Of a stretch of DNA of 64,000 nt, positions 1 to 64,000 are shown piece by piece; position 1 is the first letter of the stretch; each line of letters begins with the position of its first letter. Location: positions 62,001-126,000 of the forward strand of contig BDIU01000139.1 in the NCBI GenBank assembly GCA_002118135.1, given 5' to 3'. The position numbers and the translations under genes were made by a program. Below the pieces are notes generated by a model. The model searched no databases. It worked only from the letters and a program-made list of their open reading frames with translations, and was not told the origin of the DNA. The DNA comes from Trebouxia sp. TZW2008. Taxonomy: Eukaryota > Chlorophyta > Trebouxiophyceae > Trebouxiales > Trebouxiaceae.

Positions 1-222
1 CCAGCTGAAGCTACGTTTAGCATCCGATCCGACCTGGCGCACAAACGAAGGAAGTTTGAGCAGGTTTCGCGAGGAACATTCCGAACAGTTGGTAGAGACA
101 GCATATCGGCAGTCGCGACAAGACACAGATCCGCTTACTTCACGGTCATTCAATAAACGACAACCCAAGCCACCGTCCAACTCGACCCCGTCCGCGCAGG
201 TCAAAGACAGTACAGCACCGAC
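1..222. other. 5' flank of VIPP1
   Basis: No gene is recognised here. The stretch precedes the first in-frame ATG of the VIPP1 model and probably holds its 5' UTR and promoter. No clear TATA box was seen. Confidence 0.4.
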
Positions 223-3200
223 ATGTCTGCAACTTGTATGCACTCCGCACTGCAGGCAAGACCAGTCAAATGTCAGACTAGCAGACGCAGCGTTGCGCAG
301 CCAACATGCGCGCAAGCGCCCCCACATACTCGGATTGCCGGGAAGCACTTGTTGACAGGTCAGTCACAAAGCCATGCTTCCGACAAGAATAGCGCTAGAA
401 GCATACTGCATGCTGGTTGTATCGTCAAAGCGCATCCACCTGAATGCGCAATGCTGCTGTGGTCGAGCGCAGCATCGTTTGTCGTTGTACGGCTCGGATG
501 CAGGTTTCTGTGTCGACGTTCAGGTGGCCCGCTGAGCAGTCAACAAAATCGCCACTTCCGGTCAAGCAAGTCAACGACAACCAGTGCCGGTCTTGGTGAT
601 CGCTTTCTGAGGGTTGGGAAAGGCTACACCTTTTTCTACGGAGATGCAGCAGGTGACCGAAGATCTTTCTGATCACAGGCTTTGTTGTAATGCAAAAGCG
701 CTACTGTGCATTAAGGCATGCAATCGCTGTCTGAAAGCTTGATTTCTACCACAAATGATGCAGCAGGATTTGGCAATAATTGCAAAAGTCTGCACTGCGT
801 CAGGATCTCAACCTGCCAGGACAATCCACACAGGTCTGCTTATTGCAACATAGTGACTAGGGTCAAAACATGTGTGTGGCAAAGGTTTACTCCGTGCTTG
901 TAGCCAAACAGCTAGAGGATCCAAGAAGAATGCTGGACCAGGCTGTGTCTGAGATGAAGGAGGATCTCATCAAAATGCGTCAGGCCTCTGCCGAAGTCAT
1001 GTCTACACAAAAGATGCTAGAGAGCAAGTACACCCAGGCGCAAGCTTCAGCAGTAAGTTTTTGGTCCTTGTGAAGGGATTGCAGTATCGTTCTGTGCGGC
1101 TGCAGCATTTAGGACAGAACTCAGACAATGACAACGGCAGTTTAGTGTGCAACCCCCATCATGCTCCCTGACATGTCAAGCAGCTGTTGTGTTTGCAGAG
1201 ATGTCAAATGCATGTCATGCAACTGCCAACTTGTATGGCGTACAAGATCAGCAAGGTTGGCACATTGCGTCCTTACTGAAATTTGCAATGCTTGTGCGAC
1301 AGGGCAAGTGTAGGAGCTTGTGCATGGCCAACAATACAGCCCAAGCTCTGGACAAGGGCAAACAACAGCTAGCTGTGGACTCACTTGCTGCATGGTACAA
1401 CAGCTACACACATTTACTTGACTGAGCTGCAGAGTGAGTAACGGCTCTTTGACATTATGCTGTGCAGGATCAATGGTACAGGCGTGCTCAGCTGGCTTTG
1501 GATAAGGGTGAAGAAGAGCTAGCCAGGGACGCTCTAAGGAGGAAGAAGAGCTTCTCTGACACTGCAGCCATGCTGAAGAAGCAGCTGGATCACCACACAA
1601 GAGCGACCAGTCAGCTCACCACCAACATCAGGTGCTGTCATATGCTCCTTGTATTGATAGTGCTGTTGCTGTCTCTGGCATGTCTGAGTTTTCATCTTGC
1701 CTCTGGCACAGCTTGAGCTTCTCCTTGAAAGAATAGTGTGTTGAAAATCTGTCATGCTGATTGCAGCTGTTTTGCTCTCGATATCTTAAACTGGGTTTTG
1801 TACAGCTTGACGTTCAAGACTTGCCTCACTGACTTTGAGTGTGTCAATGAGTCTGCCTGTGATTCTGTCAATGAGTCTGAGTATGTTGCAAAGGATGTTG
1901 GGTTTCAAAGCTGCCTGTCATGCCACTCCCTGACTCAGGCAACTTGATTGAGCCATTGAGTCTGACTCTGCAGAGTAGGTTGATAGAAAGCAATGTTGCT
2001 TATGCAATGAGCAGCGGTTTTTGAAGCTATTTAGCATGCTGCAAAGGCTACAAACTCAGCCAAAAGTGACAGGCTCATCACGACTCAGCAGTCCTTGTCA
2101 GTCAATGAGTGTTATGAGTGAGCTGTGCAGGATGATGGAAGCCAAGGTCGCTGAGGCTATGAGCAAGAAGGAGACTCTGAAGGCGCGAGCTCTGTCAGCT
2201 GAAACCACCAAGCAGCTGAACGAATCTATCACCAGCATGGTGAGCGCTCATTGCATGAAGGCTTCTTTGCATTGCTACGTTACTTTGCAAAGGGCCGACC
2301 CCTTGCAGGTCAATCTTTTGAGGGTTGCTGCTGTGAAAGCAGCACTCCTGGGCTGCCTGTTTAGACAGAGGCTCCCGTTATGACGCCTAATGGCGTAGAC
2401 TTTTCTTTTTTTCTTTTCTTTTTCTACTTTGCTGCCATCTTGCTGCCACACATCACATGAAATGCTGCATCATGGGGGTTCACACTGCATGAAAGCTTGC
2501 TCGTATAGGTGCCTCGTGCTGTGCATTTTAAGCACTGCATGGTGACTTTCACCTTGCGTGATGGGCTTGCTTGCATTGCTAGATTGCCTTGTGGCTGTGC
2601 ATATGCAACGCTGCACATCACCTGGAAGTGGTCACAGCTTGCTTTCGATGCCGTGCTGCTGCGCATGTGAAGCATTGCATTAACACGCCAGTGGACGAAG
2701 TTCAAATCACAGAGCTCAGATGTGTTGTCACTGGGCACTATCTCACTACCTGTCTGTCTTGAGCGATCGTCTGTGCAATGCAACAGCTCATGCTGTGCAA
2801 GCAATGTTTGCAATCTGTTCATCAGACATGCTCCAAATAGTAAATAGTCTGTAATCGGTGTCTACTTGGTCAGTAGACAGGGCCTGCCTGCAATAGACAA
2901 GGTCTGTCAACTTGGCAATGATATTCACTGTGAGCCACAGAGAGAATTTTCCTGCTTAGCAGACAGTGTCATGCTGCAGATGAGCGGGCTGAAGAGCAGC
3001 TTCAGCTGCAGCTGGCTGCCTGTGAGCGCAGGGAGCAGTAGACAATTTTAGCTTGTGTAGTACACGATGAGTACTGTGTATAGCAGACAATGTCTGATGC
3101 TGCAGGTGAGCGGGCTGAAGAGCAGCACCAGCGGCAGCCTAGTCGCCATTGAGTGCATGGAGCAGCTTGTGAAGTACACAATGACTACTGTGTATCAGAC

Positions 3201-4262
3201 ATTATCTAGTTATTTAGCAGACAAAGTTCGATGCTGCAGGTGAGCAGGCTGAAGAGCAGCACCAGTGGCAGTCTGGCGGCCTTTGAGCGCATGAAGCAGT
3301 AGGCAAATTTTGCTTGACTGGTAAATGACGTCTACTGTTTAGCAGACAGTGTCTGATGCTGCAGGTGAGCGGGCTGAAGAGCAGCAGTAGCAGCAGTCTG
3401 GCCGCCATTGAGTGCATTGAGCAGTATACAATTTCTGCTTGTGTAGCATATGATGACTACTGTAGCAAAGGTTCATCAATCGTTTAGCAGACAAAGTTTA
3501 TGCTGCAGGTGAGTGGGCTGAAGAGCAGCACTAGTGGCAGTCTGGCAGCCTTTGAGCGCATGGAACAGAAAGTGGTTGCTATGGAAGCGGAAGCTGATGC
3601 TGTTGCCCAGGTGCGATACCCTGTGTACTAACTTTGCTGCAATTGAGTTCAGCATCCCAGGTGCATGCAGGTTGAGGCTGGTTTTTGGGTAGTGCTCTCT
3701 GCATGTAATTAGGGGTGATTATATGTTGGGCTCTGCATTCAAGCTCTACAAGTGATGTGTCTCTATGTTGCCAGCATATCTTGGTACTGTTGACGTGTTG
3801 CTGATACTGTTACTCAGGTATCAATCCATGTGATTTTTTGTGCATTTGGGCTGGCATGGTGACGCAACATGGTCACATGTCAAGCTGTGAAATGTTTGTT
3901 TGATTGTCATAGCTGGCATAGCGAGTTTCTGTAGAAGATGCTTTCCTTGCACTTCCTGTCCTTATCGACCTGCCGTTTGCTGCAATGCGCTTTGAGCTGC
4001 TATCAGCTATTGTGTTGGTGGGTGCTGAGCTAGCTCTGTGGTGGAACACCAATGCATGAGGAGATGGACTGATTCTGAAAGCATTTGTGTTGTTCTGCAG
4101 CTGGGAAGCAATGACGCCTTGGAAGGCAAGTTTGCTCTTCTAGAAGGTGGTTTCTCAGGCATCGAGGATGATTTTCAGCAAATGAAGAAGAATATGGCAA
4201 GCAGCGGCAGGCTGCCCCAGAAGTCTACAGAGCCGCAGCCAACCACAATTTACTGGTCTTAG
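223..4262 (+). CDS. VIPP1/IM30, chloroplast PspA-family membrane-remodelling protein
   Basis: Model of six exons: 223-652, 904-1052, 1468-1631, 2131-2239, 3509-3610, 4101-4262; 371 aa, all phases compatible. VIPP1 forms ESCRT-III-like rings and supports thylakoid biogenesis and membrane protection. The first ~125 residues are basic, Ser/Thr-rich and look like a chloroplast transit peptide, followed by the amphipathic segment GDRFLRVGKGY. Diagnostic PspA/IM30 motifs follow: QLEDPRRMLDQAVSEM (exon 2), QWYRRAQLALDKGEEELAR (exon 3), MEAKVAEAMSKKETLKARA (exon 4), AAFERMEQKVVAMEAEAD (exon 5) and DALEGKFALLEGG (exon 6). The protein ends soon after the core and no long Vipp1 tail was seen. The exon 1 donor (652/653) and the start ATG are the least certain points. 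Exons 3 and 5 have decayed copies in the preceding introns. Confidence 0.9.
1319..1385 (+). repeat. Decayed copy of VIPP1 exon 3 head in intron 2
   Basis: The stretch reading AATACAGCCCAAGCTCTGG and ending at GCTAGCTGTGGACTCACT aligns with exon 3 from about 1476 (ATGGTACAGGCGTGCTCAG onward, through GAGCTAGCCAGGGACGCT). It lies upstream of the working exon. Identity is moderate and the copy seems old, so chance similarity is not fully excluded. Confidence 0.5.
2971..3432 (+). repeat. Four tandem pseudo-copies of VIPP1 exon 5 with acceptor sites
   Basis: Units begin at ATGCTGCAG at 2971, 3097, 3231 and 3356; the working exon follows with the same motif at 3500. Periods are 126, 134, 125 and 144 bp. 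Each copy holds the intron 3' end, the acceptor CAG, and the exon head GTGAGCGGGCTGAAGAGCAGC up to about GAGCAG, then diverges. The exon's second half (KVVAMEAEAD...) exists only in the last, working copy. Stop codons such as TAG right after the copied head of units 1 and 3 show that these are not ordinary alternative exons. Confidence 0.88.
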
Positions 4263-5789
4263 TGCTGCTAGGCTCACATGTTCAGTAAAATTCCAGTATA
4301 CGTAAGGCTTCCTGTTGTTGTAATTCTCATGCGTATTGCCAACACGCCAATACAAACTCGTTAGGTTTTGGCCTTGTTAAGTAAGCTTTTGCATCAGAAG
4401 TGTCAGCTGCACATGCGCACAGCTGATAGCAGTGTTTGCCTGCTCCCCATGACCCTTTTGTGTTTCATGTTAGTGTCAGAATGATATTGGCTGTATAATA
4501 TGCAGTGTTTGCGAAATGTTCACCTGGCAAGTGTGAAGTAGTCACTTAGATAGGACTCATGATCATATGTCACAAGCTTCTGTGGCAATGAGGTGGTGAT
4601 GCAGTGTAGTTGAAGCACCAATCTGTAACCTGTACCATTGTAACACATTGGCTTTGGCGCAATTGCCAGGCCGCCCAAGTATAGTAATAAAGCATACGCA
4701 GTGTGTGCCAAGATTGTGGCAGAAGTGGTCAAGATGCATTGCCGGAGTGCTCAGCATGGCATGCATATGGATGTGGCAGGCACTATGATGCTGTCGAGGG
4801 ATTTCGCTCTCGATTGCCTCAAGCAGATGCGTTGCACATCATGCCCGCATGCAGAACACGGCTTAAGCGGCTTGGCAGTGCTACAGCTATTCAGTTGCAG
4901 GCAGCGAGCGTTCTTTGACAGACAGTCTAGATCTAACCTCAGTCAATAGCATCATGCGTCACATCGGCTGCATAAGGCTCAACTTTACTGCAGCAGGGGC
5001 GCAAAGAGCGAAAATTGAACTGCCCAGACTGTCATGAGCACAGGTAATGCCGCTCTCTGTCGTTTCAAAGCTCAGGTAAGCTTTCAAACGGTTGAAATTG
5101 AAGCTGTACGTGGCAGCTGCGGCAGTCATTCACGGACTGCGTCAACCGTTTGAAAATCATCAGGTCAATGACGAGAGGTTGCATGTGACGCACATGCTTC
5201 GCATGGCTGCAGCTATCTCCGCTTAAGAAGCAAAGGCTAGCCGCCATGCCAGGTGGGTCTTGCCGTCAGACAGACAAGGGCCCTGCAGTTGGATTTGGAA
5301 TCTGAACAGCTCGAGCAGCGGTGGCAGCTTCAGCTATCCAGCGGCAGGTCTAACGCTAGGGTCGGAAATTCCAAAATAATATAATTCGCTAGCCGTTCAA
5401 ACGAGCTGCAGTACTTTAGGCCAGTACTTGTCGGGTGCCAGTTGTCGGCTTGAGAAGTCGTCCTCCCCCGCGTGAAGGTTTTGCTTCAACACTGCGGCAG
5501 CTAGTCAAATCGCGTCCCTCGACCAGCTGGGCTCACAATACGTTCATCAGGCAGTTGATTCATCGGTCTGCCGGATTGACATCGCGCACTACTCGGTACT
5601 GTCGTAAAGCCGCGACCTGTAGCGTCTGCACAATCTGCACAGCCGACACTTGCCATTTTCGTACACCAGTCGGGTTCCTCTCACGTTAATATCGCTCGCT
5701 TCGCTTCTTGCGCCTGCAGAAGCTTGCACAGCTGCTTGCATCTGTTTCCAGCAGCTAACTAGACGCCGGCGCTAGACCTCAAGCGCAAC
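4263..5789. other. Spacer between VIPP1 and mannanase; possible unrecognised exons
   Basis: This holds the VIPP1 3' UTR and the mannanase promoter. Between about 4700 and 5370 there are short open stretches flanked by fair splice sites, for example around 5040-5075 and 5160-5260, and a charged helical-looking stretch at 5285-5345 (LDLESEQLEQRWQLQLS). I could not join them into a gene. They may be fragments of a small coiled-coil gene or chance. Confidence 0.3.
5082..5155. repeat. 14-bp perfect inverted repeat
   Basis: TTTCAAACGGTTGA at 5082-5095 is the exact reverse complement of TCAACCGTTTGAAA at 5142-5155, with a 46-nt loop. It could form a short hairpin. No function is suggested by its context. 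Confidence 0.7.
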
Positions 5790-8700
5790 ATGAAGGTAAT
5801 CGCGGTGCTATTGGCCCTGTTGGTCAGCTCGCAATGCGCAGCGGGTGCTTACACCGGCTTCATCCGCACCAGCGGCGAGCACTTCGTTGACGACAACTGC
5901 CAGGAGTTTATTCCTACCGGCATGAACACGTACGTTCCTACTTGAACGGTTACCCAGCCATGTGCAGCTCGCGTGTTAAGCGTTATGCGGGTTTTGCTGT
6001 TTTTGCTTGACCGCCCACTTCTTCAAAGTCACTGCACTCGACTGCAGCCATACAAGATGTTGCATCTCGATGTTGGACAGACAGTGTGGCTTTGGCGGCC
6101 CAGACACGCTGGTTTTGTGTTGACCGCTGGCCACTGTCGGGCTTGGCCACCTTTGGCTAAGCAGTTGTCGTCCAGCTTGCTAACATCAGTGGTCTACTGC
6201 TGTAGATGGCTGTTGCTGGAGTCAGTGGTCGGATCATTGGTAGACCCTCCTACCAACCCATTTGGTCTGAGCCCTGTTGACTTCACTTTTGAGGTCGCAG
6301 CCAACAACAGCCAGACCACAGCACGTGTCTTTGCACACGGCATCAATTCCACTGTGGCTCTTCAGCCTCAGCAGGGTGAGCCAGCTGTCTTTGAGCTGCT
6401 ATTCATTGCTTGCTCTCAATGCATACAATCTAAAGCTTGATGACATTTGCAGCTGCGGAGGTGATGTGCTTTGCCAGCTTTGTATGCGTACATCAACTTC
6501 CTGACACAGTGTCATTGTAGCCCTGCTGAGCACCACTTTTTCATAGATTCCTCTATGGTCGTGCACATGCTCATTTTGATACGCCTTGCGTAGGTGTGTA
6601 CAATGAGACAGTGTTCAAGGCACTGGACTACATCATTGCCAGAGCCAGCCACTACGGCATCAGGTTGATCTTGACATTCGGCAACGAGTGGGACTCAGCT
6701 GATTCCAAGATCAACTATCTGGAGTGGGGCAATGCCACCGACAACACCAACGAGTTTTTCACCTCCACTGCCATCCAAAATTACTACATGGACCACATCA
6801 CCACCATGGTCAACCGTAACGTGAGTCATGCCCTGACCCCTAGTCATGTCTGACCAACTATGCATCTCTTGTACTGCATCCAGAGTTTCTACATTGACCA
6901 CATCACCACCATGGTCAAGCAAATGTGAGTCATGCCCTGACCCCTGGTCATGTCTGACCAGGTATGCATCTCTTTTAATGCAGTATAGTGGGATGTCGTG
7001 GACCACATGACCACCATGTTCAGCGCAACCTGGGTCATGCTTCAGTGCTTATGCACAGCTTCACAATTTAGGCTTCAATGCTGGGTAGTAAGCTTGTCTA
7101 GCAGTCTGCATTGCTTGAGTGGTATTTTGCAGCTGTATACTTTGTAGCCGTATGCCAGTGTACAGAGCAAAGCAAGTCAATAGCATCAGTACTGTCAGCC
7201 CACTTTCTTCAAAGCCTTCTTGTGGTTCCGTACCCCCTCGCAGTCACTTCAATTCTGGAGCTTCACTGCAGTCCTTCTGACAGTTTGTTCCTTTTGCTGC
7301 AGAACACATACACTGGTGTTCAGTACAAGAATGACCCCACCATCTTTGCCTGGAACTTGATGAATGAGGTCAGGTGTGAGTGTTTCCCAGTCACTCTGTA
7401 CCCAGCCTACCCAACCAATGCAGAGTGCCTGCCATCTTGCGCAGATGCTCTTGACGTAAGTTCTAGGCCTTGCATTTAACCTGGATATTGTTCCTGCTGC
7501 TGTCTGCTGCTTTCAGCTGCTTATGTGTTGGCTTTGTTGCTGGCTGTCTTGTCAACTTGTCAAGCTTGCTGACTGCTGTAACTTGATGTCTCGAGCTATC
7601 ATGTTCAGCAGTTGCGGCAGCATACATGTAGTTGTGCTGTGTTGCATGCAGCTCACTGCAACAGCTGCTGCCTGCATTGTGGGACCCATCAGTCTGATCC
7701 TTTGTATGACTTGCATTCTGACTTTGCAGGCCTGGGTGCAAATGATGGCCAACCACACTCACAGCATTGACACCAACCACTTGGTCACCATTGGTTACGA
7801 GGGTTTCTGGGGCGAGTACGACGCAGATGTGCAGTACAACCCCGGTAACGGATGGGCAGGCATCACCGGCCAAAACTTCAGCCAGAACGTCGCTCACGAC
7901 GAGATAGACTTTGCCGAGATCCACTTCTGGCCCGACCTGTGGTTTGCTGACCAGCAGAACATCAACACCGACGTCACCACCTTCCTGACCAACTGGTTCA
8001 ATCAGCATGCTGCTGTCGCCCACTCCCTGAACAAGCCCCTGCTGCTTGAGGAGTTTGGCAAGGCTGTCAACGTGAGTAATGCCTTTGCCACATATCATTG
8101 CGTCCACAAAGTGACTTCATTGTGCTTGAACTGCTTGCAGTCTGACCGTGCAGCTTGCATGCAGCAGCTGTTGCACTATTGTTTTAGTTTTGTGTGTGCT
8201 GTTGATTACAACGCTACATATTTACTCTGATTGGTCAGCAGTAGCAGCAAGCCCTGCATTGCAATGTTGTATGGATGTTGCATGCAAGCTGCGCAATAGA
8301 TCCCTATTCACTCCAACTTGTCATTAATTTTGACTAGTAGTTGATGCTGACTTGTCTGCTGTGCTACAGAACACTGCCACTGGCAACGGTGTCCAGGCCA
8401 ACCCTAAGCCCGGTGACATCAGCTACATCCGTGACCGTTACTTTGAGACTGTGTACCAGATGGTCAACAGCTCTCTCACCGCCAACTCTGCCCCAGCCAG
8501 CACCCTGCGTGGTAAGGCTCTGCTCTTGTTGCCTTTCAGCTTTGCTCTTGTTGCATTGATCTGGTGCTAATTTCTTGCTGCCTTTCAGCTCTGCTGTTGT
8601 CGCATTGATGTGACTGGCAAGTTCTTGCTGCCTCGCAGTTCTGCTGTTGCAATGCAATTGTCAAGTCTTGTCGGCATGTTATTTCGTACATCCTGCTAGC

Positions 8701-9114
8701 ATGTTAGCAGGTGTGACTTGCTGCTGTTGAGCTGTGCATTGCTGGACATTGTTGATGCCGGACATGTGGCTCCTTTCATCAATAATGTGTTTCGGCTGCC
8801 GTCTTGTGTCATGGGTCCAAACCCATGACTGTAGTGTTTTTCATGCTTGCTGGATGTTTGCACTGATTTTGCTTGGGCCTGCTGCAGGTGCTATGTGGTG
8901 GCAGTGGGATATGACTTACACTCCATTTGTGTACGATGGTGGTAACCTGGAGGTGTCCTACACCGACACAACCTTCCAGGATGTGATTGAGCCTAGCTCG
9001 GCATTCATGCTCTCCCAGGCAGCAGCAACTGTAGCTCAGTGCACTAAGGTCAACCAGAGAACAACACCAACTACTGCAACTGCTACAGCAGGCCGCCGTC
9101 TGCTGATGGCATGA
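5790..9114 (+). CDS. Secreted GH5 endo-1,4-beta-mannanase
   Basis: Seven exons: 5790-5929, 6206-6375, 6594-6820, 7303-7455, 7730-8071, 8370-8511, 8888-9114; 466 aa. A typical signal peptide ([20 protein letters not shown]) opens the protein, so it enters the secretory route. The GH5_7-type pattern is clear: [40 protein letters not shown], the acid/base glutamate in FAWNLMNE (about residue 201) and the nucleophile glutamate in LLLEEFGKA (about 338). It would hydrolyse mannan or galactomannan, either for wall remodelling or for use of external polysaccharide. A cysteine-rich insertion of about 25 residues follows the acid/base glutamate. The C-terminus is Thr-rich and ends TAGRRLLMA. The subfamily is inferred from motifs only. 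Confidence 0.88.
6889..7045 (+). repeat. Two copies of mannanase exon 3 tail plus donor in intron 3
   Basis: The exon 3 end, GACCACATCACCACCATGG followed by the donor and GTCATGCCCTGACCCC, recurs at 6896-6958 and more weakly at 6999-7040. Both copies lie downstream of the working exon. In the first copy the donor is GTGAGT after CAAAT; in the second it is mutated to CTGGGT. Confidence 0.85.
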
Positions 9115-10277
9115 TTTGACCTTGTCTACTGATCCACATTTGCGGCTGTCTACCTGCCTGGTAGAACTTAGCACAGATCAATAATGGCATCATATTGAAT
9201 AGTTGCCACAGCAGAAACAGAAGCTATCGTCCAGCACATTCATACAGCTGTGTGTCATGCACATGCTGGTTTTGAACATAGTTGAAAAGCTAGGACCATC
9301 AGGTTGGTAGTCTTTGCAGGCTGTTTCATTGAACATATGCCTCATTGATCAAGAAATGACCCTCCTACAGCAATTGTTCAAGCGTAGGTGTCTATTGTTA
9401 GAACAACACATTTGATGCCTTTATGGCTTAGAGAGATCCCTCGCTTTTCATTTGAAGGTTTGGAGGGCTGCGTACATAGTGACTTAAGTTGACTGATTCG
9501 CCATTTCTGGGTTTGTCAGAGAGACCGTGACTGTTGCGTGGTTTGTGCAGCAGGTTGCTTAGTTGACTGGGTCTTCTTCTGACTATCATCCAATAAATGC
9601 CACCCAAGTATTGTACCTTGTAAGCCGTGTTTCTTTTACATCTGGCAGCAACTGCCCTTGCTTCTGCATTGCATTGTCTTGCACTGAACTTTGTGCACTG
9701 TATGAGCTGCGGTACGCTCGCACTGTTGCCTTATTGCTGCCTCATTACTGTGAGCTCCGATAATAACCTCAAGCTACTGCAGCTGCTCACTGTCGACACA
9801 GCACAGCTATTCGCAGGTCTTGGACATCAGACTTATGTCTCTTATCTGGCACAGGAAAAGGTGGTATTGATGCTGTCCTGCATCATGGTTGCGAGAGCAG
9901 AACTGCACTGAATGGCCTTCTGTTGCTGACCGAAACGAGAGCGAGCTATACATAGAGCAGCATGTGTTTACTTGATCAGTGGTCTGGGAGCAAATGCTCT
10001 AAAGCAAAACTCGTTGGCAGTTCGCCGCAATCCTGAGTGTAACAAGAATCAATGCCAAGTGCCGGTGAGACAGCAATAGATCCTATGCCTGAAAGGTGAG
10101 CGACATGACAACGCTGAATCTGATTTCATCAGCTATGACAAGCAATGATCATTGCTTACACAACAACCCCTACACTAAACATCTGCAATGCTAAAGCAAG
10201 GCCATACTTTTGCAGCTGGTTCAAAATTGGGCATGACAAGCAGAGGCAGCGCTTCTTTTTCTGAAGGCCACAAACAG
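9115..10277. other. Convergent spacer, mannanase and DysF-lipase 3' ends
   Basis: Both flanking genes end here. I see no conserved protein signature and no repeat worth naming. It should hold both 3' UTRs. Confidence 0.5.
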
Positions 10278-13200
10278 TCAGAGTTGCTGAACAGCAGCCA
10301 GATAAGTGTCTGGCAGATGATCAACAAGGATCTCTGGCAACAGCAACAACCGCGAAAAACACTCCTTCTGTACATCCAACAAAATCGGCTGCTTCTGCCA
10401 GAGCTTCTGCACCTCTTCTTCAGGACTCACTGCTGAGGTGTCAGCTTCAGACACAGCAGCTGCCGACGATGACAGATCAGCTGCTGAGGAAGATGAAGGG
10501 TTCTGCTCCTGACCATCTATTGAAAACGAAGCAGCAGCTGCTGATGAAGAGGAAGGGTCATCTTCAGGATGCATAGCCTGCTCAGGATCTGCGACTGGTA
10601 TGTGTGCATCTTCAGAGCTTGGCTGATCAGGTGAAGGAAGCATCCAGATGATCCTGCCTGCAACAAGCTTAATCTCTCACCAACCAATCCCACTATGCAC
10701 ACAGTGATGCAGTTGCATTGCATGCTTCTGTGTACATGCCAAACATGTGCTTGGCCTGATCAAGATCCGCAATTGGTATATGTGCATCATCAGAGCTGGG
10801 TTGATCAGGTGAAGGGAGCATCCAAATGGTCCTGCCTGCAACCAGCTCAAGCTGTCTGCAAATTCTCATATGTTTCATTTGTAGTCCACGCATTTGCATG
10901 CTTTCCAGGATTGCAGGGGTGAGAGGTGAAAGCAACTACATCAAGTGCCTGGTGTCTGCAAGGGGGTCTTGCATATGCATTTAGTCGACGGCAATGACAT
11001 CAGAGTCAGGTTTGAGGGTGGACGGGTCGGTTTGGGGTGACTTAGAGTTAGGGGGCTTGCCTGGTGGGTAGAGGGGGGTAGGCGGCCCATCAGGTTCCAG
11101 CCTGGTCACCCCTAGCATGTCTGCCACACCCTCTTGCATCCTGTGTGAATCATACACATTGTCAAACATACAGCACGCACACCATACAGGATGTAAACCA
11201 TATAAAGTGTGACCCATGCAGGATTTGAAACATACAGGATGCGAACCTTACACGAAGCCAAGTGCATGCAGACGTTGCAGTTAGAGACAAGGCAGTATGG
11301 GGCAGCTTGGTAGAAAGAATGCATCAATCAGCAATAGCTGATCTCTGACGACTGTCAGCATTGAGCCTGACAATGAGCAACTGTGCACCTGAGATGCGAT
11401 CAGAGTCTGTCAAAACTGAGTGTGCTGATGAGCAGCAATGCAACTTCTGTGCAATAAGATGCCGGCAGCATGCAAAGGCACCAACAAATGACAACATGTG
11501 ATAAGACTTCTGCTGATTGCAGCATTCCAACAGATAGCATGTAGATATGATGACATGAGATTTTGCCAGATTGGCAGTACACACAAGCTGAGCAGATGCC
11601 ACTCACCGCTGTTCTGTTTGGCTGCCTTCAGCATTCCCTTGAACACATTGCGACCTGGCAGCTGCTTGAGAACCTGGATTGCCAGCATGCTCAGGGCCCT
11701 CAGCTGAATCTGCCCTGCCCTGTGCGAGGGGCTGCGCTACGCTGCCCTGCCCTGCATCAAGGCCTTGCTGCTGGATCTGCCCCAGAAGCTGCCCTGCTGC
11801 CTGTGCTATGCTGCTGTGCTCGTTACCTGAAGAATGAGGCTGGGTGGAGTCAGGGCCAGCGGTTTGGCGTGGGAGGGATGTAGCATGGCTGCCTGTAAGT
11901 CTGCTGTTGTGCTGCGGGCTCCTGAGCACCTTGACGGCCTTTCCATTGGCAGCTTTTCTTGGACTGGCCAAAGGCGCTTTGCTACTTATAGACTGCCTGA
12001 ACACTCTATCGCTCGTGCTGTTAGATGTGGGTTGAAGCGCTGGAGTTGGCTCAAAGTCATGCTGGTGGTTTGAGAGAGGGCGCATAGCGTGCAAAGCATG
12101 CGCAGCATTTGAAGGTGATGATGACATGGCTTGCTGCGCTGCTGAGATTCTGTCCATGGCTGCATCAGCCAGATGAGCTGCCTGATCTGATGGATCATCT
12201 GGATGATCCAGTGAGGTCATGATTGCATCATCATCCTTATTGCATGCCGCAGCTGCTTGATCAGCTGAGCCAAGATCATCTGGCAGATCCTGAGGATGTG
12301 ACTGATTCCCAGAAGCTGACTGATCAGGTTCCTTTTGCTGATCCCTGCTTTTGCCCTTGCTCCAAAAAGGAATGCTTGGCCAGAAGAAAGAACTCCCGCC
12401 TGCCTTTCGCTTTTGAGCTTGACCACTGGGGCCCTCAGCTACTGATAAGTCACCTTCACTTGAACTAGTTGAGACGGCTTCATCACTAGTACCATGCATG
12501 TCTTGGCTGGAGGTTGCGCCATGGCTTCTGCCAGTGGCGGGTTTGTCTGCATACCCAGGCAACTTTGTGCCATCAGTGTTTCTGCCAGATGCCTGTTCTG
12601 GGAGGAGGACGTTGGTCAGAGGGCGAGGGGACAGAGCAACTGGGTGCAGCCCCACCTCCCGGGCACCTCCTACAGCTGCCCCCGCCAGGGATGTCTGTGA
12701 AGGATTTTTGGGCAGGGCAGTTGGGTGCAGCCCTGCCTCCAGGACACCTCCTGGGGCTGCTCCTGACAGGGATGTTTGGGAAGGGTTGCGGGGCAGGGCA
12801 GGCCCCAACAAGCCCTCAGGTACCATACTCTCAGCAAACTGGGCAGCATCAACTACGCCCTGATTACTCTCCATTGATCTGCTCCTTTGCTGAGGTGAGT
12901 CTGCCTGCATGAGGAGATTGAGCTGAGCCATATACATTTGCGGATACAATGTTCTGCATCTGGTGCTATGACTTGATGCTGATTTGAAGCATGCTAGGGC
13001 TTTTGAGTCTTGCTGGCATGAATATACTTCTTGTAGCAGGGCAGGTTGAGTAGGCGTGGGTTGTGCTGTATGATGGACCTATGAATTTGGCCTACCACAG
13101 CATGACAGCATCAGCAGCTGACATGCTGCAAGCATCAGAAGTCAAACATCAACAGCAGCAGCAGCAGCAGCAGCAGCAGACACATTATAGTGAGTTCAAT

Positions 13201-16200
13201 ATGGTGTCAAGTGCCTGGTCTACAACCGTGCATGACTGACCTGGTCTACCTTCAATACTTTACTCTTCTGAGGGCTGCTTTCCATGAAGGCCTGAACAGC
13301 TGCATGGCTTGCAATGTCCACAGCTTCCTCATCATCTGCATGTTGACCATTCAGTCTTAATTTGCAGTTCATCAACAACTCAGCGCACATTTTCTGGACA
13401 TTCCAAATCATGCCGCAGATGCTTGAAGTGCACAGCTAGATGTTGGTGTATGAAACAGCAACAGCAAAAGCATTGACAGCTTAGCAAAGCATGCAAGCAG
13501 GTGACATAGTCAAGATGAGTTGGCTTTGTGTGGGTTGGATCGAGTGGGATTCTATCTGAGGTCCAGGATTGCCCACAAAGTCACAAGCAATGCGCATGCA
13601 GTCCCAACATGCCGGGGAAACAAATCATTGCACAGAACAGCACAACAACTTCTGCAGTGTGAGTAATGCAATGGCAATGAAGAGCCCACCTAGCAATGGC
13701 AGCACAGCATTGAGGCCCTGTGGGTCATCATGGACTAGTTGCCCAGCTCTATTGGGCTTCTTGAACACCCAGTCGATCTTGAAAGCAGACATCAGTTGCT
13801 CAATCCTGCATCGCAGCACAAATGAGGCATTGCATTGAGGCAGTGCAGTGTCTGGAAACAGGAGCGGTCGTGTACCAGTTGGCCTGCTGTGTTGGCTTCT
13901 TGAACCCCCAGTCTATCTTGAAGCCTGACAACAGCTGCTCAATCCTGCATGACGGCACAGACAAGCTGCTGCATTGAGGCAGTGCCGTGCAATACAGTGC
14001 AGAGCAGAATTTGTTGACAGGCAGGGTTGTGTGACAGTTGGTCCGCTCTGTTGGCTTTGTGAACCCCCCAGTCCATCTTGAAGGACGACATCAACTGCTC
14101 AATCCTGCATGACAGCACAGACCAGGCGTTGCATTGAGGCAAATCAGTGCAGTGTCTGGTGACAGGAGTGGTTGTGTATCAGTCGGCCTGCTATGTTGAG
14201 CTTTTCAAACCCCCAGTCCATGTTGAAGCCTGACAACAGCTGCTCAATCCTGCATCACGCCGCAAAACAGGAATGCGTCAAGGTTTTGCAGTGTCATTGG
14301 CGAGTGAGACAGCACTCACACGTTTTTTGTAAGTTGTCTATGGACCCAAAGAGACTGCAAATGCAAGACCATGTTGAGCACCCAATAAACAGCCAGCCTG
14401 TGGCAAGCAAGGGTTCGCATCCAATGATTGCTGCATGGCTATGACTGCATATGATGCCACATGGGTTTCTATAAAGGTCAAAGCTACTGCAGGCTGCATA
14501 TCATGTTGCCTTTTCAAGCCCTAAACCTTGCAGCCGCCCATGGTTTAGGGTTTGAAAGGCAGTATACCACATGGGTATGACTTCCCCCAAGATGGACCTG
14601 ATGCAGCATGACCTGACGGCGCAAAACCGATAAGTGAAGACTGTACTCTTGAGGCAATAGCACGCCCAATACAATAGCATTTGCGTCAAAGCTTCGGCCA
14701 CCATACAATTTTGGATGCAGACACGCACCATATGATGTGATGGTAGAAATTAGTCCCAGGAAACGTTCAAGGGTGATGATGTTCTGCCCAGTGGCTTGCA
14801 TGGACAGCACAAGCACTATAGATTTGCTGGTGTGTGGCAAGAGGTCAAGCCATGAATCAAGTCACTGTGCTCATGCTAGCACTGCAGTAAGCAGAACTGC
14901 AGTGTTGAGCTGGTCAGGAGCACAGTCAGGAGTGAAAGTCACAGGAGCTGCGTAGTACGCAATTGCACGAGCTTGAAGAAGCCATGGCAGAAGACATAAT
15001 ACAATCAAATCACCAGGGCTCCTGCATGCTGAGCCAGACCCTGCTCTCACATACGAGTCGGCACAAAGCTTGTATGGTGAGTAATGCATGCTCATTGCCG
15101 TAAATGCAAGAGAATCTAGGCCACACTCAATGAGTATGACAAAACTGTGCTTGATGTCACTAGCTATCCTACTGGCACCTCCCAACGTGAGTGCATAAGT
15201 GTATAGTCAAGACATTCATGCCAAGCCAAATGAACAAGGGCAATGTGACAGGGCTGATCTGTATTGATATGACTGTCAAACCTGCGCACTAGAGGTCGCC
15301 CAACACATGTAGATATCTGCATATTCAGAGATCTCTACACTGCACGCCACGAGTCAGGGCAATGCGACAGTACTGACCTGTGCTTGACATCACTGGCAGC
15401 CCTTCTCACTGGGGATGCCCCTACCAGCTCCACAAAGATGCCCTCTACACTGGCATAGCTCAGCCTTGGCACTGCGTCAGACCTGCCAAGCATGAGCCAA
15501 CTGCTGTCAGTGTGACTGCGAGATGCAATTCCTACATCCAGTGCTACTCTGCACAGTGCTCATGTCGTGGGGTGAGACTGACTGTGCCAATGCTGCTGTG
15601 TTCAGAGGGGAAGCGCTTTGGGACAGTTGTGATTTTGGCATGCTTGCGGTTTCATGACCTACAGGTAGACAGTGAAGCCGTGATGTCAGCTTTTCATGCG
15701 CAAACTGACAGCATATGCTGGAATATGTAGTAACAATATTGATCAATAATAATGATAATAACAATAATATCAATATTAATATTTAATATTAATCTTATTA
15801 TACTGACAGCATGACTGCGGCCTTGCCATACAAGATCAGCAAGGCATGGTGGCATGCATGGTCACAGAGGCAATGTGCAGACTCTGAGCAATGACCACCA
15901 GACATCAAAGGCCATTTCGAACACAAGTGTGACAGACAATTGGGTATATTATAACCCTGGGATTCAAGCCCCAACCCATAGCCACAAACCTGAGAATGAG
16001 GGAGGTGATGAAGGGCCGGCAGGCTTCAGACAAGGGGCCACTGAACACAGCTGCAGGGCTGATCACACAGCATCGCACTGGCCCCAGGCCCTCAGGGGCA
16101 GTGCCGTCCCTCAGTAGGGCAGCTACAATGGCGGCCACACCTCCTGCAGGAAAGGGATAGGCAGACTCAGATTCACAGTAAGAGGCAAACAGGAGGAGTT

Positions 16201-19200
16201 GAAAATTCAATTCCTCCTGTTTGCATGTCAGCATGAATTGGTCGATGATCACTCCTTGTGGGATCTACAGAAGGACGTGATAGCAAGGCTGCATGCAGGG
16301 TGTGACCTCCCATGAAACGGCCATTGATCAAGCATCACACGCATGAACATCAATACCAGCCTATGTGTAAGGCTGATAATATTTCAGCTCAGTGACGAGC
16401 TTTACTTCCCATGGACTGGCCGGTCACTACCAAGTGCCAGCCTCAATTGCTCTCAGCTGCAAACTGCAGTGCTGAAATGGCCAAGCGGTACCCCCATCAT
16501 GACCAGATGCCGCACAGAAGGGTTCCGCAACATTGACACACCACAGGACACTTTTACAGCAGCGTAGCATGCAGAGTTATACCTACCATGAAATGGCCAG
16601 TGTGCAATTGGTACAGAGACCGTGTTTTGCAGGCTGCACAATAGCTACATGACAGCGCAATTTGCAACAATGTTTCAGGGTGGTCCTGCATGCTTTGAGT
16701 TTGATGCAGGTCTATACCTCCCATGGAGTGACCGGTGACTACAAGGGGCCAGCCTGGGTAGCTCTCAGCTGCAGACTGTAGCGCTGCTGCGGTGTTGCAG
16801 TGCACAAAAGTGGCCGCACTCATCATGCCTTCATGCACCTTGCCTGAATAAGAACAGCCATTTAGTTCTTGAACACCCAGTTGAGGCTTCTGACAGAAAT
16901 GACACACTGATGCCAAAACATGCACTTTGCCTGAACACAAACTCCCAATTCAGACTTGTGCGCAAATTAACCACTCATCATGCCTTCACGTGTCTTGACA
17001 GGACACACACAGCCAGTCTTATACACTTGACATGCTGAGATGCACGCACTCATATTGGCGTGCATAACTGTTTATTTGTGACATGAGGCAAATTTATGGC
17101 TTGGGCCAGGATACCAAAATTTGCAAAATTTTGTGACTGTAATTGGCATGTCACATGGTCATTGATTTTGGTCGGGCTCAATGTAGATTGATGCTTCTCC
17201 TGTAGACTCAGATGATGGCATGGCCAGGGAAAGGCAGTGCACACAAGACAACACTCATTTTCATGTATACAGAGACAGATGCTGACACAGGTGCAATGAT
17301 CTTGTGTATCATGGGGTCAACAGCACTAATCTCTCGTGCGGCAGCAGCTTCAAACTGTCGGTACAGTTGAGTACCTTGCACTCCTAGCAGATTCAGCTCC
17401 ATGGGATTGGCACTGAGGTCTGACAACACATCTCCCACCTCCAGAGAGCCCCTGCATATGAAATGTATATGAATTGCAAATGCATACGAGTTAGGGAAGA
17501 AGCAGCATCAAAGCACCTTTGTTTGGTAAGGTAATGCAGGCAACTGTAGCTGGCATTCCAGGTGAACAGTCAGCATGGGTTGTGCTTCTGCTGTCTGGGC
17601 AATGAAGCATACCCAAGACAGCGTTACTTTGGGTTTTGTTTGGCGTTGACTTGACTGATGTAGGCTTTGCCCACTGTGAGGTACTGAGAGGTCGCTTTGC
17701 TTTTGTGCCTTGTGAGCTACAGGGGCACTGATATTTAGTGTCATCTCTCTTGTGAGGCGTGACTCTGAGCATAAGATGCCTCATTGATTTCCTGTCAGAT
17801 GAGAAGATGCAAAATCCTGGCATCGTGGCCACAGCAAGGGGTCAATGACCCTGTGTCGGGTGAGCCACTGAGACAAGGACCATTTTGGGCAAATTCTCAT
17901 CATAAGCATGACCCTGAGCAAAAGGCACTTAACAAGAAATGTGATGTGACTCTTTGATAGCCCTGACCCCCTCTGGTTTCCACAGGAATTCATTCTCAGG
18001 ATCAGCTACAGCCCAGAAATTTGCACTGAGGCCCGTTGAAGTTCTGATGTCTGGATCATGATGCTTGCATGCAGTTGCTGATGGCAGATCGCGTCTCATA
18101 GTGATGACATCCCTGCCTCAGTCACTGGAGCATTTGGCAGGCGATACTTCTCGTGGAGACATGGTGCAAAAAGAGTGCACCCCAGTCTTTTTGCGCCATC
18201 TCCACAAGAAAATAAAACACCTGCCGAATGCTCCATTGATTTGGGCAGAGGCATCATCACCGCTGAGCAGGTGCCATTGCTTGCATTGCATGTAAGCATC
18301 ATAACTGTTTGTCATGTCACAATTGCTGCAAGGCAACGTCTGATGACCAGGCTGATGCATTAGTTGGCTTTTTGGGGTCAACCCCCCACTGAAAGGTAAA
18401 GAAGGAAACAGTCACGATGTTTGTCATCGCGATGGGATCTTCTGCACTGAATAGTAGCGTAAGACTGCTGCTGCTAGTGAAGCAATCACGCTCTGGATGG
18501 GATAGGGCAATCGGAGCCACAGACAGGTTGTACAAGTACAAGTGGCTGATGCGCGCACAGAAATACCATTGTGGGTCTTTGGTGTTGGTTAACAACAGGC
18601 ACAATGCGACAATATGCTCTGTGTCAGCCCTGTGTAGCTGGTGATATGGCCAATGACTGCACTGAGGTAAAAATTGTTCTGCATTACCTGATTGCAAGGA
18701 TGATGCAGTGATTGGCCTTATCAGCAGCCACATAGTGGCAGGGCCGCATGACGCTGTTGCTCCACTCCCCCATGATCACATCAGCTGGCTCTAGCCCGGC
18801 TAGCTGAGCCACTGCTGTGTTGTTGGCCTCTGCCGACGCACCCCCCGCAACATCAAAACTGCATCACGGGCCAAGCTTGTTGATGAATTGTAGGCGGGCA
18901 AAGAGTAAGGAAGATGCGGTGGTTGGTCGCATATCAGCAGCTACATAGTGGCAGGGCTGCATGACGCTGTTGCTCCACTCCCCCATGATCACATCGGCTG
19001 GCTCTAGCCCGGCTAGCTGAGCTGCTGCTGTGCTGTTTGCATCTGCTGACGCACCACCAGCAGCAGCAAAGTTGCATCAAAGGCCATGTGTATTGCCACC
19101 TGTTTGTATTTTGTGGAACTCAGCAGCTCAGTAAACGACTAAACATTGATGGTGGGTGGAGGCAATGCTGTACGACCAGCGATGGCCTAGCTTTTGACAG

Positions 19201-21338
19201 AAATCTGGACCTGCAGCAGGTCCAGTCTCAAATCTACTTCAGGTGCGAAGTACAAACAGGTGCATTAGGTCTGACACAAGTATTGCCACCGCATAATTAC
19301 AAAATTTGCCCTCAAGCAGGGGTCAGGCTAGAGCAGAGTCTGCAAAATGATGCCTGCTGTGCAGCCCCACCTGATTTGGTGCACAGTGTGCATGAGGGCA
19401 AAGTTGAGCAAATTGGACATGTGGCCTGCCGCCATGGCATAGCCATATGCTGCCCTGGAATGGACAGCGGCACACAGCAGCTCCCGCACCAGGCTGGGCC
19501 GCTGCTCCTCATCCTCCTCACCCAGCCTGTCCTCACTTTTGGGCTGACTCTGCAAGCGAGTCAGCAGCAGGCTTGCTTCAAAGCACAGTAATATAGATTC
19601 TTGAGGCTTTGACAAGCAGCAGGCCTCTGCTTACTTGGTGTCCTTCTCACCAAGCGAAGAAAGTGTGCTTGCACAGATGCTGTGTAGCAAACATGCCTCA
19701 CCAGGTTTCTTCGACTGTACAACAGGCTTGCTGTCAGCACCCATTGGTGACAACTCAAGCAGTCAACAGGACTGAAATAGAGCAACACGTACAAGTGGCA
19801 TATCAAGAGGTCCACAGAGCTGAGACTCACAGGCAATGAGTTGTAGTTGAAAACACGACATAGACTGCAATGTAGAGGCATACCTGGTCAGTTGGCTCGC
19901 TGAGCGCCTTGAGGTCAATCTGGCAGTGCATGTTGCTCTGCTGCAACTCCAACAAAGCCGCCTGGTGCTGATTGTACATCACCCACCTGCAGCTTGCATT
20001 GTTTCTTTTTGACCTCTGACTTTGAGGCACAACTGCAAAATGCACAAATGGTGCATGTCTGTCAGTGTGCATATCTAAAACCGTATCTAGCGTAAGTCCT
20101 TGGTTATGTCAGCAGACAGTGCCTAAATTGATGATGCTTATGCAAAGCTGGCATCTGTACGACCACTGCAGCTGGTCTGTGCAAGTGTGTGGCGTTGTCG
20201 AAAGCTATGAAGCAATCTCACTGAAGCCGCAAGCTTATTTAGCACATAGATACACATACAATGCATGATAAGTGGAGATAAGCTTCAAGTGAAAAAGCAA
20301 TCAGAGAGGGTGTGGTACCAGGCTCCAGGGTCCCAAGGAACCACATTCCAGATTTGGTGTCGCCGAATGCACCCAGCAAACATGCCAATGAAGATGCGCA
20401 CGACACTTTTCCTGCGCTCAGTCTCTGTTTGTTTGCGCACCCTGCATGAAACGGCACATTGTTCTCGTTCAGGACCTCGGTGTCATACAAGCAGACATTG
20501 TTGCACTTAGGCAGCTGGCAAGCTGTTTATGTGCACTCAGTGCAAATATGAAGACACAGATGCGAGAATGATGAGCAGCCGAAATATGCAAATCTGAGCT
20601 CACTTGAGCCCACTAGATGTAGCAACTCTCATAATTGAGTAATCTGAAGGCACTCACTGGCTGAGCGTGTATTAAGCTTAGACTACACTTGGTGTGCATG
20701 CCAGAAGACACAGGTAGACCAAGCCTCACCTAGCACCAAACATTGTTGTGGTTGGACTGATGAGGGCTTCTGTGAGGGCTGCTGCAGTCTGCCCCTCAGC
20801 ATCAGCCCTGGCAGCGGCCTGCTTATGCTTTGTGGTCCCATTTTCTGAAGCTTCTGCCTTCTTGCGCCACAGTCTTCGCCTGACAAAGTCTGTGGCACGC
20901 TGTGATGCTCGCCCACCTTCCCTTGGATAGTCAAAATGCCTGAGCAGCAATGTAACACTCTGAGGCAGCTTTAGATCAAGGCAAAAGCGGATTTTGAAAC
21001 TGACGGACGCAGCTTACTTGAACACTGAGGCATACTGCCAGCCATCAGCATCTGTGCTGATTGTCACGGCCACCTCCCAGCTGTCGGGACATCGTTTTGG
21101 CGACTGGCCACTCTCGAAAGTTAGTTGTGCGCCTTCAGAGGTACTCCAGTGTGCGCGTTCCAGTAGCGCAGGAGAGCGCCTGGGAGTGACACTGATCGTA
21201 AATGCCCGAAACTGCACTGTTCCTCTGCCGAGCTCACCCAACTATTTGGCAAACGGTCTTTTGTACTGAAACTGCCCAGACCTACCAGGTGATACCATAG
21301 TGTCGCTGGTTCTGCCAAGCCTCGGTCAACGGCAGCAT
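10278..21338 (-). CDS. DysF domain-DAGL-type class 3 lipase fusion
   Basis: Sixteen exons in transcript order: 21338-21296, 21216-21018, 20939-20730, 20441-20319, 19986-19884, 19549-19371, 18858-18688, 17451-17375, 16843-16718, 16143-15990, 15482-15378, 13805-13690, 13335-13250, 12904-11607, 11140-11061, 10657-10278; 1149 aa. Exons 1-3 make a dysferlin/peroxin DysF domain (WQNQRHY, DSWEVAVTIS, DGWQYASVFKHF, ATDFVRRRLWRKK). The lipase core follows: LAIRGSLEVGDVLSDL, nucleophile Ser408 in GHSMGG, Asp464 in SDAVPRLS, LYPPG, and His1137 in ILVDHLPDTYL. This triad order and the LYPPG step are those of sn-1 diacylglycerol lipases. Exon 14 is a 433-residue low-complexity insert sitting where DAGLs carry their regulatory loop; it contains two ~27-aa repeats (NPSQTSL). 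No membrane helices were found at the N-terminus, unlike animal DAGL. Intron 15 has a GC donor. The first intron and start are least sure. Confidence 0.83.
10752..10835 (-). repeat. Intact-frame copy of last exon head of DysF lipase
   Basis: Downstream of a good acceptor (10837/10836), the sequence reads GRTIWMLPSPDQPSSDDAH, against GRIIWMLPSPDQPSSEDAH in the working last exon (10657 onward). It stays open to a stop at 10693. It lies upstream of the working exon. If spliced from the same GC donor it would give a shortened protein lacking the catalytic histidine. Confidence 0.85.
13152..13181 (+). repeat. CAG trinucleotide run in intron 13
   Basis: About nine CAG units lie in intron 13 of the DysF lipase (CTG on the transcribed sense). 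It is a simple microsatellite and is not in coding sequence. Confidence 0.85.
13880..14275 (-). repeat. Three pseudo-copies of DysF lipase exon 12 head
   Basis: Exon 12 begins at 13805 with IEQLMSAFKIDWVFKKPNRAG. Its acceptor and head recur at about 13950-13880, 14116-14047 and 14265-14195, all upstream in transcript order, with a spacing of about 145-165 bp. The shared core on the + strand is ACAGCTGCTCAATCCTGCAT and close variants. Flanking intron sequence (GCATTGAGGCAGTGCAGTG) is part of the repeat unit. Confidence 0.88.
14508..14560. repeat. Inverted repeat with telomere-like TTTAGGG cores
   Basis: GCCTTTTCAAGCCCTAAACC at 14508-14527 pairs with GGTTTAGGGTTTGAAAGGC at 14542-14560, with one mismatch and one bulge, across a 14-nt loop. 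It sits in intron 11 of the DysF lipase, next to the exon 12 array. Each arm contains one plant-type telomere heptamer, which may be coincidence. Confidence 0.75.
15141..15285 (-). repeat. Two copies of DysF lipase exon 11 tail and donor region
   Basis: The working exon 11 ends at 15378 with GCCAGTGATGTCAAGCACAG and the donor GTCAGT. The same end recurs, diverged, at 15285-15230 (GACAGTCATATCAATACAGA read on the reverse strand) and at 15185-15141 (GCTAGTGACATCAAGCACAG). Both lie downstream in transcript order, in intron 11. The flanking GGGCAATGTGACAGGGCTG unit is shared. Confidence 0.72.
15728..15805. repeat. AT-rich palindromic tract
   Basis: A nearly pure A/T stretch of ATT/AAT units with internal self-complementarity (for example AATATTGAT and ATCAATATT) lies in intron 10 of the DysF lipase. 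It is low-complexity DNA with no coding signal. Confidence 0.75.
16185..16224. repeat. 40-nt near-perfect palindrome
   Basis: GCAAACAGGAGGAGTTGAA pairs with TTCAATTCCTCCTGTTTGC with one mismatch and a 2-nt loop. It lies in intron 9 of the DysF lipase, 40 bp from the exon 10 acceptor, in the same intron as the three exon 9 tail copies. Confidence 0.88.
16296..16612 (-). repeat. Three copies of the GHSMGG exon tail
   Basis: Exon 9 ends with the catalytic serine motif, CACTCCATGGGAG and donor GTATAG (16718/16717). Downstream in transcript order, the same end recurs at about 16610-16565 (TTTCATGGTAGGTATAAC), 16500-16385 (longest, reading GQSMG instead of GHSMG, with an in-frame stop before it) and 16330-16296 (TTTCATGGGAGGTCAC). 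All are disabled copies of the active-site exon inside intron 9. Confidence 0.82.
18122..18238. repeat. Large imperfect hairpin, ~55-bp arms
   Basis: The segment from CACTGGAGCATTTGGCAGG (18123) to GTGCAAAAAGAGTG is matched by the reverse complement of the segment ending CACCTGCCGAATGCTCCAT (to 18236). Arms are about 55 bp with roughly 80% pairing and a short loop near 18181-18186. It lies in intron 7 of the DysF lipase. Such a fold could be a small-RNA precursor or a MITE-like element; neither is shown. Confidence 0.8.
18908..19082 (-). repeat. Complete silenced copy of DysF lipase exon 7
   Basis: This copies the whole of exon 7 (18858-18688), including the stretch EWSNSVMQPCHYVAAD, with close to 90% identity in the centre. 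The reading frame is open through the copied region. The acceptor has changed from GATGCAG to GATGCAA, and the donor GGTAATG is lost. So the upstream copy is open but cannot splice, while the downstream copy is used. Confidence 0.9.
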
Positions 21339-22043
21339 GGCTGCACTCCATGCGCGATCGAACAAAGACACAAAACCACTGTCCTGCGGTCAGTACTTGC
21401 TTTTGGACAAACAGTTGGTCAGGTCAGGCCGCGGACCTTATCATACGCCAACACAGGCAGAGTTTCCGGAACACAGCTGGTTCCGAAAGCGCAGAGACTG
21501 AAGCCTCACGTGTCACGACAAGTCAGCAAGCTTGCAAGCTCGTGATGTTCTTCTTCTTCATCTTGCAAACAAGGCTGCAGGGCAGGGCGAGGCGGCAACT
21601 GCCTCAGCGCACTGTGGACTGGCAAGCCTACAGCACCTCTCGCCTGTTGAGCGCAGTTCCTGCTCCGATAGTCAATTCATCGGTATCTTCGTGTTCTCCG
21701 CACCGTCAAACCTTGACAGGTCCCCGGCCGCGACTTTCCTGGGATCTGTGACAATGTACGCTTTGTGATCAAGCGAACTGCCTAACCAGGCCCGCTCGGA
21801 CTCGTAGCAAGACCTCACCATTGACACTGCCGCCACTGGGACCATCGGCAGTGTTCAGAGTTGTGGTCTAGCTGTGGCAAGTTGCATAGCAGGCTCAGCA
21901 GGGCTGGATTCGGAGCTGTTTTGACAGCATTTGAGTTCTGAGATACACTTCACCTCCACCTCAACGGCCGAAGGCTCTTTGGCTCTATTATCTCTTGGAA
22001 GCAGTGCTTGCTTCACGCCTCAGCAGGGCTTGCAAGGGCTTGC
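21339..22043. promoter_or_regulatory. Divergent spacer, DysF lipase and ING gene
   Basis: The two start codons lie 705 bp apart and face away from each other. Open frames on the + strand at 21350-21768 show no family signature. In the lipase frame there is an upstream open segment with an acceptor near 21382, so a further 5' exon is possible. Confidence 0.45.
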
Positions 22044-24274
22044 ATGGCAGCATTTTTGCAGAATTATGTTGACAGTAAGTAGCATGAACTTGTACAATAT
22101 GCTTCTGGACTTTGTACAACAAAGCTTTCATTTGAGACAGGTTTTGTCATTGCAAGGATGAGACATCCTGCTCGCTCTGTAGGTGTGACTGATTTACCAG
22201 CAGAGCTCAGTCGGTGCTTCCTTTTGATACGTGAGCTGGACCAGAAGTCAAGCATTTTGCAAGCACAGATTGAGGATCGTTGCCAGAAGCACATTACAGA
22301 GCACAAAGATGAGTATCAGGTAGACACACATTGAAGACAATATGTATCTGTCAACCATGCAGCCGAACAGACTAGTAGAATCAGTAGCGTAGACGACAAC
22401 AAGCACTTTCTGCTTGAGTTCAGAGTCTGTGAAAGCAACACCTGTGGCAATCAGTTCAAGCCTTGCAGCTGGGTTGATCAAGCTCATCATTTGACACACA
22501 GTGCTGCTGTCTATTGGAGGCTTCGATATTAGAATATGCAGCCAAACAGACTAGATCCGGCAGACAGCAACTGCTGTTTGCAAGTCTTACAGCTGGGCTG
22601 AGCAAGCTATCTGCATAATTTGACACACAGTGCTGCTGCTGCAGGAAGTTCTGGGATCGGAGTCTGCTGCCAAACGCACAAGACTCAGCAGCAAAAGCTC
22701 CCCTACCAAGGAGTCTAGGCTAGAAGCTGCCAGGAAGCTGCAGAGTGATGCACTGGAGCACGACGTGAAGCAAGTCATGAACTATGCAGACGAGAAGGTG
22801 CTTGCCTTGATGACTTGACTACTTGTCATCAACATATTCAAAACAGTCATCAAACACAAGTCTGAGCCAAAGTGCAGCATGTACAGGACCTCAGGACAGC
22901 TTTCATCTGCAATACACTTCAAGATGGTCCAAAAGCACACAGATGTAATGACAAAAAACAACTTGCCTTCAAACGTACTGAATGCTGAATATATCAGCAG
23001 CTTGTGGGCAATCATATGCTGAGTTTTGCAAGCCTCTGGCATATGCTGGCCCAACGAGTGTGGTCAGGCAACACCTTGATCGCTTAGCTCTGCGTTTTCT
23101 GCAGGTAGCTGTGGCTCAGCAGATCTATGACTATGTGGATCAGCGAATCAGGCGGCTGGATAAGGACCTCAGAGCCTTTGACGCTGAGCTTACAAAGGAC
23201 AGGATCAGGCAGGGCTTGCCGGTAAGCTTTCTGCTGAAATTGCAAGAACAATTGATACAACTTTGTATGTCACAAGTTTGTACCTGCTTACTGAGGTCAT
23301 GTTGCTGACCTGTACATCAAGAACTTCACTGTGATTTGCCTTGATGAAAGATTCACTGGCCAGGTGTTCGCTCATTTGCTCACAAGCTTAGGTCCTCAAC
23401 AAGGGATTGCTCACCAAGCATGCATGCCAGGCATTGTGTGGTGGCCTCTTGCATAGTTTGCACAGAGGCATTTCAACTGCACTGATCAGGTTGTGCGCAC
23501 ATGCATTACAACTGATAGCGTAGAGTGCATAGCTTCAGTTGAACTAAGGAGGCATTGATATTGGCATACAACTGTACTCACAGACAATTATCTTGATGCG
23601 GTCATTTGCTTTTCAAAGCATCCAGCAGGGTCTCTGGAAAGCGTGTAAACAAACAAAGATGTTGTGGATTTGATGTGTGTAGTCTGTCCATGGCAGGAAG
23701 ATGACCCGCATGCAGCAGCTGCTGCTCTTGAAGCACATTTCCCTGATAACACCAGAAAGAGTCGCAACAAGGCAAAGGGCGGTCAAAGTGCAGCCATCCC
23801 TTCGTTGGTTGAGGCAGGTGGGTCTCCACACTGCAGTCACTTCTTTGTAATGACTGCTTTGATTCCCAACAAGATTGTCCTTATTCATAGTTGCCACTGC
23901 GGTCAGCATGTAGTGATTGGTTTCCAGGTGCCTTCGCCTTGAGATTGTCCTTACATCAAGCGTTGTTGTCAGAACAATTTACTGTATTGTCTTAGTCGTG
24001 TCAAGACTTGTCTATCTGATGGTCTAGACAGTAGCCAGTTGTGTACATGTTTGCAGGCATGGCAGCAGGCAGTCCGGCAGCTGTGGACCCTAGTGAGCCA
24101 GTCTACTGCTACTGTCAGCGTGTTTCCTTTGGCGAGATGATTGCCTGTGACAATGAGGACTGTGCAATCGAATGGTTCCATTTCGAGTGTGTGGGCTTGA
24201 CACCTGAAAACAGACCCAAGGGAAAATGGTACTGCAAGGAATGTACCCAGATGCGCAAGGCCAGCGCTAAATGA
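22044..24274 (+). CDS. ING-family PHD-finger chromatin reader
   Basis: Six exons: 22044-22074, 22183-22319, 22645-22797, 23105-23221, 23697-23817, 24057-24274; 258 aa. The N-terminal ING helices are recognisable: [18 protein letters not shown] and [19 protein letters not shown] basic Ser/Lys-rich linker follows ([16 protein letters not shown]). The C-terminal PHD finger has the full C4HC3 set in [29 protein letters not shown] and WYCKEC. The Tyr, Met, Asp and Trp positions of the H3K4me3 pocket are present. ING proteins anchor histone acetyltransferase or deacetylase complexes in the nucleus. The length is typical of plant ING1/ING2. Exon 3 has decayed head copies in intron 2. Confidence 0.92.
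22357..22580 (+). repeat. Pseudo-copies of ING exon 3 head
   Basis: Exon 3 contains TGCTGCCAAACGCACAAGAC. Diverged versions occur upstream at 22357-22385 (ATGCAGCCGAACAGACTAG) and 22535-22562 (ATGCAGCCAAACAGACTAG). The intron segment TGACACACAGTGCTGCTG is also repeated (22492-22510 and 22620-22637), so the unit spans the intron-exon junction. Confidence 0.72.
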
Positions 24275-25448
24275 ATCGTAATCGTAAACCATTTTTTGTC
24301 ATGATGGAGGGAGTGATGGGTTTGTTCACAGCTTCAGCTGAATCAGCTGCTGCATCTGCAGTGCATCAAATTCAGACAGCAGCAACTGTGACTCTTCCAT
24401 TGCCTCGTGAAATGCATACAATTACATGCGGCATGCGTGGCTGCATGCATGAGGGCAATGTCCTGAGTGTGTGAAGTTGTGCTGAAAACAGCTGGCACTA
24501 TATACGAAGAGTGAGACAGTGGTGGGTTCAGATTAGCACAAGACAGAACTGGTTGGAGACAGTTGATTGCACCTGTACGTACCTAGTTGGGCCTGCTGAG
24601 CCTGCCTAGAATGCGTGTGAAATGAATAAATGAGACAGTGGCCAGCTCAGACGTCTAACCAAATGGCATTGCATAAAAGCTGAGCAAGTCTTGAGACAAT
24701 CAAGAGTCATCATGAATTTAGACACCTGCGTATGACCCGTTTGAGCAAAAAGCTGTCTGCTGTTGCCAGTTTCAGGCTGGCACAAGAGTGGTAGGCATCA
24801 AGCGTTATTCATAAGCATTGTTGTGAAACACGGAATAGCTGGCATGCATGGCATTTCCTGCCAGCAAAGCGAACTGCTGATGCTACACGGACGAAGCTCT
24901 AGCATTTATTGGTGGATCTCCACGTGCCTTTGGAATTGCAGCGTAATGTCCCTGCACAGGACTGTGTATCAGCAGCAGATTTTGAGCTGGTGATATTATG
25001 ATCAAACGAACATGATGCATATTGCGTGAAAAGCTGGCAACAAGGCACGCGTTTGACACGAGATTGTCTGACACGTTCCCAGCCTAGCAAGTCGCTGCCC
25101 ACTCAACCTGAACGCTGCACCTGAGCCGTTCAGCTGCAAAGGACCCCTATGGCAAAGATCGACAACACATGACTACCATAAAGACAAAATAAAGAACACA
25201 GCAGAGGATTTATCATGTTGGCACGACTCACAGTAGCTCACAAATTTTGCCACAGAAAGTCTCAATTTCACTATTGCACAAAACATGTACATAGCTGCAG
25301 CAGCTGCCAGTGTCCAGAGTATCGACTGCTTGAACAGTGTAGTGCTCTTACGCCCTGTCAAGTTTTGAGTCGCATGTTTGTCAACTTACTAATTGATGGT
25401 CAGTGCAATTACTAGTTTGCTATAGGTGCCAAGCCTTTGCCCAACAAG
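24275..25448. other. Convergent spacer, ING and uL18 3' ends
   Basis: This holds two 3' UTRs. No conserved protein, RNA gene or repeat was recognised. Confidence 0.45.
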
Positions 25449-25760
25449 TCATCTCAGCTGAATGCCTGCTTGCTTGACTGCATCAAGCAATGCTGCCAGC
25501 TTGCCATGATACTTTTCGCCATTTCTCCTGTCCCAGTGAACTTGATCTAGGCTAGCGGCCTTGGCCCTAGTGGCCAAGATATCTCCGATGTCTGCGGCGG
25601 CTTTTTTGTCAGTACGGCTACGCCCTTGAAAGGTGTCCTTCAGGGCCTTTTCCAGAGTGCTGGCTGCTACCACAACGCCACGGCCTGGCTGCACTATCTG
25701 GCCATATAGGTTGTGATTGGAAAAGAAGAGTTTCAGCACAGGCGTGCTTGTGGTTATCAT
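25449..25760 (-). CDS. Organellar-type ribosomal protein uL18
   Basis: A single 103-aa frame from ATG at 25760. The pattern PVLKLFFSNHNLYGQIVQ, VVVAASTLEKAL, ADIGDILATRAKAA, EKYHGKLAALLDAVKQAG is that of the short plant uL18-like proteins of the mitochondrial ribosome, which bind 5S rRNA in other uL18 proteins. The final GIQLR matches the family end. An extra upstream exon with a targeting sequence is possible because two acceptor-like AG sites precede the ATG. The start is therefore tentative. It faces away from the SET gene. Confidence 0.8.
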   Translation of the reverse strand: MITTSTPVLKLFFSNHNLYGQIVQPGRGVVVAASTLEKALKDTFQGRSRTDKKAAADIGDILATRAKAASLDQVHWDRRNGEKYHGKLAALLDAVKQAGIQLR

Positions 25761-26127
25761 GAACAGCAATGAATGCCTGCCCCTGCCTCTATTCACCGAA
25801 AGGGCTATGTCTCAGGGCCGTACTTCAACTCGTTGATCCGCTGACTGTCAGCCCCTGACAGAGGGCAGACAAGCAAGTTTTTCGACGCAAACAGGCTCCA
25901 GGTCTACTCACAATGCAAAAATTGCAGACAACAAGCAGAGGCTGCGGACACCGTCTGCGTTCAGAGCTTCAAGCGCAAGAGGCAAGGTTGCAGCTGCAGG
26001 CCTGGGCAAGTTAGTAATTGCACCGTGACTAAACAAGTTCTCTTCAGCAAGGTTGACCAGGATGACGCCAATCCGACGTTGATAGCGGAGAACGTAATCA
26101 GCAGCTTGGTGTGCGGCTGCTGTGGCG
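25761..26127. promoter_or_regulatory. Divergent spacer, uL18 and SET gene
   Basis: A 367-bp gap between divergent start codons. It probably contains a shared or back-to-back promoter. No specific motif was identified. Confidence 0.4.
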
Positions 26128-29100
26128 ATGCTTGTCGACTTCAAACAGAACGTCAGCTTGTTGCAAGGCTTGACCACCAACTCGCGTCGTCAAGATCAGT
26201 ACACGAGGAAGAAGCTCCTGCCGTGTACTGCCGCTGCAGGCCACGATGTATGCCGCGTCGCTCGCATCAGACAAAATAATGCTCGCAGCAACTCGCGAGC
26301 GACTGAACGGCGCAGACAAAAGCTGATTATCGGAGCTGTCAGCACAGACCAGAGTCCCACAGCTTTGACGCCTCTACTGCAGCTGCAAAAGCGTCTTGAG
26401 ACTAGCGGCGCAAGCCTCGATAATTTAGACTTGTCCTACAAGCAGTGTGTGGCCGCACGCAAGCTTCGGCATGGCGAGGTATGCCGTTACAAATTTGACA
26501 AGTCTGGTGGCAGAGTCAACATAGCTTGACCCTGTCACCTGCTTTGCAGACGCTGCTCAGCATTCCGGGCGACTTTGCTGTTACACAAGAAGATGTTGCG
26601 GCTGAGCCAGCATGCTCAGATCTAGCATCTGGACGTAGCGAGCTTGTTGGACTTGCACTTTGGCTCGTTGCACAACGCAGTAAGGTGCTTGTGCGCACCT
26701 TCACATCTGCTTTACTGCTTCACATCAACCTCTTTCCTCTCCTTCCTGCTGATGAAGCACTACTTCTGCTGCTGCTGCTGCTGCTGCGCTGCGTGCAAGC
26801 TTTGCACCGTCATTCGGCATGGTCAGTCAAGTTTTAGACAAGACTGTGTCTGTCACAAATCTGAGTGCTTCAGCCTGTGTACACGCAATTTGCTGCAGGT
26901 TGGCAGCAGTACGTGGCAGGAATTTGTACAGACGCTGCCAGAAACAACCAATTCACCCACATTGTGGAGTGCTGAGGAACAGTCAGAGCTGCTGCAGGGC
27001 TCACCTGCATTAGCAGAGGCTCAGTCTAGATCCAAAGCTTTGGATGATGAGTGGCAAAGCATCAGCCAACACATGGCTTCTAGCACATCATCTTCTCACA
27101 GTAAGCATAGCGCTGCCTGAAGTCAGTTGTGCAGTTCGACAATGGGACTGTAGATTGCAGGTATTATGCAGCATGATACAACTGGCTAAGTTTGTTTCAG
27201 CATTGCACAATTGACAGCATCCTTCTGCTTAGCGTCTAACATTGCCATGGGCCTGAGCATATCATTGCCTGTGAGGTGACACTGCGGTCCACGTACATTT
27301 CTTATTTGCATGATTTCAGCCATAGTCTATCGGACATCTGTTGCTCAAGTCATGTGCATTCCACAGCATTACTCTGTGCAGTGTCTAATATCGCCTCTTG
27401 CTTCTGCGCTACAATCCATTTCAGAAGCCACATTTGCTTCCTGCCCACAAGCAAGCTCATAATCTCATTGTGACACATTATTGTGTGCTTGATCAGCATT
27501 TTTACCTGCAGTGAGCATGGACCAGGAAACCTTTCGCAAAGCTGTGGCAGTAGTCATTGCGCATGCAGTGTATCTACCCTCAGTGCAGTGCTTTGCTCTG
27601 CTGCCGGTTGCATCGACCTTGCAACGCACTGGCAGTGATACTGGAGCTGCTCTGGACTACGACATGGACAAGGGCTGCGTCACCTTGACAGCTCAGCGAA
27701 CAATCAGGCAAGCAGCATGTCTTTACATGTCTTGGCGCTGTAGCGTGTCATTTGTGATTGCATTCTGCAAAGCCTGTAACTGCATGGAATTTGCACTTAC
27801 TTGTTTGATCATGTGTGATCCCCACTGACAGCCTATGTAGTGCATGCCAGTAGCAAGGGCAGGCCTCACAAGCGTTCAGCATTTGCGCGCTGTTACCTGC
27901 CATCTTTGCACACAGTTGTCATCCGTCACAGAGCTCTGCAAGTCCTGCAACTTCAAATGAGCCTGGGATGCATAGGTCGTGATTTTAGCTCTTTATCTGC
28001 AACATGTCTGCCAAGCATGTTGCGCCAGCTGAGCTGGATTGTGCATATTACATGCACTCCTTTGAGCGTGCTTGGCGCGACAGGACTAGCTTACACACAG
28101 CTAACATTTGGGCCATGTATCTGTCCTTGTTGATAGCATGCTTTGCTGCACAGGCAAGGTGAACCTATAGCTATCTATGATGGTCGACCCAACACAGAGA
28201 TGTTCCTGGCAACTGGAAAGCTTGAGGATAACAATCTGTCAGACCATCTTACCTTTCAAGCCAATCTTGTTGCTGCTGACAAGCTGTACACCTTGAAACG
28301 ACAGGTATGGCCTGCCATGCTAGTGTGTAAAGTGTGAATAGACAGTTTGACATGATCAAAGGTGTTCAGATAATGGGTTGGTCCTGCTACCAGTGCTTGC
28401 TTCTTGAAGCTCGAATCATCAGTCAAACTTAATCAGATGTCAACAGTAACGGGCCTCGCAAACTCTTGAGAATCATCCATATACATCTGTGTGGGCTTGC
28501 TGCTTCAGGTGGTCCAGGCTGTGGGCTTTGACATCAGTCAGGACTTCCCCATTTATGCAGACAGGATGCCAACACAGCTTCTGGCGTATCTGCGCCTGTC
28601 AAGGCTTCAGGACTCTGGTGAGATGGCAAAGGTAAATCGTTTGTGTCAATCTGCTTGTCATTTGTTGCAAAGTCAAAGCAGCAGTCTTTTCAATGCCCTG
28701 GAAGTTTGTCAACAGGTTGCCAGGATATGCTTGTTGACGATTGTTACAGCCCTGTCATACTTGCCTGCTTGCCCTCTTGCAATGGAAGCACAACTGAGCA
28801 TATGTAACAAAACTTGAGTTGATCTTACAATACTGACGCATCCCTGATGCTGCACGATGAGTGCAGCTCTTTTTCAGCAGTGGTGATGCATGCGTTGTGC
28901 ACATACCTTGGACTACTATGATCCTATCTGCCTTGACCTTGCTCGTGGTTCAATGCAGCAATGCAGCATGTATCTGTTGTGTCTTCTTTCCTGTAAGCGA
29001 TTCAACATAGGAGAACCTCTGCACACCTCAAATGTCACCACTGCATGTATCATGTCTGTCTTCACAATAAGACAAGATATTCTGCAGGTTAACTTTGAGC

Positions 29101-30262
29101 AGGACAGCATAGTCAGCCAAGCAAATGAATATGAAGTCTTGCAACTGCTCATGGCAGACATGCGAGACCGCCTGACAGCCTATCCAGGTGCGCATCTTCA
29201 TATGTGTAAATGCACATTGGTCAGTCATGGTGAAAGACATGCAACAGCTTTTGCTTCTGGACGCCTGCAGAATGCTGAAAGCGCCTTGGGCTTCTTGTTA
29301 TAAATCTCGGCCTTCCTGAAAATTTGCAATGTGTGGCTTTTGTCAGCTGTGTGCACTTTGGGCAAGCTCTGCGGGCTTGGTGCACTTTGTTGCTGCTGAT
29401 TGCACTTGATTTGGTCAGGTCACAAATGCTGGCAGGCAGCATACTCAAGCTGTAGTGCAGTTGCCTGATGTCCAGCAGTACCCCTGCAGGCAGCTTCAAC
29501 AGTGCGTGCTGCAGCCCACCATGTTGTACATCAATGCATTTTGCAATACATGCTGCAAAACATTAACATTGCATTTGTTAGTGTAGGCAGCATTGAGGAT
29601 GAAATGAAGCTGCTGCAAAACAAAAAGCTCACAGAGCGACAAAGAGCTGCATGCCAGCTGCGGTTTTCAGAAAAGGTCATTCTGCAGAAGACACTAGATG
29701 CCGTCAGGAGGTAGGGACATATGGTTGCAAATGAAACAAATCGCATGCTCAAGTTTGCATGTATTGTCATGAAATACCTTAGGATCCTGCTCTGCATTAC
29801 AATGTGCTATGACCAAAGGTGTCAGAGCAAACACCATGCTATGTCATGTGTGAAGTGTATGCAATGTGCACAGCAGTGCTATGTCTCCAAGCCTGATGTG
29901 GCAGCACATAGGCTTGCCTTGGCTGGCACGAAGAGGCTCTCCCCCTGCTCATACATGCACATGTATGGTGAAGGTGCAAGCGGCGACAGAGCTCATTCAG
30001 CTCAAATCCATGTGTGCACTAGTCAGACAAAACGCTGAAGACCTAACTGCTGTCTGAAGCGCACGCTTAAAATGGATATTGTTGCAGGCGCCTAGCACCA
30101 ATCAGGGGCATTCCAACAAAAGGAGGCAAGATGGTCAACCCAAACAAGGACCTGGAAGACATCTTCAGCACCATTGAGGGCATACCGAATGCTCCCAAAA
30201 AGCTGTTCTCTGGCATACGAAGTTGGGCACGAGGGGAGAAAGATCCCACCTGGAAACGCTGA
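26128..30262 (+). CDS. SET-domain protein, Rubisco-LSMT/pTAC14-like
   Basis: Nine exons: 26128-26478, 26550-26684, 26899-27100, 27512-27707, 28154-28304, 28509-28631, 29088-29187, 29587-29710, 30088-30262; 518 aa. Recognisable parts are the SET entry TLLSIPGDFAVTQEDV, then LVGLALWLVAQRS, WQEFVQTLPE, PTLWSAEEQSELLQG, FRKAVAVVIAHAV, LDYDMDKGCVTLTAQRTI, the substrate-binding domain from EMFLATGKLEDNNL on, and a basic tail (RLAPIRGIPTKGG, SWARGEKDPTWKR). In this family plastid proteins are methylated (Rubisco, aldolase), while pTAC14 supports plastid RNA polymerase. The NHS catalytic motif expected after LLPVAS is replaced by LQRTGSD, so it may be catalytically inactive. The N-terminus could be a transit peptide. 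Intron 4 has a GC donor. Assignment to pTAC14 is an inference. Confidence 0.72.
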
Positions 30263-30813
30263 AAAGACTAATGCGTCACATTCTGACCTGGCAGATGGAC
30301 ACATGTGTTGAAGTGTTACTCATGCACAAGTTGCTGTGAGGCAATGAAGCTCATCACGCTGAGCAGGTTGGTTGAAGCACCAAACTGCTTTTGTACTTGT
30401 GGGGTTCTGATCTGCTCTGCTGAGACATCACAAACTTGGCAGCAAGCAGCAGTCAGAAGCTTAGAGGAACTGTCAACAGCTAGCAGGTCTAAGCTTGAAG
30501 TTTTGGCAACGCTTTTGTTCATCATAAGATTTGCTGCGACCCCTCTCTATGTCAGCAGGTCAAGACTTCGTTGCCTCTTGTTTTCCACAATCCACGTACA
30601 CACATGGCAGACGCGAGATGAAGCGCTGTCATGAGGATGCACACTGTGTAACAGTGCTACAAATATTCACCATGAATGACAGTTAGGTCGAGCTGCCTTA
30701 ACGATACAGATGCATGAAGCGCAGGCCCAGACACATTGTACAAGACATACAGATTGATACAGAATACTTTGTACAAGTTTTCAAATTGGGCTAGATTGCA
30801 ATGCCATGGTTCA
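30263..30813. other. Convergent spacer, SET gene and ClpF 3' ends
   Basis: 551 bp with no coding signal I can support. Likely two 3' UTRs. Confidence 0.45.
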
Positions 30814-31941
30814 TCATCCATCTGTACCCTGTGCTTTCTGAGGATACTGATCTCTCATCTTTTGTGTAGGGATGTAATGCCCATCTTCAAAACCCTGAAA
30901 ATAGGTGTCAATCAAAGGATGCTCCACTTGTGTCTGACCACGAATGGTAGCTATGTTTTCTTGCGCCACATAAGTAGTGGAGCCTGGCGGGCTGCGATCC
31001 CTGTCATCTACTAAGACATGGTAGAATGGCTGATTCCTGCCTGCTGGTAGACTGTCAACACGCATGGCCTGCAACATTGCATGAAACATAACAAGCCAGT
31101 ATGACACATGCAGGATGAGTCAATGCTCTTCAGCTAAGCAAATCCACCACCATGTAGCTGTGAGCCTTGTGTACAGAATGCGTAGGATACATAAGAGCAG
31201 TTGCTGCCCACAACACACACTGAATGACGAGATGAGCCCAATTCAGTGCGTTGATGCAGTCACATTGCCTGCTTGACTTGTACCTTGATCCACGTCTCAG
31301 GTGCATTGCAGACCGGATCATAGCCTATGATGACCCCTCTATACTCATACCGTTTGTGCCTGATGACTTGCCCTGCACATAGGACTCGTGTTTCAAGCAT
31401 TTGATTCTCATGGAACGTGATGCCGGTGCAGCCTCGAAAGCATCGTTGCATACCTATGTCATGCGCAATCTTTTCCCGAGCCTCAGACTCAGCCTCAAAC
31501 TGAAGTTGTCGCTTCTGCAGCTCCAGCTCTGTGATGCTATCCCTTTGCTGAGCTGCCTATATCGAGAAGCATAGTCAGCACATCCAGACACTGTTGAGAC
31601 ACACGCAGATCTTGGACCTCAGCAGACGTAATATGCGATGAAGTATGATCAGTCTCAGACCTGCTGGTAGTCCTCTTCTTGGACAAATTGCTGAAGCTTG
31701 GCATTCCTGAGTCTAATGTTGTCTTGTAGCTGTAAGCAAGCTCAAGTTGGTGGAGATTGAGCTGTCAATTTGATCTTAAATTTGCATGCATGCTTACCTC
31801 GGCAAGCCTTTCAGCGGCAGAAGCTTTCGCAATGACAATCGCACGGTGACCCCGCCTGACTTGACGCCATGGCGCACGTCTTTCTACTCTGCAAAAGCAC
31901 TGAGCTGGAGCCGTGAAATGTGTGCTGAAAGCAGAATGCAT
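30814..31941 (-). CDS. ClpF, chloroplast Clp protease adaptor (UVR + YccV domains)
   Basis: Five exons: 31941-31798, 31729-31661, 31556-31454, 31372-31284, 31068-30814; 219 aa. An in-frame stop precedes the ATG, which fixes the start. Residues 1-40 are Arg/Ala/Ser-rich and look like a transit peptide. A UVR-like helical motif follows (LQQFVQEEDYQQAAQQRDSI). The YccV/HspQ-like domain is complete: IGQVIRHKRYEYRGVIIGYD, WIKAMRVDSLPAGRNQPFYH, VLVDDRDRSPPGSTTYVAQE. ClpF forms a two-part adaptor with ClpS that delivers substrates to the chloroplast ClpC-P protease. The C-terminus (FQGFEDGHYIPT) also fits the family. It is divergent from the SKA3-like gene. Confidence 0.9.
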
Positions 31942-32215
31942 GGGGTCTTTCGTGCGTGTACTTCAGCGCGATTTGTTGCAAGCAATCAAGGCGGAGATTT
32001 GCAGTTCTGCTCAGCATGGCATGACATGCATGGCATGGCATCCGGCTCGGAAGTTGCCAATTCAAATGCCCAAAAATGGACTTGCTGCTGTAGACGGCAG
32101 GTCCTGACAATGTACGCACTGTCACCATCGCACTGCAAGGGGAACGTCCGCATAGCGCCCGGGAGTGTTGCGGACTCGGTGGCGCGTATCATCTGTTGAA
32201 GTAAAGCTCAGCAAG
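31942..32215. promoter_or_regulatory. Divergent 274-bp spacer, ClpF and SKA3
   Basis: The shortest divergent gap in the window. It must hold both promoters. No motif was identified with confidence. Confidence 0.45.
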
Positions 32216-35200
32216 ATGCGCCAACGCGCAGCCAAACAAAGCAGCGACATAAACAAGAGGGTTGCAGAATTTGGTCAGGGGCTGCATGCCTTTTCACATC
32301 AGCTGGAACAAGACACTGGCGAGCTGAGACGAGTAGTTGCGAGCAAACCTCAAGCTGGATGTGAGTTTGCTGTCACAGATGTGACCCTCTCGCAGAAAAC
32401 TTAATGGTGTCTCCTGCATTATCTTACCTGGCTTGAACACAGATCTTGGATGGCTGCAGATGCACAAATGCAGCATTGTCTGCAAGACATGATGCATAGA
32501 GTCTCTGCCACTGGTCAAGAGCTCAGAATGCTGGAAGCCAAGACCGTGGATGCTGTTTCCTTGGAAGTATGCGCATCACTTGGGAGTGTTGCTCGCCAGC
32601 ATGCCCTATGTTGCACTCTCTAGCATGCCGCAGGAGCTTGTGGGCCACTGCCTTCAGCTATTCCAAGACAATCAAGCACGAATCCAACATCTTGAGGATT
32701 ACCTGCAACAATACGGCTATAAAGCACAGGAGGGCCAAGTGACTGCCAAAAGTCTGTTGGAATTTCCTGCTACATCTGGTAAGCTGTCTATAGCTGCTGA
32801 AAGCAAATTGCTGAGTAGCAACAGCACAGCAGCCACAATGTGTGTCAATAGAGATTTCTCCTGCCTGCCTGCAGACAGCTTGGAGTTGCCCCTAGACCCA
32901 CAGCTTGAAAATGTACCTTTCACAGGGCATGACAAGAAACAGGTGAACCTCCTGTCTGCCTTCATCTGTGATGCTTGCTCAAGGGACTGTAGCTGTCCCT
33001 CATGCTGAGACCAGGCACCAGGCCACACAGTCTGTTGTAAGCCAGTTGCCACCAAGTTCACTCAGCTGCCAAGCTGATCAGCGTCCTGATTGATGCTGTG
33101 ACTGCAAACAGACAAGGTGAGCTTGCCACAGGTACATGACATTCCAAGGCGTCAGCCCTTCAGTCAGCTGTCACACAACAGCCAAGGAGCGTCGCCCCCT
33201 ATCAGGCAGCATGCTGTGGCAAGCTCGCAAGCTATGCCATCCAGATACAAGTCTCAGAGCCTATCTCTGGAGAGGATTACTCCAACGCCTTCCCCACTTT
33301 TGTCCAGCTCAACAGACATTCCTTATAGCCCTTCCATGAGGTCAGCACTCTGCTTCAAAGGATGTTTTAGATCCATGCAGGATGAGACACGTGCTCTGCT
33401 CAACATGCATGACAACTTGAGCAATAGCTTAGCCCCAAGAGCGAGATCCACACACGCAGGAGTAACTGACAAAGGCATCTTAGACCCCAGTGAGCGTGGT
33501 TGTGCAGCGTCCAGACAATTTCATGGGCCAACTCTGGATCACGACATTCGCTGTTGCTGTCACTATGAATCATGTCATCAAAATCATCGCTGTCATTCTT
33601 GTGAGCACCATCATGTCATAGACTGCCTGGACCACCTGGACACATGCGGTCTGCCTTGTTGGCTGGCTCAAGCATGCAGACTTACCGGCGCTCTCTCTCA
33701 TCGTGAGCCTTCCTTTGTTGATTTTGTTGCAGGGAGCTTCAGGAGAAGTATGGTGCGGTCTCCTTGAGCAGCCAAGGTGGCAGTCACCGGGATTCTATTG
33801 AGTCAGTATCAATGCCAATGCCACAACTGCAGGCTTTTAGTTCTGATGACCATACAGCCAGTCAGCCAGGTGAGCAACATGTCACATATCAGGGCGCATG
33901 ACATGTTACTAGCTTGAAACAGCTGCAGTTCTCTCAAAGTACGCAGCCATGCCTACCTGACTTCACAGCAGTGCTTGCAGTGATATCAGGTAGGGCAACT
34001 ACTTGTACATATTTTGTATCGATTGCTGGGGGGGTCAGCACCCTTGCTGCAAGACTGCATGGGTGCAGAGGCATCCATTACAACCAAAAGGATGTACTTA
34101 GCAAAGCTCGAGGGTGCTCAGCCATGGTCTTGAGTGGATAGCTGTCCTGCCTGTCCAGTAGGGCTGCTTGGTTGAGCAGTGATCGCTGTCTTTGTGGAAT
34201 GACAACACAACTGATAGCACAGATAGGACTTCTCTTGGTCTCTGTGTAAACCCATTGTCCTGTTTTGACAGTGCATGCCACGTTGTTAAGCTGCCATAGA
34301 CATAGCCGCTCACCGAAGGACAGTAATCTTCTTAATGACTTGTCCACCAACTGGTGCCGATGCAGATGCAATTTTGCCAATGCATGGGCAGGTGACACCT
34401 TACAGCCACCAGCAGCAGCTGCTACCCAGCCTTCTGACAGCACATCAAGATGCAGGCATCACAACAGCTGCTTGCTCAGTCAGCCAGGATCCAGGCAGAG
34501 GTGTGAGTGAGGCAACCCATCAGCAGACTGAAGCGGCGTGTGAGGAGGAGACCACCATGTGTCTGCGGGAACAACTGATCTCCAGCAGATGTATCGAGCA
34601 AAGGTGGGATTTTCCTGCGGTGATCAATCTTCTTGCAACATACAGATGATGAGATAAGTTGTAGCAGGCTATGCAATAGTAACTTACATGCAATCATGCA
34701 AAGCTGAAACTGTGGGCTATGTTACCAAGGAGCTTAACAAGCGGACACAGCATGACATCTGTCACAACAGGCCGTACTGCAAGGGCTATTCACATATGTG
34801 TCAATTGGAAATGACAAATACATGTCACTTTACATTGCACTCCAAGACAAAATATCTGTAAATGCTCAGCGTACTCTGTGCATCTTTGCATGCATATAAC
34901 CAAGCACATTGTTGCAAGATGTCTGGCAAGAATTCTGTCGTTGGCTGCAGCAACCCTGATCCATGATGGGCAGCCCCAAAAAAGTTCATTTGAACACATC
35001 GTGTCCATACAAACCAGCTAGGACCGCTAAGCTCAATCTGTGCATCATCTCATGCAGCATTGCTGAGCGACCATCAAGCTGTCTGGTGCCGTCTGCAGCA
35101 CGCCTGAGGCATTGATGGGCAGCCCAATAGGCCAGGCAGACCCATTGCAAAGGGCAGCGCTAGTGGGCAGCTCCTGCCTATTGACTCCAGACCACCAGAG

Positions 35201-36415
35201 CTCAGCAGGGCGGCGACCAGAGACCCCTGACACTGCCAACTTGTTGCAGCGAGCCCTGGCCAGTAGTGGTAGTGCTGTTTTCAACAGTCTGAGTCTACCC
35301 AAGAGAACAGAGCAGCAACAGCAGCCCAACTCAGCGGAGAATGCTGTTGCTGACAGCTGGGGAGATAGCAGCAGAACAAATCAGCTACAGCCCAGCTCTA
35401 AGGCAGGTGCTGCTGCTGACAGCTTGGAGGTAGGCAGTAGAACAGAGGAACAGCAGCAGCACAGCAATGAGCAGCAAAGCTGCATAGCAAGGCAACATCA
35501 CTTAGCAGCTAGCCAGCCTGACTCAGATGACCAGCAGCTGAAAGGTCACGACGGACAGCATCAGATGAAGCAGCAGGAAATTACAAGGCGGCAACCGCCA
35601 GTGGCCTTGGGGCATGCAGCATCAAACAGGCAGCATGCATCTGTGCTCCAGTCAGAGCAGCTTTTCAGCCAGAGCTCTGCGGTTCAGCAGCCTGACAAAA
35701 TGGGTCTTCAGGTTGCTACTGAACCAAGCAGCATTAGTAAAAGTCTGGTGCAACAGTCAGGGCCAGCCAGTGATGCCTTGCAGCCAGCATATGTTTCTGC
35801 TCAGGTATGTCACAACTGACCTGCAACGTTTCTGCTGCTTGCCCTCGGACCCAGCAGTAGTTGAGATGCAGTAAGCATTTGTCACTCCCCGCAAGATTTG
35901 ACATAGCCTGATCAGCTGTTCATCAGTAGAAAGTGCTTTGATCTAAGACTCAATGCACGCACTTTGTTTCTGAATGCCAAAAGCATGTCTGATCTTGCAC
36001 CGGAAAGGCTGTGTTCCTGACTACTGCACTTGCAGCCTGATTGCAATCTACTGTGCACGCAGGAGTACGCAAGCTTAGGGATCATGCAGAAGAAGCATTT
36101 CACGCTGGATCAGCTGAACACAGCCATGAGCTCTATGCATGCTCTCACACAAACCGGTAAGCTGGTCTGCAGCTTTTTGCAAACATCCAGCACTGCATTT
36201 GCCTGAAAGCTGTGTGTACAGTCGGTGGCATAGAAACAGATCTGGGTACTGATTATACAGGAGGGGTGTTCAGTGCTGACAACTTGGAAACCTTGAAGCT
36301 GGGAGACCACAAGACGAAAACGCTGCTCAGCACTCTCACAAAGCTTGGCAAGCTGCGTGTGCAAGTGGTAAATGGTCAGATATCAGGGTACTGCATGCAG
36401 ACTCACTCTGACTAG
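32216..36415 (+). CDS. SKA3-like kinetochore-microtubule coupling protein
   Basis: Ten exons: 32216-32360, 32460-32566, 32634-32778, 32875-32942, 33132-33340, 33733-33869, 34392-34500, 35099-35804, 36063-36156, 36222-36415; 637 aa, phases consistent. The N-terminal helical part (FGQGLHAFSHQLEQDTGELR, then RIQHLEDYLQQYGYK) resembles the coiled coils by which SKA3 joins SKA1 and SKA2. The middle is Ser/Gln-rich and disordered (exons 5-8). The C-terminal part, HFTLDQLNTAMSSMHALTQ and KTKTLLSTLTKLGKLRVQVV, looks like a small helical module with an LxLG-type step. The Ska complex binds microtubules and Ndc80 at kinetochores. The family call rests on motif likeness at both ends, since the middle is not informative. 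Exon 2 and exon 8 boundaries are the weakest. Confidence 0.62.
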
Positions 36416-37401
36416 GCTACTGGAACAGCAGTCTAGTTGCCAGCAGTCTAGCACTTAATAATTGATCATAATTAATTGCCTGCATTCCTTCACTTTAGCG
36501 TTCAGCCAGTTGTGCATGGCATTAAAACCTGATGTACTCGATTATCAGTCACATTTGCACTGCCTGCTGCTTCTATACCTCTGTCGCCGCTACAGACACC
36601 AATGGGCCATATGCACAAGTTGCTTGCACAGGGGATAAGCATACAGCACGGTTGTTACGCTGCGGTCAAAGGGTTTCATCTGATGCTTCACTGTGGTGAG
36701 GTCGTGAGGCTTGTGTATTGCAGCAAGCGTCAGACATTGCCACAGCCATAGAGTCTGGTTCATGCACAGCATTCATCATGAGTGGTCAGGAACCACACAA
36801 CAGCACCATTGCACATGAGCATTCGAGGTGTCAATGTTTACATCAACGTGCAGCAGATCAAGATGTGACAGATACAACATTAGGGAAACAAATGGCAGAA
36901 CATGTCATAGTACAGGTCGGTCAGGACAAAACCATTACGAGTGTCGTGTCAATGAAGTCCAGCAAAAGTCAAGAACGTAGCCCGACAAAAGCAGAAGTCT
37001 TCTCAGAAGCAGACCGCACATCTAGGTGCACAAACGCCAACAAATAGAGAGTATTGCTGGACTGCAGGAACCAGAAGGAGCGCAAATCAAGTGCACATCT
37101 TGGGCTGAAAAGAATTTAACCCTACCCAGCAAGTCTAGCATTGCAGTCTGTGAATTGCAAACCAATAAGCAATGTGCCACAAGTGCACAATGCCATGATA
37201 TAGGGCACAAGCTGTTTTATGTGCAGCTAAGAGAATGCTGCTGAAATGCAATCAAATCCATCCTGCCTGCTTGGAGTGCAGTAATCTGCAGAAACGTCAT
37301 TTTGCACCAGCACTCTTGCCTGCTGACAAAAGGTGACAATCACAACTGCTGACGCCAGAGAGCTGTTGTCCAACAGCATCTGAGCAATCTCGATTCTGGA
37401 C
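36416..37401. other. Convergent spacer, SKA3 and receiver-SPA 3' ends
   Basis: 986 bp. A + strand frame at about 36718-37047 is open but matches no family I recognise and has no clear start or splice context. I treat it as chance or UTR. Confidence 0.4.
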
Positions 37402-40400
37402 CTACACCAACTCTAGGACTTTGATGTTGCCCATGGAATTGGCTGATATCATGGTGTTGCTTTTGCGACTCCAGCAAACACTTGAAACAAACTGGTGAGC
37501 CTCTGTAGGGTCGTCTTGCTGACCAGACATGCCAAACTTGTGGTCACATATTGGAGTTGGCACTGCCTTGTGATAACAGTATACAGCATCATTCTCTGAT
37601 CCACAAGCGATATAGCCATCTTGGCTGACAGATAGCCCCACAAAGTTTTTCTCATTCGTGTGACCTGCATTCAAGAAAAGCAAAGTATCAGCCAGACCGT
37701 TTTTTGGTTGTTGCAACTGACAGCTGCAGCAAAGAGAATCTGGCTTCCAAATTCCACAAACTCATGGACAAGACCAACATTCAAGAACTGCCTGTGTAGC
37801 TGTGAGTGCAAGCCGACACTTGAGCTCCATGAGCGCAAGCTCAAATGTGGCGCATATCAGGCAGCAGTGGAGCCATCATAGAGCTGTGGCCTTGAGAGCG
37901 TGACACATCCATACGTAGAGTGTGTTCAGTCCACAGTATCCATCACTAGTGTACAGGGAAGCCACCATTGAGCTGTTGCTGCATACAAGGCTGACCTGTG
38001 AAGGAGGTGATGGGTGCACAGGCGCCTTCAGAGGAAGCAGCCTCAGCCACATCCCACAGCTTCAAGGTGTTGTCAGTGGAGGCACTGAGCACCTGATTGC
38101 TGCCAACCCAACGCACATAGGACACCGCCTTTGTGTGGCCACCAATCACAGCCAGAGGAGCAGCAATCTGCAAGCCAAAAGCTGGCATTTCTTGTACAAT
38201 GATGGCAAGAAAAGAAAAAGAAAAACTGCCCACCCAGCGCACATAGCACAACGCTATGGTGTGGGATCCAATCACAGCCAGAGGGGCAGCAATCTGCATG
38301 TGGAACCCTGGTGTTAATGAGCACATCATTGCCATATTGATCGATGGCTAACACAAGGTAATGCTGAGCACCTGGTTGCTGACAGCAATCTGCATGTCAC
38401 ATGCTGGTGTCATGGTGCAGCATGAAAGGCAACGCATGCATGAGAACCCACTGCAATCACAACACTGCAACAATGCGATGGATGCTCCTGTGCAGCAACA
38501 ATAAAGCACAAGTCACAGCCTGCGATGCATGCTCCTCTGCAGCAGCAATCAGCATGATGCAAATCCTCCAAACATGTACTCAAGGCCATGCAAGAGCATC
38601 AACAAATTGAGCAATAATCAGAAAGCTGTACCCAGCATTTTAATCAATGCCCAGCTTATGATCTGGCAAGTACACTCACCTGACGTAGGTCATACAGATA
38701 GACCCGATAGTTGGCTGACCCAAAGGCCATGAGGTTGCTGTGGGTAGGGCTGAATTGCACGCTGCACACATTGGCCTTGCTGTCAATGCAGGCCACAGCG
38801 CTGTCATCAGCAATACTCCACAGCCGCACAGTGCCGTCATCACTGCCACTCAGAAATCTTGTGGGGTCAGTCTGCATAGTCACAGACAACAGGTCAAGAT
38901 CTGGAACAAAAACTAATGCTATACCAACACCTCAACTGGAAAACAACACAAGGAGATTCTTTGGTGTTGAACATGATGCCAGGAGCATATGTGACAGAAG
39001 ACAGCGCAGATCTTGTTCTATGTCAAGCAGGAACCAATGCTTGCTTTGTCACACATGCATCAGCAGGACTCGCAGACGTTGCCAGTGAGTACCTTGGGGC
39101 TCACATGCATACCAAGACAGTCAAGCATGCATGCGGAGGTATCAGCCATTGCTGTGTATACTCGATATAAGGCCAGCATCCATAAATTACAAAATTCCAC
39201 TCTGCAAAAATGTAGCAGATCTGGCATGCCAAAGTCGTCGATTGCAAGTTTGTGTACCTGTGAGAAGTCTACACTCCACACCCGCTTAGCATGCTCTTCA
39301 AAGGTCATGGTTTCTGTCTGCTGACCCACGTCCCATAGTTGCACCACGCCCTCATAGTCGCTGCAAATGAGATTGCTCTTGACGTAGCTATTCCAGCAAA
39401 CGCTGCTGAGCTTCGACCTGAGGAAGCAATGCACCAATAAACCTTTCTGCCATGGCACAGCTTTCAACATAAGATCATTGGAAAGATATGTCTGCAGATG
39501 CTGTGAATGTCAGAATACATGTCCTGCTGCAAGCCTTTTGCAGGCAACAACAGCAAGCTGATGTTGTGATACAGCCAGGACAACCAACAGACTGCAAGTT
39601 TATACATGCGCTTGACCTACAACCAGATGAACTTCAAGAATGCAACTTAAGACGCCCATTCTGCATGCAATGTATTATATTTCAACAAAGCAGGGGTTGC
39701 TGGAAGTACACTTTTTGACACATAGGGTCAGCAAGAAGCTGTAGTGAACAGGCAGATAGCCATACCTGCTTGGGATTTCCAGCACAGGGTAGTGTATGGT
39801 GGTGTTACTGTCTTGCACGCTGGCAAAGTCAAAGATCTTGACACGCCTGAAGACACCAGCTGTAGCAAAGAACTCATCATCCCGATCAAAAGCCGTGGAG
39901 CACACCATGTCTGTCACCGTCAGCAGGTCACTGTAGTTCAGCTCTGCCTTGACCTGCATCGCACAGTCTGAACAGGTCAACAGCGCTGAACGCATTTGGA
40001 GTTTTGCAACAGCGTCTTGCTGACATGTTTTGGGACTGATACATGACACCACCTCACTCCAAGATCCGAGCAAGAGCTGAACATGACAAAAGTGCACAGC
40101 AATTGTTGCTTTGTGCAGGGTATTGCATGAGTGATGACTCAATGTAGAAAAACAGATGCAGCCGTACACAATGCAAAACATAGTGTGACCGCTCACATGC
40201 ACTTATGCATGTCATCTTGCTGAGCCCCAGATGTTATGGAGTTTTTGCTTGGGAGTGACAGCAGCTACCCATGCATGCATTAAGGCTAGAGAAGTATGCA
40301 TACCTTAAGCTGATTATAGCGTGAGAAATCAATCAAATCTACAGAAAAGTCTGCCAAATGGTCTGACAGGCCGCTGATGCCAGGCACGCTGACTTGCGTA

Positions 40401-42776
40401 CTGTCAGACACTTCAGACAGACTAGCATCTGCCTGCTTGTGAGGCGCTTCCCTCTGCCTCATGAACTTCCTTTCAAGCTCGCCAAAAGCTCTGTCCACAT
40501 TTTGACAGCTGCGGAACAAACTCTCCTGCTTGACATCAGCCTGATGATCTTCTGGCAGTGCTCCGGAGCCAGAGGTGGCTGAATCTAACTCCCAGGAGCG
40601 CTGCCTCTTTCTGCTCAGAGGGTGTTGAAGGCGCAGGGGCTCTTGAGGGCTAGGGCTGGACCGCAACAGGGCAGGAGCAGAGGACTGCTGCTGTAGCTCG
40701 CCATCTGTATTGCCTTGCAGGCACTGCAATGTCAGCAGCGCAGTGTTGACCTCCTGTATGTCCTGATCCAAGAAAGAGAGCTGCCTCTGTGTGCTGTCCA
40801 TAGCACCGGCAGTTGTCTGATGCATGATGCTGAGGAAATCCAGCAGCGTTTCTGAGTCCACACCAGCCAAAGGCGCTGTCTGCTGTCCTGCAGGCTGCTT
40901 TTTGTATTGCACTCTACCAGTCTTGACAGGCTGTTGTGTTTGCACAGGCTTCTGCTGGTGTTTCAGCCCTTCACCAGCTAATCTGTGCTGCTGATGGGCG
41001 TGAAGGTTGCTGTGTACAGCTGGATGCTGCTGCAATGAACTGCGCAGCATATTGAGAAGGTTACTGCCAATGATCTGACCCACTGTAGGGCGCTTGGTTG
41101 CCTCAGGGTGCAGCAGAGCCAGCAAGAAAGCTGTTTCATGTGGTCTATGCTGCCCTAGAGAAACTGGCAAAACCCGCTGTCTGACCTCTCCCAGAACTCT
41201 GCTGCGCACGTGGGCATCCTGGGTGGGATGCAGCAGCTCAAAGAACAGCATACCTAGGCTGAAAATGTCTGAAGCTGGTGATATGGTGCCAGAGGCTAAC
41301 TCCTCTGGACTAGCATACAGCTCTGCCTCTTGTGCAGGCACAGGCAGAGCGCGACGTGTTGTAATTTGGCCAGAACGGTGGAGAAGCAGCTGAGATGGCC
41401 TGATTGATTGCACAGGAGTGCCCTGTGCGTGTGCAGGCTGTAGCAAGGCCAGCACGGCACAGAATATTCTGAAGCCGTTCTCTGTGCTGGCGTTGGGCTG
41501 ACACAGAGACAGGTATCTGCTGACTGTGATGACATTGCTGGGGACTGTGGCTGACGCTGAGCGCTGCATTGTGACTTGCTGATGGGGTGCGGGGCTGGTC
41601 AAAGCTGGGAGATGCTGTGACTGGCTCCTCTGAAGCTGTAAGGTGCCTGCAGCTTGATGTGTCTGGCTGTTGACAGCAGCTGATGAGCTCTGATGCTGCG
41701 GCTGCTGCTGCTGCTGTTGCTGATCTGCTGCCACATTGCCAGAATGATCACTACTGGCAGCTCCAGCCTGCAGATCACACGTGAAAACATCGAAACAGTG
41801 AGGTAAATGCCAGCCACTGCCAAGATTGTAACACACACAACATGAAAAGTTGCATTACAGTCATCTGCTGACATGCAACAGTAAATTTGAAATTGTGTTT
41901 GTGTGTGTTAAGAGCTGAATTGCAGTGACTGGCTTGAGGTCATGCAAGTAAGATGGATTGCGAAAGCTTTTGTTAATTCTTGACCAAGTTCATTGCAACT
42001 GATGACATACCGTGTGAGCTGGAGGCTGCGAGTGCACTCGGAGCGCAGGCTGATGCTTGCGGCGCCAGACATGCTGCCAAATGTACTGGACCTCCTTCTT
42101 GGTCAAGGGCTTGAGCAGGTAATCCTCAGCGCCAGCACGTATGCACTCAAACACTGTGTCTGGATGCTCGTTTGCTGACATCACTGCAGTGAAAGTTAAA
42201 AGTTAGGCACACAGCACAAAGATCACTGATCATAGCTGCTTGAGGACTGATGCAGACTGTGACTCACTGACAACAGGAACGCTACTCAAGCTGTCGTCCT
42301 GCCGGACGTGCCTCAAAAGCTCTATGCCGTCCACGTCTGGCATCATCACATCCTACACCAACAAAACGAATTGCAAAGAGCTCCGCGTCGAGGCCCTTGA
42401 GTACAGTGAACAGGCGCAGGTGCTTACCGTCAAGACCAATTGAAAGGTCCCGGCCCCGTTTGAACGCAAAGCTTCCAGAGCCTCCATTCCAGTCGCGACA
42501 GCAGTGACTGCAGGGCCAAAATGGCAGTCGTCAACAAGACCGAAACGCACGAAAAGCATAAACGCGCTTCGACAGTGCATCCAAACTTCACATACCTTTG
42601 TACTTGCATTTCTTCAGCAAGTTGCCCACGACCAGCCGAGACAGTCGTTCATCGTCCACTAGCAACACATGTATGGTCTCGGCCAACAAGTTGCCCTCAG
42701 ACTGTCCCCCGACCACAACCTTGCCGTGTGGCACGCTGGGTGGGTTGACAGGCACGACCTCGCCTAGCGCTGTCAT
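37402..42776 (-). CDS. Receiver domain-SPA fusion (light/clock signalling)
   Basis: Ten exons: 42776-42596, 42507-42428, 42352-42268, 42183-42011, 41767-40304, 39953-39766, 39417-39258, 38871-38680, 38167-37996, 37664-37402; 985 aa. Residues ~35-155 are a response-regulator receiver: [19 protein letters not shown] with acidic pair 41-42, phospho-acceptor Asp88 in [13 protein letters not shown], Ser118, and Lys140 in LLKPLTKKE, ending [12 protein letters not shown] as in plant pseudo-response regulators. Exon 5 then gives a Gln-rich linker, a SPA-type kinase-like region ([19 protein letters not shown]) and a coiled coil. Exons 6-10 are the COP1/SPA WD40 propeller ([42 protein letters not shown]) to the normal C-terminus. 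SPA proteins work with COP1 and CUL4 in light-dependent protein turnover. The receiver exon 4 ends in-phase at donor GTATGT, with no stop before it, and joins exon 5 in phase 0. Two adjacent genes is the alternative. Confidence 0.86.
38218..38398 (-). repeat. Two pseudo-copies of SPA WD40 exon 9 head
   Basis: Exon 9 starts at 38167 with [20 protein letters not shown]. Upstream in transcript order, 38297-38218 repeats it after an acceptor ([20 protein letters not shown]), then runs into a T-rich stretch. A shorter copy with an internal deletion lies at 38398-38345 (ATTGCTGTCAGCAACCAGG). Neither copy has a donor. Confidence 0.88.
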
Positions 42777-43224
42777 CTTACGGGCTCAGGTCATGTTGCA
42801 GGCATATGTCCGTGACATTGCTACAGAATGCTACAGGCTCACCGCCCACGCAAAGGGGCCCGCGCGAGCTTGCACAAAGTTATCTGTGGCCACATACAAG
42901 CTTGCCTCAAGCGCAAAGCACGTGAACCTCGAAATGGGAAACCCTACGACCGGTAGCACCAGCCCTACGACCCTCTGAGTTGCCACAGCGCAACAATCAC
43001 ACCAAAAACATCCAACCCAGGAGCTCGTGGCTTCAATGCTCAAGAAAGCTTAATCCCGCTGATTTTGGTCAAGGCTCAGCCAGCGTACATTGTCTCATAG
43101 ACCCGAGAATGGGTTGTAAGTAGTACCCGTGACCGATCCTGCAATAGCTGATCTGTGACGTGACATCCGCCCGTTGCCGCTGTGTATTTGTGCCCGAAAA
43201 CCGTGCCCGAAAACCGAAGTGCGC
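42777..43224. promoter_or_regulatory. Divergent 448-bp spacer, receiver-SPA and SAICAR synthase
   Basis: The start codons face away from each other. A short direct repeat GTGCCCGAAAACC (43189-43214) lies just before the SAICAR synthase ATG. No other element was identified. Confidence 0.45.
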
Positions 43225-45802
43225 ATGTTGCAAAACTTGACTAGTGCTCCTGGAAAGAGCTCTCACCTTGTGACTCTTGCTGGCTCGAGATCCGGAAGTT
43301 GCTCGAAAAGTGCTCGCCGGCCGAACTTCAGTTCCGCACCGCCAAGAAGAACCCGTGAGGGCAGACCTCACCCGAGATCAATCCGGCTGTCCAGACAATG
43401 TCAGCACAATTCAACGCAGCAAGCACCTGAAAAATCACAGAGTCCCACTCAACAGCAGACCAAGCTAGAGTCCCTTGTATCTCGCAAGGTTGATAACGCA
43501 ATCAGTAATGCTGTTGGCCATTGTCTGACAGAGACTAAGCTGGCTATTGGCCAGCAGACTGTGGTAAGGCTTATTCGCATCACACATCGTTGCTTAAAAC
43601 TCTGTTGAACAATGTTGTGACATGAGCAGCTCTCCTTCAGGGCAAAGTCCGAGATACATATGACTGCGGGTCACACATAGTCATTGTGACCACAGACCGC
43701 CAAAGTGCCTTTGACAGGCTGCTGGCATCAATCCCCTTCAAGGTATGCCATGGCATGGGCATCAGACATCCTTGCTAGCAAAACTCATGCTGTTGACTTC
43801 ATGGTAGCCGGCATTGCCTGGTATGAGGTTGGCAAGGCAAAAAATCTGTTGCTTTCAGGGACAAGTACTCAATCAGACAAGTGCATGGTGGATGCAGCGC
43901 ACTGCGCATATCTTTCCCAACGCACTTGTTTCCACCCCACATCCCAATGTTGCAGTAATGAGAAAATGCCAAGTGTTGCCCGTAGAGGTTGTTGTTCGTG
44001 GCTTCATGACAGGTATGCTATGTTCCAAGTATGTACTCACTGACTGTGTGTCAGCTGGTTCCCATGCTCTTGCCTTTGGGCTAACTCACCACCACAAAAT
44101 CTGTACGTTGGCATTGCTTCAGATTGCAGAACTTGCAATGCAGGTGGATGCAACCTTGTCTATATTTCATTTGCCACCATTCCACATGATGTCAGAAACA
44201 AACATTACATGTGATGTTGAAAGCAAACATTGAAGAGTGCTTTTGCAATGTGCATCCAGAATCTTTTCAATGGTTGTTGGCAGGGAGTACGGATACATCA
44301 CTCTGGACTCACTACAATGCTGGGGAGCGCACTTATTGTGGCAACTCTTTCCCTGACGGCATGCGCAAAAATGACCAGCTGGAGCAGCCAGTTGTCACCC
44401 CCACCACTAAGTCAGCCACTCATGATGTGCCCGTCAGTCCTCAAGAGATTGTGGAACAGGGCCTGCTGTCACGAAAAGACTGGGATCAGGCATGTTATGA
44501 ACATTTTATTTGATTGCCTTTTTGCTCATGCCAAACAATTTGCAGTCGTCCAAGTCACTCCAGACACCTGGTTCCTGCAAGGAAGCAATGCCTTCAGGCT
44601 ACATAGCATTTGGGGCATTCAAGCATGCTAGGATGGCTTGCAACAAAAATTTATGCTGCTGCATTAATTCCTACTAGGATTGTCAGCAAAGTCATCGCTT
44701 TGGCTTTGCAGGTGAGCAGCGCTGCTTTGGCTTTGTTCAAGTTTGGTCAGGAGCAAGCTGCAGCACAGGGCTTATTGCTGGTGGATACCAAATACGAATT
44801 CGGCGTGGATGCCGATGGCCAAATCCTGCTGATAGATGAAATGCACACACCAGATTCCAGCAGGTGCGTCAGGACCGGAAATATGGCAGTTGCCCTGTGC
44901 CTCTTGCACAGATATTGTCACTGTTGCAGAAGTTGCTGAGCCGAGGCTTGTTGATGGCAGCTATCATCTGCTTGGTGCTGTATAGCATGGTAGCTACAAC
45001 ACTGCATCCGTGGCATCAGGCAAACATGAATCAATATGTAGTGGAAAGTGATGTTGATGAAATCGTGAGCGTTGCAGATGACATTGCTTTATCGTTCAGG
45101 TACTGGATCCAGGAAAGTTACTCATCTCGGCATGCGTCCCGTCAAGAACCTGAAAGTGTTGACAAAGAGTTTCTGCGCCTTTGGTTCCGTGAGCGCTGTG
45201 ACCCTTATGCTGACAAGGTATGCCAGATTTCTTCATGCCAGCTTCTGGTAATATTGCCAATATGCTATATGGCGTGCTGTTGCATGCTGCTAATTAGCCC
45301 TGTGACGTATTGAATCTGCTGAGCTGCATACGATGCTGCTTCAGACACAGAATTCAGTCTGGTATCAACTGCTTCTGCAGAGATGCATCCCACTTCACAA
45401 GTTTGTGGCAACACAAGCATGGCCAAAAGTGGTCAGGCCTTCAGCATGCATGCATTTGCTTGTGAATTCTGAAGCTGGGTCAGTGCTACAATTGCGTTCA
45501 ATGTCATGACCGAGTAGCTACCTTTAACACAGCAAAGATGTAGCGAATCACATTTGTTCAAGTACGAGCTGATTGCACAGGTCACTGTTCACATGACAGT
45601 ACTGCTTTAGAAAGCTTGAAACCCCTGGTTACAGGTTCTGCCTGAAGCGCCTATAGACTTGGTGACAGAGCTATCGCGGCGTTACATATATTTGTATCAA
45701 GAAATTACAGGCCAGAAGTTCAAGCCCCTTGACCTTGCACACGATCCACACGAGCAAATGAGTCAAGCTGTGCAGGCCGCCCTGACAACACTGAAGGGCT
45801 AA
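43225..45802 (+). CDS. SAICAR synthase, plastid purine synthesis
   Basis: Seven exons: 43225-43563, 43641-43742, 43859-44012, 44284-44489, 44712-44863, 45100-45217, 45635-45802; 412 aa. The first ~75 residues are Ser/Arg/Pro-rich, a likely chloroplast transit peptide. Family motifs are complete: [111 protein letters not shown]. The enzyme joins CAIR and aspartate to SAICAR, step 8 (7 in plants by count of enzymes) of purine synthesis, using ATP. The length fits plant PUR7. Intron 4 starts with GC (CAG/GCATGT) because no GT donor nearby keeps the frame. It is divergent from the receiver-SPA gene. Confidence 0.93.
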
Positions 45803-46451
45803 TGCAGGGCACATCGACATCAATCAGCATGCATATGGTTGGAATCTACAAGTTGTATGCTGCCAGCCAAGCTGTAGCCTTGAGCAAGCCCTGCTTTGCT
45901 TGCAATCAGCTGAGCTCACCAGAAGCTAGCTTGACCTCATAAACATTCTCCAGCACAGCTTGCACAGCCTCTATGTTATACGACAGTATACCCAGTAGTC
46001 CAGTAGTTTTGAACTTTGTTGTGCAGTCAGCGCTACCATATACGCTACCTGGCCATGGAGAAATTGCTTGGTCTCTTTCAGGATATGTCTGCAGTTGGAG
46101 CTCACTGCAGTAAATGCTTGAAGTGCAAGCGCCAATCATCGCTTCACAACGTTCATAAGACCATATCTTGGGTCCTGGCGTCATTGGCTTTGTCTTGTCT
46201 GAATGTGCACGTCACTTTTGACACAGACGAATTTGACTTGGGACAGACCATCATATTCGCCATTTGCCGCGACGTGCGTCTAAGCACGCACACAACTGTT
46301 GCCTAGAGCGTCATTTGCATGCTGTACAAAGTCTGCAAGTTTAGTAGTAGTAGTACCAGTACGTTCTGACGCAAGTCTCACACGTGCGAGCGATCCCACA
46401 CAAGCTCTGAAGATCACATACGCTTCTTGACGCCGCCTTGGGCGCGCTGCG
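45803..46451. other. Spacer between SAICAR synthase and the unrecognised gene
   Basis: 649 bp. Open frames on the - strand at 45906-46184 and 46280-46552 show no family signature. Probably the 3' UTR of one gene and the promoter of the next. Confidence 0.4.
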
Positions 46452-48061
46452 ATGTCTGCACTCGACAATGCTGCTGCTGAAGCATCATCAATGCCATCAA
46501 GTAAGGTTTGGGGCATCATCAGCAACCTTTGCGTCAACTGTGTGAAGCCCAACTGCTGGTGCAGGCAGCTCAGCCTTTGAGGTTGACTCTGAACTGCTGT
46601 GGAACAAGAGTGTCACCGGCAAAACCGAAGCAGAGCTGCAATGCCTTGCTGGCATTTTGAGAGCAGGTGCCAGATGTTTGCATCTGCAGACTTATTACAG
46701 CGCACTGCAGTTGCTGACTGGTGTTCTGATCTGCAGGCAACCCAGAAATCATACCCCACATTGACAAAAAGCTAGCTAAGCAGCTAGATCAGCAGCTTCT
46801 AAACAGCGGTTGGCAGCAGCCAGCTCACTGTCAGAAAATCTACAAGGAGAAGCTGCGTTCTGGCAAGTGGAAACAGGTTGATGGCACAGCAGAGCCTACC
46901 CTCTGCAAACACTCTCTTCTTCTCCAGTACAATGATCAGCATGTTCTCGTGAGGAGTAGCAGCTAGCTGCAGATGCTGCTCTGCAACATGTTCAGCTTTC
47001 TCCCAGCACTGCTGACTCAATCACTGATAGCCAGTGCGTCGCTAAACTTTTGCAGACTTTGAAGAACAGCATATGCACGCTATCTAGGCAGTATGGCATC
47101 AGTGATGCCTTTGTCAAGGAATATGTGAGGCAGCTGCAAGTCCATAGCAATGCAGCAGAGATGCAGGCCAGCACACAGACGCCTTCACAGCTTCCAGCTC
47201 TGCCCAATGATGAGTCAGAAATGCACTCTTTGTTCCAGCCAATTGTCAGCCAGACTGCTGATCCTGTCAGTCTCAAAACTGGACAGCACAGGATTGACAT
47301 GGTGCAGGATCCATGCCCAGAGTTTGATGCAGCAGAGCCAAGATCTGTGCAGCTTGATGGCGCTGTCTTTGAACGCTTGAAGCTTGAGTGGGAGCAGAGG
47401 CCAAAAGAATTGGCACGATGCGCAAATGCAAATTTGGGAATCTGAGACATCTATGATGCTCATCAATCAGCTTGGGTTTCAGTGTGCCTCAGCACCAACT
47501 TCTGCTGTTGCGGCACAGCTTTGCAAGTCTGTGAGCATATACGGCTGGCCAGACTCATATCAATATGCAACAACGACTATGGTCATATGACAAGCATAGC
47601 AGCATGTGCACTTGGGCAGCCAATGGTACATGCAGCACAGCAGCCCTGGCCAACTCACAATGACCAGAAAGCTGACAGCATAAAGGAGATTCATAGGCTT
47701 TGTGAGGTTAGTGACAGCTAGCATGTTTTGCACATACCTCACAACATTTTGGTCTGCACTTCTCATGCTTGTCATGCTGGCACAGGTCATCAAGACAGCA
47801 GCGTATGGAAGCACATCTTTGCGAGTCATCAAGAGCATGATTGCTGGGCTTCAACAAGTCATTGCTGGTCTTGAACAGCATCTCGGCGCTGCAGCGGCTG
47901 CCCCTCCAGTGGAGAGTGGTGTAGTGCACGGCACATTGCTGAGGGGTATGGAATGCAATCACGACAGGAAAGGAAGGCTACAGGACCTCCTCAACCAGAT
48001 GGGACACGCCCAAAATGGTGCCAAGCCAAAAAGTAGAAAACACAGCTGCTTTGCTGATTAG
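46452..48061 (+). CDS. Unrecognised multi-exon gene, helical protein
   Basis: Likely exons are 46452-46500 (MSALDNAAAEASSMPS), 46565-46666 (SSAFEVDSELLWNKSVTGK), 46737-46807 (NPEIIPHIDKKLAKQLDQQL), about 46832-46876 (NLQGEAAFWQVET), from about 46968 (AALQHVQLSPSTADSITDSQ, LKNSICTLSRQYGISDAF, VKEYVRQLQ), 47641-47706 (DSIKEIHRLCE) and about 47788-48061 (SLRVIKSMIAGLQQVIAGLE), ending at TAG. The text is rich in helix-forming Leu/Gln/Lys and suggests a coiled-coil structural protein. Near 47390 two overlapping frames both look coding, so either an exon is missed or there is a frameshift. I do not recognise a family and assign no function. The gene is on the same strand as its neighbours on both sides. 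Confidence 0.42.
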
Positions 48062-48365
48062 TTTTAGACATGTTCATATGAAACTTTGTGCAGGGTCAAC
48101 AGCAACAGCCCTGGATACTACGCAGGCATGTTGTCAAAAACCTGTCCATGCTACATCATGCACTGTAATTGACTGCTGCTTCCGTCCACTTGGCCTGCTC
48201 CTTGTTCAAATCTGCCAAAGATGTACTCAGCTCAGCTACAGGGTGAATGCTGATGATGAGTCAGGCGTTCATCATTCTGGGCTCGGAGCCTTGCCATTAC
48301 TTATGGGCAAGCTGTAATTTTCTCTCTGACGCACGGCTGCCAGCAAAGGCAGGCAGTGCCTGCCA
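48062..48365. other. Spacer upstream of the diacylglycerol lipase
   Basis: 304 bp, probably the lipase promoter and 5' UTR. Nothing specific seen. Confidence 0.4.
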
Positions 48366-51300
48366 ATGCCGGCGCTAGCAGTAGCGGGGGTACGATGGCA
48401 TATTTCCAGCGACGATGTGCCGTTATTTGCCACATTCGGGGGCGCCTTCCACGCAGTTTGGACTGTGGTGATCCTGCTGACATCCCAAAGCATCCTGCAT
48501 ATGCCCCACCAATGTCACCACGAAGGTCGACAGTACATTGCCACCGTGACTGGTTTGTTGTTTTGTTTCACGCTCGGTTTCGTGGTCGAGGTGTTGCTAG
48601 TGTGGGAAGGTTGCAAAGGTAACTGTGCCACAACCCTGATGCATGCATGCAAAAACAGGGTTCATTACAACATGCAACACGTGTGTACATGATACTGGTT
48701 TGCATAGTCTACCAGGCTGCACAGACCATCATATTGATGAGCTTTTGACATTGCCGCCAAATCTTGCAGGCGCACCGTTTGAATTGTCCAAGCGCAGAAA
48801 CATGAGCCTTTTTGTATTTTGCCGGCTTGCCAACCTCATCATGGAGACAGTGATCACAGGTAAATCCCAGACATGTCATTCAAAATGTCAAATATGATGC
48901 AGCTTGAGCCCCAATTTAGCAATTCTTCTTGTTTCAGTCGGTACATGACCTTGATGGCATTGCTGTTGCAGCCTATGGCACATATGTTGTGTTTGGCACA
49001 CATGTGCGGTGCAAGGAGGATGAGGAAATCATCTGGGACCCCAAAAACGAGGTCAAAGTGCTGGTCTGCTTGACCTGGGGATTTCAGCTGGTCCTCTTGT
49101 AAGTCTTCAAGCTCCTTGCTAACTTTGCTATTCAGTATGACGACAGAGATTTGCTGCATACGATGTCCAACCTTTGGCTACATCCGACAGAACTAGACGG
49201 GACCATGATACAGAGAAGCCTGTTTCTTGCATGCAAACGCCATGCATACAACAAAAATTGGCAAAAGATCCAATACAGGGGACCTGCAATGCAGCTGAAT
49301 TGGATGCTGATATGCAGAGTCAACTCACTGCTGTGGTACAATGCATGGCCTGAGCAGCATACTACTCTTGTATGGGAGAAGCGTTTCCAGTGGATTGGGA
49401 AATGGCTCCTGTGCATACGGCAGTCTGACACACCAGAAATGAGGTCAGGCAAATTCTTCAGTCCCTGCCACTCCATGTCTGTTGCTTTCCCTTTGTGTTA
49501 GCACCAGTGCTTGTGCAGCACTGGCCTCTGTTCAAGGGCATCTGTTTGAAGCGCAAAATGCTTTGTCTCATGCATCAGCATTCTTTTGCATGGGCCATGC
49601 TGCATGCCTGTCACAATTTCCTTTGCTGCAGACAGACATCCCTGAGGCGCATTGCACGCTGGGTCACGCAGCTAGTGGGCCATGTGGATCTGACTCCTTC
49701 TGACATAGTGCTGGCGCTCATTCTCACTGCTTCATTGCAGCGCAAACGGCGCAGGTGATAACTTACCCTACATGTGACTTCGCTGTGACATTGACATTAC
49801 TCTAGTGCGTCACACTGCTACACGCATTCCATTGTGAGTACCGCTGTGTTCAGGTAGCGTGCAATGCTGCATACATATACTTCTGCTGATTGAAGCCTGA
49901 CACAATCCGACTGCTGGGTTGCTACAGCTGTTGTTGAAGGGTCTTCCGCCTTGGAAGCTCCTTTGACTAGGCCTAGGCACCTTGTGCCATGCAAGGTGTG
50001 CACTGCAATGTTCAGCTGCGGTTGTCACTTGCATACGCAATGCATATATGCTTGTCATATGCATTGCGTATGCAAGTGACAACCGCAGATGCTCATTACA
50101 GAGCACACATGCTTGGTACCGAGTGCATTAGCAAGCTGCTGCTGCCATACACCATTGCTGCATCCTGACTTTACTTTGATGCCGAGCACTTGAAGGCCAA
50201 GCCATTTGAGGTCAAGCACTTGAGGCCAAGCATGTCGGGGCCAAACATGAGATATTGTTTGCCATGCGCTGGTTGAGCGTCAGCAGTTGCTTTGAAATAT
50301 GCCAGCATGTCTTGGTGAATGGTACTGTTGTCTACAAATGTTGGCCTGGCGCACAGGGAGCACATCATCAGCAGCTGCAGGCAAAGTGACACGGCCATTA
50401 AGCAGGCAACAGCCCCACCACGGCAGGCTGAAGCCCTGTCCAATGCTGACAATACATCACTGAACAGATAGCGAGGCGCTTGTTTGTGTGAGTTGCAGAT
50501 GAGGCGTTTTCGTGTGAATATCACTGTTGTCAACAGATGTTGGCCTTGTGCACAGGGAGCACATCATCAGCAGCTTCAGACAAAGTGATAACGCCATTGA
50601 CCAGGTGACAGCCCCTCCCAGGCAGGCTATAGCCTGGCCAACGTCGACAGCACACCACTGAACAGAGGGTGCTAAACCTGTTTGCATGACTTGCAAAGGA
50701 GACCTTGTGTTGGGGATCTTGATGCATGTTGGCCTTGTGCATAGGGAGCACATTATCAGCAGCTGCAGGCAGAGTGACAAGGCCATTGAGCAGGCGATAG
50801 CCCCTCCCAGGCAGGCCATAGCCCTGTTTGCCGTTGACAACACAGCACTGAACAGAGTGTGCTGAACCTGTGTGCGTGACTTGCAAAGGAGACCTTGTGT
50901 TGGGGATCTTGACGCATGTTGGCCTTGTGCATAGGGAGCACATTATCAGCAGCTGCAGGCAGAGTGACACAGCCATTGAGCAGGCAATAGCCCCTTCACA
51001 ACAGGCCATAGACCTGTCAAACATTGACAACACACCCCTGAGCAGAGGGTGCTAAACCTGTTTGCGTTACTTGCAAAGGGGACGTGTGTTGGGGATCTTG
51101 ATGCATGTTGATCCTGTGTACAGGGAGCATATCATCAGCAGCTTCAGGCAGAGTGACAAGGCCATTGAGCAGGCAACAGCCCCTCCTCGCCAGGCCATAG
51201 CCCTGTCCAATGCTGACAGTGCCCCACTGCCTGTGGGCTATCAGTTCAGCAGCAGCTCTACAACCAGTGCTATGTATGCTGGGCCTCCGCAAGAACTGTT

Positions 51301-54300
51301 GGAAAGAGAGCTCAGCGACACTCAGGTCAGACCTCATTCTTTCAACAACTACAGCAACAAACTCATGACTGCGCTGCGCTGCCTGCGGGCTACCATTTTA
51401 GCAGCAGCTCTACGCTCAGTGCTATGTATGCTGGGCCCAGCAAGAGCTGCTTAAAAGAAAGCTCAGCGACACTCACGTCAGACATGATGGATCACAATGA
51501 GTGCTGCAGATCATCATCTGTAATGCAAAGCATAGGTCCACAGTCTTCTTTCAATGTCCTGGCTGCAATGAGCGTCAGCAAGCGCCTTGGGCCTGCTTGA
51601 TAGCCTGTGCTTCAAATGAGCTAATGGTCGCAAGGCATGCTGCATTGAGCAGTCATCAAGCCATGTTTGACATCAGGGTTCAACAGTTGTTCACTGCACA
51701 CTGCTAAATCAATCAACGCTACGCTGTCAGCAGTGCTGTGGCATGGTTGTGCAGGAGGTGGTGCTGGACATTGCACCTCAGGAATACTTGCTACGCACAG
51801 TTGTGACTATCATCCCCGTGTCACAGCTTCCCAAGCACAGGCAACCCAAGCCTGAAAAGCAGCAGCAGCAGCAGCACAGTCACCAGCATCAGCACCAGCA
51901 GCAGCAGCCGCAACAAACGGCACAGCAGGTTTCTGCTTTTGCCTCACCATTTGAACAGCAGTCCCAGAGACCAGCAGGTGCCTCACAGCTGCCAGGGCAG
52001 GGCTCCTTGGAGCAGCCCCTGTTAGGGCAGGGCTCTTTGGAGCAGCCCTTGCTAGGGCAGGGCTCACTGGAACAGCCCCTGCTCAGAAGCCCCTGGCAAA
52101 TGCCTGCAACTGCTCCCAGCACTTCTGATGTCCATCTAAATGTTATTCCTGAAGACGCTGAGGCTCAGGACGGTGCAGATACAGGACCTTCGCAGGACGA
52201 GCTTGAAGCTCAGCAGGTGAAATGTGCTGTACATTCTCATGCTGATGTAGGCCTTGCCATGCTTTTGGTTGTATCTGCAAATGCTGGGTATTATTAGTGA
52301 CCTGCACAAGGTGCCTGCCTGTGGAATCACATGACAACTTGCAGTTCTGCACCAGAGTGAGAAGCACAGTCATGGCCTGACATGTCCCTATTTGGTCTGC
52401 CCTTCAATGCAATCCCAAATTCTCTGGCTCCTGGTAGTCTTTTGACTTCCTCCAGCCGTAGCAAGACCTTAGTAGGAGCTCAGCATGCAAAGCACAATGA
52501 CACCTTGGCTCTTCTGCTATCAAGGCAAAGGTGTTTGAACTGCTTGCTAAATGGTGTGCAGGAAAGTAAACAATCTGTGGGTGCTGATGTTGGTTTGGCC
52601 CTTGTCTTATCAGAACTTACATTGCCATGTGCTTGCTTGCTGTCGTGCAGGAGAGCGGGCACTCTCTGGGTCCCGGTGATCCCTTGACCAAGTTCAAGCG
52701 GCAGATGGGCCTGACGACTCAAGGCTGCATTACCCCATCTGGCATGGAGGAGAGGCTCAGGTAAGCAATTCTACCTGACACCTGTTTGTAGATTTTCGAA
52801 TGCCACAGACCCTGCAGGCACTTGAACAACAAGTGTGTGATGGGCAGTCGTGCTGTGTCATAAGCTGTGCATGGTCTTTACCGTCATTGGCGGTGGGCTA
52901 TTAATGCATGTATTCAAGGTCTATTTGCAACCCAGGCAAGCAGTGCAAAGACACACAGGGCAGTAATGCTGTGTTAGTTTTTCATTTGATGTTGCCTCAC
53001 GGCCTTTCTGCTTCCCATCCCTTGCCCCCGCCTTTGTCCCTGTCCAAGTGCTGCCTGACACCTAAGCAAGCAGTCCAGAGACATACAGGGCAGCATAGCG
53101 GGTGCCATGCACTGTGCCCAGTCGCCCCGCCCCTCCTTACACCCCCCTCTCCTGCTCCTCGCTCCTTGCTCCCCCCCTCCCCCCCCCTGTCACCCCCGCT
53201 CCGCCATGTGGCATATTTTGCCAATGTTGCAATCTTTCCTGAAGGGGCCACCTGACACCTGAGCAAGCGGTGCAGGATAGCACTGGCAAGTGCCAGTCAG
53301 TTTGCTGAGTCAGATGTCACACTCTCCTGAGTTTGCCATAGCAGTGTATGGGCTGGAGCCTCACAGTCACAAGGAGACAGTGGTGCGCTGTCTTCTGCAG
53401 GGGCCACTTGACACCAGAGCAAGCGGTGCAAAGATATACAGGACAGCACTGGCGGGTGCCAGCCAGTCTGCTGAGTCAGATGTCACACTTTGCCAAGTTT
53501 GCCATAGCAGTGTACGGGCTGGAGCCTCACAGCCACAAGGAGAGTCGTTTCACCAACACCCTGGTGGCTTGGCTGCGCAGAAGCAAGGAAAGGGTCAAGC
53601 GCAGAAACTCCCGCAAGTGAGAATCCCAGACAATCTTGATGTGTGGGAAGTATTACTTGCCTTGTGAACTTAAGGATGGAAAATGAAAGATTTGCAAAAC
53701 CTTGCCCCCAAAAATCCAAATGCATTGCAGATCCAGGAAACATCAAAACTTGCGTGCTGAGATGTCTGAAGAAGAATGGCTTGATACACCACGCACTGCA
53801 AGATTCACATTGCACTGCACCTGCAATGCTGCAAGCCAATCTGGCATTCCTTATTCCACTTGACTCTGGCCCTGACTCTTCTGCTTCTGTGCCTGCCCCT
53901 GCACTGGCTGATATGAGAGATGTCAGCATTGCCAAATGTACAGTATTACATTCAAAACTCCAGCACAGTTGCTGAATGGGCAGGCCAAACGCCCTGTGTA
54001 ATCTGTTGCTCGCCTGGAGAGCTTCACAAGGGGAGCAGTCAAAGTACAAAGCCATTCTTGTCCCCCTGCTTGGGTGGTTCTGTCTGCAGTGATTTTCGTG
54101 AGGCTGCTATCCTTGCCTCATATGCCCTGTGCAACCCTTACTTGCCTGCAGGGCTTCACAAGGGAACCTATATGAGCAGTTGAACTATGAAGCCATCAAA
54201 GAGCAAGCAGGCATGGATGACAGTCAGCTGGTGTATGTCAGCTTCTCCAATCAAGCCCTGGCACATTTGCCATATATGGTTGCGCTTGATGAAACTAGCA

Positions 54301-57300
54301 GGTCAGCCTTGCGCTGTGACTTATCTGCCATCATGCACGGCTGTGCTTGATGAAAGCAGCCGGTCAGTATTGTGTTGTGGTCTGTCTGCTATCATCAAGC
54401 ATGCTGTCAGCTTGACTCAAGGCTTTGTTTGCAACCAAGCTTTGGCGCACCTGCCATACATAGTTGCCCTTGATGAAACTAGCAGGTCAGCCTTATGCTT
54501 GCTATCATCAGCTTCAAGTCTGCCTGGTCCTCAAAACATGTGTCATAGTCAAGGCTCATAGCCTTGACGCAATCACAGTAGCCTATGAATTTGATTGCCT
54601 CTTGATGACACTTGAGGTATGCTGCATGCTGTTATGTTGTGTTTCAATGACTTTACTGTATGGTTGACATAGCCTGACATCATCAACGTAGACCTCAATG
54701 AAGGCAGGAGGTCGACCTTGTGTCGTAGCTTCTTTGACAGCACGAGCATCAGCGTCCTCTATACGTCATGTTGAACAAATCATCAAGGCCTTGATGCAGG
54801 CACACGTATGTCAGGATCATGATGCATCTTGATGTTTGTAATAGATGTTGACAACATGGATTCATGGTATGCGCTTGAGCCATATTGACCATGGCTGGTT
54901 GTGCAGGCCTGTTGTGGTGGCTGTGGTAGGCACAGCAGCCTTGGAGGATGTCATTGCAGACAGGCGGTTGCCACAAGTCCTGCCGTCAAATCCACTTTGG
55001 AGGCCCTGTCAGGAAGCCCCATCTCGTTTACTCCAAGCAACTGACTGTTATGAATCTGCTGCAGGTCTGTTGTGGTCTGGCTGTAGAGGCACAGCAACAA
55101 TGGAGGACGTGCTCAGACCCCATGCGATAGCCAGCGCCATCCTGCCTGACACAAGTAGTGCAAGGCATGACACATGACATTGAAAAGCACCGGCCTGTTG
55201 TATAGGTCTGTCGTGGTGGCTGTGAGAGGGACGGCGACAATGGAGGACGTGATCACAGACAGTGTGGCAGCTCCAGACCTGCTGGACCGCTCTGAATGGC
55301 TGCCGACTGCATTCAAACAGCAGCAGGCCCAAACAGGTGATGCCACTAAGCTAGTCCTAAGCTGCTTTTAGTCACAGAGACCTCTGCCAAAACAATTCAC
55401 AGCGCAGACTTGCATTTCCATGTCATGCTGCTGAGCTCAGTCAGCCAGCTCCGCTGTCATCACTTGTATTCAGCCTCTTTGCAGCTGCTTGTGTGTTTTG
55501 ACATACATATGCACAAAATCAGTCAGATGCGCGCATACAGGCACCGATGTCTGCTGAATGGCTGCTGGGCGCCTTCAAACAGCAGCATGCCATCAAGCTC
55601 AGCCCGTCAGTATCTTCCCAAATCCAGTGTATTTGGCTTTGCAGGTGAGAGGATGTATGCTCATGGTGGCATTGTGGCGGCGGCTGCATCTATCTTGCAA
55701 GACATGGACCAGCACAACCTGCTGCAGCGCTTGCTTGAGGAGTATGACCCCTATGACCAGCAGCACCTACAGCCACACAACAGGTTTGACTGACCCTTAG
55801 TGCCAGACCTTTCTTGCAAGCCTGGAAAACAAGCCTGTCGACTTGGTTGTGAGCCCTGTGATCTAGCCTGAGGCACAGACAGTGCAGCGCTTGCTGTAGG
55901 AGTATGATCCCTATGACCAGCAGCAGCTGCAGCCACAAAACAGGTTTGACTTCAATCAATCAATCAATCAATTTTACTGTCCTTGGGACCCAACAGGGGG
56001 GTCAACAGACAATATCAACAATGAATCAATGCAAATCATACCTAAACTAAAATAAGCATGCAATAAATTGTCTCGGCGTTCGTCAACAGAGCACCTGGAT
56101 AGCTAGGGACATGAAGGAGAGGTGCTAGTGCTGCGACGCCACACACACACTACTACACCTCTATTGTCTTTGATGTTCTCAACAAAGCATCGAGAAGTGC
56201 CAGGAATATAATGAAGGAAGATGCTAGTGCTGTGACATCACTACCACCTTAAACCTAGGTATGAAAAGCTGTGTTCTTACTTGCATGCTCTCCTGTTTGC
56301 CCAGATATCGTAGTGCCCATGTGCATTTGTACAGCAAGTCTGGTGGAATACGACCCCTATGACCAGCAGCAGCTGCAGCCACACAAACATATTTGACTTG
56401 CATGCTCTCCTTTTTGCTTCAGATGTCGTGATTTCCATGTGCTGTACAGCAAGTCGGATGGCGGAGTATGTCCTTTGACCAGCAGCAGCTGCATCCACAC
56501 AACAGGTTTGACTTGCATGCTCTCATTTATGCTTCAGATGTTGTAATTTTCATGTGCTTCTGTATAGCAAGTCTGGTAATTATGACCCCTATGACCAGCA
56601 GCAGCTACAGTCACACAACAGATTTGACTTGCATGCTCTACTTTTGGCTTCATATGTTGTAATTTTCATGTGCTTCTGCATAGCAAGTCTGATGGTGGAG
56701 CATAATTCCTATGACCAGCAGCAGCTGCAGCCACACAACAAGTCTGGCATGCATGGCAGTCACTGTTGGTTTGATGCGTGATCTCTGTAAATGGCAATCT
56801 TGCTTGTGATTGTAGAGTTGCAGCTGCATCAGAGGAACTTTAATTTTCTCTGGAGACCTCCTGGAAAAGCTATTGCTTGCACAGCATTACTCTGTATGCT
56901 GCATTGTTTTGTGCACATAGCACACAAAGCACATACTAACACGTAGCACAAAGTCCAGCTTGCTGCTCAACCTGTGTTGCATATGTGCACTGTGTAAGAC
57001 TTGAACTGACGGGCGTCATCGAAGCATTGTAAGGCCTTGCTGTGTTGCTTTGCTCAGCTTGCAAGCGATGCTTAGCATGTTCAAGGGGCGCATTCACTTA
57101 GCCCAATCAGGAATGGCAGCTTTGCACTTCTTGCAAAGCACAGATGATGACAAGCAAGCTGCTGGGCATGACAGTCTCTCTAGACTGTACCTCATAAAGC
57201 TGCGTCTGTTTTCCTGCAGGGATCAAGTCGAGGAAGAGGAGAACCAACCAAGCTGGGACCACAGCATAGACTATCGCAGCTGGAACTTGGTCATCACAGG

Positions 57301-60151
57301 TGACCTCAAGCTCCTCCTGACTCACTTAAGCTGACAACTTTACATTATCTCCGGCAGAACCATAATGGTCTGGCAAGTTCATTTCAACAATCAACGTATG
57401 CTTTGCATAAGGCTCAGCATTGACCTACGCACCTTGCACTACCACTTCTGTACAGACAGCTCCTGATATCTGTCACTCAGAGCACGGCCTAGGAACAGGG
57501 GTGGTTGCTCTCATAAAAGTTTGCTGGAAGATTCTGTCCCCCTCTGCCAAGTGCTGAACATCCTGTTCCTGTAAGCCATGAATGAGCATGTTGCAGTGGC
57601 AGCCTTGTGTGCAATTTTCATGGACTTTGCTGCAGGGCACAGCCTAGGGGCTGGGTGGCTGCTCTGATAATCTTCTGCTGCAAGATTGTCTCCCCTCTGT
57701 CAACTGCTAGACCTCCTGCTCCCATAAGCCATGAATGTGCATGTTGCAATAACAGCCTTACATGAAAGATCCATGGGATTTGCTGCAGGTCACAGCCCAG
57801 GGGCTGCGGTGGCTGCTCTGATAATCATTTGCCAAAAGATTGCTTCTCCTGCCAAGTGCTGAACATCCTGTTCCTGTAAGCCATGATGCGCATGTTGCAG
57901 TAGCGGCCTTGTGTGACAAATCCATGGACTTTGCTGCACGCCACCGCCTAGGGCCAAGCATGGCTGCTTGAATGACCCTTTGCCTGAAAGACCGCTTTGC
58001 ATCTGCCAAATGCTGGGAATCCTGTCCCATCTTGAACTATCAACTTGCAGCTTGCAAGAGCAGTCCTATACACAAAGGGGCAGCAGCCCTCAACAGACGG
58101 ACTGTGGCCTTTGATGCAGGTCATAGTCTAGGAGCAGGAGTAGCTGCTTTGATGACCCTTCGCCTGAAAGATCGTTTCTGCTCTGCCAAGTGCTGGGCTT
58201 TCTGCCCGCCTGGGGGCCTGATGAGCGCCAACCTCAGCCATGCTGCTCAAGGCTTTGTGAACTGCGTGGTGGTGGGAAAGGACATCGTTCCTAGGTTGTC
58301 TGTGGTCAACATTGGCCGCCTTATAGACGGACTGGTGAGCTGAGTGTAACCGCAACATCAAAGTGTGTAAGGTACCACAACATGTGCGCATTCACACTAG
58401 TTGTGACATACTCAGATGCATCATGCACATGTCATAGGTGCTCTTGGTACATGAGCATGCTTCGTCGAAACATGAATCAGAGAGAACACATGATCAAGCG
58501 CATCTTCTTTTTACTTCACTTCTTCTTGAACTGAGCGACTTGAGTCTTACTATGTAGGTTACAGGACTAGCAATGTGCAAGCACAACAAGAATGACATGT
58601 TTTTGCGCAAAATGTCCACGTACTGGCGACATGATCGGGCAGATCAGCTGTTCTATGACTATACAGACATCCCCTTGGAAGCTCGTGAGGTAACTTTGGT
58701 CACGTAAAACGCTTCTCACAGGTGCCACATGTATACCAGTAGCGCTTGCACTCTGACAGGCAAATAAGAGCGAACTGATGTAAGCCCTGCAAGCAATTAT
58801 GATGCACACAGCAAGCTTGTCATATGTCTTTGGTTGCATTGTTGGTGACAGTTTGCGTTGCCATAACCTCATGCTTTCGCTCAGGGACTCACGCAGCTTC
58901 ATTGTATGCATCTTAAATCCTTCTACCTGTTGATTGCACTGTAGCGCTGAAGCCTGTGTTTCCCCCCGCAAGTCACCCAAAGATTTTTGCACAGGCATGT
59001 TGTCGCCCATGAGTCACCCATGCTCACCTATGCTTCACCCATGTAGTGCCTCAAATTGTGGCTGACAACTCGTATGACCCAAACCATCAACTTGAATCAT
59101 ACATGCATACATTCATGTGTCCAGTCGATGCAAGATATTATGAGGATAGTATTGCAGGTCTTGGAGCAGTACAATCAGGGCATTGAGGCGCGCAACCGCA
59201 TGCTAGAGCTCATCCTTCCAGGCAAAGTTGTGTTCCTCCGGCCTCGCAAGGTACAAAACATCAAGGCCATAGATCATGTATCATTGCACGTGAGACAAGC
59301 TAGTGGTGTATATCAATAACACCTTCAAAAGTCTAGCTTGAAGTTGCTTCTGGTGACTGCTGACTGAGTGCAAGATGTCAAAAACCTTCTCATTCACTGC
59401 ACAATCCTGATACAATGTGTTCAATAACTTACTTGGTCTCTTGTGTGACAAACATTCATCACGCTGACATTGGTGACCCATGTCTACTTTGTAACAGGAT
59501 TGCATAGCAAATGCAGGTGACTAGATTCTGATGATGCTGACTAGATGATGATGCTGTTGCTGCAGACAAACAACCTGCGAACATCGTGGGATGCTGTCTG
59601 GATGGCGCCAGAGGAGATTGCCAAGGAAGGCATCATGATCTCCCCCCATCTGCTGGATGATCACTACACTGTCACTCTGGAGGTAAGTTATCGCTGCCTG
59701 CTCATGCCATGTCTGCTTGCACATGTCACGCATGTGTGCGCATGACATCCATGCTCACATGTGAGTATTGTGCGCTTCAGATTGTTCTCTCATCGTGAAG
59801 AAAAAGAAACTTTTGACTTTTTAACAAGGCATATTGCATGTGCTACTCAATGCCAGTGACTACATGTCCATGGAAAAAGGCAAATCTGTGATACAGGTTT
59901 CTATCAATGTCCTGAGCACCACTGCTGATGCACTACCTGCTTGTTTGGGTAATGCTGCGCATGTATGCAAGCCATTTTGGAGAGCCTCACGCTTCTTTGC
60001 ATGCATGTGATCTGAGTGACTGGTGCAGGCCGCTCTGAGAGCTGCTCAGTATCATGGTGGACCTTTTGATGAGAATCATGCGGCATACTTCCCTCCAGAA
60101 CCTGCCAGCTTCTCCACTGATGCTACTTCTCCCTTTCAGTCAGTATTGTAG
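48366..60151 (+). CDS. sn-1 diacylglycerol lipase, animal-like DAGL with 4 TM helices
   Basis: Eighteen exons: 48366-48618, 48770-48859, 48972-49098, 49147-49443, 49632-49754, 51124-51325, 51755-52216, 52651-52760, 53401-53616, 54152-54301, 55206-55336, 55645-55783, 57220-57299, 58120-58334, 58558-58689, 59158-59250, 59566-59682, 60029-60151; 1019 aa. The N-terminus (WHISSDDVPLFATFGGAF) and following hydrophobic segments match the four-helix region of DAGL alpha/beta. Then come VDLTPSDIVLALILTA, a Gln/His-rich insert with three GQGSLEQPLL repeats (exon 7), AIAVYGLEPHSH, SVVVAVRGTATMEDVITD, nucleophile Ser796 in GHSLGAG, Asp848 in VGKDIVPRLS, PGKVVFL, and His973 in ISPHLLDDHYT. It should release 2-acylglycerol and a fatty acid from diacylglycerol at a membrane. 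Six exons have tandem pseudo-copies in flanking introns. AATAAA occurs about 210 bp after the stop. Confidence 0.9.
50016..50088. repeat. Perfect 32-bp inverted repeat with 9-nt loop
   Basis: The arm 50016-50047 (CTGCGGTTGTCACTTGCATA...) is the exact reverse complement of 50057-50088. The loop is ATGCTTGTC. The palindrome lies in intron 5 of the DAGL gene, about 270 bp before the first unit of the exon 6 copy array. It could extrude as a cruciform in DNA or fold as a strong hairpin in the transcript. Confidence 0.97.
50357..51120 (+). repeat. Four tandem pseudo-copies of DAGL exon 6 head (~189 bp period)
   Basis: Exon-like starts at 50357, 50556, 50745 and 50935 precede the working exon at 51124; spacings are 199, 189, 190 and 189 bp. 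Each copy begins GGAGCACAT and reads REHIISS(C/F)RQSD, then an in-frame stop falls after about 40 codons. The first two copies keep a CAG acceptor; the third and fourth have CATAG. The intron part (TTGCAAAGGAGACCTTGTG) is in the unit too. Confidence 0.95.
51376..51476 (+). repeat. Copy of DAGL exon 6 tail, downstream
   Basis: The exon 6 end (GCTATGTATGCTGGGCC to GCTCAGCGACACTCAG and donor GTCAGA) is repeated at 51376-51476 with GTCAGA kept after CACTCAC. The frame is broken by TAA. Exon 6 therefore has head copies upstream and a tail copy downstream. Confidence 0.93.
52926..53380 (+). repeat. Three pseudo-copies of DAGL exon 9 head
   Basis: Exon 9 begins at 53401 with GGGCCACTTGACACCAGAGC. 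Diverged copies lie upstream at 52929-52972 (short), 53052-53106 and 53243-53380. The last extends through GTATGGGCTGGAGCCTCACA and is nearly as long as the first two thirds of the exon, but has lost the reading frame and its acceptor AG. Confidence 0.88.
53120..53206. repeat. C-rich pyrimidine tract
   Basis: About 85 bp of almost pure C/T (runs of seven to ten C) lie between two exon 9 copies in DAGL intron 8. The opposite strand is G-rich and could form G-quadruplexes or triplex DNA. Confidence 0.85.
54012..54510 (+). repeat. Head and tail copies around DAGL exon 10
   Basis: Exon 10 (54152-54301) has an upstream head remnant at 54012-54050 (GAGCTTCACAAGGGGAGC against GGGCTTCACAAGGGAACC). 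Downstream it has tail copies at 54343-54375 and 54440-54510; the second carries CTTGATGAAACTAGCAGGTC with the donor unchanged. Confidence 0.82.
54907..55122 (+). repeat. Two pseudo-copies of DAGL exon 11 head
   Basis: Exon 11 (55206) encodes SVVVAVRGTATMEDVITD. Copies after good CAG acceptors begin at 54907 (PVVVAVVGTAALEDVIAD in one frame) and 55065 (frame broken by one missing base after GTGGT). Both then diverge. The first remains open and splice-competent at its acceptor. Confidence 0.9.
55892..56745 (+). repeat. Five copies of DAGL exon 12 tail
   Basis: The exon 12 end (GACCCCTATGACCAGCAGC to CACACAACAG, donor GTTTGA) recurs at about 55892-55952, 56335-56400, 56463-56520, 56577-56630 and 56694-56745. 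All are downstream of the working exon (to 55783). From the second copy on, the unit is about 115-125 bp and includes the shared intron text TTGACTTGCATGCTCTC. Copies 1 and 2 are separated by an inserted element. Confidence 0.95.
55953..56278 (-). mobile_element. Nested insertion, likely non-LTR retroelement 3' fragment
   Basis: About 326 bp begin with (AATC)n then ATTTTACTGTCCTTGGGAC. Read on the reverse strand it ends CAAGGACAGTAAAATTGATTG repeats, the usual look of a LINE-type 3' tail. The neighbouring array units give the empty site GGTTTGACTTGCATGCTC; here that text is split as GACTT / ...TTACTTGCATGCTC, leaving a 4-bp ACTT duplication. No reverse transcriptase is present, so it is a short 5'-truncated copy or a SINE. 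The family is not identified. Confidence 0.62.
57475..58020 (+). repeat. Four pseudo-copies of the DAGL catalytic-serine exon head
   Basis: Exon 14 starts at 58120 with the GHSLGAG coding segment. Diverged copies start at about 57475, 57637, 57788 and 57937, with about 150-160 bp period. The second reads GHSLGAG then a stop; the third reads GHSPGAAVAALII after an intact TGCAG/GTCACAG junction and stays open for about 24 codons; the fourth has lost its acceptor (TGCACG). Intron text such as CCTGTAAGCCATGA is part of the unit. Confidence 0.93.
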
Positions 60152-60941
60152 TGCATAGCCATTAAAGGGCGAGGAGTGTTCTTTAGGGCTTTGGTCTCTT
60201 TCATTGGCCGGAGTTGACAGCCACCACAATCTGCTGCCTTTTTTGGCAGCTGGCTCACATACAGGGTGCTCAGTCAGGGCCTGAAGCGCTTGACATTGTC
60301 TCAAGCTGCAGCAGCAGTTGTCGTGAGACTAAACCACATGAGTGACACTGTGGAACGATACGAATAAAGCAACTACCAGTAGTCAGTCAAGTGTGGCATG
60401 CGTGCGTATGTGCGAAGCCTTTCAAGTGACATTAAATGAGTCCAGTGATGAGTGAAGCCTGATGATGGAACATGTCAATTATAACTGATCAGCTTCATGC
60501 AGAGGGCAATGACCATCTTTTAATCACTGACTTGTAGAACAAGGATTGCCTTGCTGCCATTCTGTCATGCATTCAATGCCAACATTACTTGAGCCCGAGC
60601 GCGCATGTCAGGTCAAGTTGATAATGACATCGCAACTGAGCTGTGCGTGCGTGCGAGTCACCGTGTCGGTCTGTCTGCAGCTTCCGGAACCAAGGAAAGC
60701 TTCGAGTGTGCAAAACCTGCCATCATGATCGGACCTCAGCTGTTGCTCTGGCAAGAGGATCCGCATCATGTCTCCCGATCAATAATCGATGTGAGCTGCG
60801 TCACGGCTTTGTGCACAAAGGGCAAAGCTTGCAGTTGTGGCACCTTCGACTTGACCGGCACATTCCTGAGAGACAAGCAGCCGTTTTTGGTCGAGCATCT
60901 CAAGTTCATACACCTCGCGCAACAGTGCCGCGTGGACAGAC
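60152..60941. other. Spacer between DAGL and the AAA ATPase
   Basis: It contains the DAGL 3' UTR (AATAAA near 60364) and the AAA ATPase 5' region. A + strand frame at 60605-61033 overlaps the ATPase start in another frame and has no family signature; I do not call it a gene. Confidence 0.45.
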
Positions 60942-62895
60942 ATGGATGCACGTTTACCCAAAGCGGAAGGCCTAACGGGGACCTTGTTTGCGAGCTTGAC
61001 AACTCTTGTAGCAGTCGCAGCCTTGGCCCGTAATTTCTTGCCGCAAGATTGGATCAGAGCTATTCGAAGATTCAGCACCAGGTTCACCAATTGGCTGGAT
61101 CCCTTCTGCTACTTGACCTTCCACGAGTTCACCGGACAGAGTCCCGATCAGAACTATGACAAGATCAAGTTGTACCTCAGCGGCAAAGGGGTTGCAGCAG
61201 CTCGGAGGTACATTCATCTGCTGCAAGTAGATTACAAAGTGTGCAGAGAAGTTCAGCATCTCCAAAGCTGCAATTCTAAGTCGCAAACACTTGCTTGCCT
61301 GCAGGATTCTTGTGAGTCAACCAAAAAATTCAGCTCAGCCAGTCTTTGCTTTGGCAGACAATGAAGCATTGACAGACATGTATATGGGAATCACGTTGCT
61401 ATGGACACATTATGTTCAGCAGCGCTCCACCAACGTCATTTCCTATGACCAGACAGCCAGTGAAGACATTCATTCTTTCCGGCTGCGTGTGCACCATAAG
61501 CGCAAGCACATCATTGAGCAGTATCTGCAGCATGTCAGAAAGGAGGCAGCTGTCATGGAGAAGAAGGGTAGAGAATTGCTGGTGAGCTGCACATTGCATT
61601 GCCTCCACTGCATTGCCTTCACTGCATTGCCTTCGCTGTCAGGTACACTGTCATGTAAAAGCTAAGCAGGCTGAGCAATGTACGCAAGCTGTTACCTTGA
61701 CTGCCACAGCGTAACGTCAGCACATGCACGTAACGTATGTGCCACATGCTGTGTGCGCCAGCCCTTCATGTGTCTGATTTTACTCATTGCTGTCCCATCT
61801 TATTTCCTACTGTAAGCAGCCAACAACAGTCTCAAGGCTCGTACCTGCAATGCCAGCTTGATGAGCATCTTGACCCCTGAGCAGCTGTGAGCTCGAGCAA
61901 CTTGACATACATGTGCATCTGTGCTTCCTCCTGTGCAAGTGCCCAATGCACTGAAGCTTCTGAATGTCATCAGTACTGATAGCAATTGCACATAGCTAAC
62001 GCCACTATATACTAAAGTGGTATGAACGAACACACTGCTCTGCATGGTGCAGGTATACACCAATACAGGATCAGAGGCAGGCTTCAGAAAGATGAAGCGC
62101 ATGTGGGACAGTCAGCCCTTCAAGCATCCTGCCACATTTGACACATTAGCTCTGGACCCAAATCTGAAGCAGGCAGTCATGCAGAAGCTGGACAGCTTCA
62201 GCCAAGATGCAGAGTTTTACAGTCAGACAGGCAGAGCGCACAAAATGGGATTCTTCCTTTTCGGTCCCCCAGGCACTGGCAAAACCACCTTCATTGCTGC
62301 TGTGGCAAACTACATGCAGTACAGCATATATGACTTGGACCTAACTGGAGTCTCAAGCAATCTGGACCTCAGATCACTGCTGACACAGATCACAGATAGG
62401 GCAGTTGTGGTCATTGAAGACATTGACACTGTGGAGCTGCCAAACCGCACAAGTGTGCCTTCAATGGAGTCAGGGGGGGGCCCTGAACGAGGTGGGGGGC
62501 GCAGAGGGGGGCGGGATGAGGATAGCAGGTCCAAGTTGACATTAGGAGGGGTTCTAAACTTTGCTGATGGCATCAGGTCATCATGTGGCTCAGAGCGCAT
62601 CTTTATATTCACAACTAATCACCCAGAGCGCCTAGATCCAGCTCTGATTCGGCCTGGTCGCATGGACATGCACATTGAGCTGTCATACTGTACCTTTGAG
62701 GTGTTCAGGAGCCTTTGTAAAACATATCTAGGTGTCACAGAGCATCCAACCATCAATGAGATTCAGGCTGTGCTCACTCCTGGTGCTAAGATAGCTCCTG
62801 CAGATGTTACAGCAATTCTAGACGCCAACCGACGTGACCCAGAGAAAGCCCTCCAGCATTTGTTGGAGCATCTGCAGCTCAGAAGTTCAGCATAG
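60942..62895 (+). CDS. BCS1-like membrane-anchored AAA ATPase
   Basis: Three exons: 60942-61207, 61305-61581, 62053-62895; 461 aa. An N-terminal hydrophobic segment (TLFASLTTLVAVAALARNFL) would anchor it. The N-terminal domain is the plant AAA-ATPase type (CYLTFHEFTGQSPDQNYDKI, IHSFRLRVHHKRKHIIEQYL, HPATFDTLALDPNLKQAVM). The AAA core has Walker A GPPGTGKTT (about 252-260), Walker B VVVIEDID (about 300-305), TTNHPERLDPALIRPGRMD with the arginine finger region, and YLG then HLLEHL at the end. A Gly/Arg-rich insert (GGGPERGGGRRGGRDED) interrupts the core after Walker B. Plant homologues sit in mitochondria or ER and act in stress responses. Complex III assembly, as for true BCS1, is not implied. 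Confidence 0.88.
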
Positions 62896-63568
62896 CTGTG
62901 TACTTTGTGAAAGTGTTTTGCTGCTGGTTGAAACTTGCAGCAATGAACATGCAGGGAGCATATGTATGCACTGCATTGTAGGATGCTTTGCTTAAAAAGG
63001 TATAGCAGCTTGTCCGATGTATTTTGAGCTGGTTGAGAGGCTAGATGAATGTAGCCGTGAAATTCGTGAAAGACACCAAACATTCTTGTTATTTGGTTTG
63101 CAAATCATGATCAGGAGAACTCTAGTTAGCTTTCGCCAAACATGTTTCACTTTACGTCCCTAGCTTAGGCCACCAGCTTGCTTGAAGATGCATTTTGGTC
63201 TCTTTGAAGTTCAAAATTACCCCACAGGCACATTGCGCATGCAAACACCACGCGTGCAAATATTCCACGTGCACATCAGGCATAGTTGCGCAAGATTTGT
63301 TAAATTCCAATGTGGTGTGGTAATTGATCAATGGCATACTGGCAAATCTCTTGTGTTTGTGCACCAGGCTTTTGCATGAGAAGTGAGCCCAGGATACATG
63401 CTTTAGCGCGCCACAAAGAACGGAAGCTGCAAGCAGTCGAACAAATTTGCCTTTTGCTGCATGCTGCCTATTACGGATCGTCCTTTGCATGCTTTGCTGC
63501 TCCCCTGTCAGCTGATTGCCCAATTGTTCCCATGATAGTCCGGAAGATCTTGTCTTGATCTTCTACAA
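62896..63568. other. 3' flank of the AAA ATPase
   Basis: 673 bp with no coding signal recognised. Likely 3' UTR and spacer. Confidence 0.45.
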
Positions 63569-63919
63569 GTGTGTTTTGAGACCATCAACTCCAGTTACCT
63601 CCGTGGTCGTCCAGTCGCACGCCTGCGACTGTTTGTGTTGAGACAAAATGGAGACGCTGTGACTGTGGTGCCGCTGGGCGTTCGCAAGTCTCGTCGCAAC
63701 CTAACATGCGTGGGCTTGAACGGGAACATCGAGCAAACCATGGAGAAATTACCGGCTGTTGGAGGTGAACGCAATGGCAAATTGTGCCACTGTCGTTTGC
63801 ACACTTGTGCCATCGCGTCGCTGAACATGTCAACGCTCCTAATTTCGGTTGCAGCTGAGTTGATCACAACGCGGGACCCAGAGCACGAGCGCCATCAGAG
63901 CGAGGAGGTGGGACCTTGA
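63569..63919 (+). other. Possible first exon of a gene running off the window
   Basis: A frame is open on the + strand, with an internal ATG at 63739 (MEKLPAVGGERNG) and a donor-like GAG/GTGGGA near 63906. A frame on the opposite strand is also open. No family is recognised. If real, it would be the 5' end of a gene continuing past 64000. Confidence 0.22.
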
Positions 63920-64000
63920 CAACATTGCGCTGTGTCGACACGCTTGTAGATCTGCAATCTTGAACAGATGTTCAAGCTGCTGAACTTGCATTCTCGTTCA

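Follow-up and report, generated by a model that had tools for sequence, protein, structure and literature searches.

Tandem duplication is an established source of introns (Hellsten 2011; PMC3443670), and duplication of exon edges is a known kind of event. In the potato RdRp gene (Ma et al. 2016, PMC4974935), a single tandem duplication covered the 3' side of an intron and, with it, the 5' part of the exon that follows. Short proximal duplications have been described in vertebrates, with a median length of 147 bp, and the accessible text lists 4 of 824 human donors as partial exon/intron, with an exon example in the opposite orientation (Pace et al. 2009, PMC2671141). Tandem and mutually exclusive exons, as described in the available text of PMC9013439, likewise place exon sequence a second time in a neighbouring intron. 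In the literature searched, mostly without subscription papers, we found no description of the density, the polarity, the intron growth by silent half-exons or the lack of whole-exon copies reported here.

The window, a 64 kb stretch of the Trebouxia sp. TZW2008 genome (C135:62001-126000; whole genome 68.5 Mb in 527 contigs), resembles each of these systems in part. As in the tandem intron-gain model, to judge from the accessible part of that source, the duplications are short, lie within the gene and take their splice signals from the duplicated stretch, but in that model an exonic AGGT segment is duplicated to yield a new intron, whereas here existing introns grow (PMC3443670). Unlike in the AGGT model, the two genes here for which spliced records exist have gained no new intron or exon. 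The potato unit is the same as that of the head copies described below, yet the text available describes just one instance, with splicing of both copies and the gain of an intron, whereas here there are many copies, apparently silent (PMC4974935). The vertebrate duplications are also short, close by and inclusive of splice sites, but the accessible text gives no polarity rule for them, whereas the copies here are polar (PMC2671141). Mutually exclusive exons are whole and used alternatively, whereas the copies here are half-exons with one splice site (PMC9013439); an exception is the block C185 2685-3784, with its repeated coding exons. Nor do the copies resemble introner elements, which are similar introns dispersed through a genome, as far as the sample goes: within its blocks, 236 kb in all, a single direct repeat had its units separated by more than 4 kb, and matches to other genes numbered 2 for 278 exons.

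The explanation we favor, at a probability of about 0.68, is repeated short-range direct duplication at exon-intron junctions that leaves silent, decaying half-exons in introns. A short stretch straddling the junction would be duplicated beside itself, over and over, such that the spare copy comes to lie upstream if the unit joins an intron end to an exon head, and downstream if it joins an exon tail to an intron start. Such a half-exon has one splice signal and would probably go unrecognised as an exon; if invisible to exon definition, it could persist and decay while the original remains the working exon. Duplications inside an exon would survive mainly when the frame is kept. Introns would grow through the accumulated half-exons, and if intron flanks turn over fast, it would mostly be the constrained exon part and the splice signal that stay alignable.

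Copies were sought in 256.4 kb, comprising the window, 10 kb of flank on each side and 172.4 kb from ten other contigs, one of which contributed just 1.2 kb. Exon models are our own predictions, with VIPP1 and mannanase read by hand. The two-strand gene finder was trained on the sample itself and combined an order-3 periodic Markov model with splice-site matrices. Its first version was dropped because it fused nearly everything into single genes, and the second because too many exons were called; the stricter successor built from the second was used. It reproduced the hand-made exons except at gene ends, and its faults include fusing VIPP1 and mannanase in one chain and adding the VIPP1 copy at 3106-3168 as an exon. 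From 333 predicted exons, the 278 with a coding score of at least 5 were kept, and each was searched with 150 nt on either side against the surrounding 3 kb; a match had to include 15 nt of exon or more. Genes of the window have Pfam matches to PspA/IM30, Lipase_3 (two genes), ING, YccV-like and WD40, and the mannanase chain has no Pfam-A match at E 1e-5, while its homologues carry PF26410. The nearest named proteins are those of Trebouxia C0005, C0006 and C0010 for VIPP1 (83-86% identity) and of T. lynnae for mannanase (77%). Stray DNA of an algal relative was also sought in prokaryotic genome contigs, and none was found there.

The clearest cases are two plus-strand genes with spliced records. 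The working VIPP1 exon (3509-3610) is in one frame with its neighbours and is preceded by four head copies (2956-3463), each with the acceptor and the first 60 nt in units of ~125 nt. The exon is present in the spliced protein P0001 (219 aa), which is 100% identical to this genome's VIPP1 with the copies skipped. In mannanase, the working exon (6594-6820) is followed at 6873-7040 by two tail copies consisting of exon tail, donor and intron (79% over 170 nt and 84% over 43 nt). The spliced protein P0121 (466 aa, 100% identical) contains the exon and reads straight over the mannanase junctions without the copies. Source contigs are at most 1,433 bases for P0001 and 2,163 bases for P0121, shorter than the genomic spans of ~3.3 kb, so these sources must be spliced sequence. 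Judging by the 100% identity of the protein records, they appear to come from this strain or one very close to it. For both genes, the working exons in series give exactly the spliced protein, and neither an intron nor an exon has been added. Two of the VIPP1 head copies are also matched by VIPP1 proteins. A second PspA/IM30 paralogue lies at C39:415062-415864 (53-58% to VIPP1). In the left flank, at about -9144 to -293 in window coordinates, VIPP1 and mannanase have as neighbour another gene of glycosyl hydrolase family 5 (Pfam Cellulase), whose exons also have head and tail copies.

Lipase_3 exons on the minus strand, known from gene models, show the same arrangement. Exon 13690-13805 has three head copies at 13868-14295, one of which overlaps 13876-13944, called an exon by the gene finder; exon 15378-15482 has a tail copy at 15237-15290 (76% over 55 nt), exon 16718-16843 a tail copy at 16400-16474 (80% over 75 nt) and exon 18688-18858 a head copy at 18907-19086 (87% over 180 nt). 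The last predicted exon, 10278-10657, has a head copy at 10748-10856 (83% over 109 nt) that went uncounted, as a weak predicted exon overlaps it. Also on the minus strand, the receiver-SPA (WD40) exon 37946-38167 has a head copy at 38226-38298 (85% over 73 nt); the shorter exon given here is our own reading, the gene finder having fused exon and copy. Local inverted repeats at 16185-16224, 18101-18260 and 49996-50108 were seen as well, and these are much rarer than direct repeats. The remaining minus-strand gene to mention encodes a YccV-like (hemimethylated-DNA-binding) protein at 30814-32192.

On the plus strand, the predicted exon 51124-51325 has a head-copy array upstream (50338-51048, two units of which were called exons) and a tail copy downstream (51366-51483). 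Five exons of the DAGL-like gene, all on this strand, carry copies. Exon 53401-53616 (matched by protein P0244) has head copies at 53239-53377 and 53056-53123; exon 54152-54301 (P0241-P0244, from other genera) has tail copies at 54339-54395 and 54432-54494; exon 55206-55336 (P0241-P0244) has head copies at 54898-54963, called an exon, and 55063-55115; exon 55645-55783 (P0241-P0243) has tail copies at 55883-55951 plus four in an array at 56279-56746; and exon 58120-58334 (P0241-P0244) has head copies at 57489-57556, 57779-57861 and 57925-58017. A full record of the DAGL-like protein from this strain did not turn up, but the last four of these exons are matched by Botryococcus and Coccomyxa proteins, one of which, P0242, also has a weak match to a tail copy, at 54427-54486. 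Upstream, a SAICAR synthetase gene fragment (Pfam; 44361-47364, +) is merged with the DAGL-like gene in the model. Within an intron, the stretch at 55950-56240 contains an AATC simple repeat and, after it, sequence that by eye resembles a piece of a mobile element. Farther upstream, the chain at 22158-30262 (+) joins ING N-terminal and Rubisco LSMT substrate-binding domains and most likely represents two genes merged by the gene finder.

Across the 256 kb sample, the 278 exons gave 254 matches, and the 143 in which the copy lay outside every predicted exon were counted. Such copies occur within 3 kb of 73 of the 278 exons and in the adjacent intron of 64, mostly of one exon end and mostly decayed. 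Copies with the acceptor and exon head lay upstream in all 52 cases, and copies with the exon tail and donor lay downstream in all 36, so polarity was kept in 88/88 counted matches that cross one boundary. Another 52 counted matches cross no boundary by at least 6 nt; 29 lie upstream, 27 of them from the head half of the exon, and 23 lie downstream, 22 of them from the tail half. The remaining 3 are whole-exon matches. These matches are not independent events: head copies upstream belong to 31 exons and tail copies downstream to 24. By the gene models, 119 of the 143 lie in the intron next to the exon, namely 42 head, 36 tail, 39 uncrossed and 2 whole-exon matches. A further 18 lie in some other intron, and 6 in no predicted intron. 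The window alone contributed 32 (9 head upstream, 11 tail downstream, 6 + 3 uncrossed, 3 whole).

An earlier note on this DNA, made from the sequence alone, had reported at least 30 exon pieces in six genes, with heads always upstream and tails always downstream. The 32 counted matches of the window come close to that number and copies were found in VIPP1, mannanase, Lipase_3 (its 'DysF lipase'), receiver-SPA and DAGL, but ING has no copy even at E 0.05 in the 5 predicted exons checked. The rule of sides is without exception among the counted matches that cross one boundary. It is broken by 13 of the 111 uncounted matches, whose copies overlap a predicted exon, either a different one (47) or the searched exon itself (64); of these 13, 9 are heads downstream and 4 are tails upstream. 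By inspection, most of the 13 involve copies called exons (3106-3168, 50769-50825, 50959-51048, 54907-54966 and C45 9576-9667) or repeated coding exons (C185). A duplicated stretch that crosses a splice junction forces heads upstream and tails downstream by its geometry, so this 'strict rule' is not an independent clue. The note had said that confinement to this window would count against its claim, and the pattern is not so confined: polarity is the same on nine of the ten further contigs, and the tenth, the 1.2 kb piece, is without copies. Two further claims hold up. The copies have many ages, with local pair identity ranging from 68 to 100% (median 80%; nine in ten pairs differ by 9-29%), and the introns that contain them (91 of 308) are longer, with a median of 535 nt vs 390 nt.

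Gao and Lynch reportedly found in 2009 that internal gene duplication is frequent in eukaryotes, and the copies here are internal in that sense, being direct and within the same gene. Same-sense matches numbered 143 vs 6 antisense, and when each of the 278 exons was compared with the surroundings of one randomly chosen other gene, 2 matches were found. The VIPP1 array, the sole array searched genome-wide, matched its own locus alone among the scored candidates.

Local direct duplication at exon-intron boundaries, with the working copy kept, is the part of the note's model of repeated local tandem duplication that is supported; its strictly tandem form is weakened, since 56 of 211 local pairs are adjacent or overlapping, most having a spacer (median gap about 85 nt), and the intron flanks of copy and parent are less alike than neutral tandem duplication should leave them. 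The repeat unit was also said always to span the junction and to include intron sequence. Of the 143 counted matches, 119 come within 6 nt of the splice site, but the reach into the intron is mostly short: among the 81 of 93 distinct copies that come as near, it is at most 29 nt in 59, 30-100 nt in 5 and more than 100 nt in 17. Direct-repeat arrays occur in VIPP1, DAGL and elsewhere. Exon boundaries are crossed by 95 of the 211 local pairs, compared to 69.4 +- 8.8 under rotation (1/500 as high); the copy is inside an exon in 49 (32 +- 7), a whole exon is merely spanned in 0 (7 +- 3) and no exon is touched in 67 (103 +- 11). Of 95 local arrays, 78 touch exons, compared to 49.6 +- 4.4 under rotation (0/1000 as high). 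This exon excess is partly expected, as a conserved parent keeps its copies detectable. AGGT intron gain was sought among the exon-overlapping matches, and the case inspected, C165 1835-1975, reads more like a head copy miscalled as an exon.

Most copies are decayed. After dropping overlapping alignments, whole-exon matches and exon parts below 30 nt, 93 distinct copies remained, of which 64 are broken (53 with a frameshifting gap, 22 with an in-frame stop) and 29 are open in frame. In the roughly ten exons with at least 3 copies, changes private to a copy fall evenly over codon positions 1/2/3 (73/56/62), changes private to the parent fall mostly at position 3 (2/3/15) and sites of mixed pattern number 19/11/47. 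The private changes are mainly the signature of a constrained parent with dead copies. Differences by codon position are 0.132/0.096/0.251 between copy and parent over all copies and 0.160/0.139/0.202 between copies with alike flanks. Given the position-3 excess between copies, the overall skew is, by our own reckoning, roughly as expected from dead copies and a constrained parent. The skew is strongest in the least diverged class, at a ratio of 3.28, which is more than dead copies and a constrained parent give; the sites of mixed pattern are skewed as well, again beyond what entirely dead copies would leave.

The intron flanks are the least expected feature. Their likeness exceeds the null 99th percentile in 22 of 112 copy-parent comparisons, whereas simulated head units, duplicated in tandem under neutrality and put through the same search, gave 45-98% depending on exon identity; at an identity of 0.84-0.90, flanks are alike in 7 of 43 cases vs 89% in the simulation. 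Flank loss as mere neutral divergence failed this test. The rarity of alike flanks points either to fast intron turnover, beyond the point changes of the copies, or to halves derived from diverged haplotypes. P0250, a predicted protein from another contig, matches exon ends here at 30/30 and 43/45 residues, while the 543 nt between those ends and the 904-nt intron here give no match better than E 0.2. This sequence comparison appears compatible with fast intron turnover as well as with diverged haplotypes.

Unequal exchange between diverged haplotypes would join one strain's exon edge to another's intron and exon, so that copy and exon are unlike from birth and their introns were never alike. 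It would account for homology that ends shortly beyond the splice signal, also where a copy has diverged little, for the position-3 skew even in broken copies, for the exon involvement of 78 of the 95 arrays and for the near-identical exon ends of P0250 around an unlike, shorter stretch; moreover, evidence for recombination in a Trebouxia population is cited in the accessible text of a paper on Asterochloris (PMC6652019). Against it, the one exon tested (342 nt, mannanase) has no second copy in the assembly, and the codon-position skew does not clearly depend on whether the flanks are homologous (ratio 1.88 where they are, 2.25 where they are not). The arrays with homologous flanks look like single-haplotype events, and a great many exchanges would be required. 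We consider such exchange unlikely. The wider picture that would go with it, of introns as graveyards of half-exons from inter-strain unequal exchange that keep the coding pieces of other haplotypes, with exon definition as the gate to intron growth, is equally unlikely.

The aligned lengths of ~100 nt, the spacers and the closeness of the copies also resemble the vertebrate pattern (PMC2671141), which raises the prospect that broken introns were patched with a short nearby copy by synthesis-dependent strand annealing rather than by tandem duplication. Free patches would need neither a splice junction nor a polarity, and the exon example in the available text of that study, the one case from which we take free orientation to be expected, is inverted, whereas antisense matches here are 6 vs 143 and 119 of 143 matches reach the junction within 6 nt. 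A unit that crosses the junction requires such reach, and a free exon fragment would not. Repair-mediated capture therefore seems a doubtful source of these copies, and junction-crossing direct duplication, which we infer to be the usual cause of individual copies, fits their ends better.

Splice sites bear on a third explanation, that selection maintains the copies as alternative exons or as regulators of splicing. With duplicates and first or last exons dropped, AG is kept in 36 of 44 head copies (29.2 expected) and GT in 28 of 36 tail copies (26.0 expected), slightly above expectation, and in addition 29 of the 93 copies are open in frame and a few, such as the tail copy of C165 exon 3806-4011 (1/0/7 changes at the three codon positions), differ from the parent almost only at position 3. 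Opposed to this, no second splice site rises above background: a donor-like site (score of at least 4) stands at the other end of 2 of 51 head copies (random intron, 0.10) and an acceptor-like site at that of 5 of 29 tail copies (random, 0.14). The copies are also absent from spliced VIPP1 and mannanase, 64 of 93 are broken and copy-private changes are flat over codon positions. For the bulk of the copies, selection as coding exons was rejected, and a role for them in alternative splicing is very improbable. The exon side of tail copies tends to start near acceptor-like sites of the parent (0.31 vs 0.09 for random exon positions; n=29, several from one exon), which counts against the favored reading.

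Random placement predicts 0.17-0.45 whole-exon copies per one-boundary copy, or about 15-40; the 3 counted all have parents that resemble copies themselves, and none has a sound parent. The one clear near-whole-exon case is the C185 block (2685-3784), where three predicted coding exons look like tandem exon duplicates. Within exons, the period is a multiple of 3 in 7 of 9 pairs, while pairs elsewhere show no preference (remainders 0/1/2 of 49/39/47 and 22/20/25). The scarcity of whole-exon copies, together with frame-keeping within exons, suggests that the silent half-exons are probably the duplications that pass selection. The pattern fits selection that removes anything splicing could see as an extra exon, and exon definition may be the reason for that selection.

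An assembly or gene-finder artefact might be suspected because the gene finder learned from the very sequence that it annotated, called some copies exons and merged neighbouring genes. Such an artefact is highly improbable, as divergence of 9-29% in nine of ten local pairs makes a collapsed or doubled assembly unlikely, outside proteins match working exons of VIPP1, mannanase and DAGL, and the other-gene control gave its 2 matches for 278 exons.

These findings carry a warning for annotation, as gene predictors will call half-exon copies as exons, as happened here. They also make a claim about splicing, namely that it should pass over half-exons that have a good acceptor but lack a donor, or vice versa. 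The copies bear on the open question of how introns grow, and exon-edge duplication leaves a readable record of its side, unit and age. If decayed edge copies accompany about one exon in four, intron length in this lineage may partly reflect exon-edge duplication.
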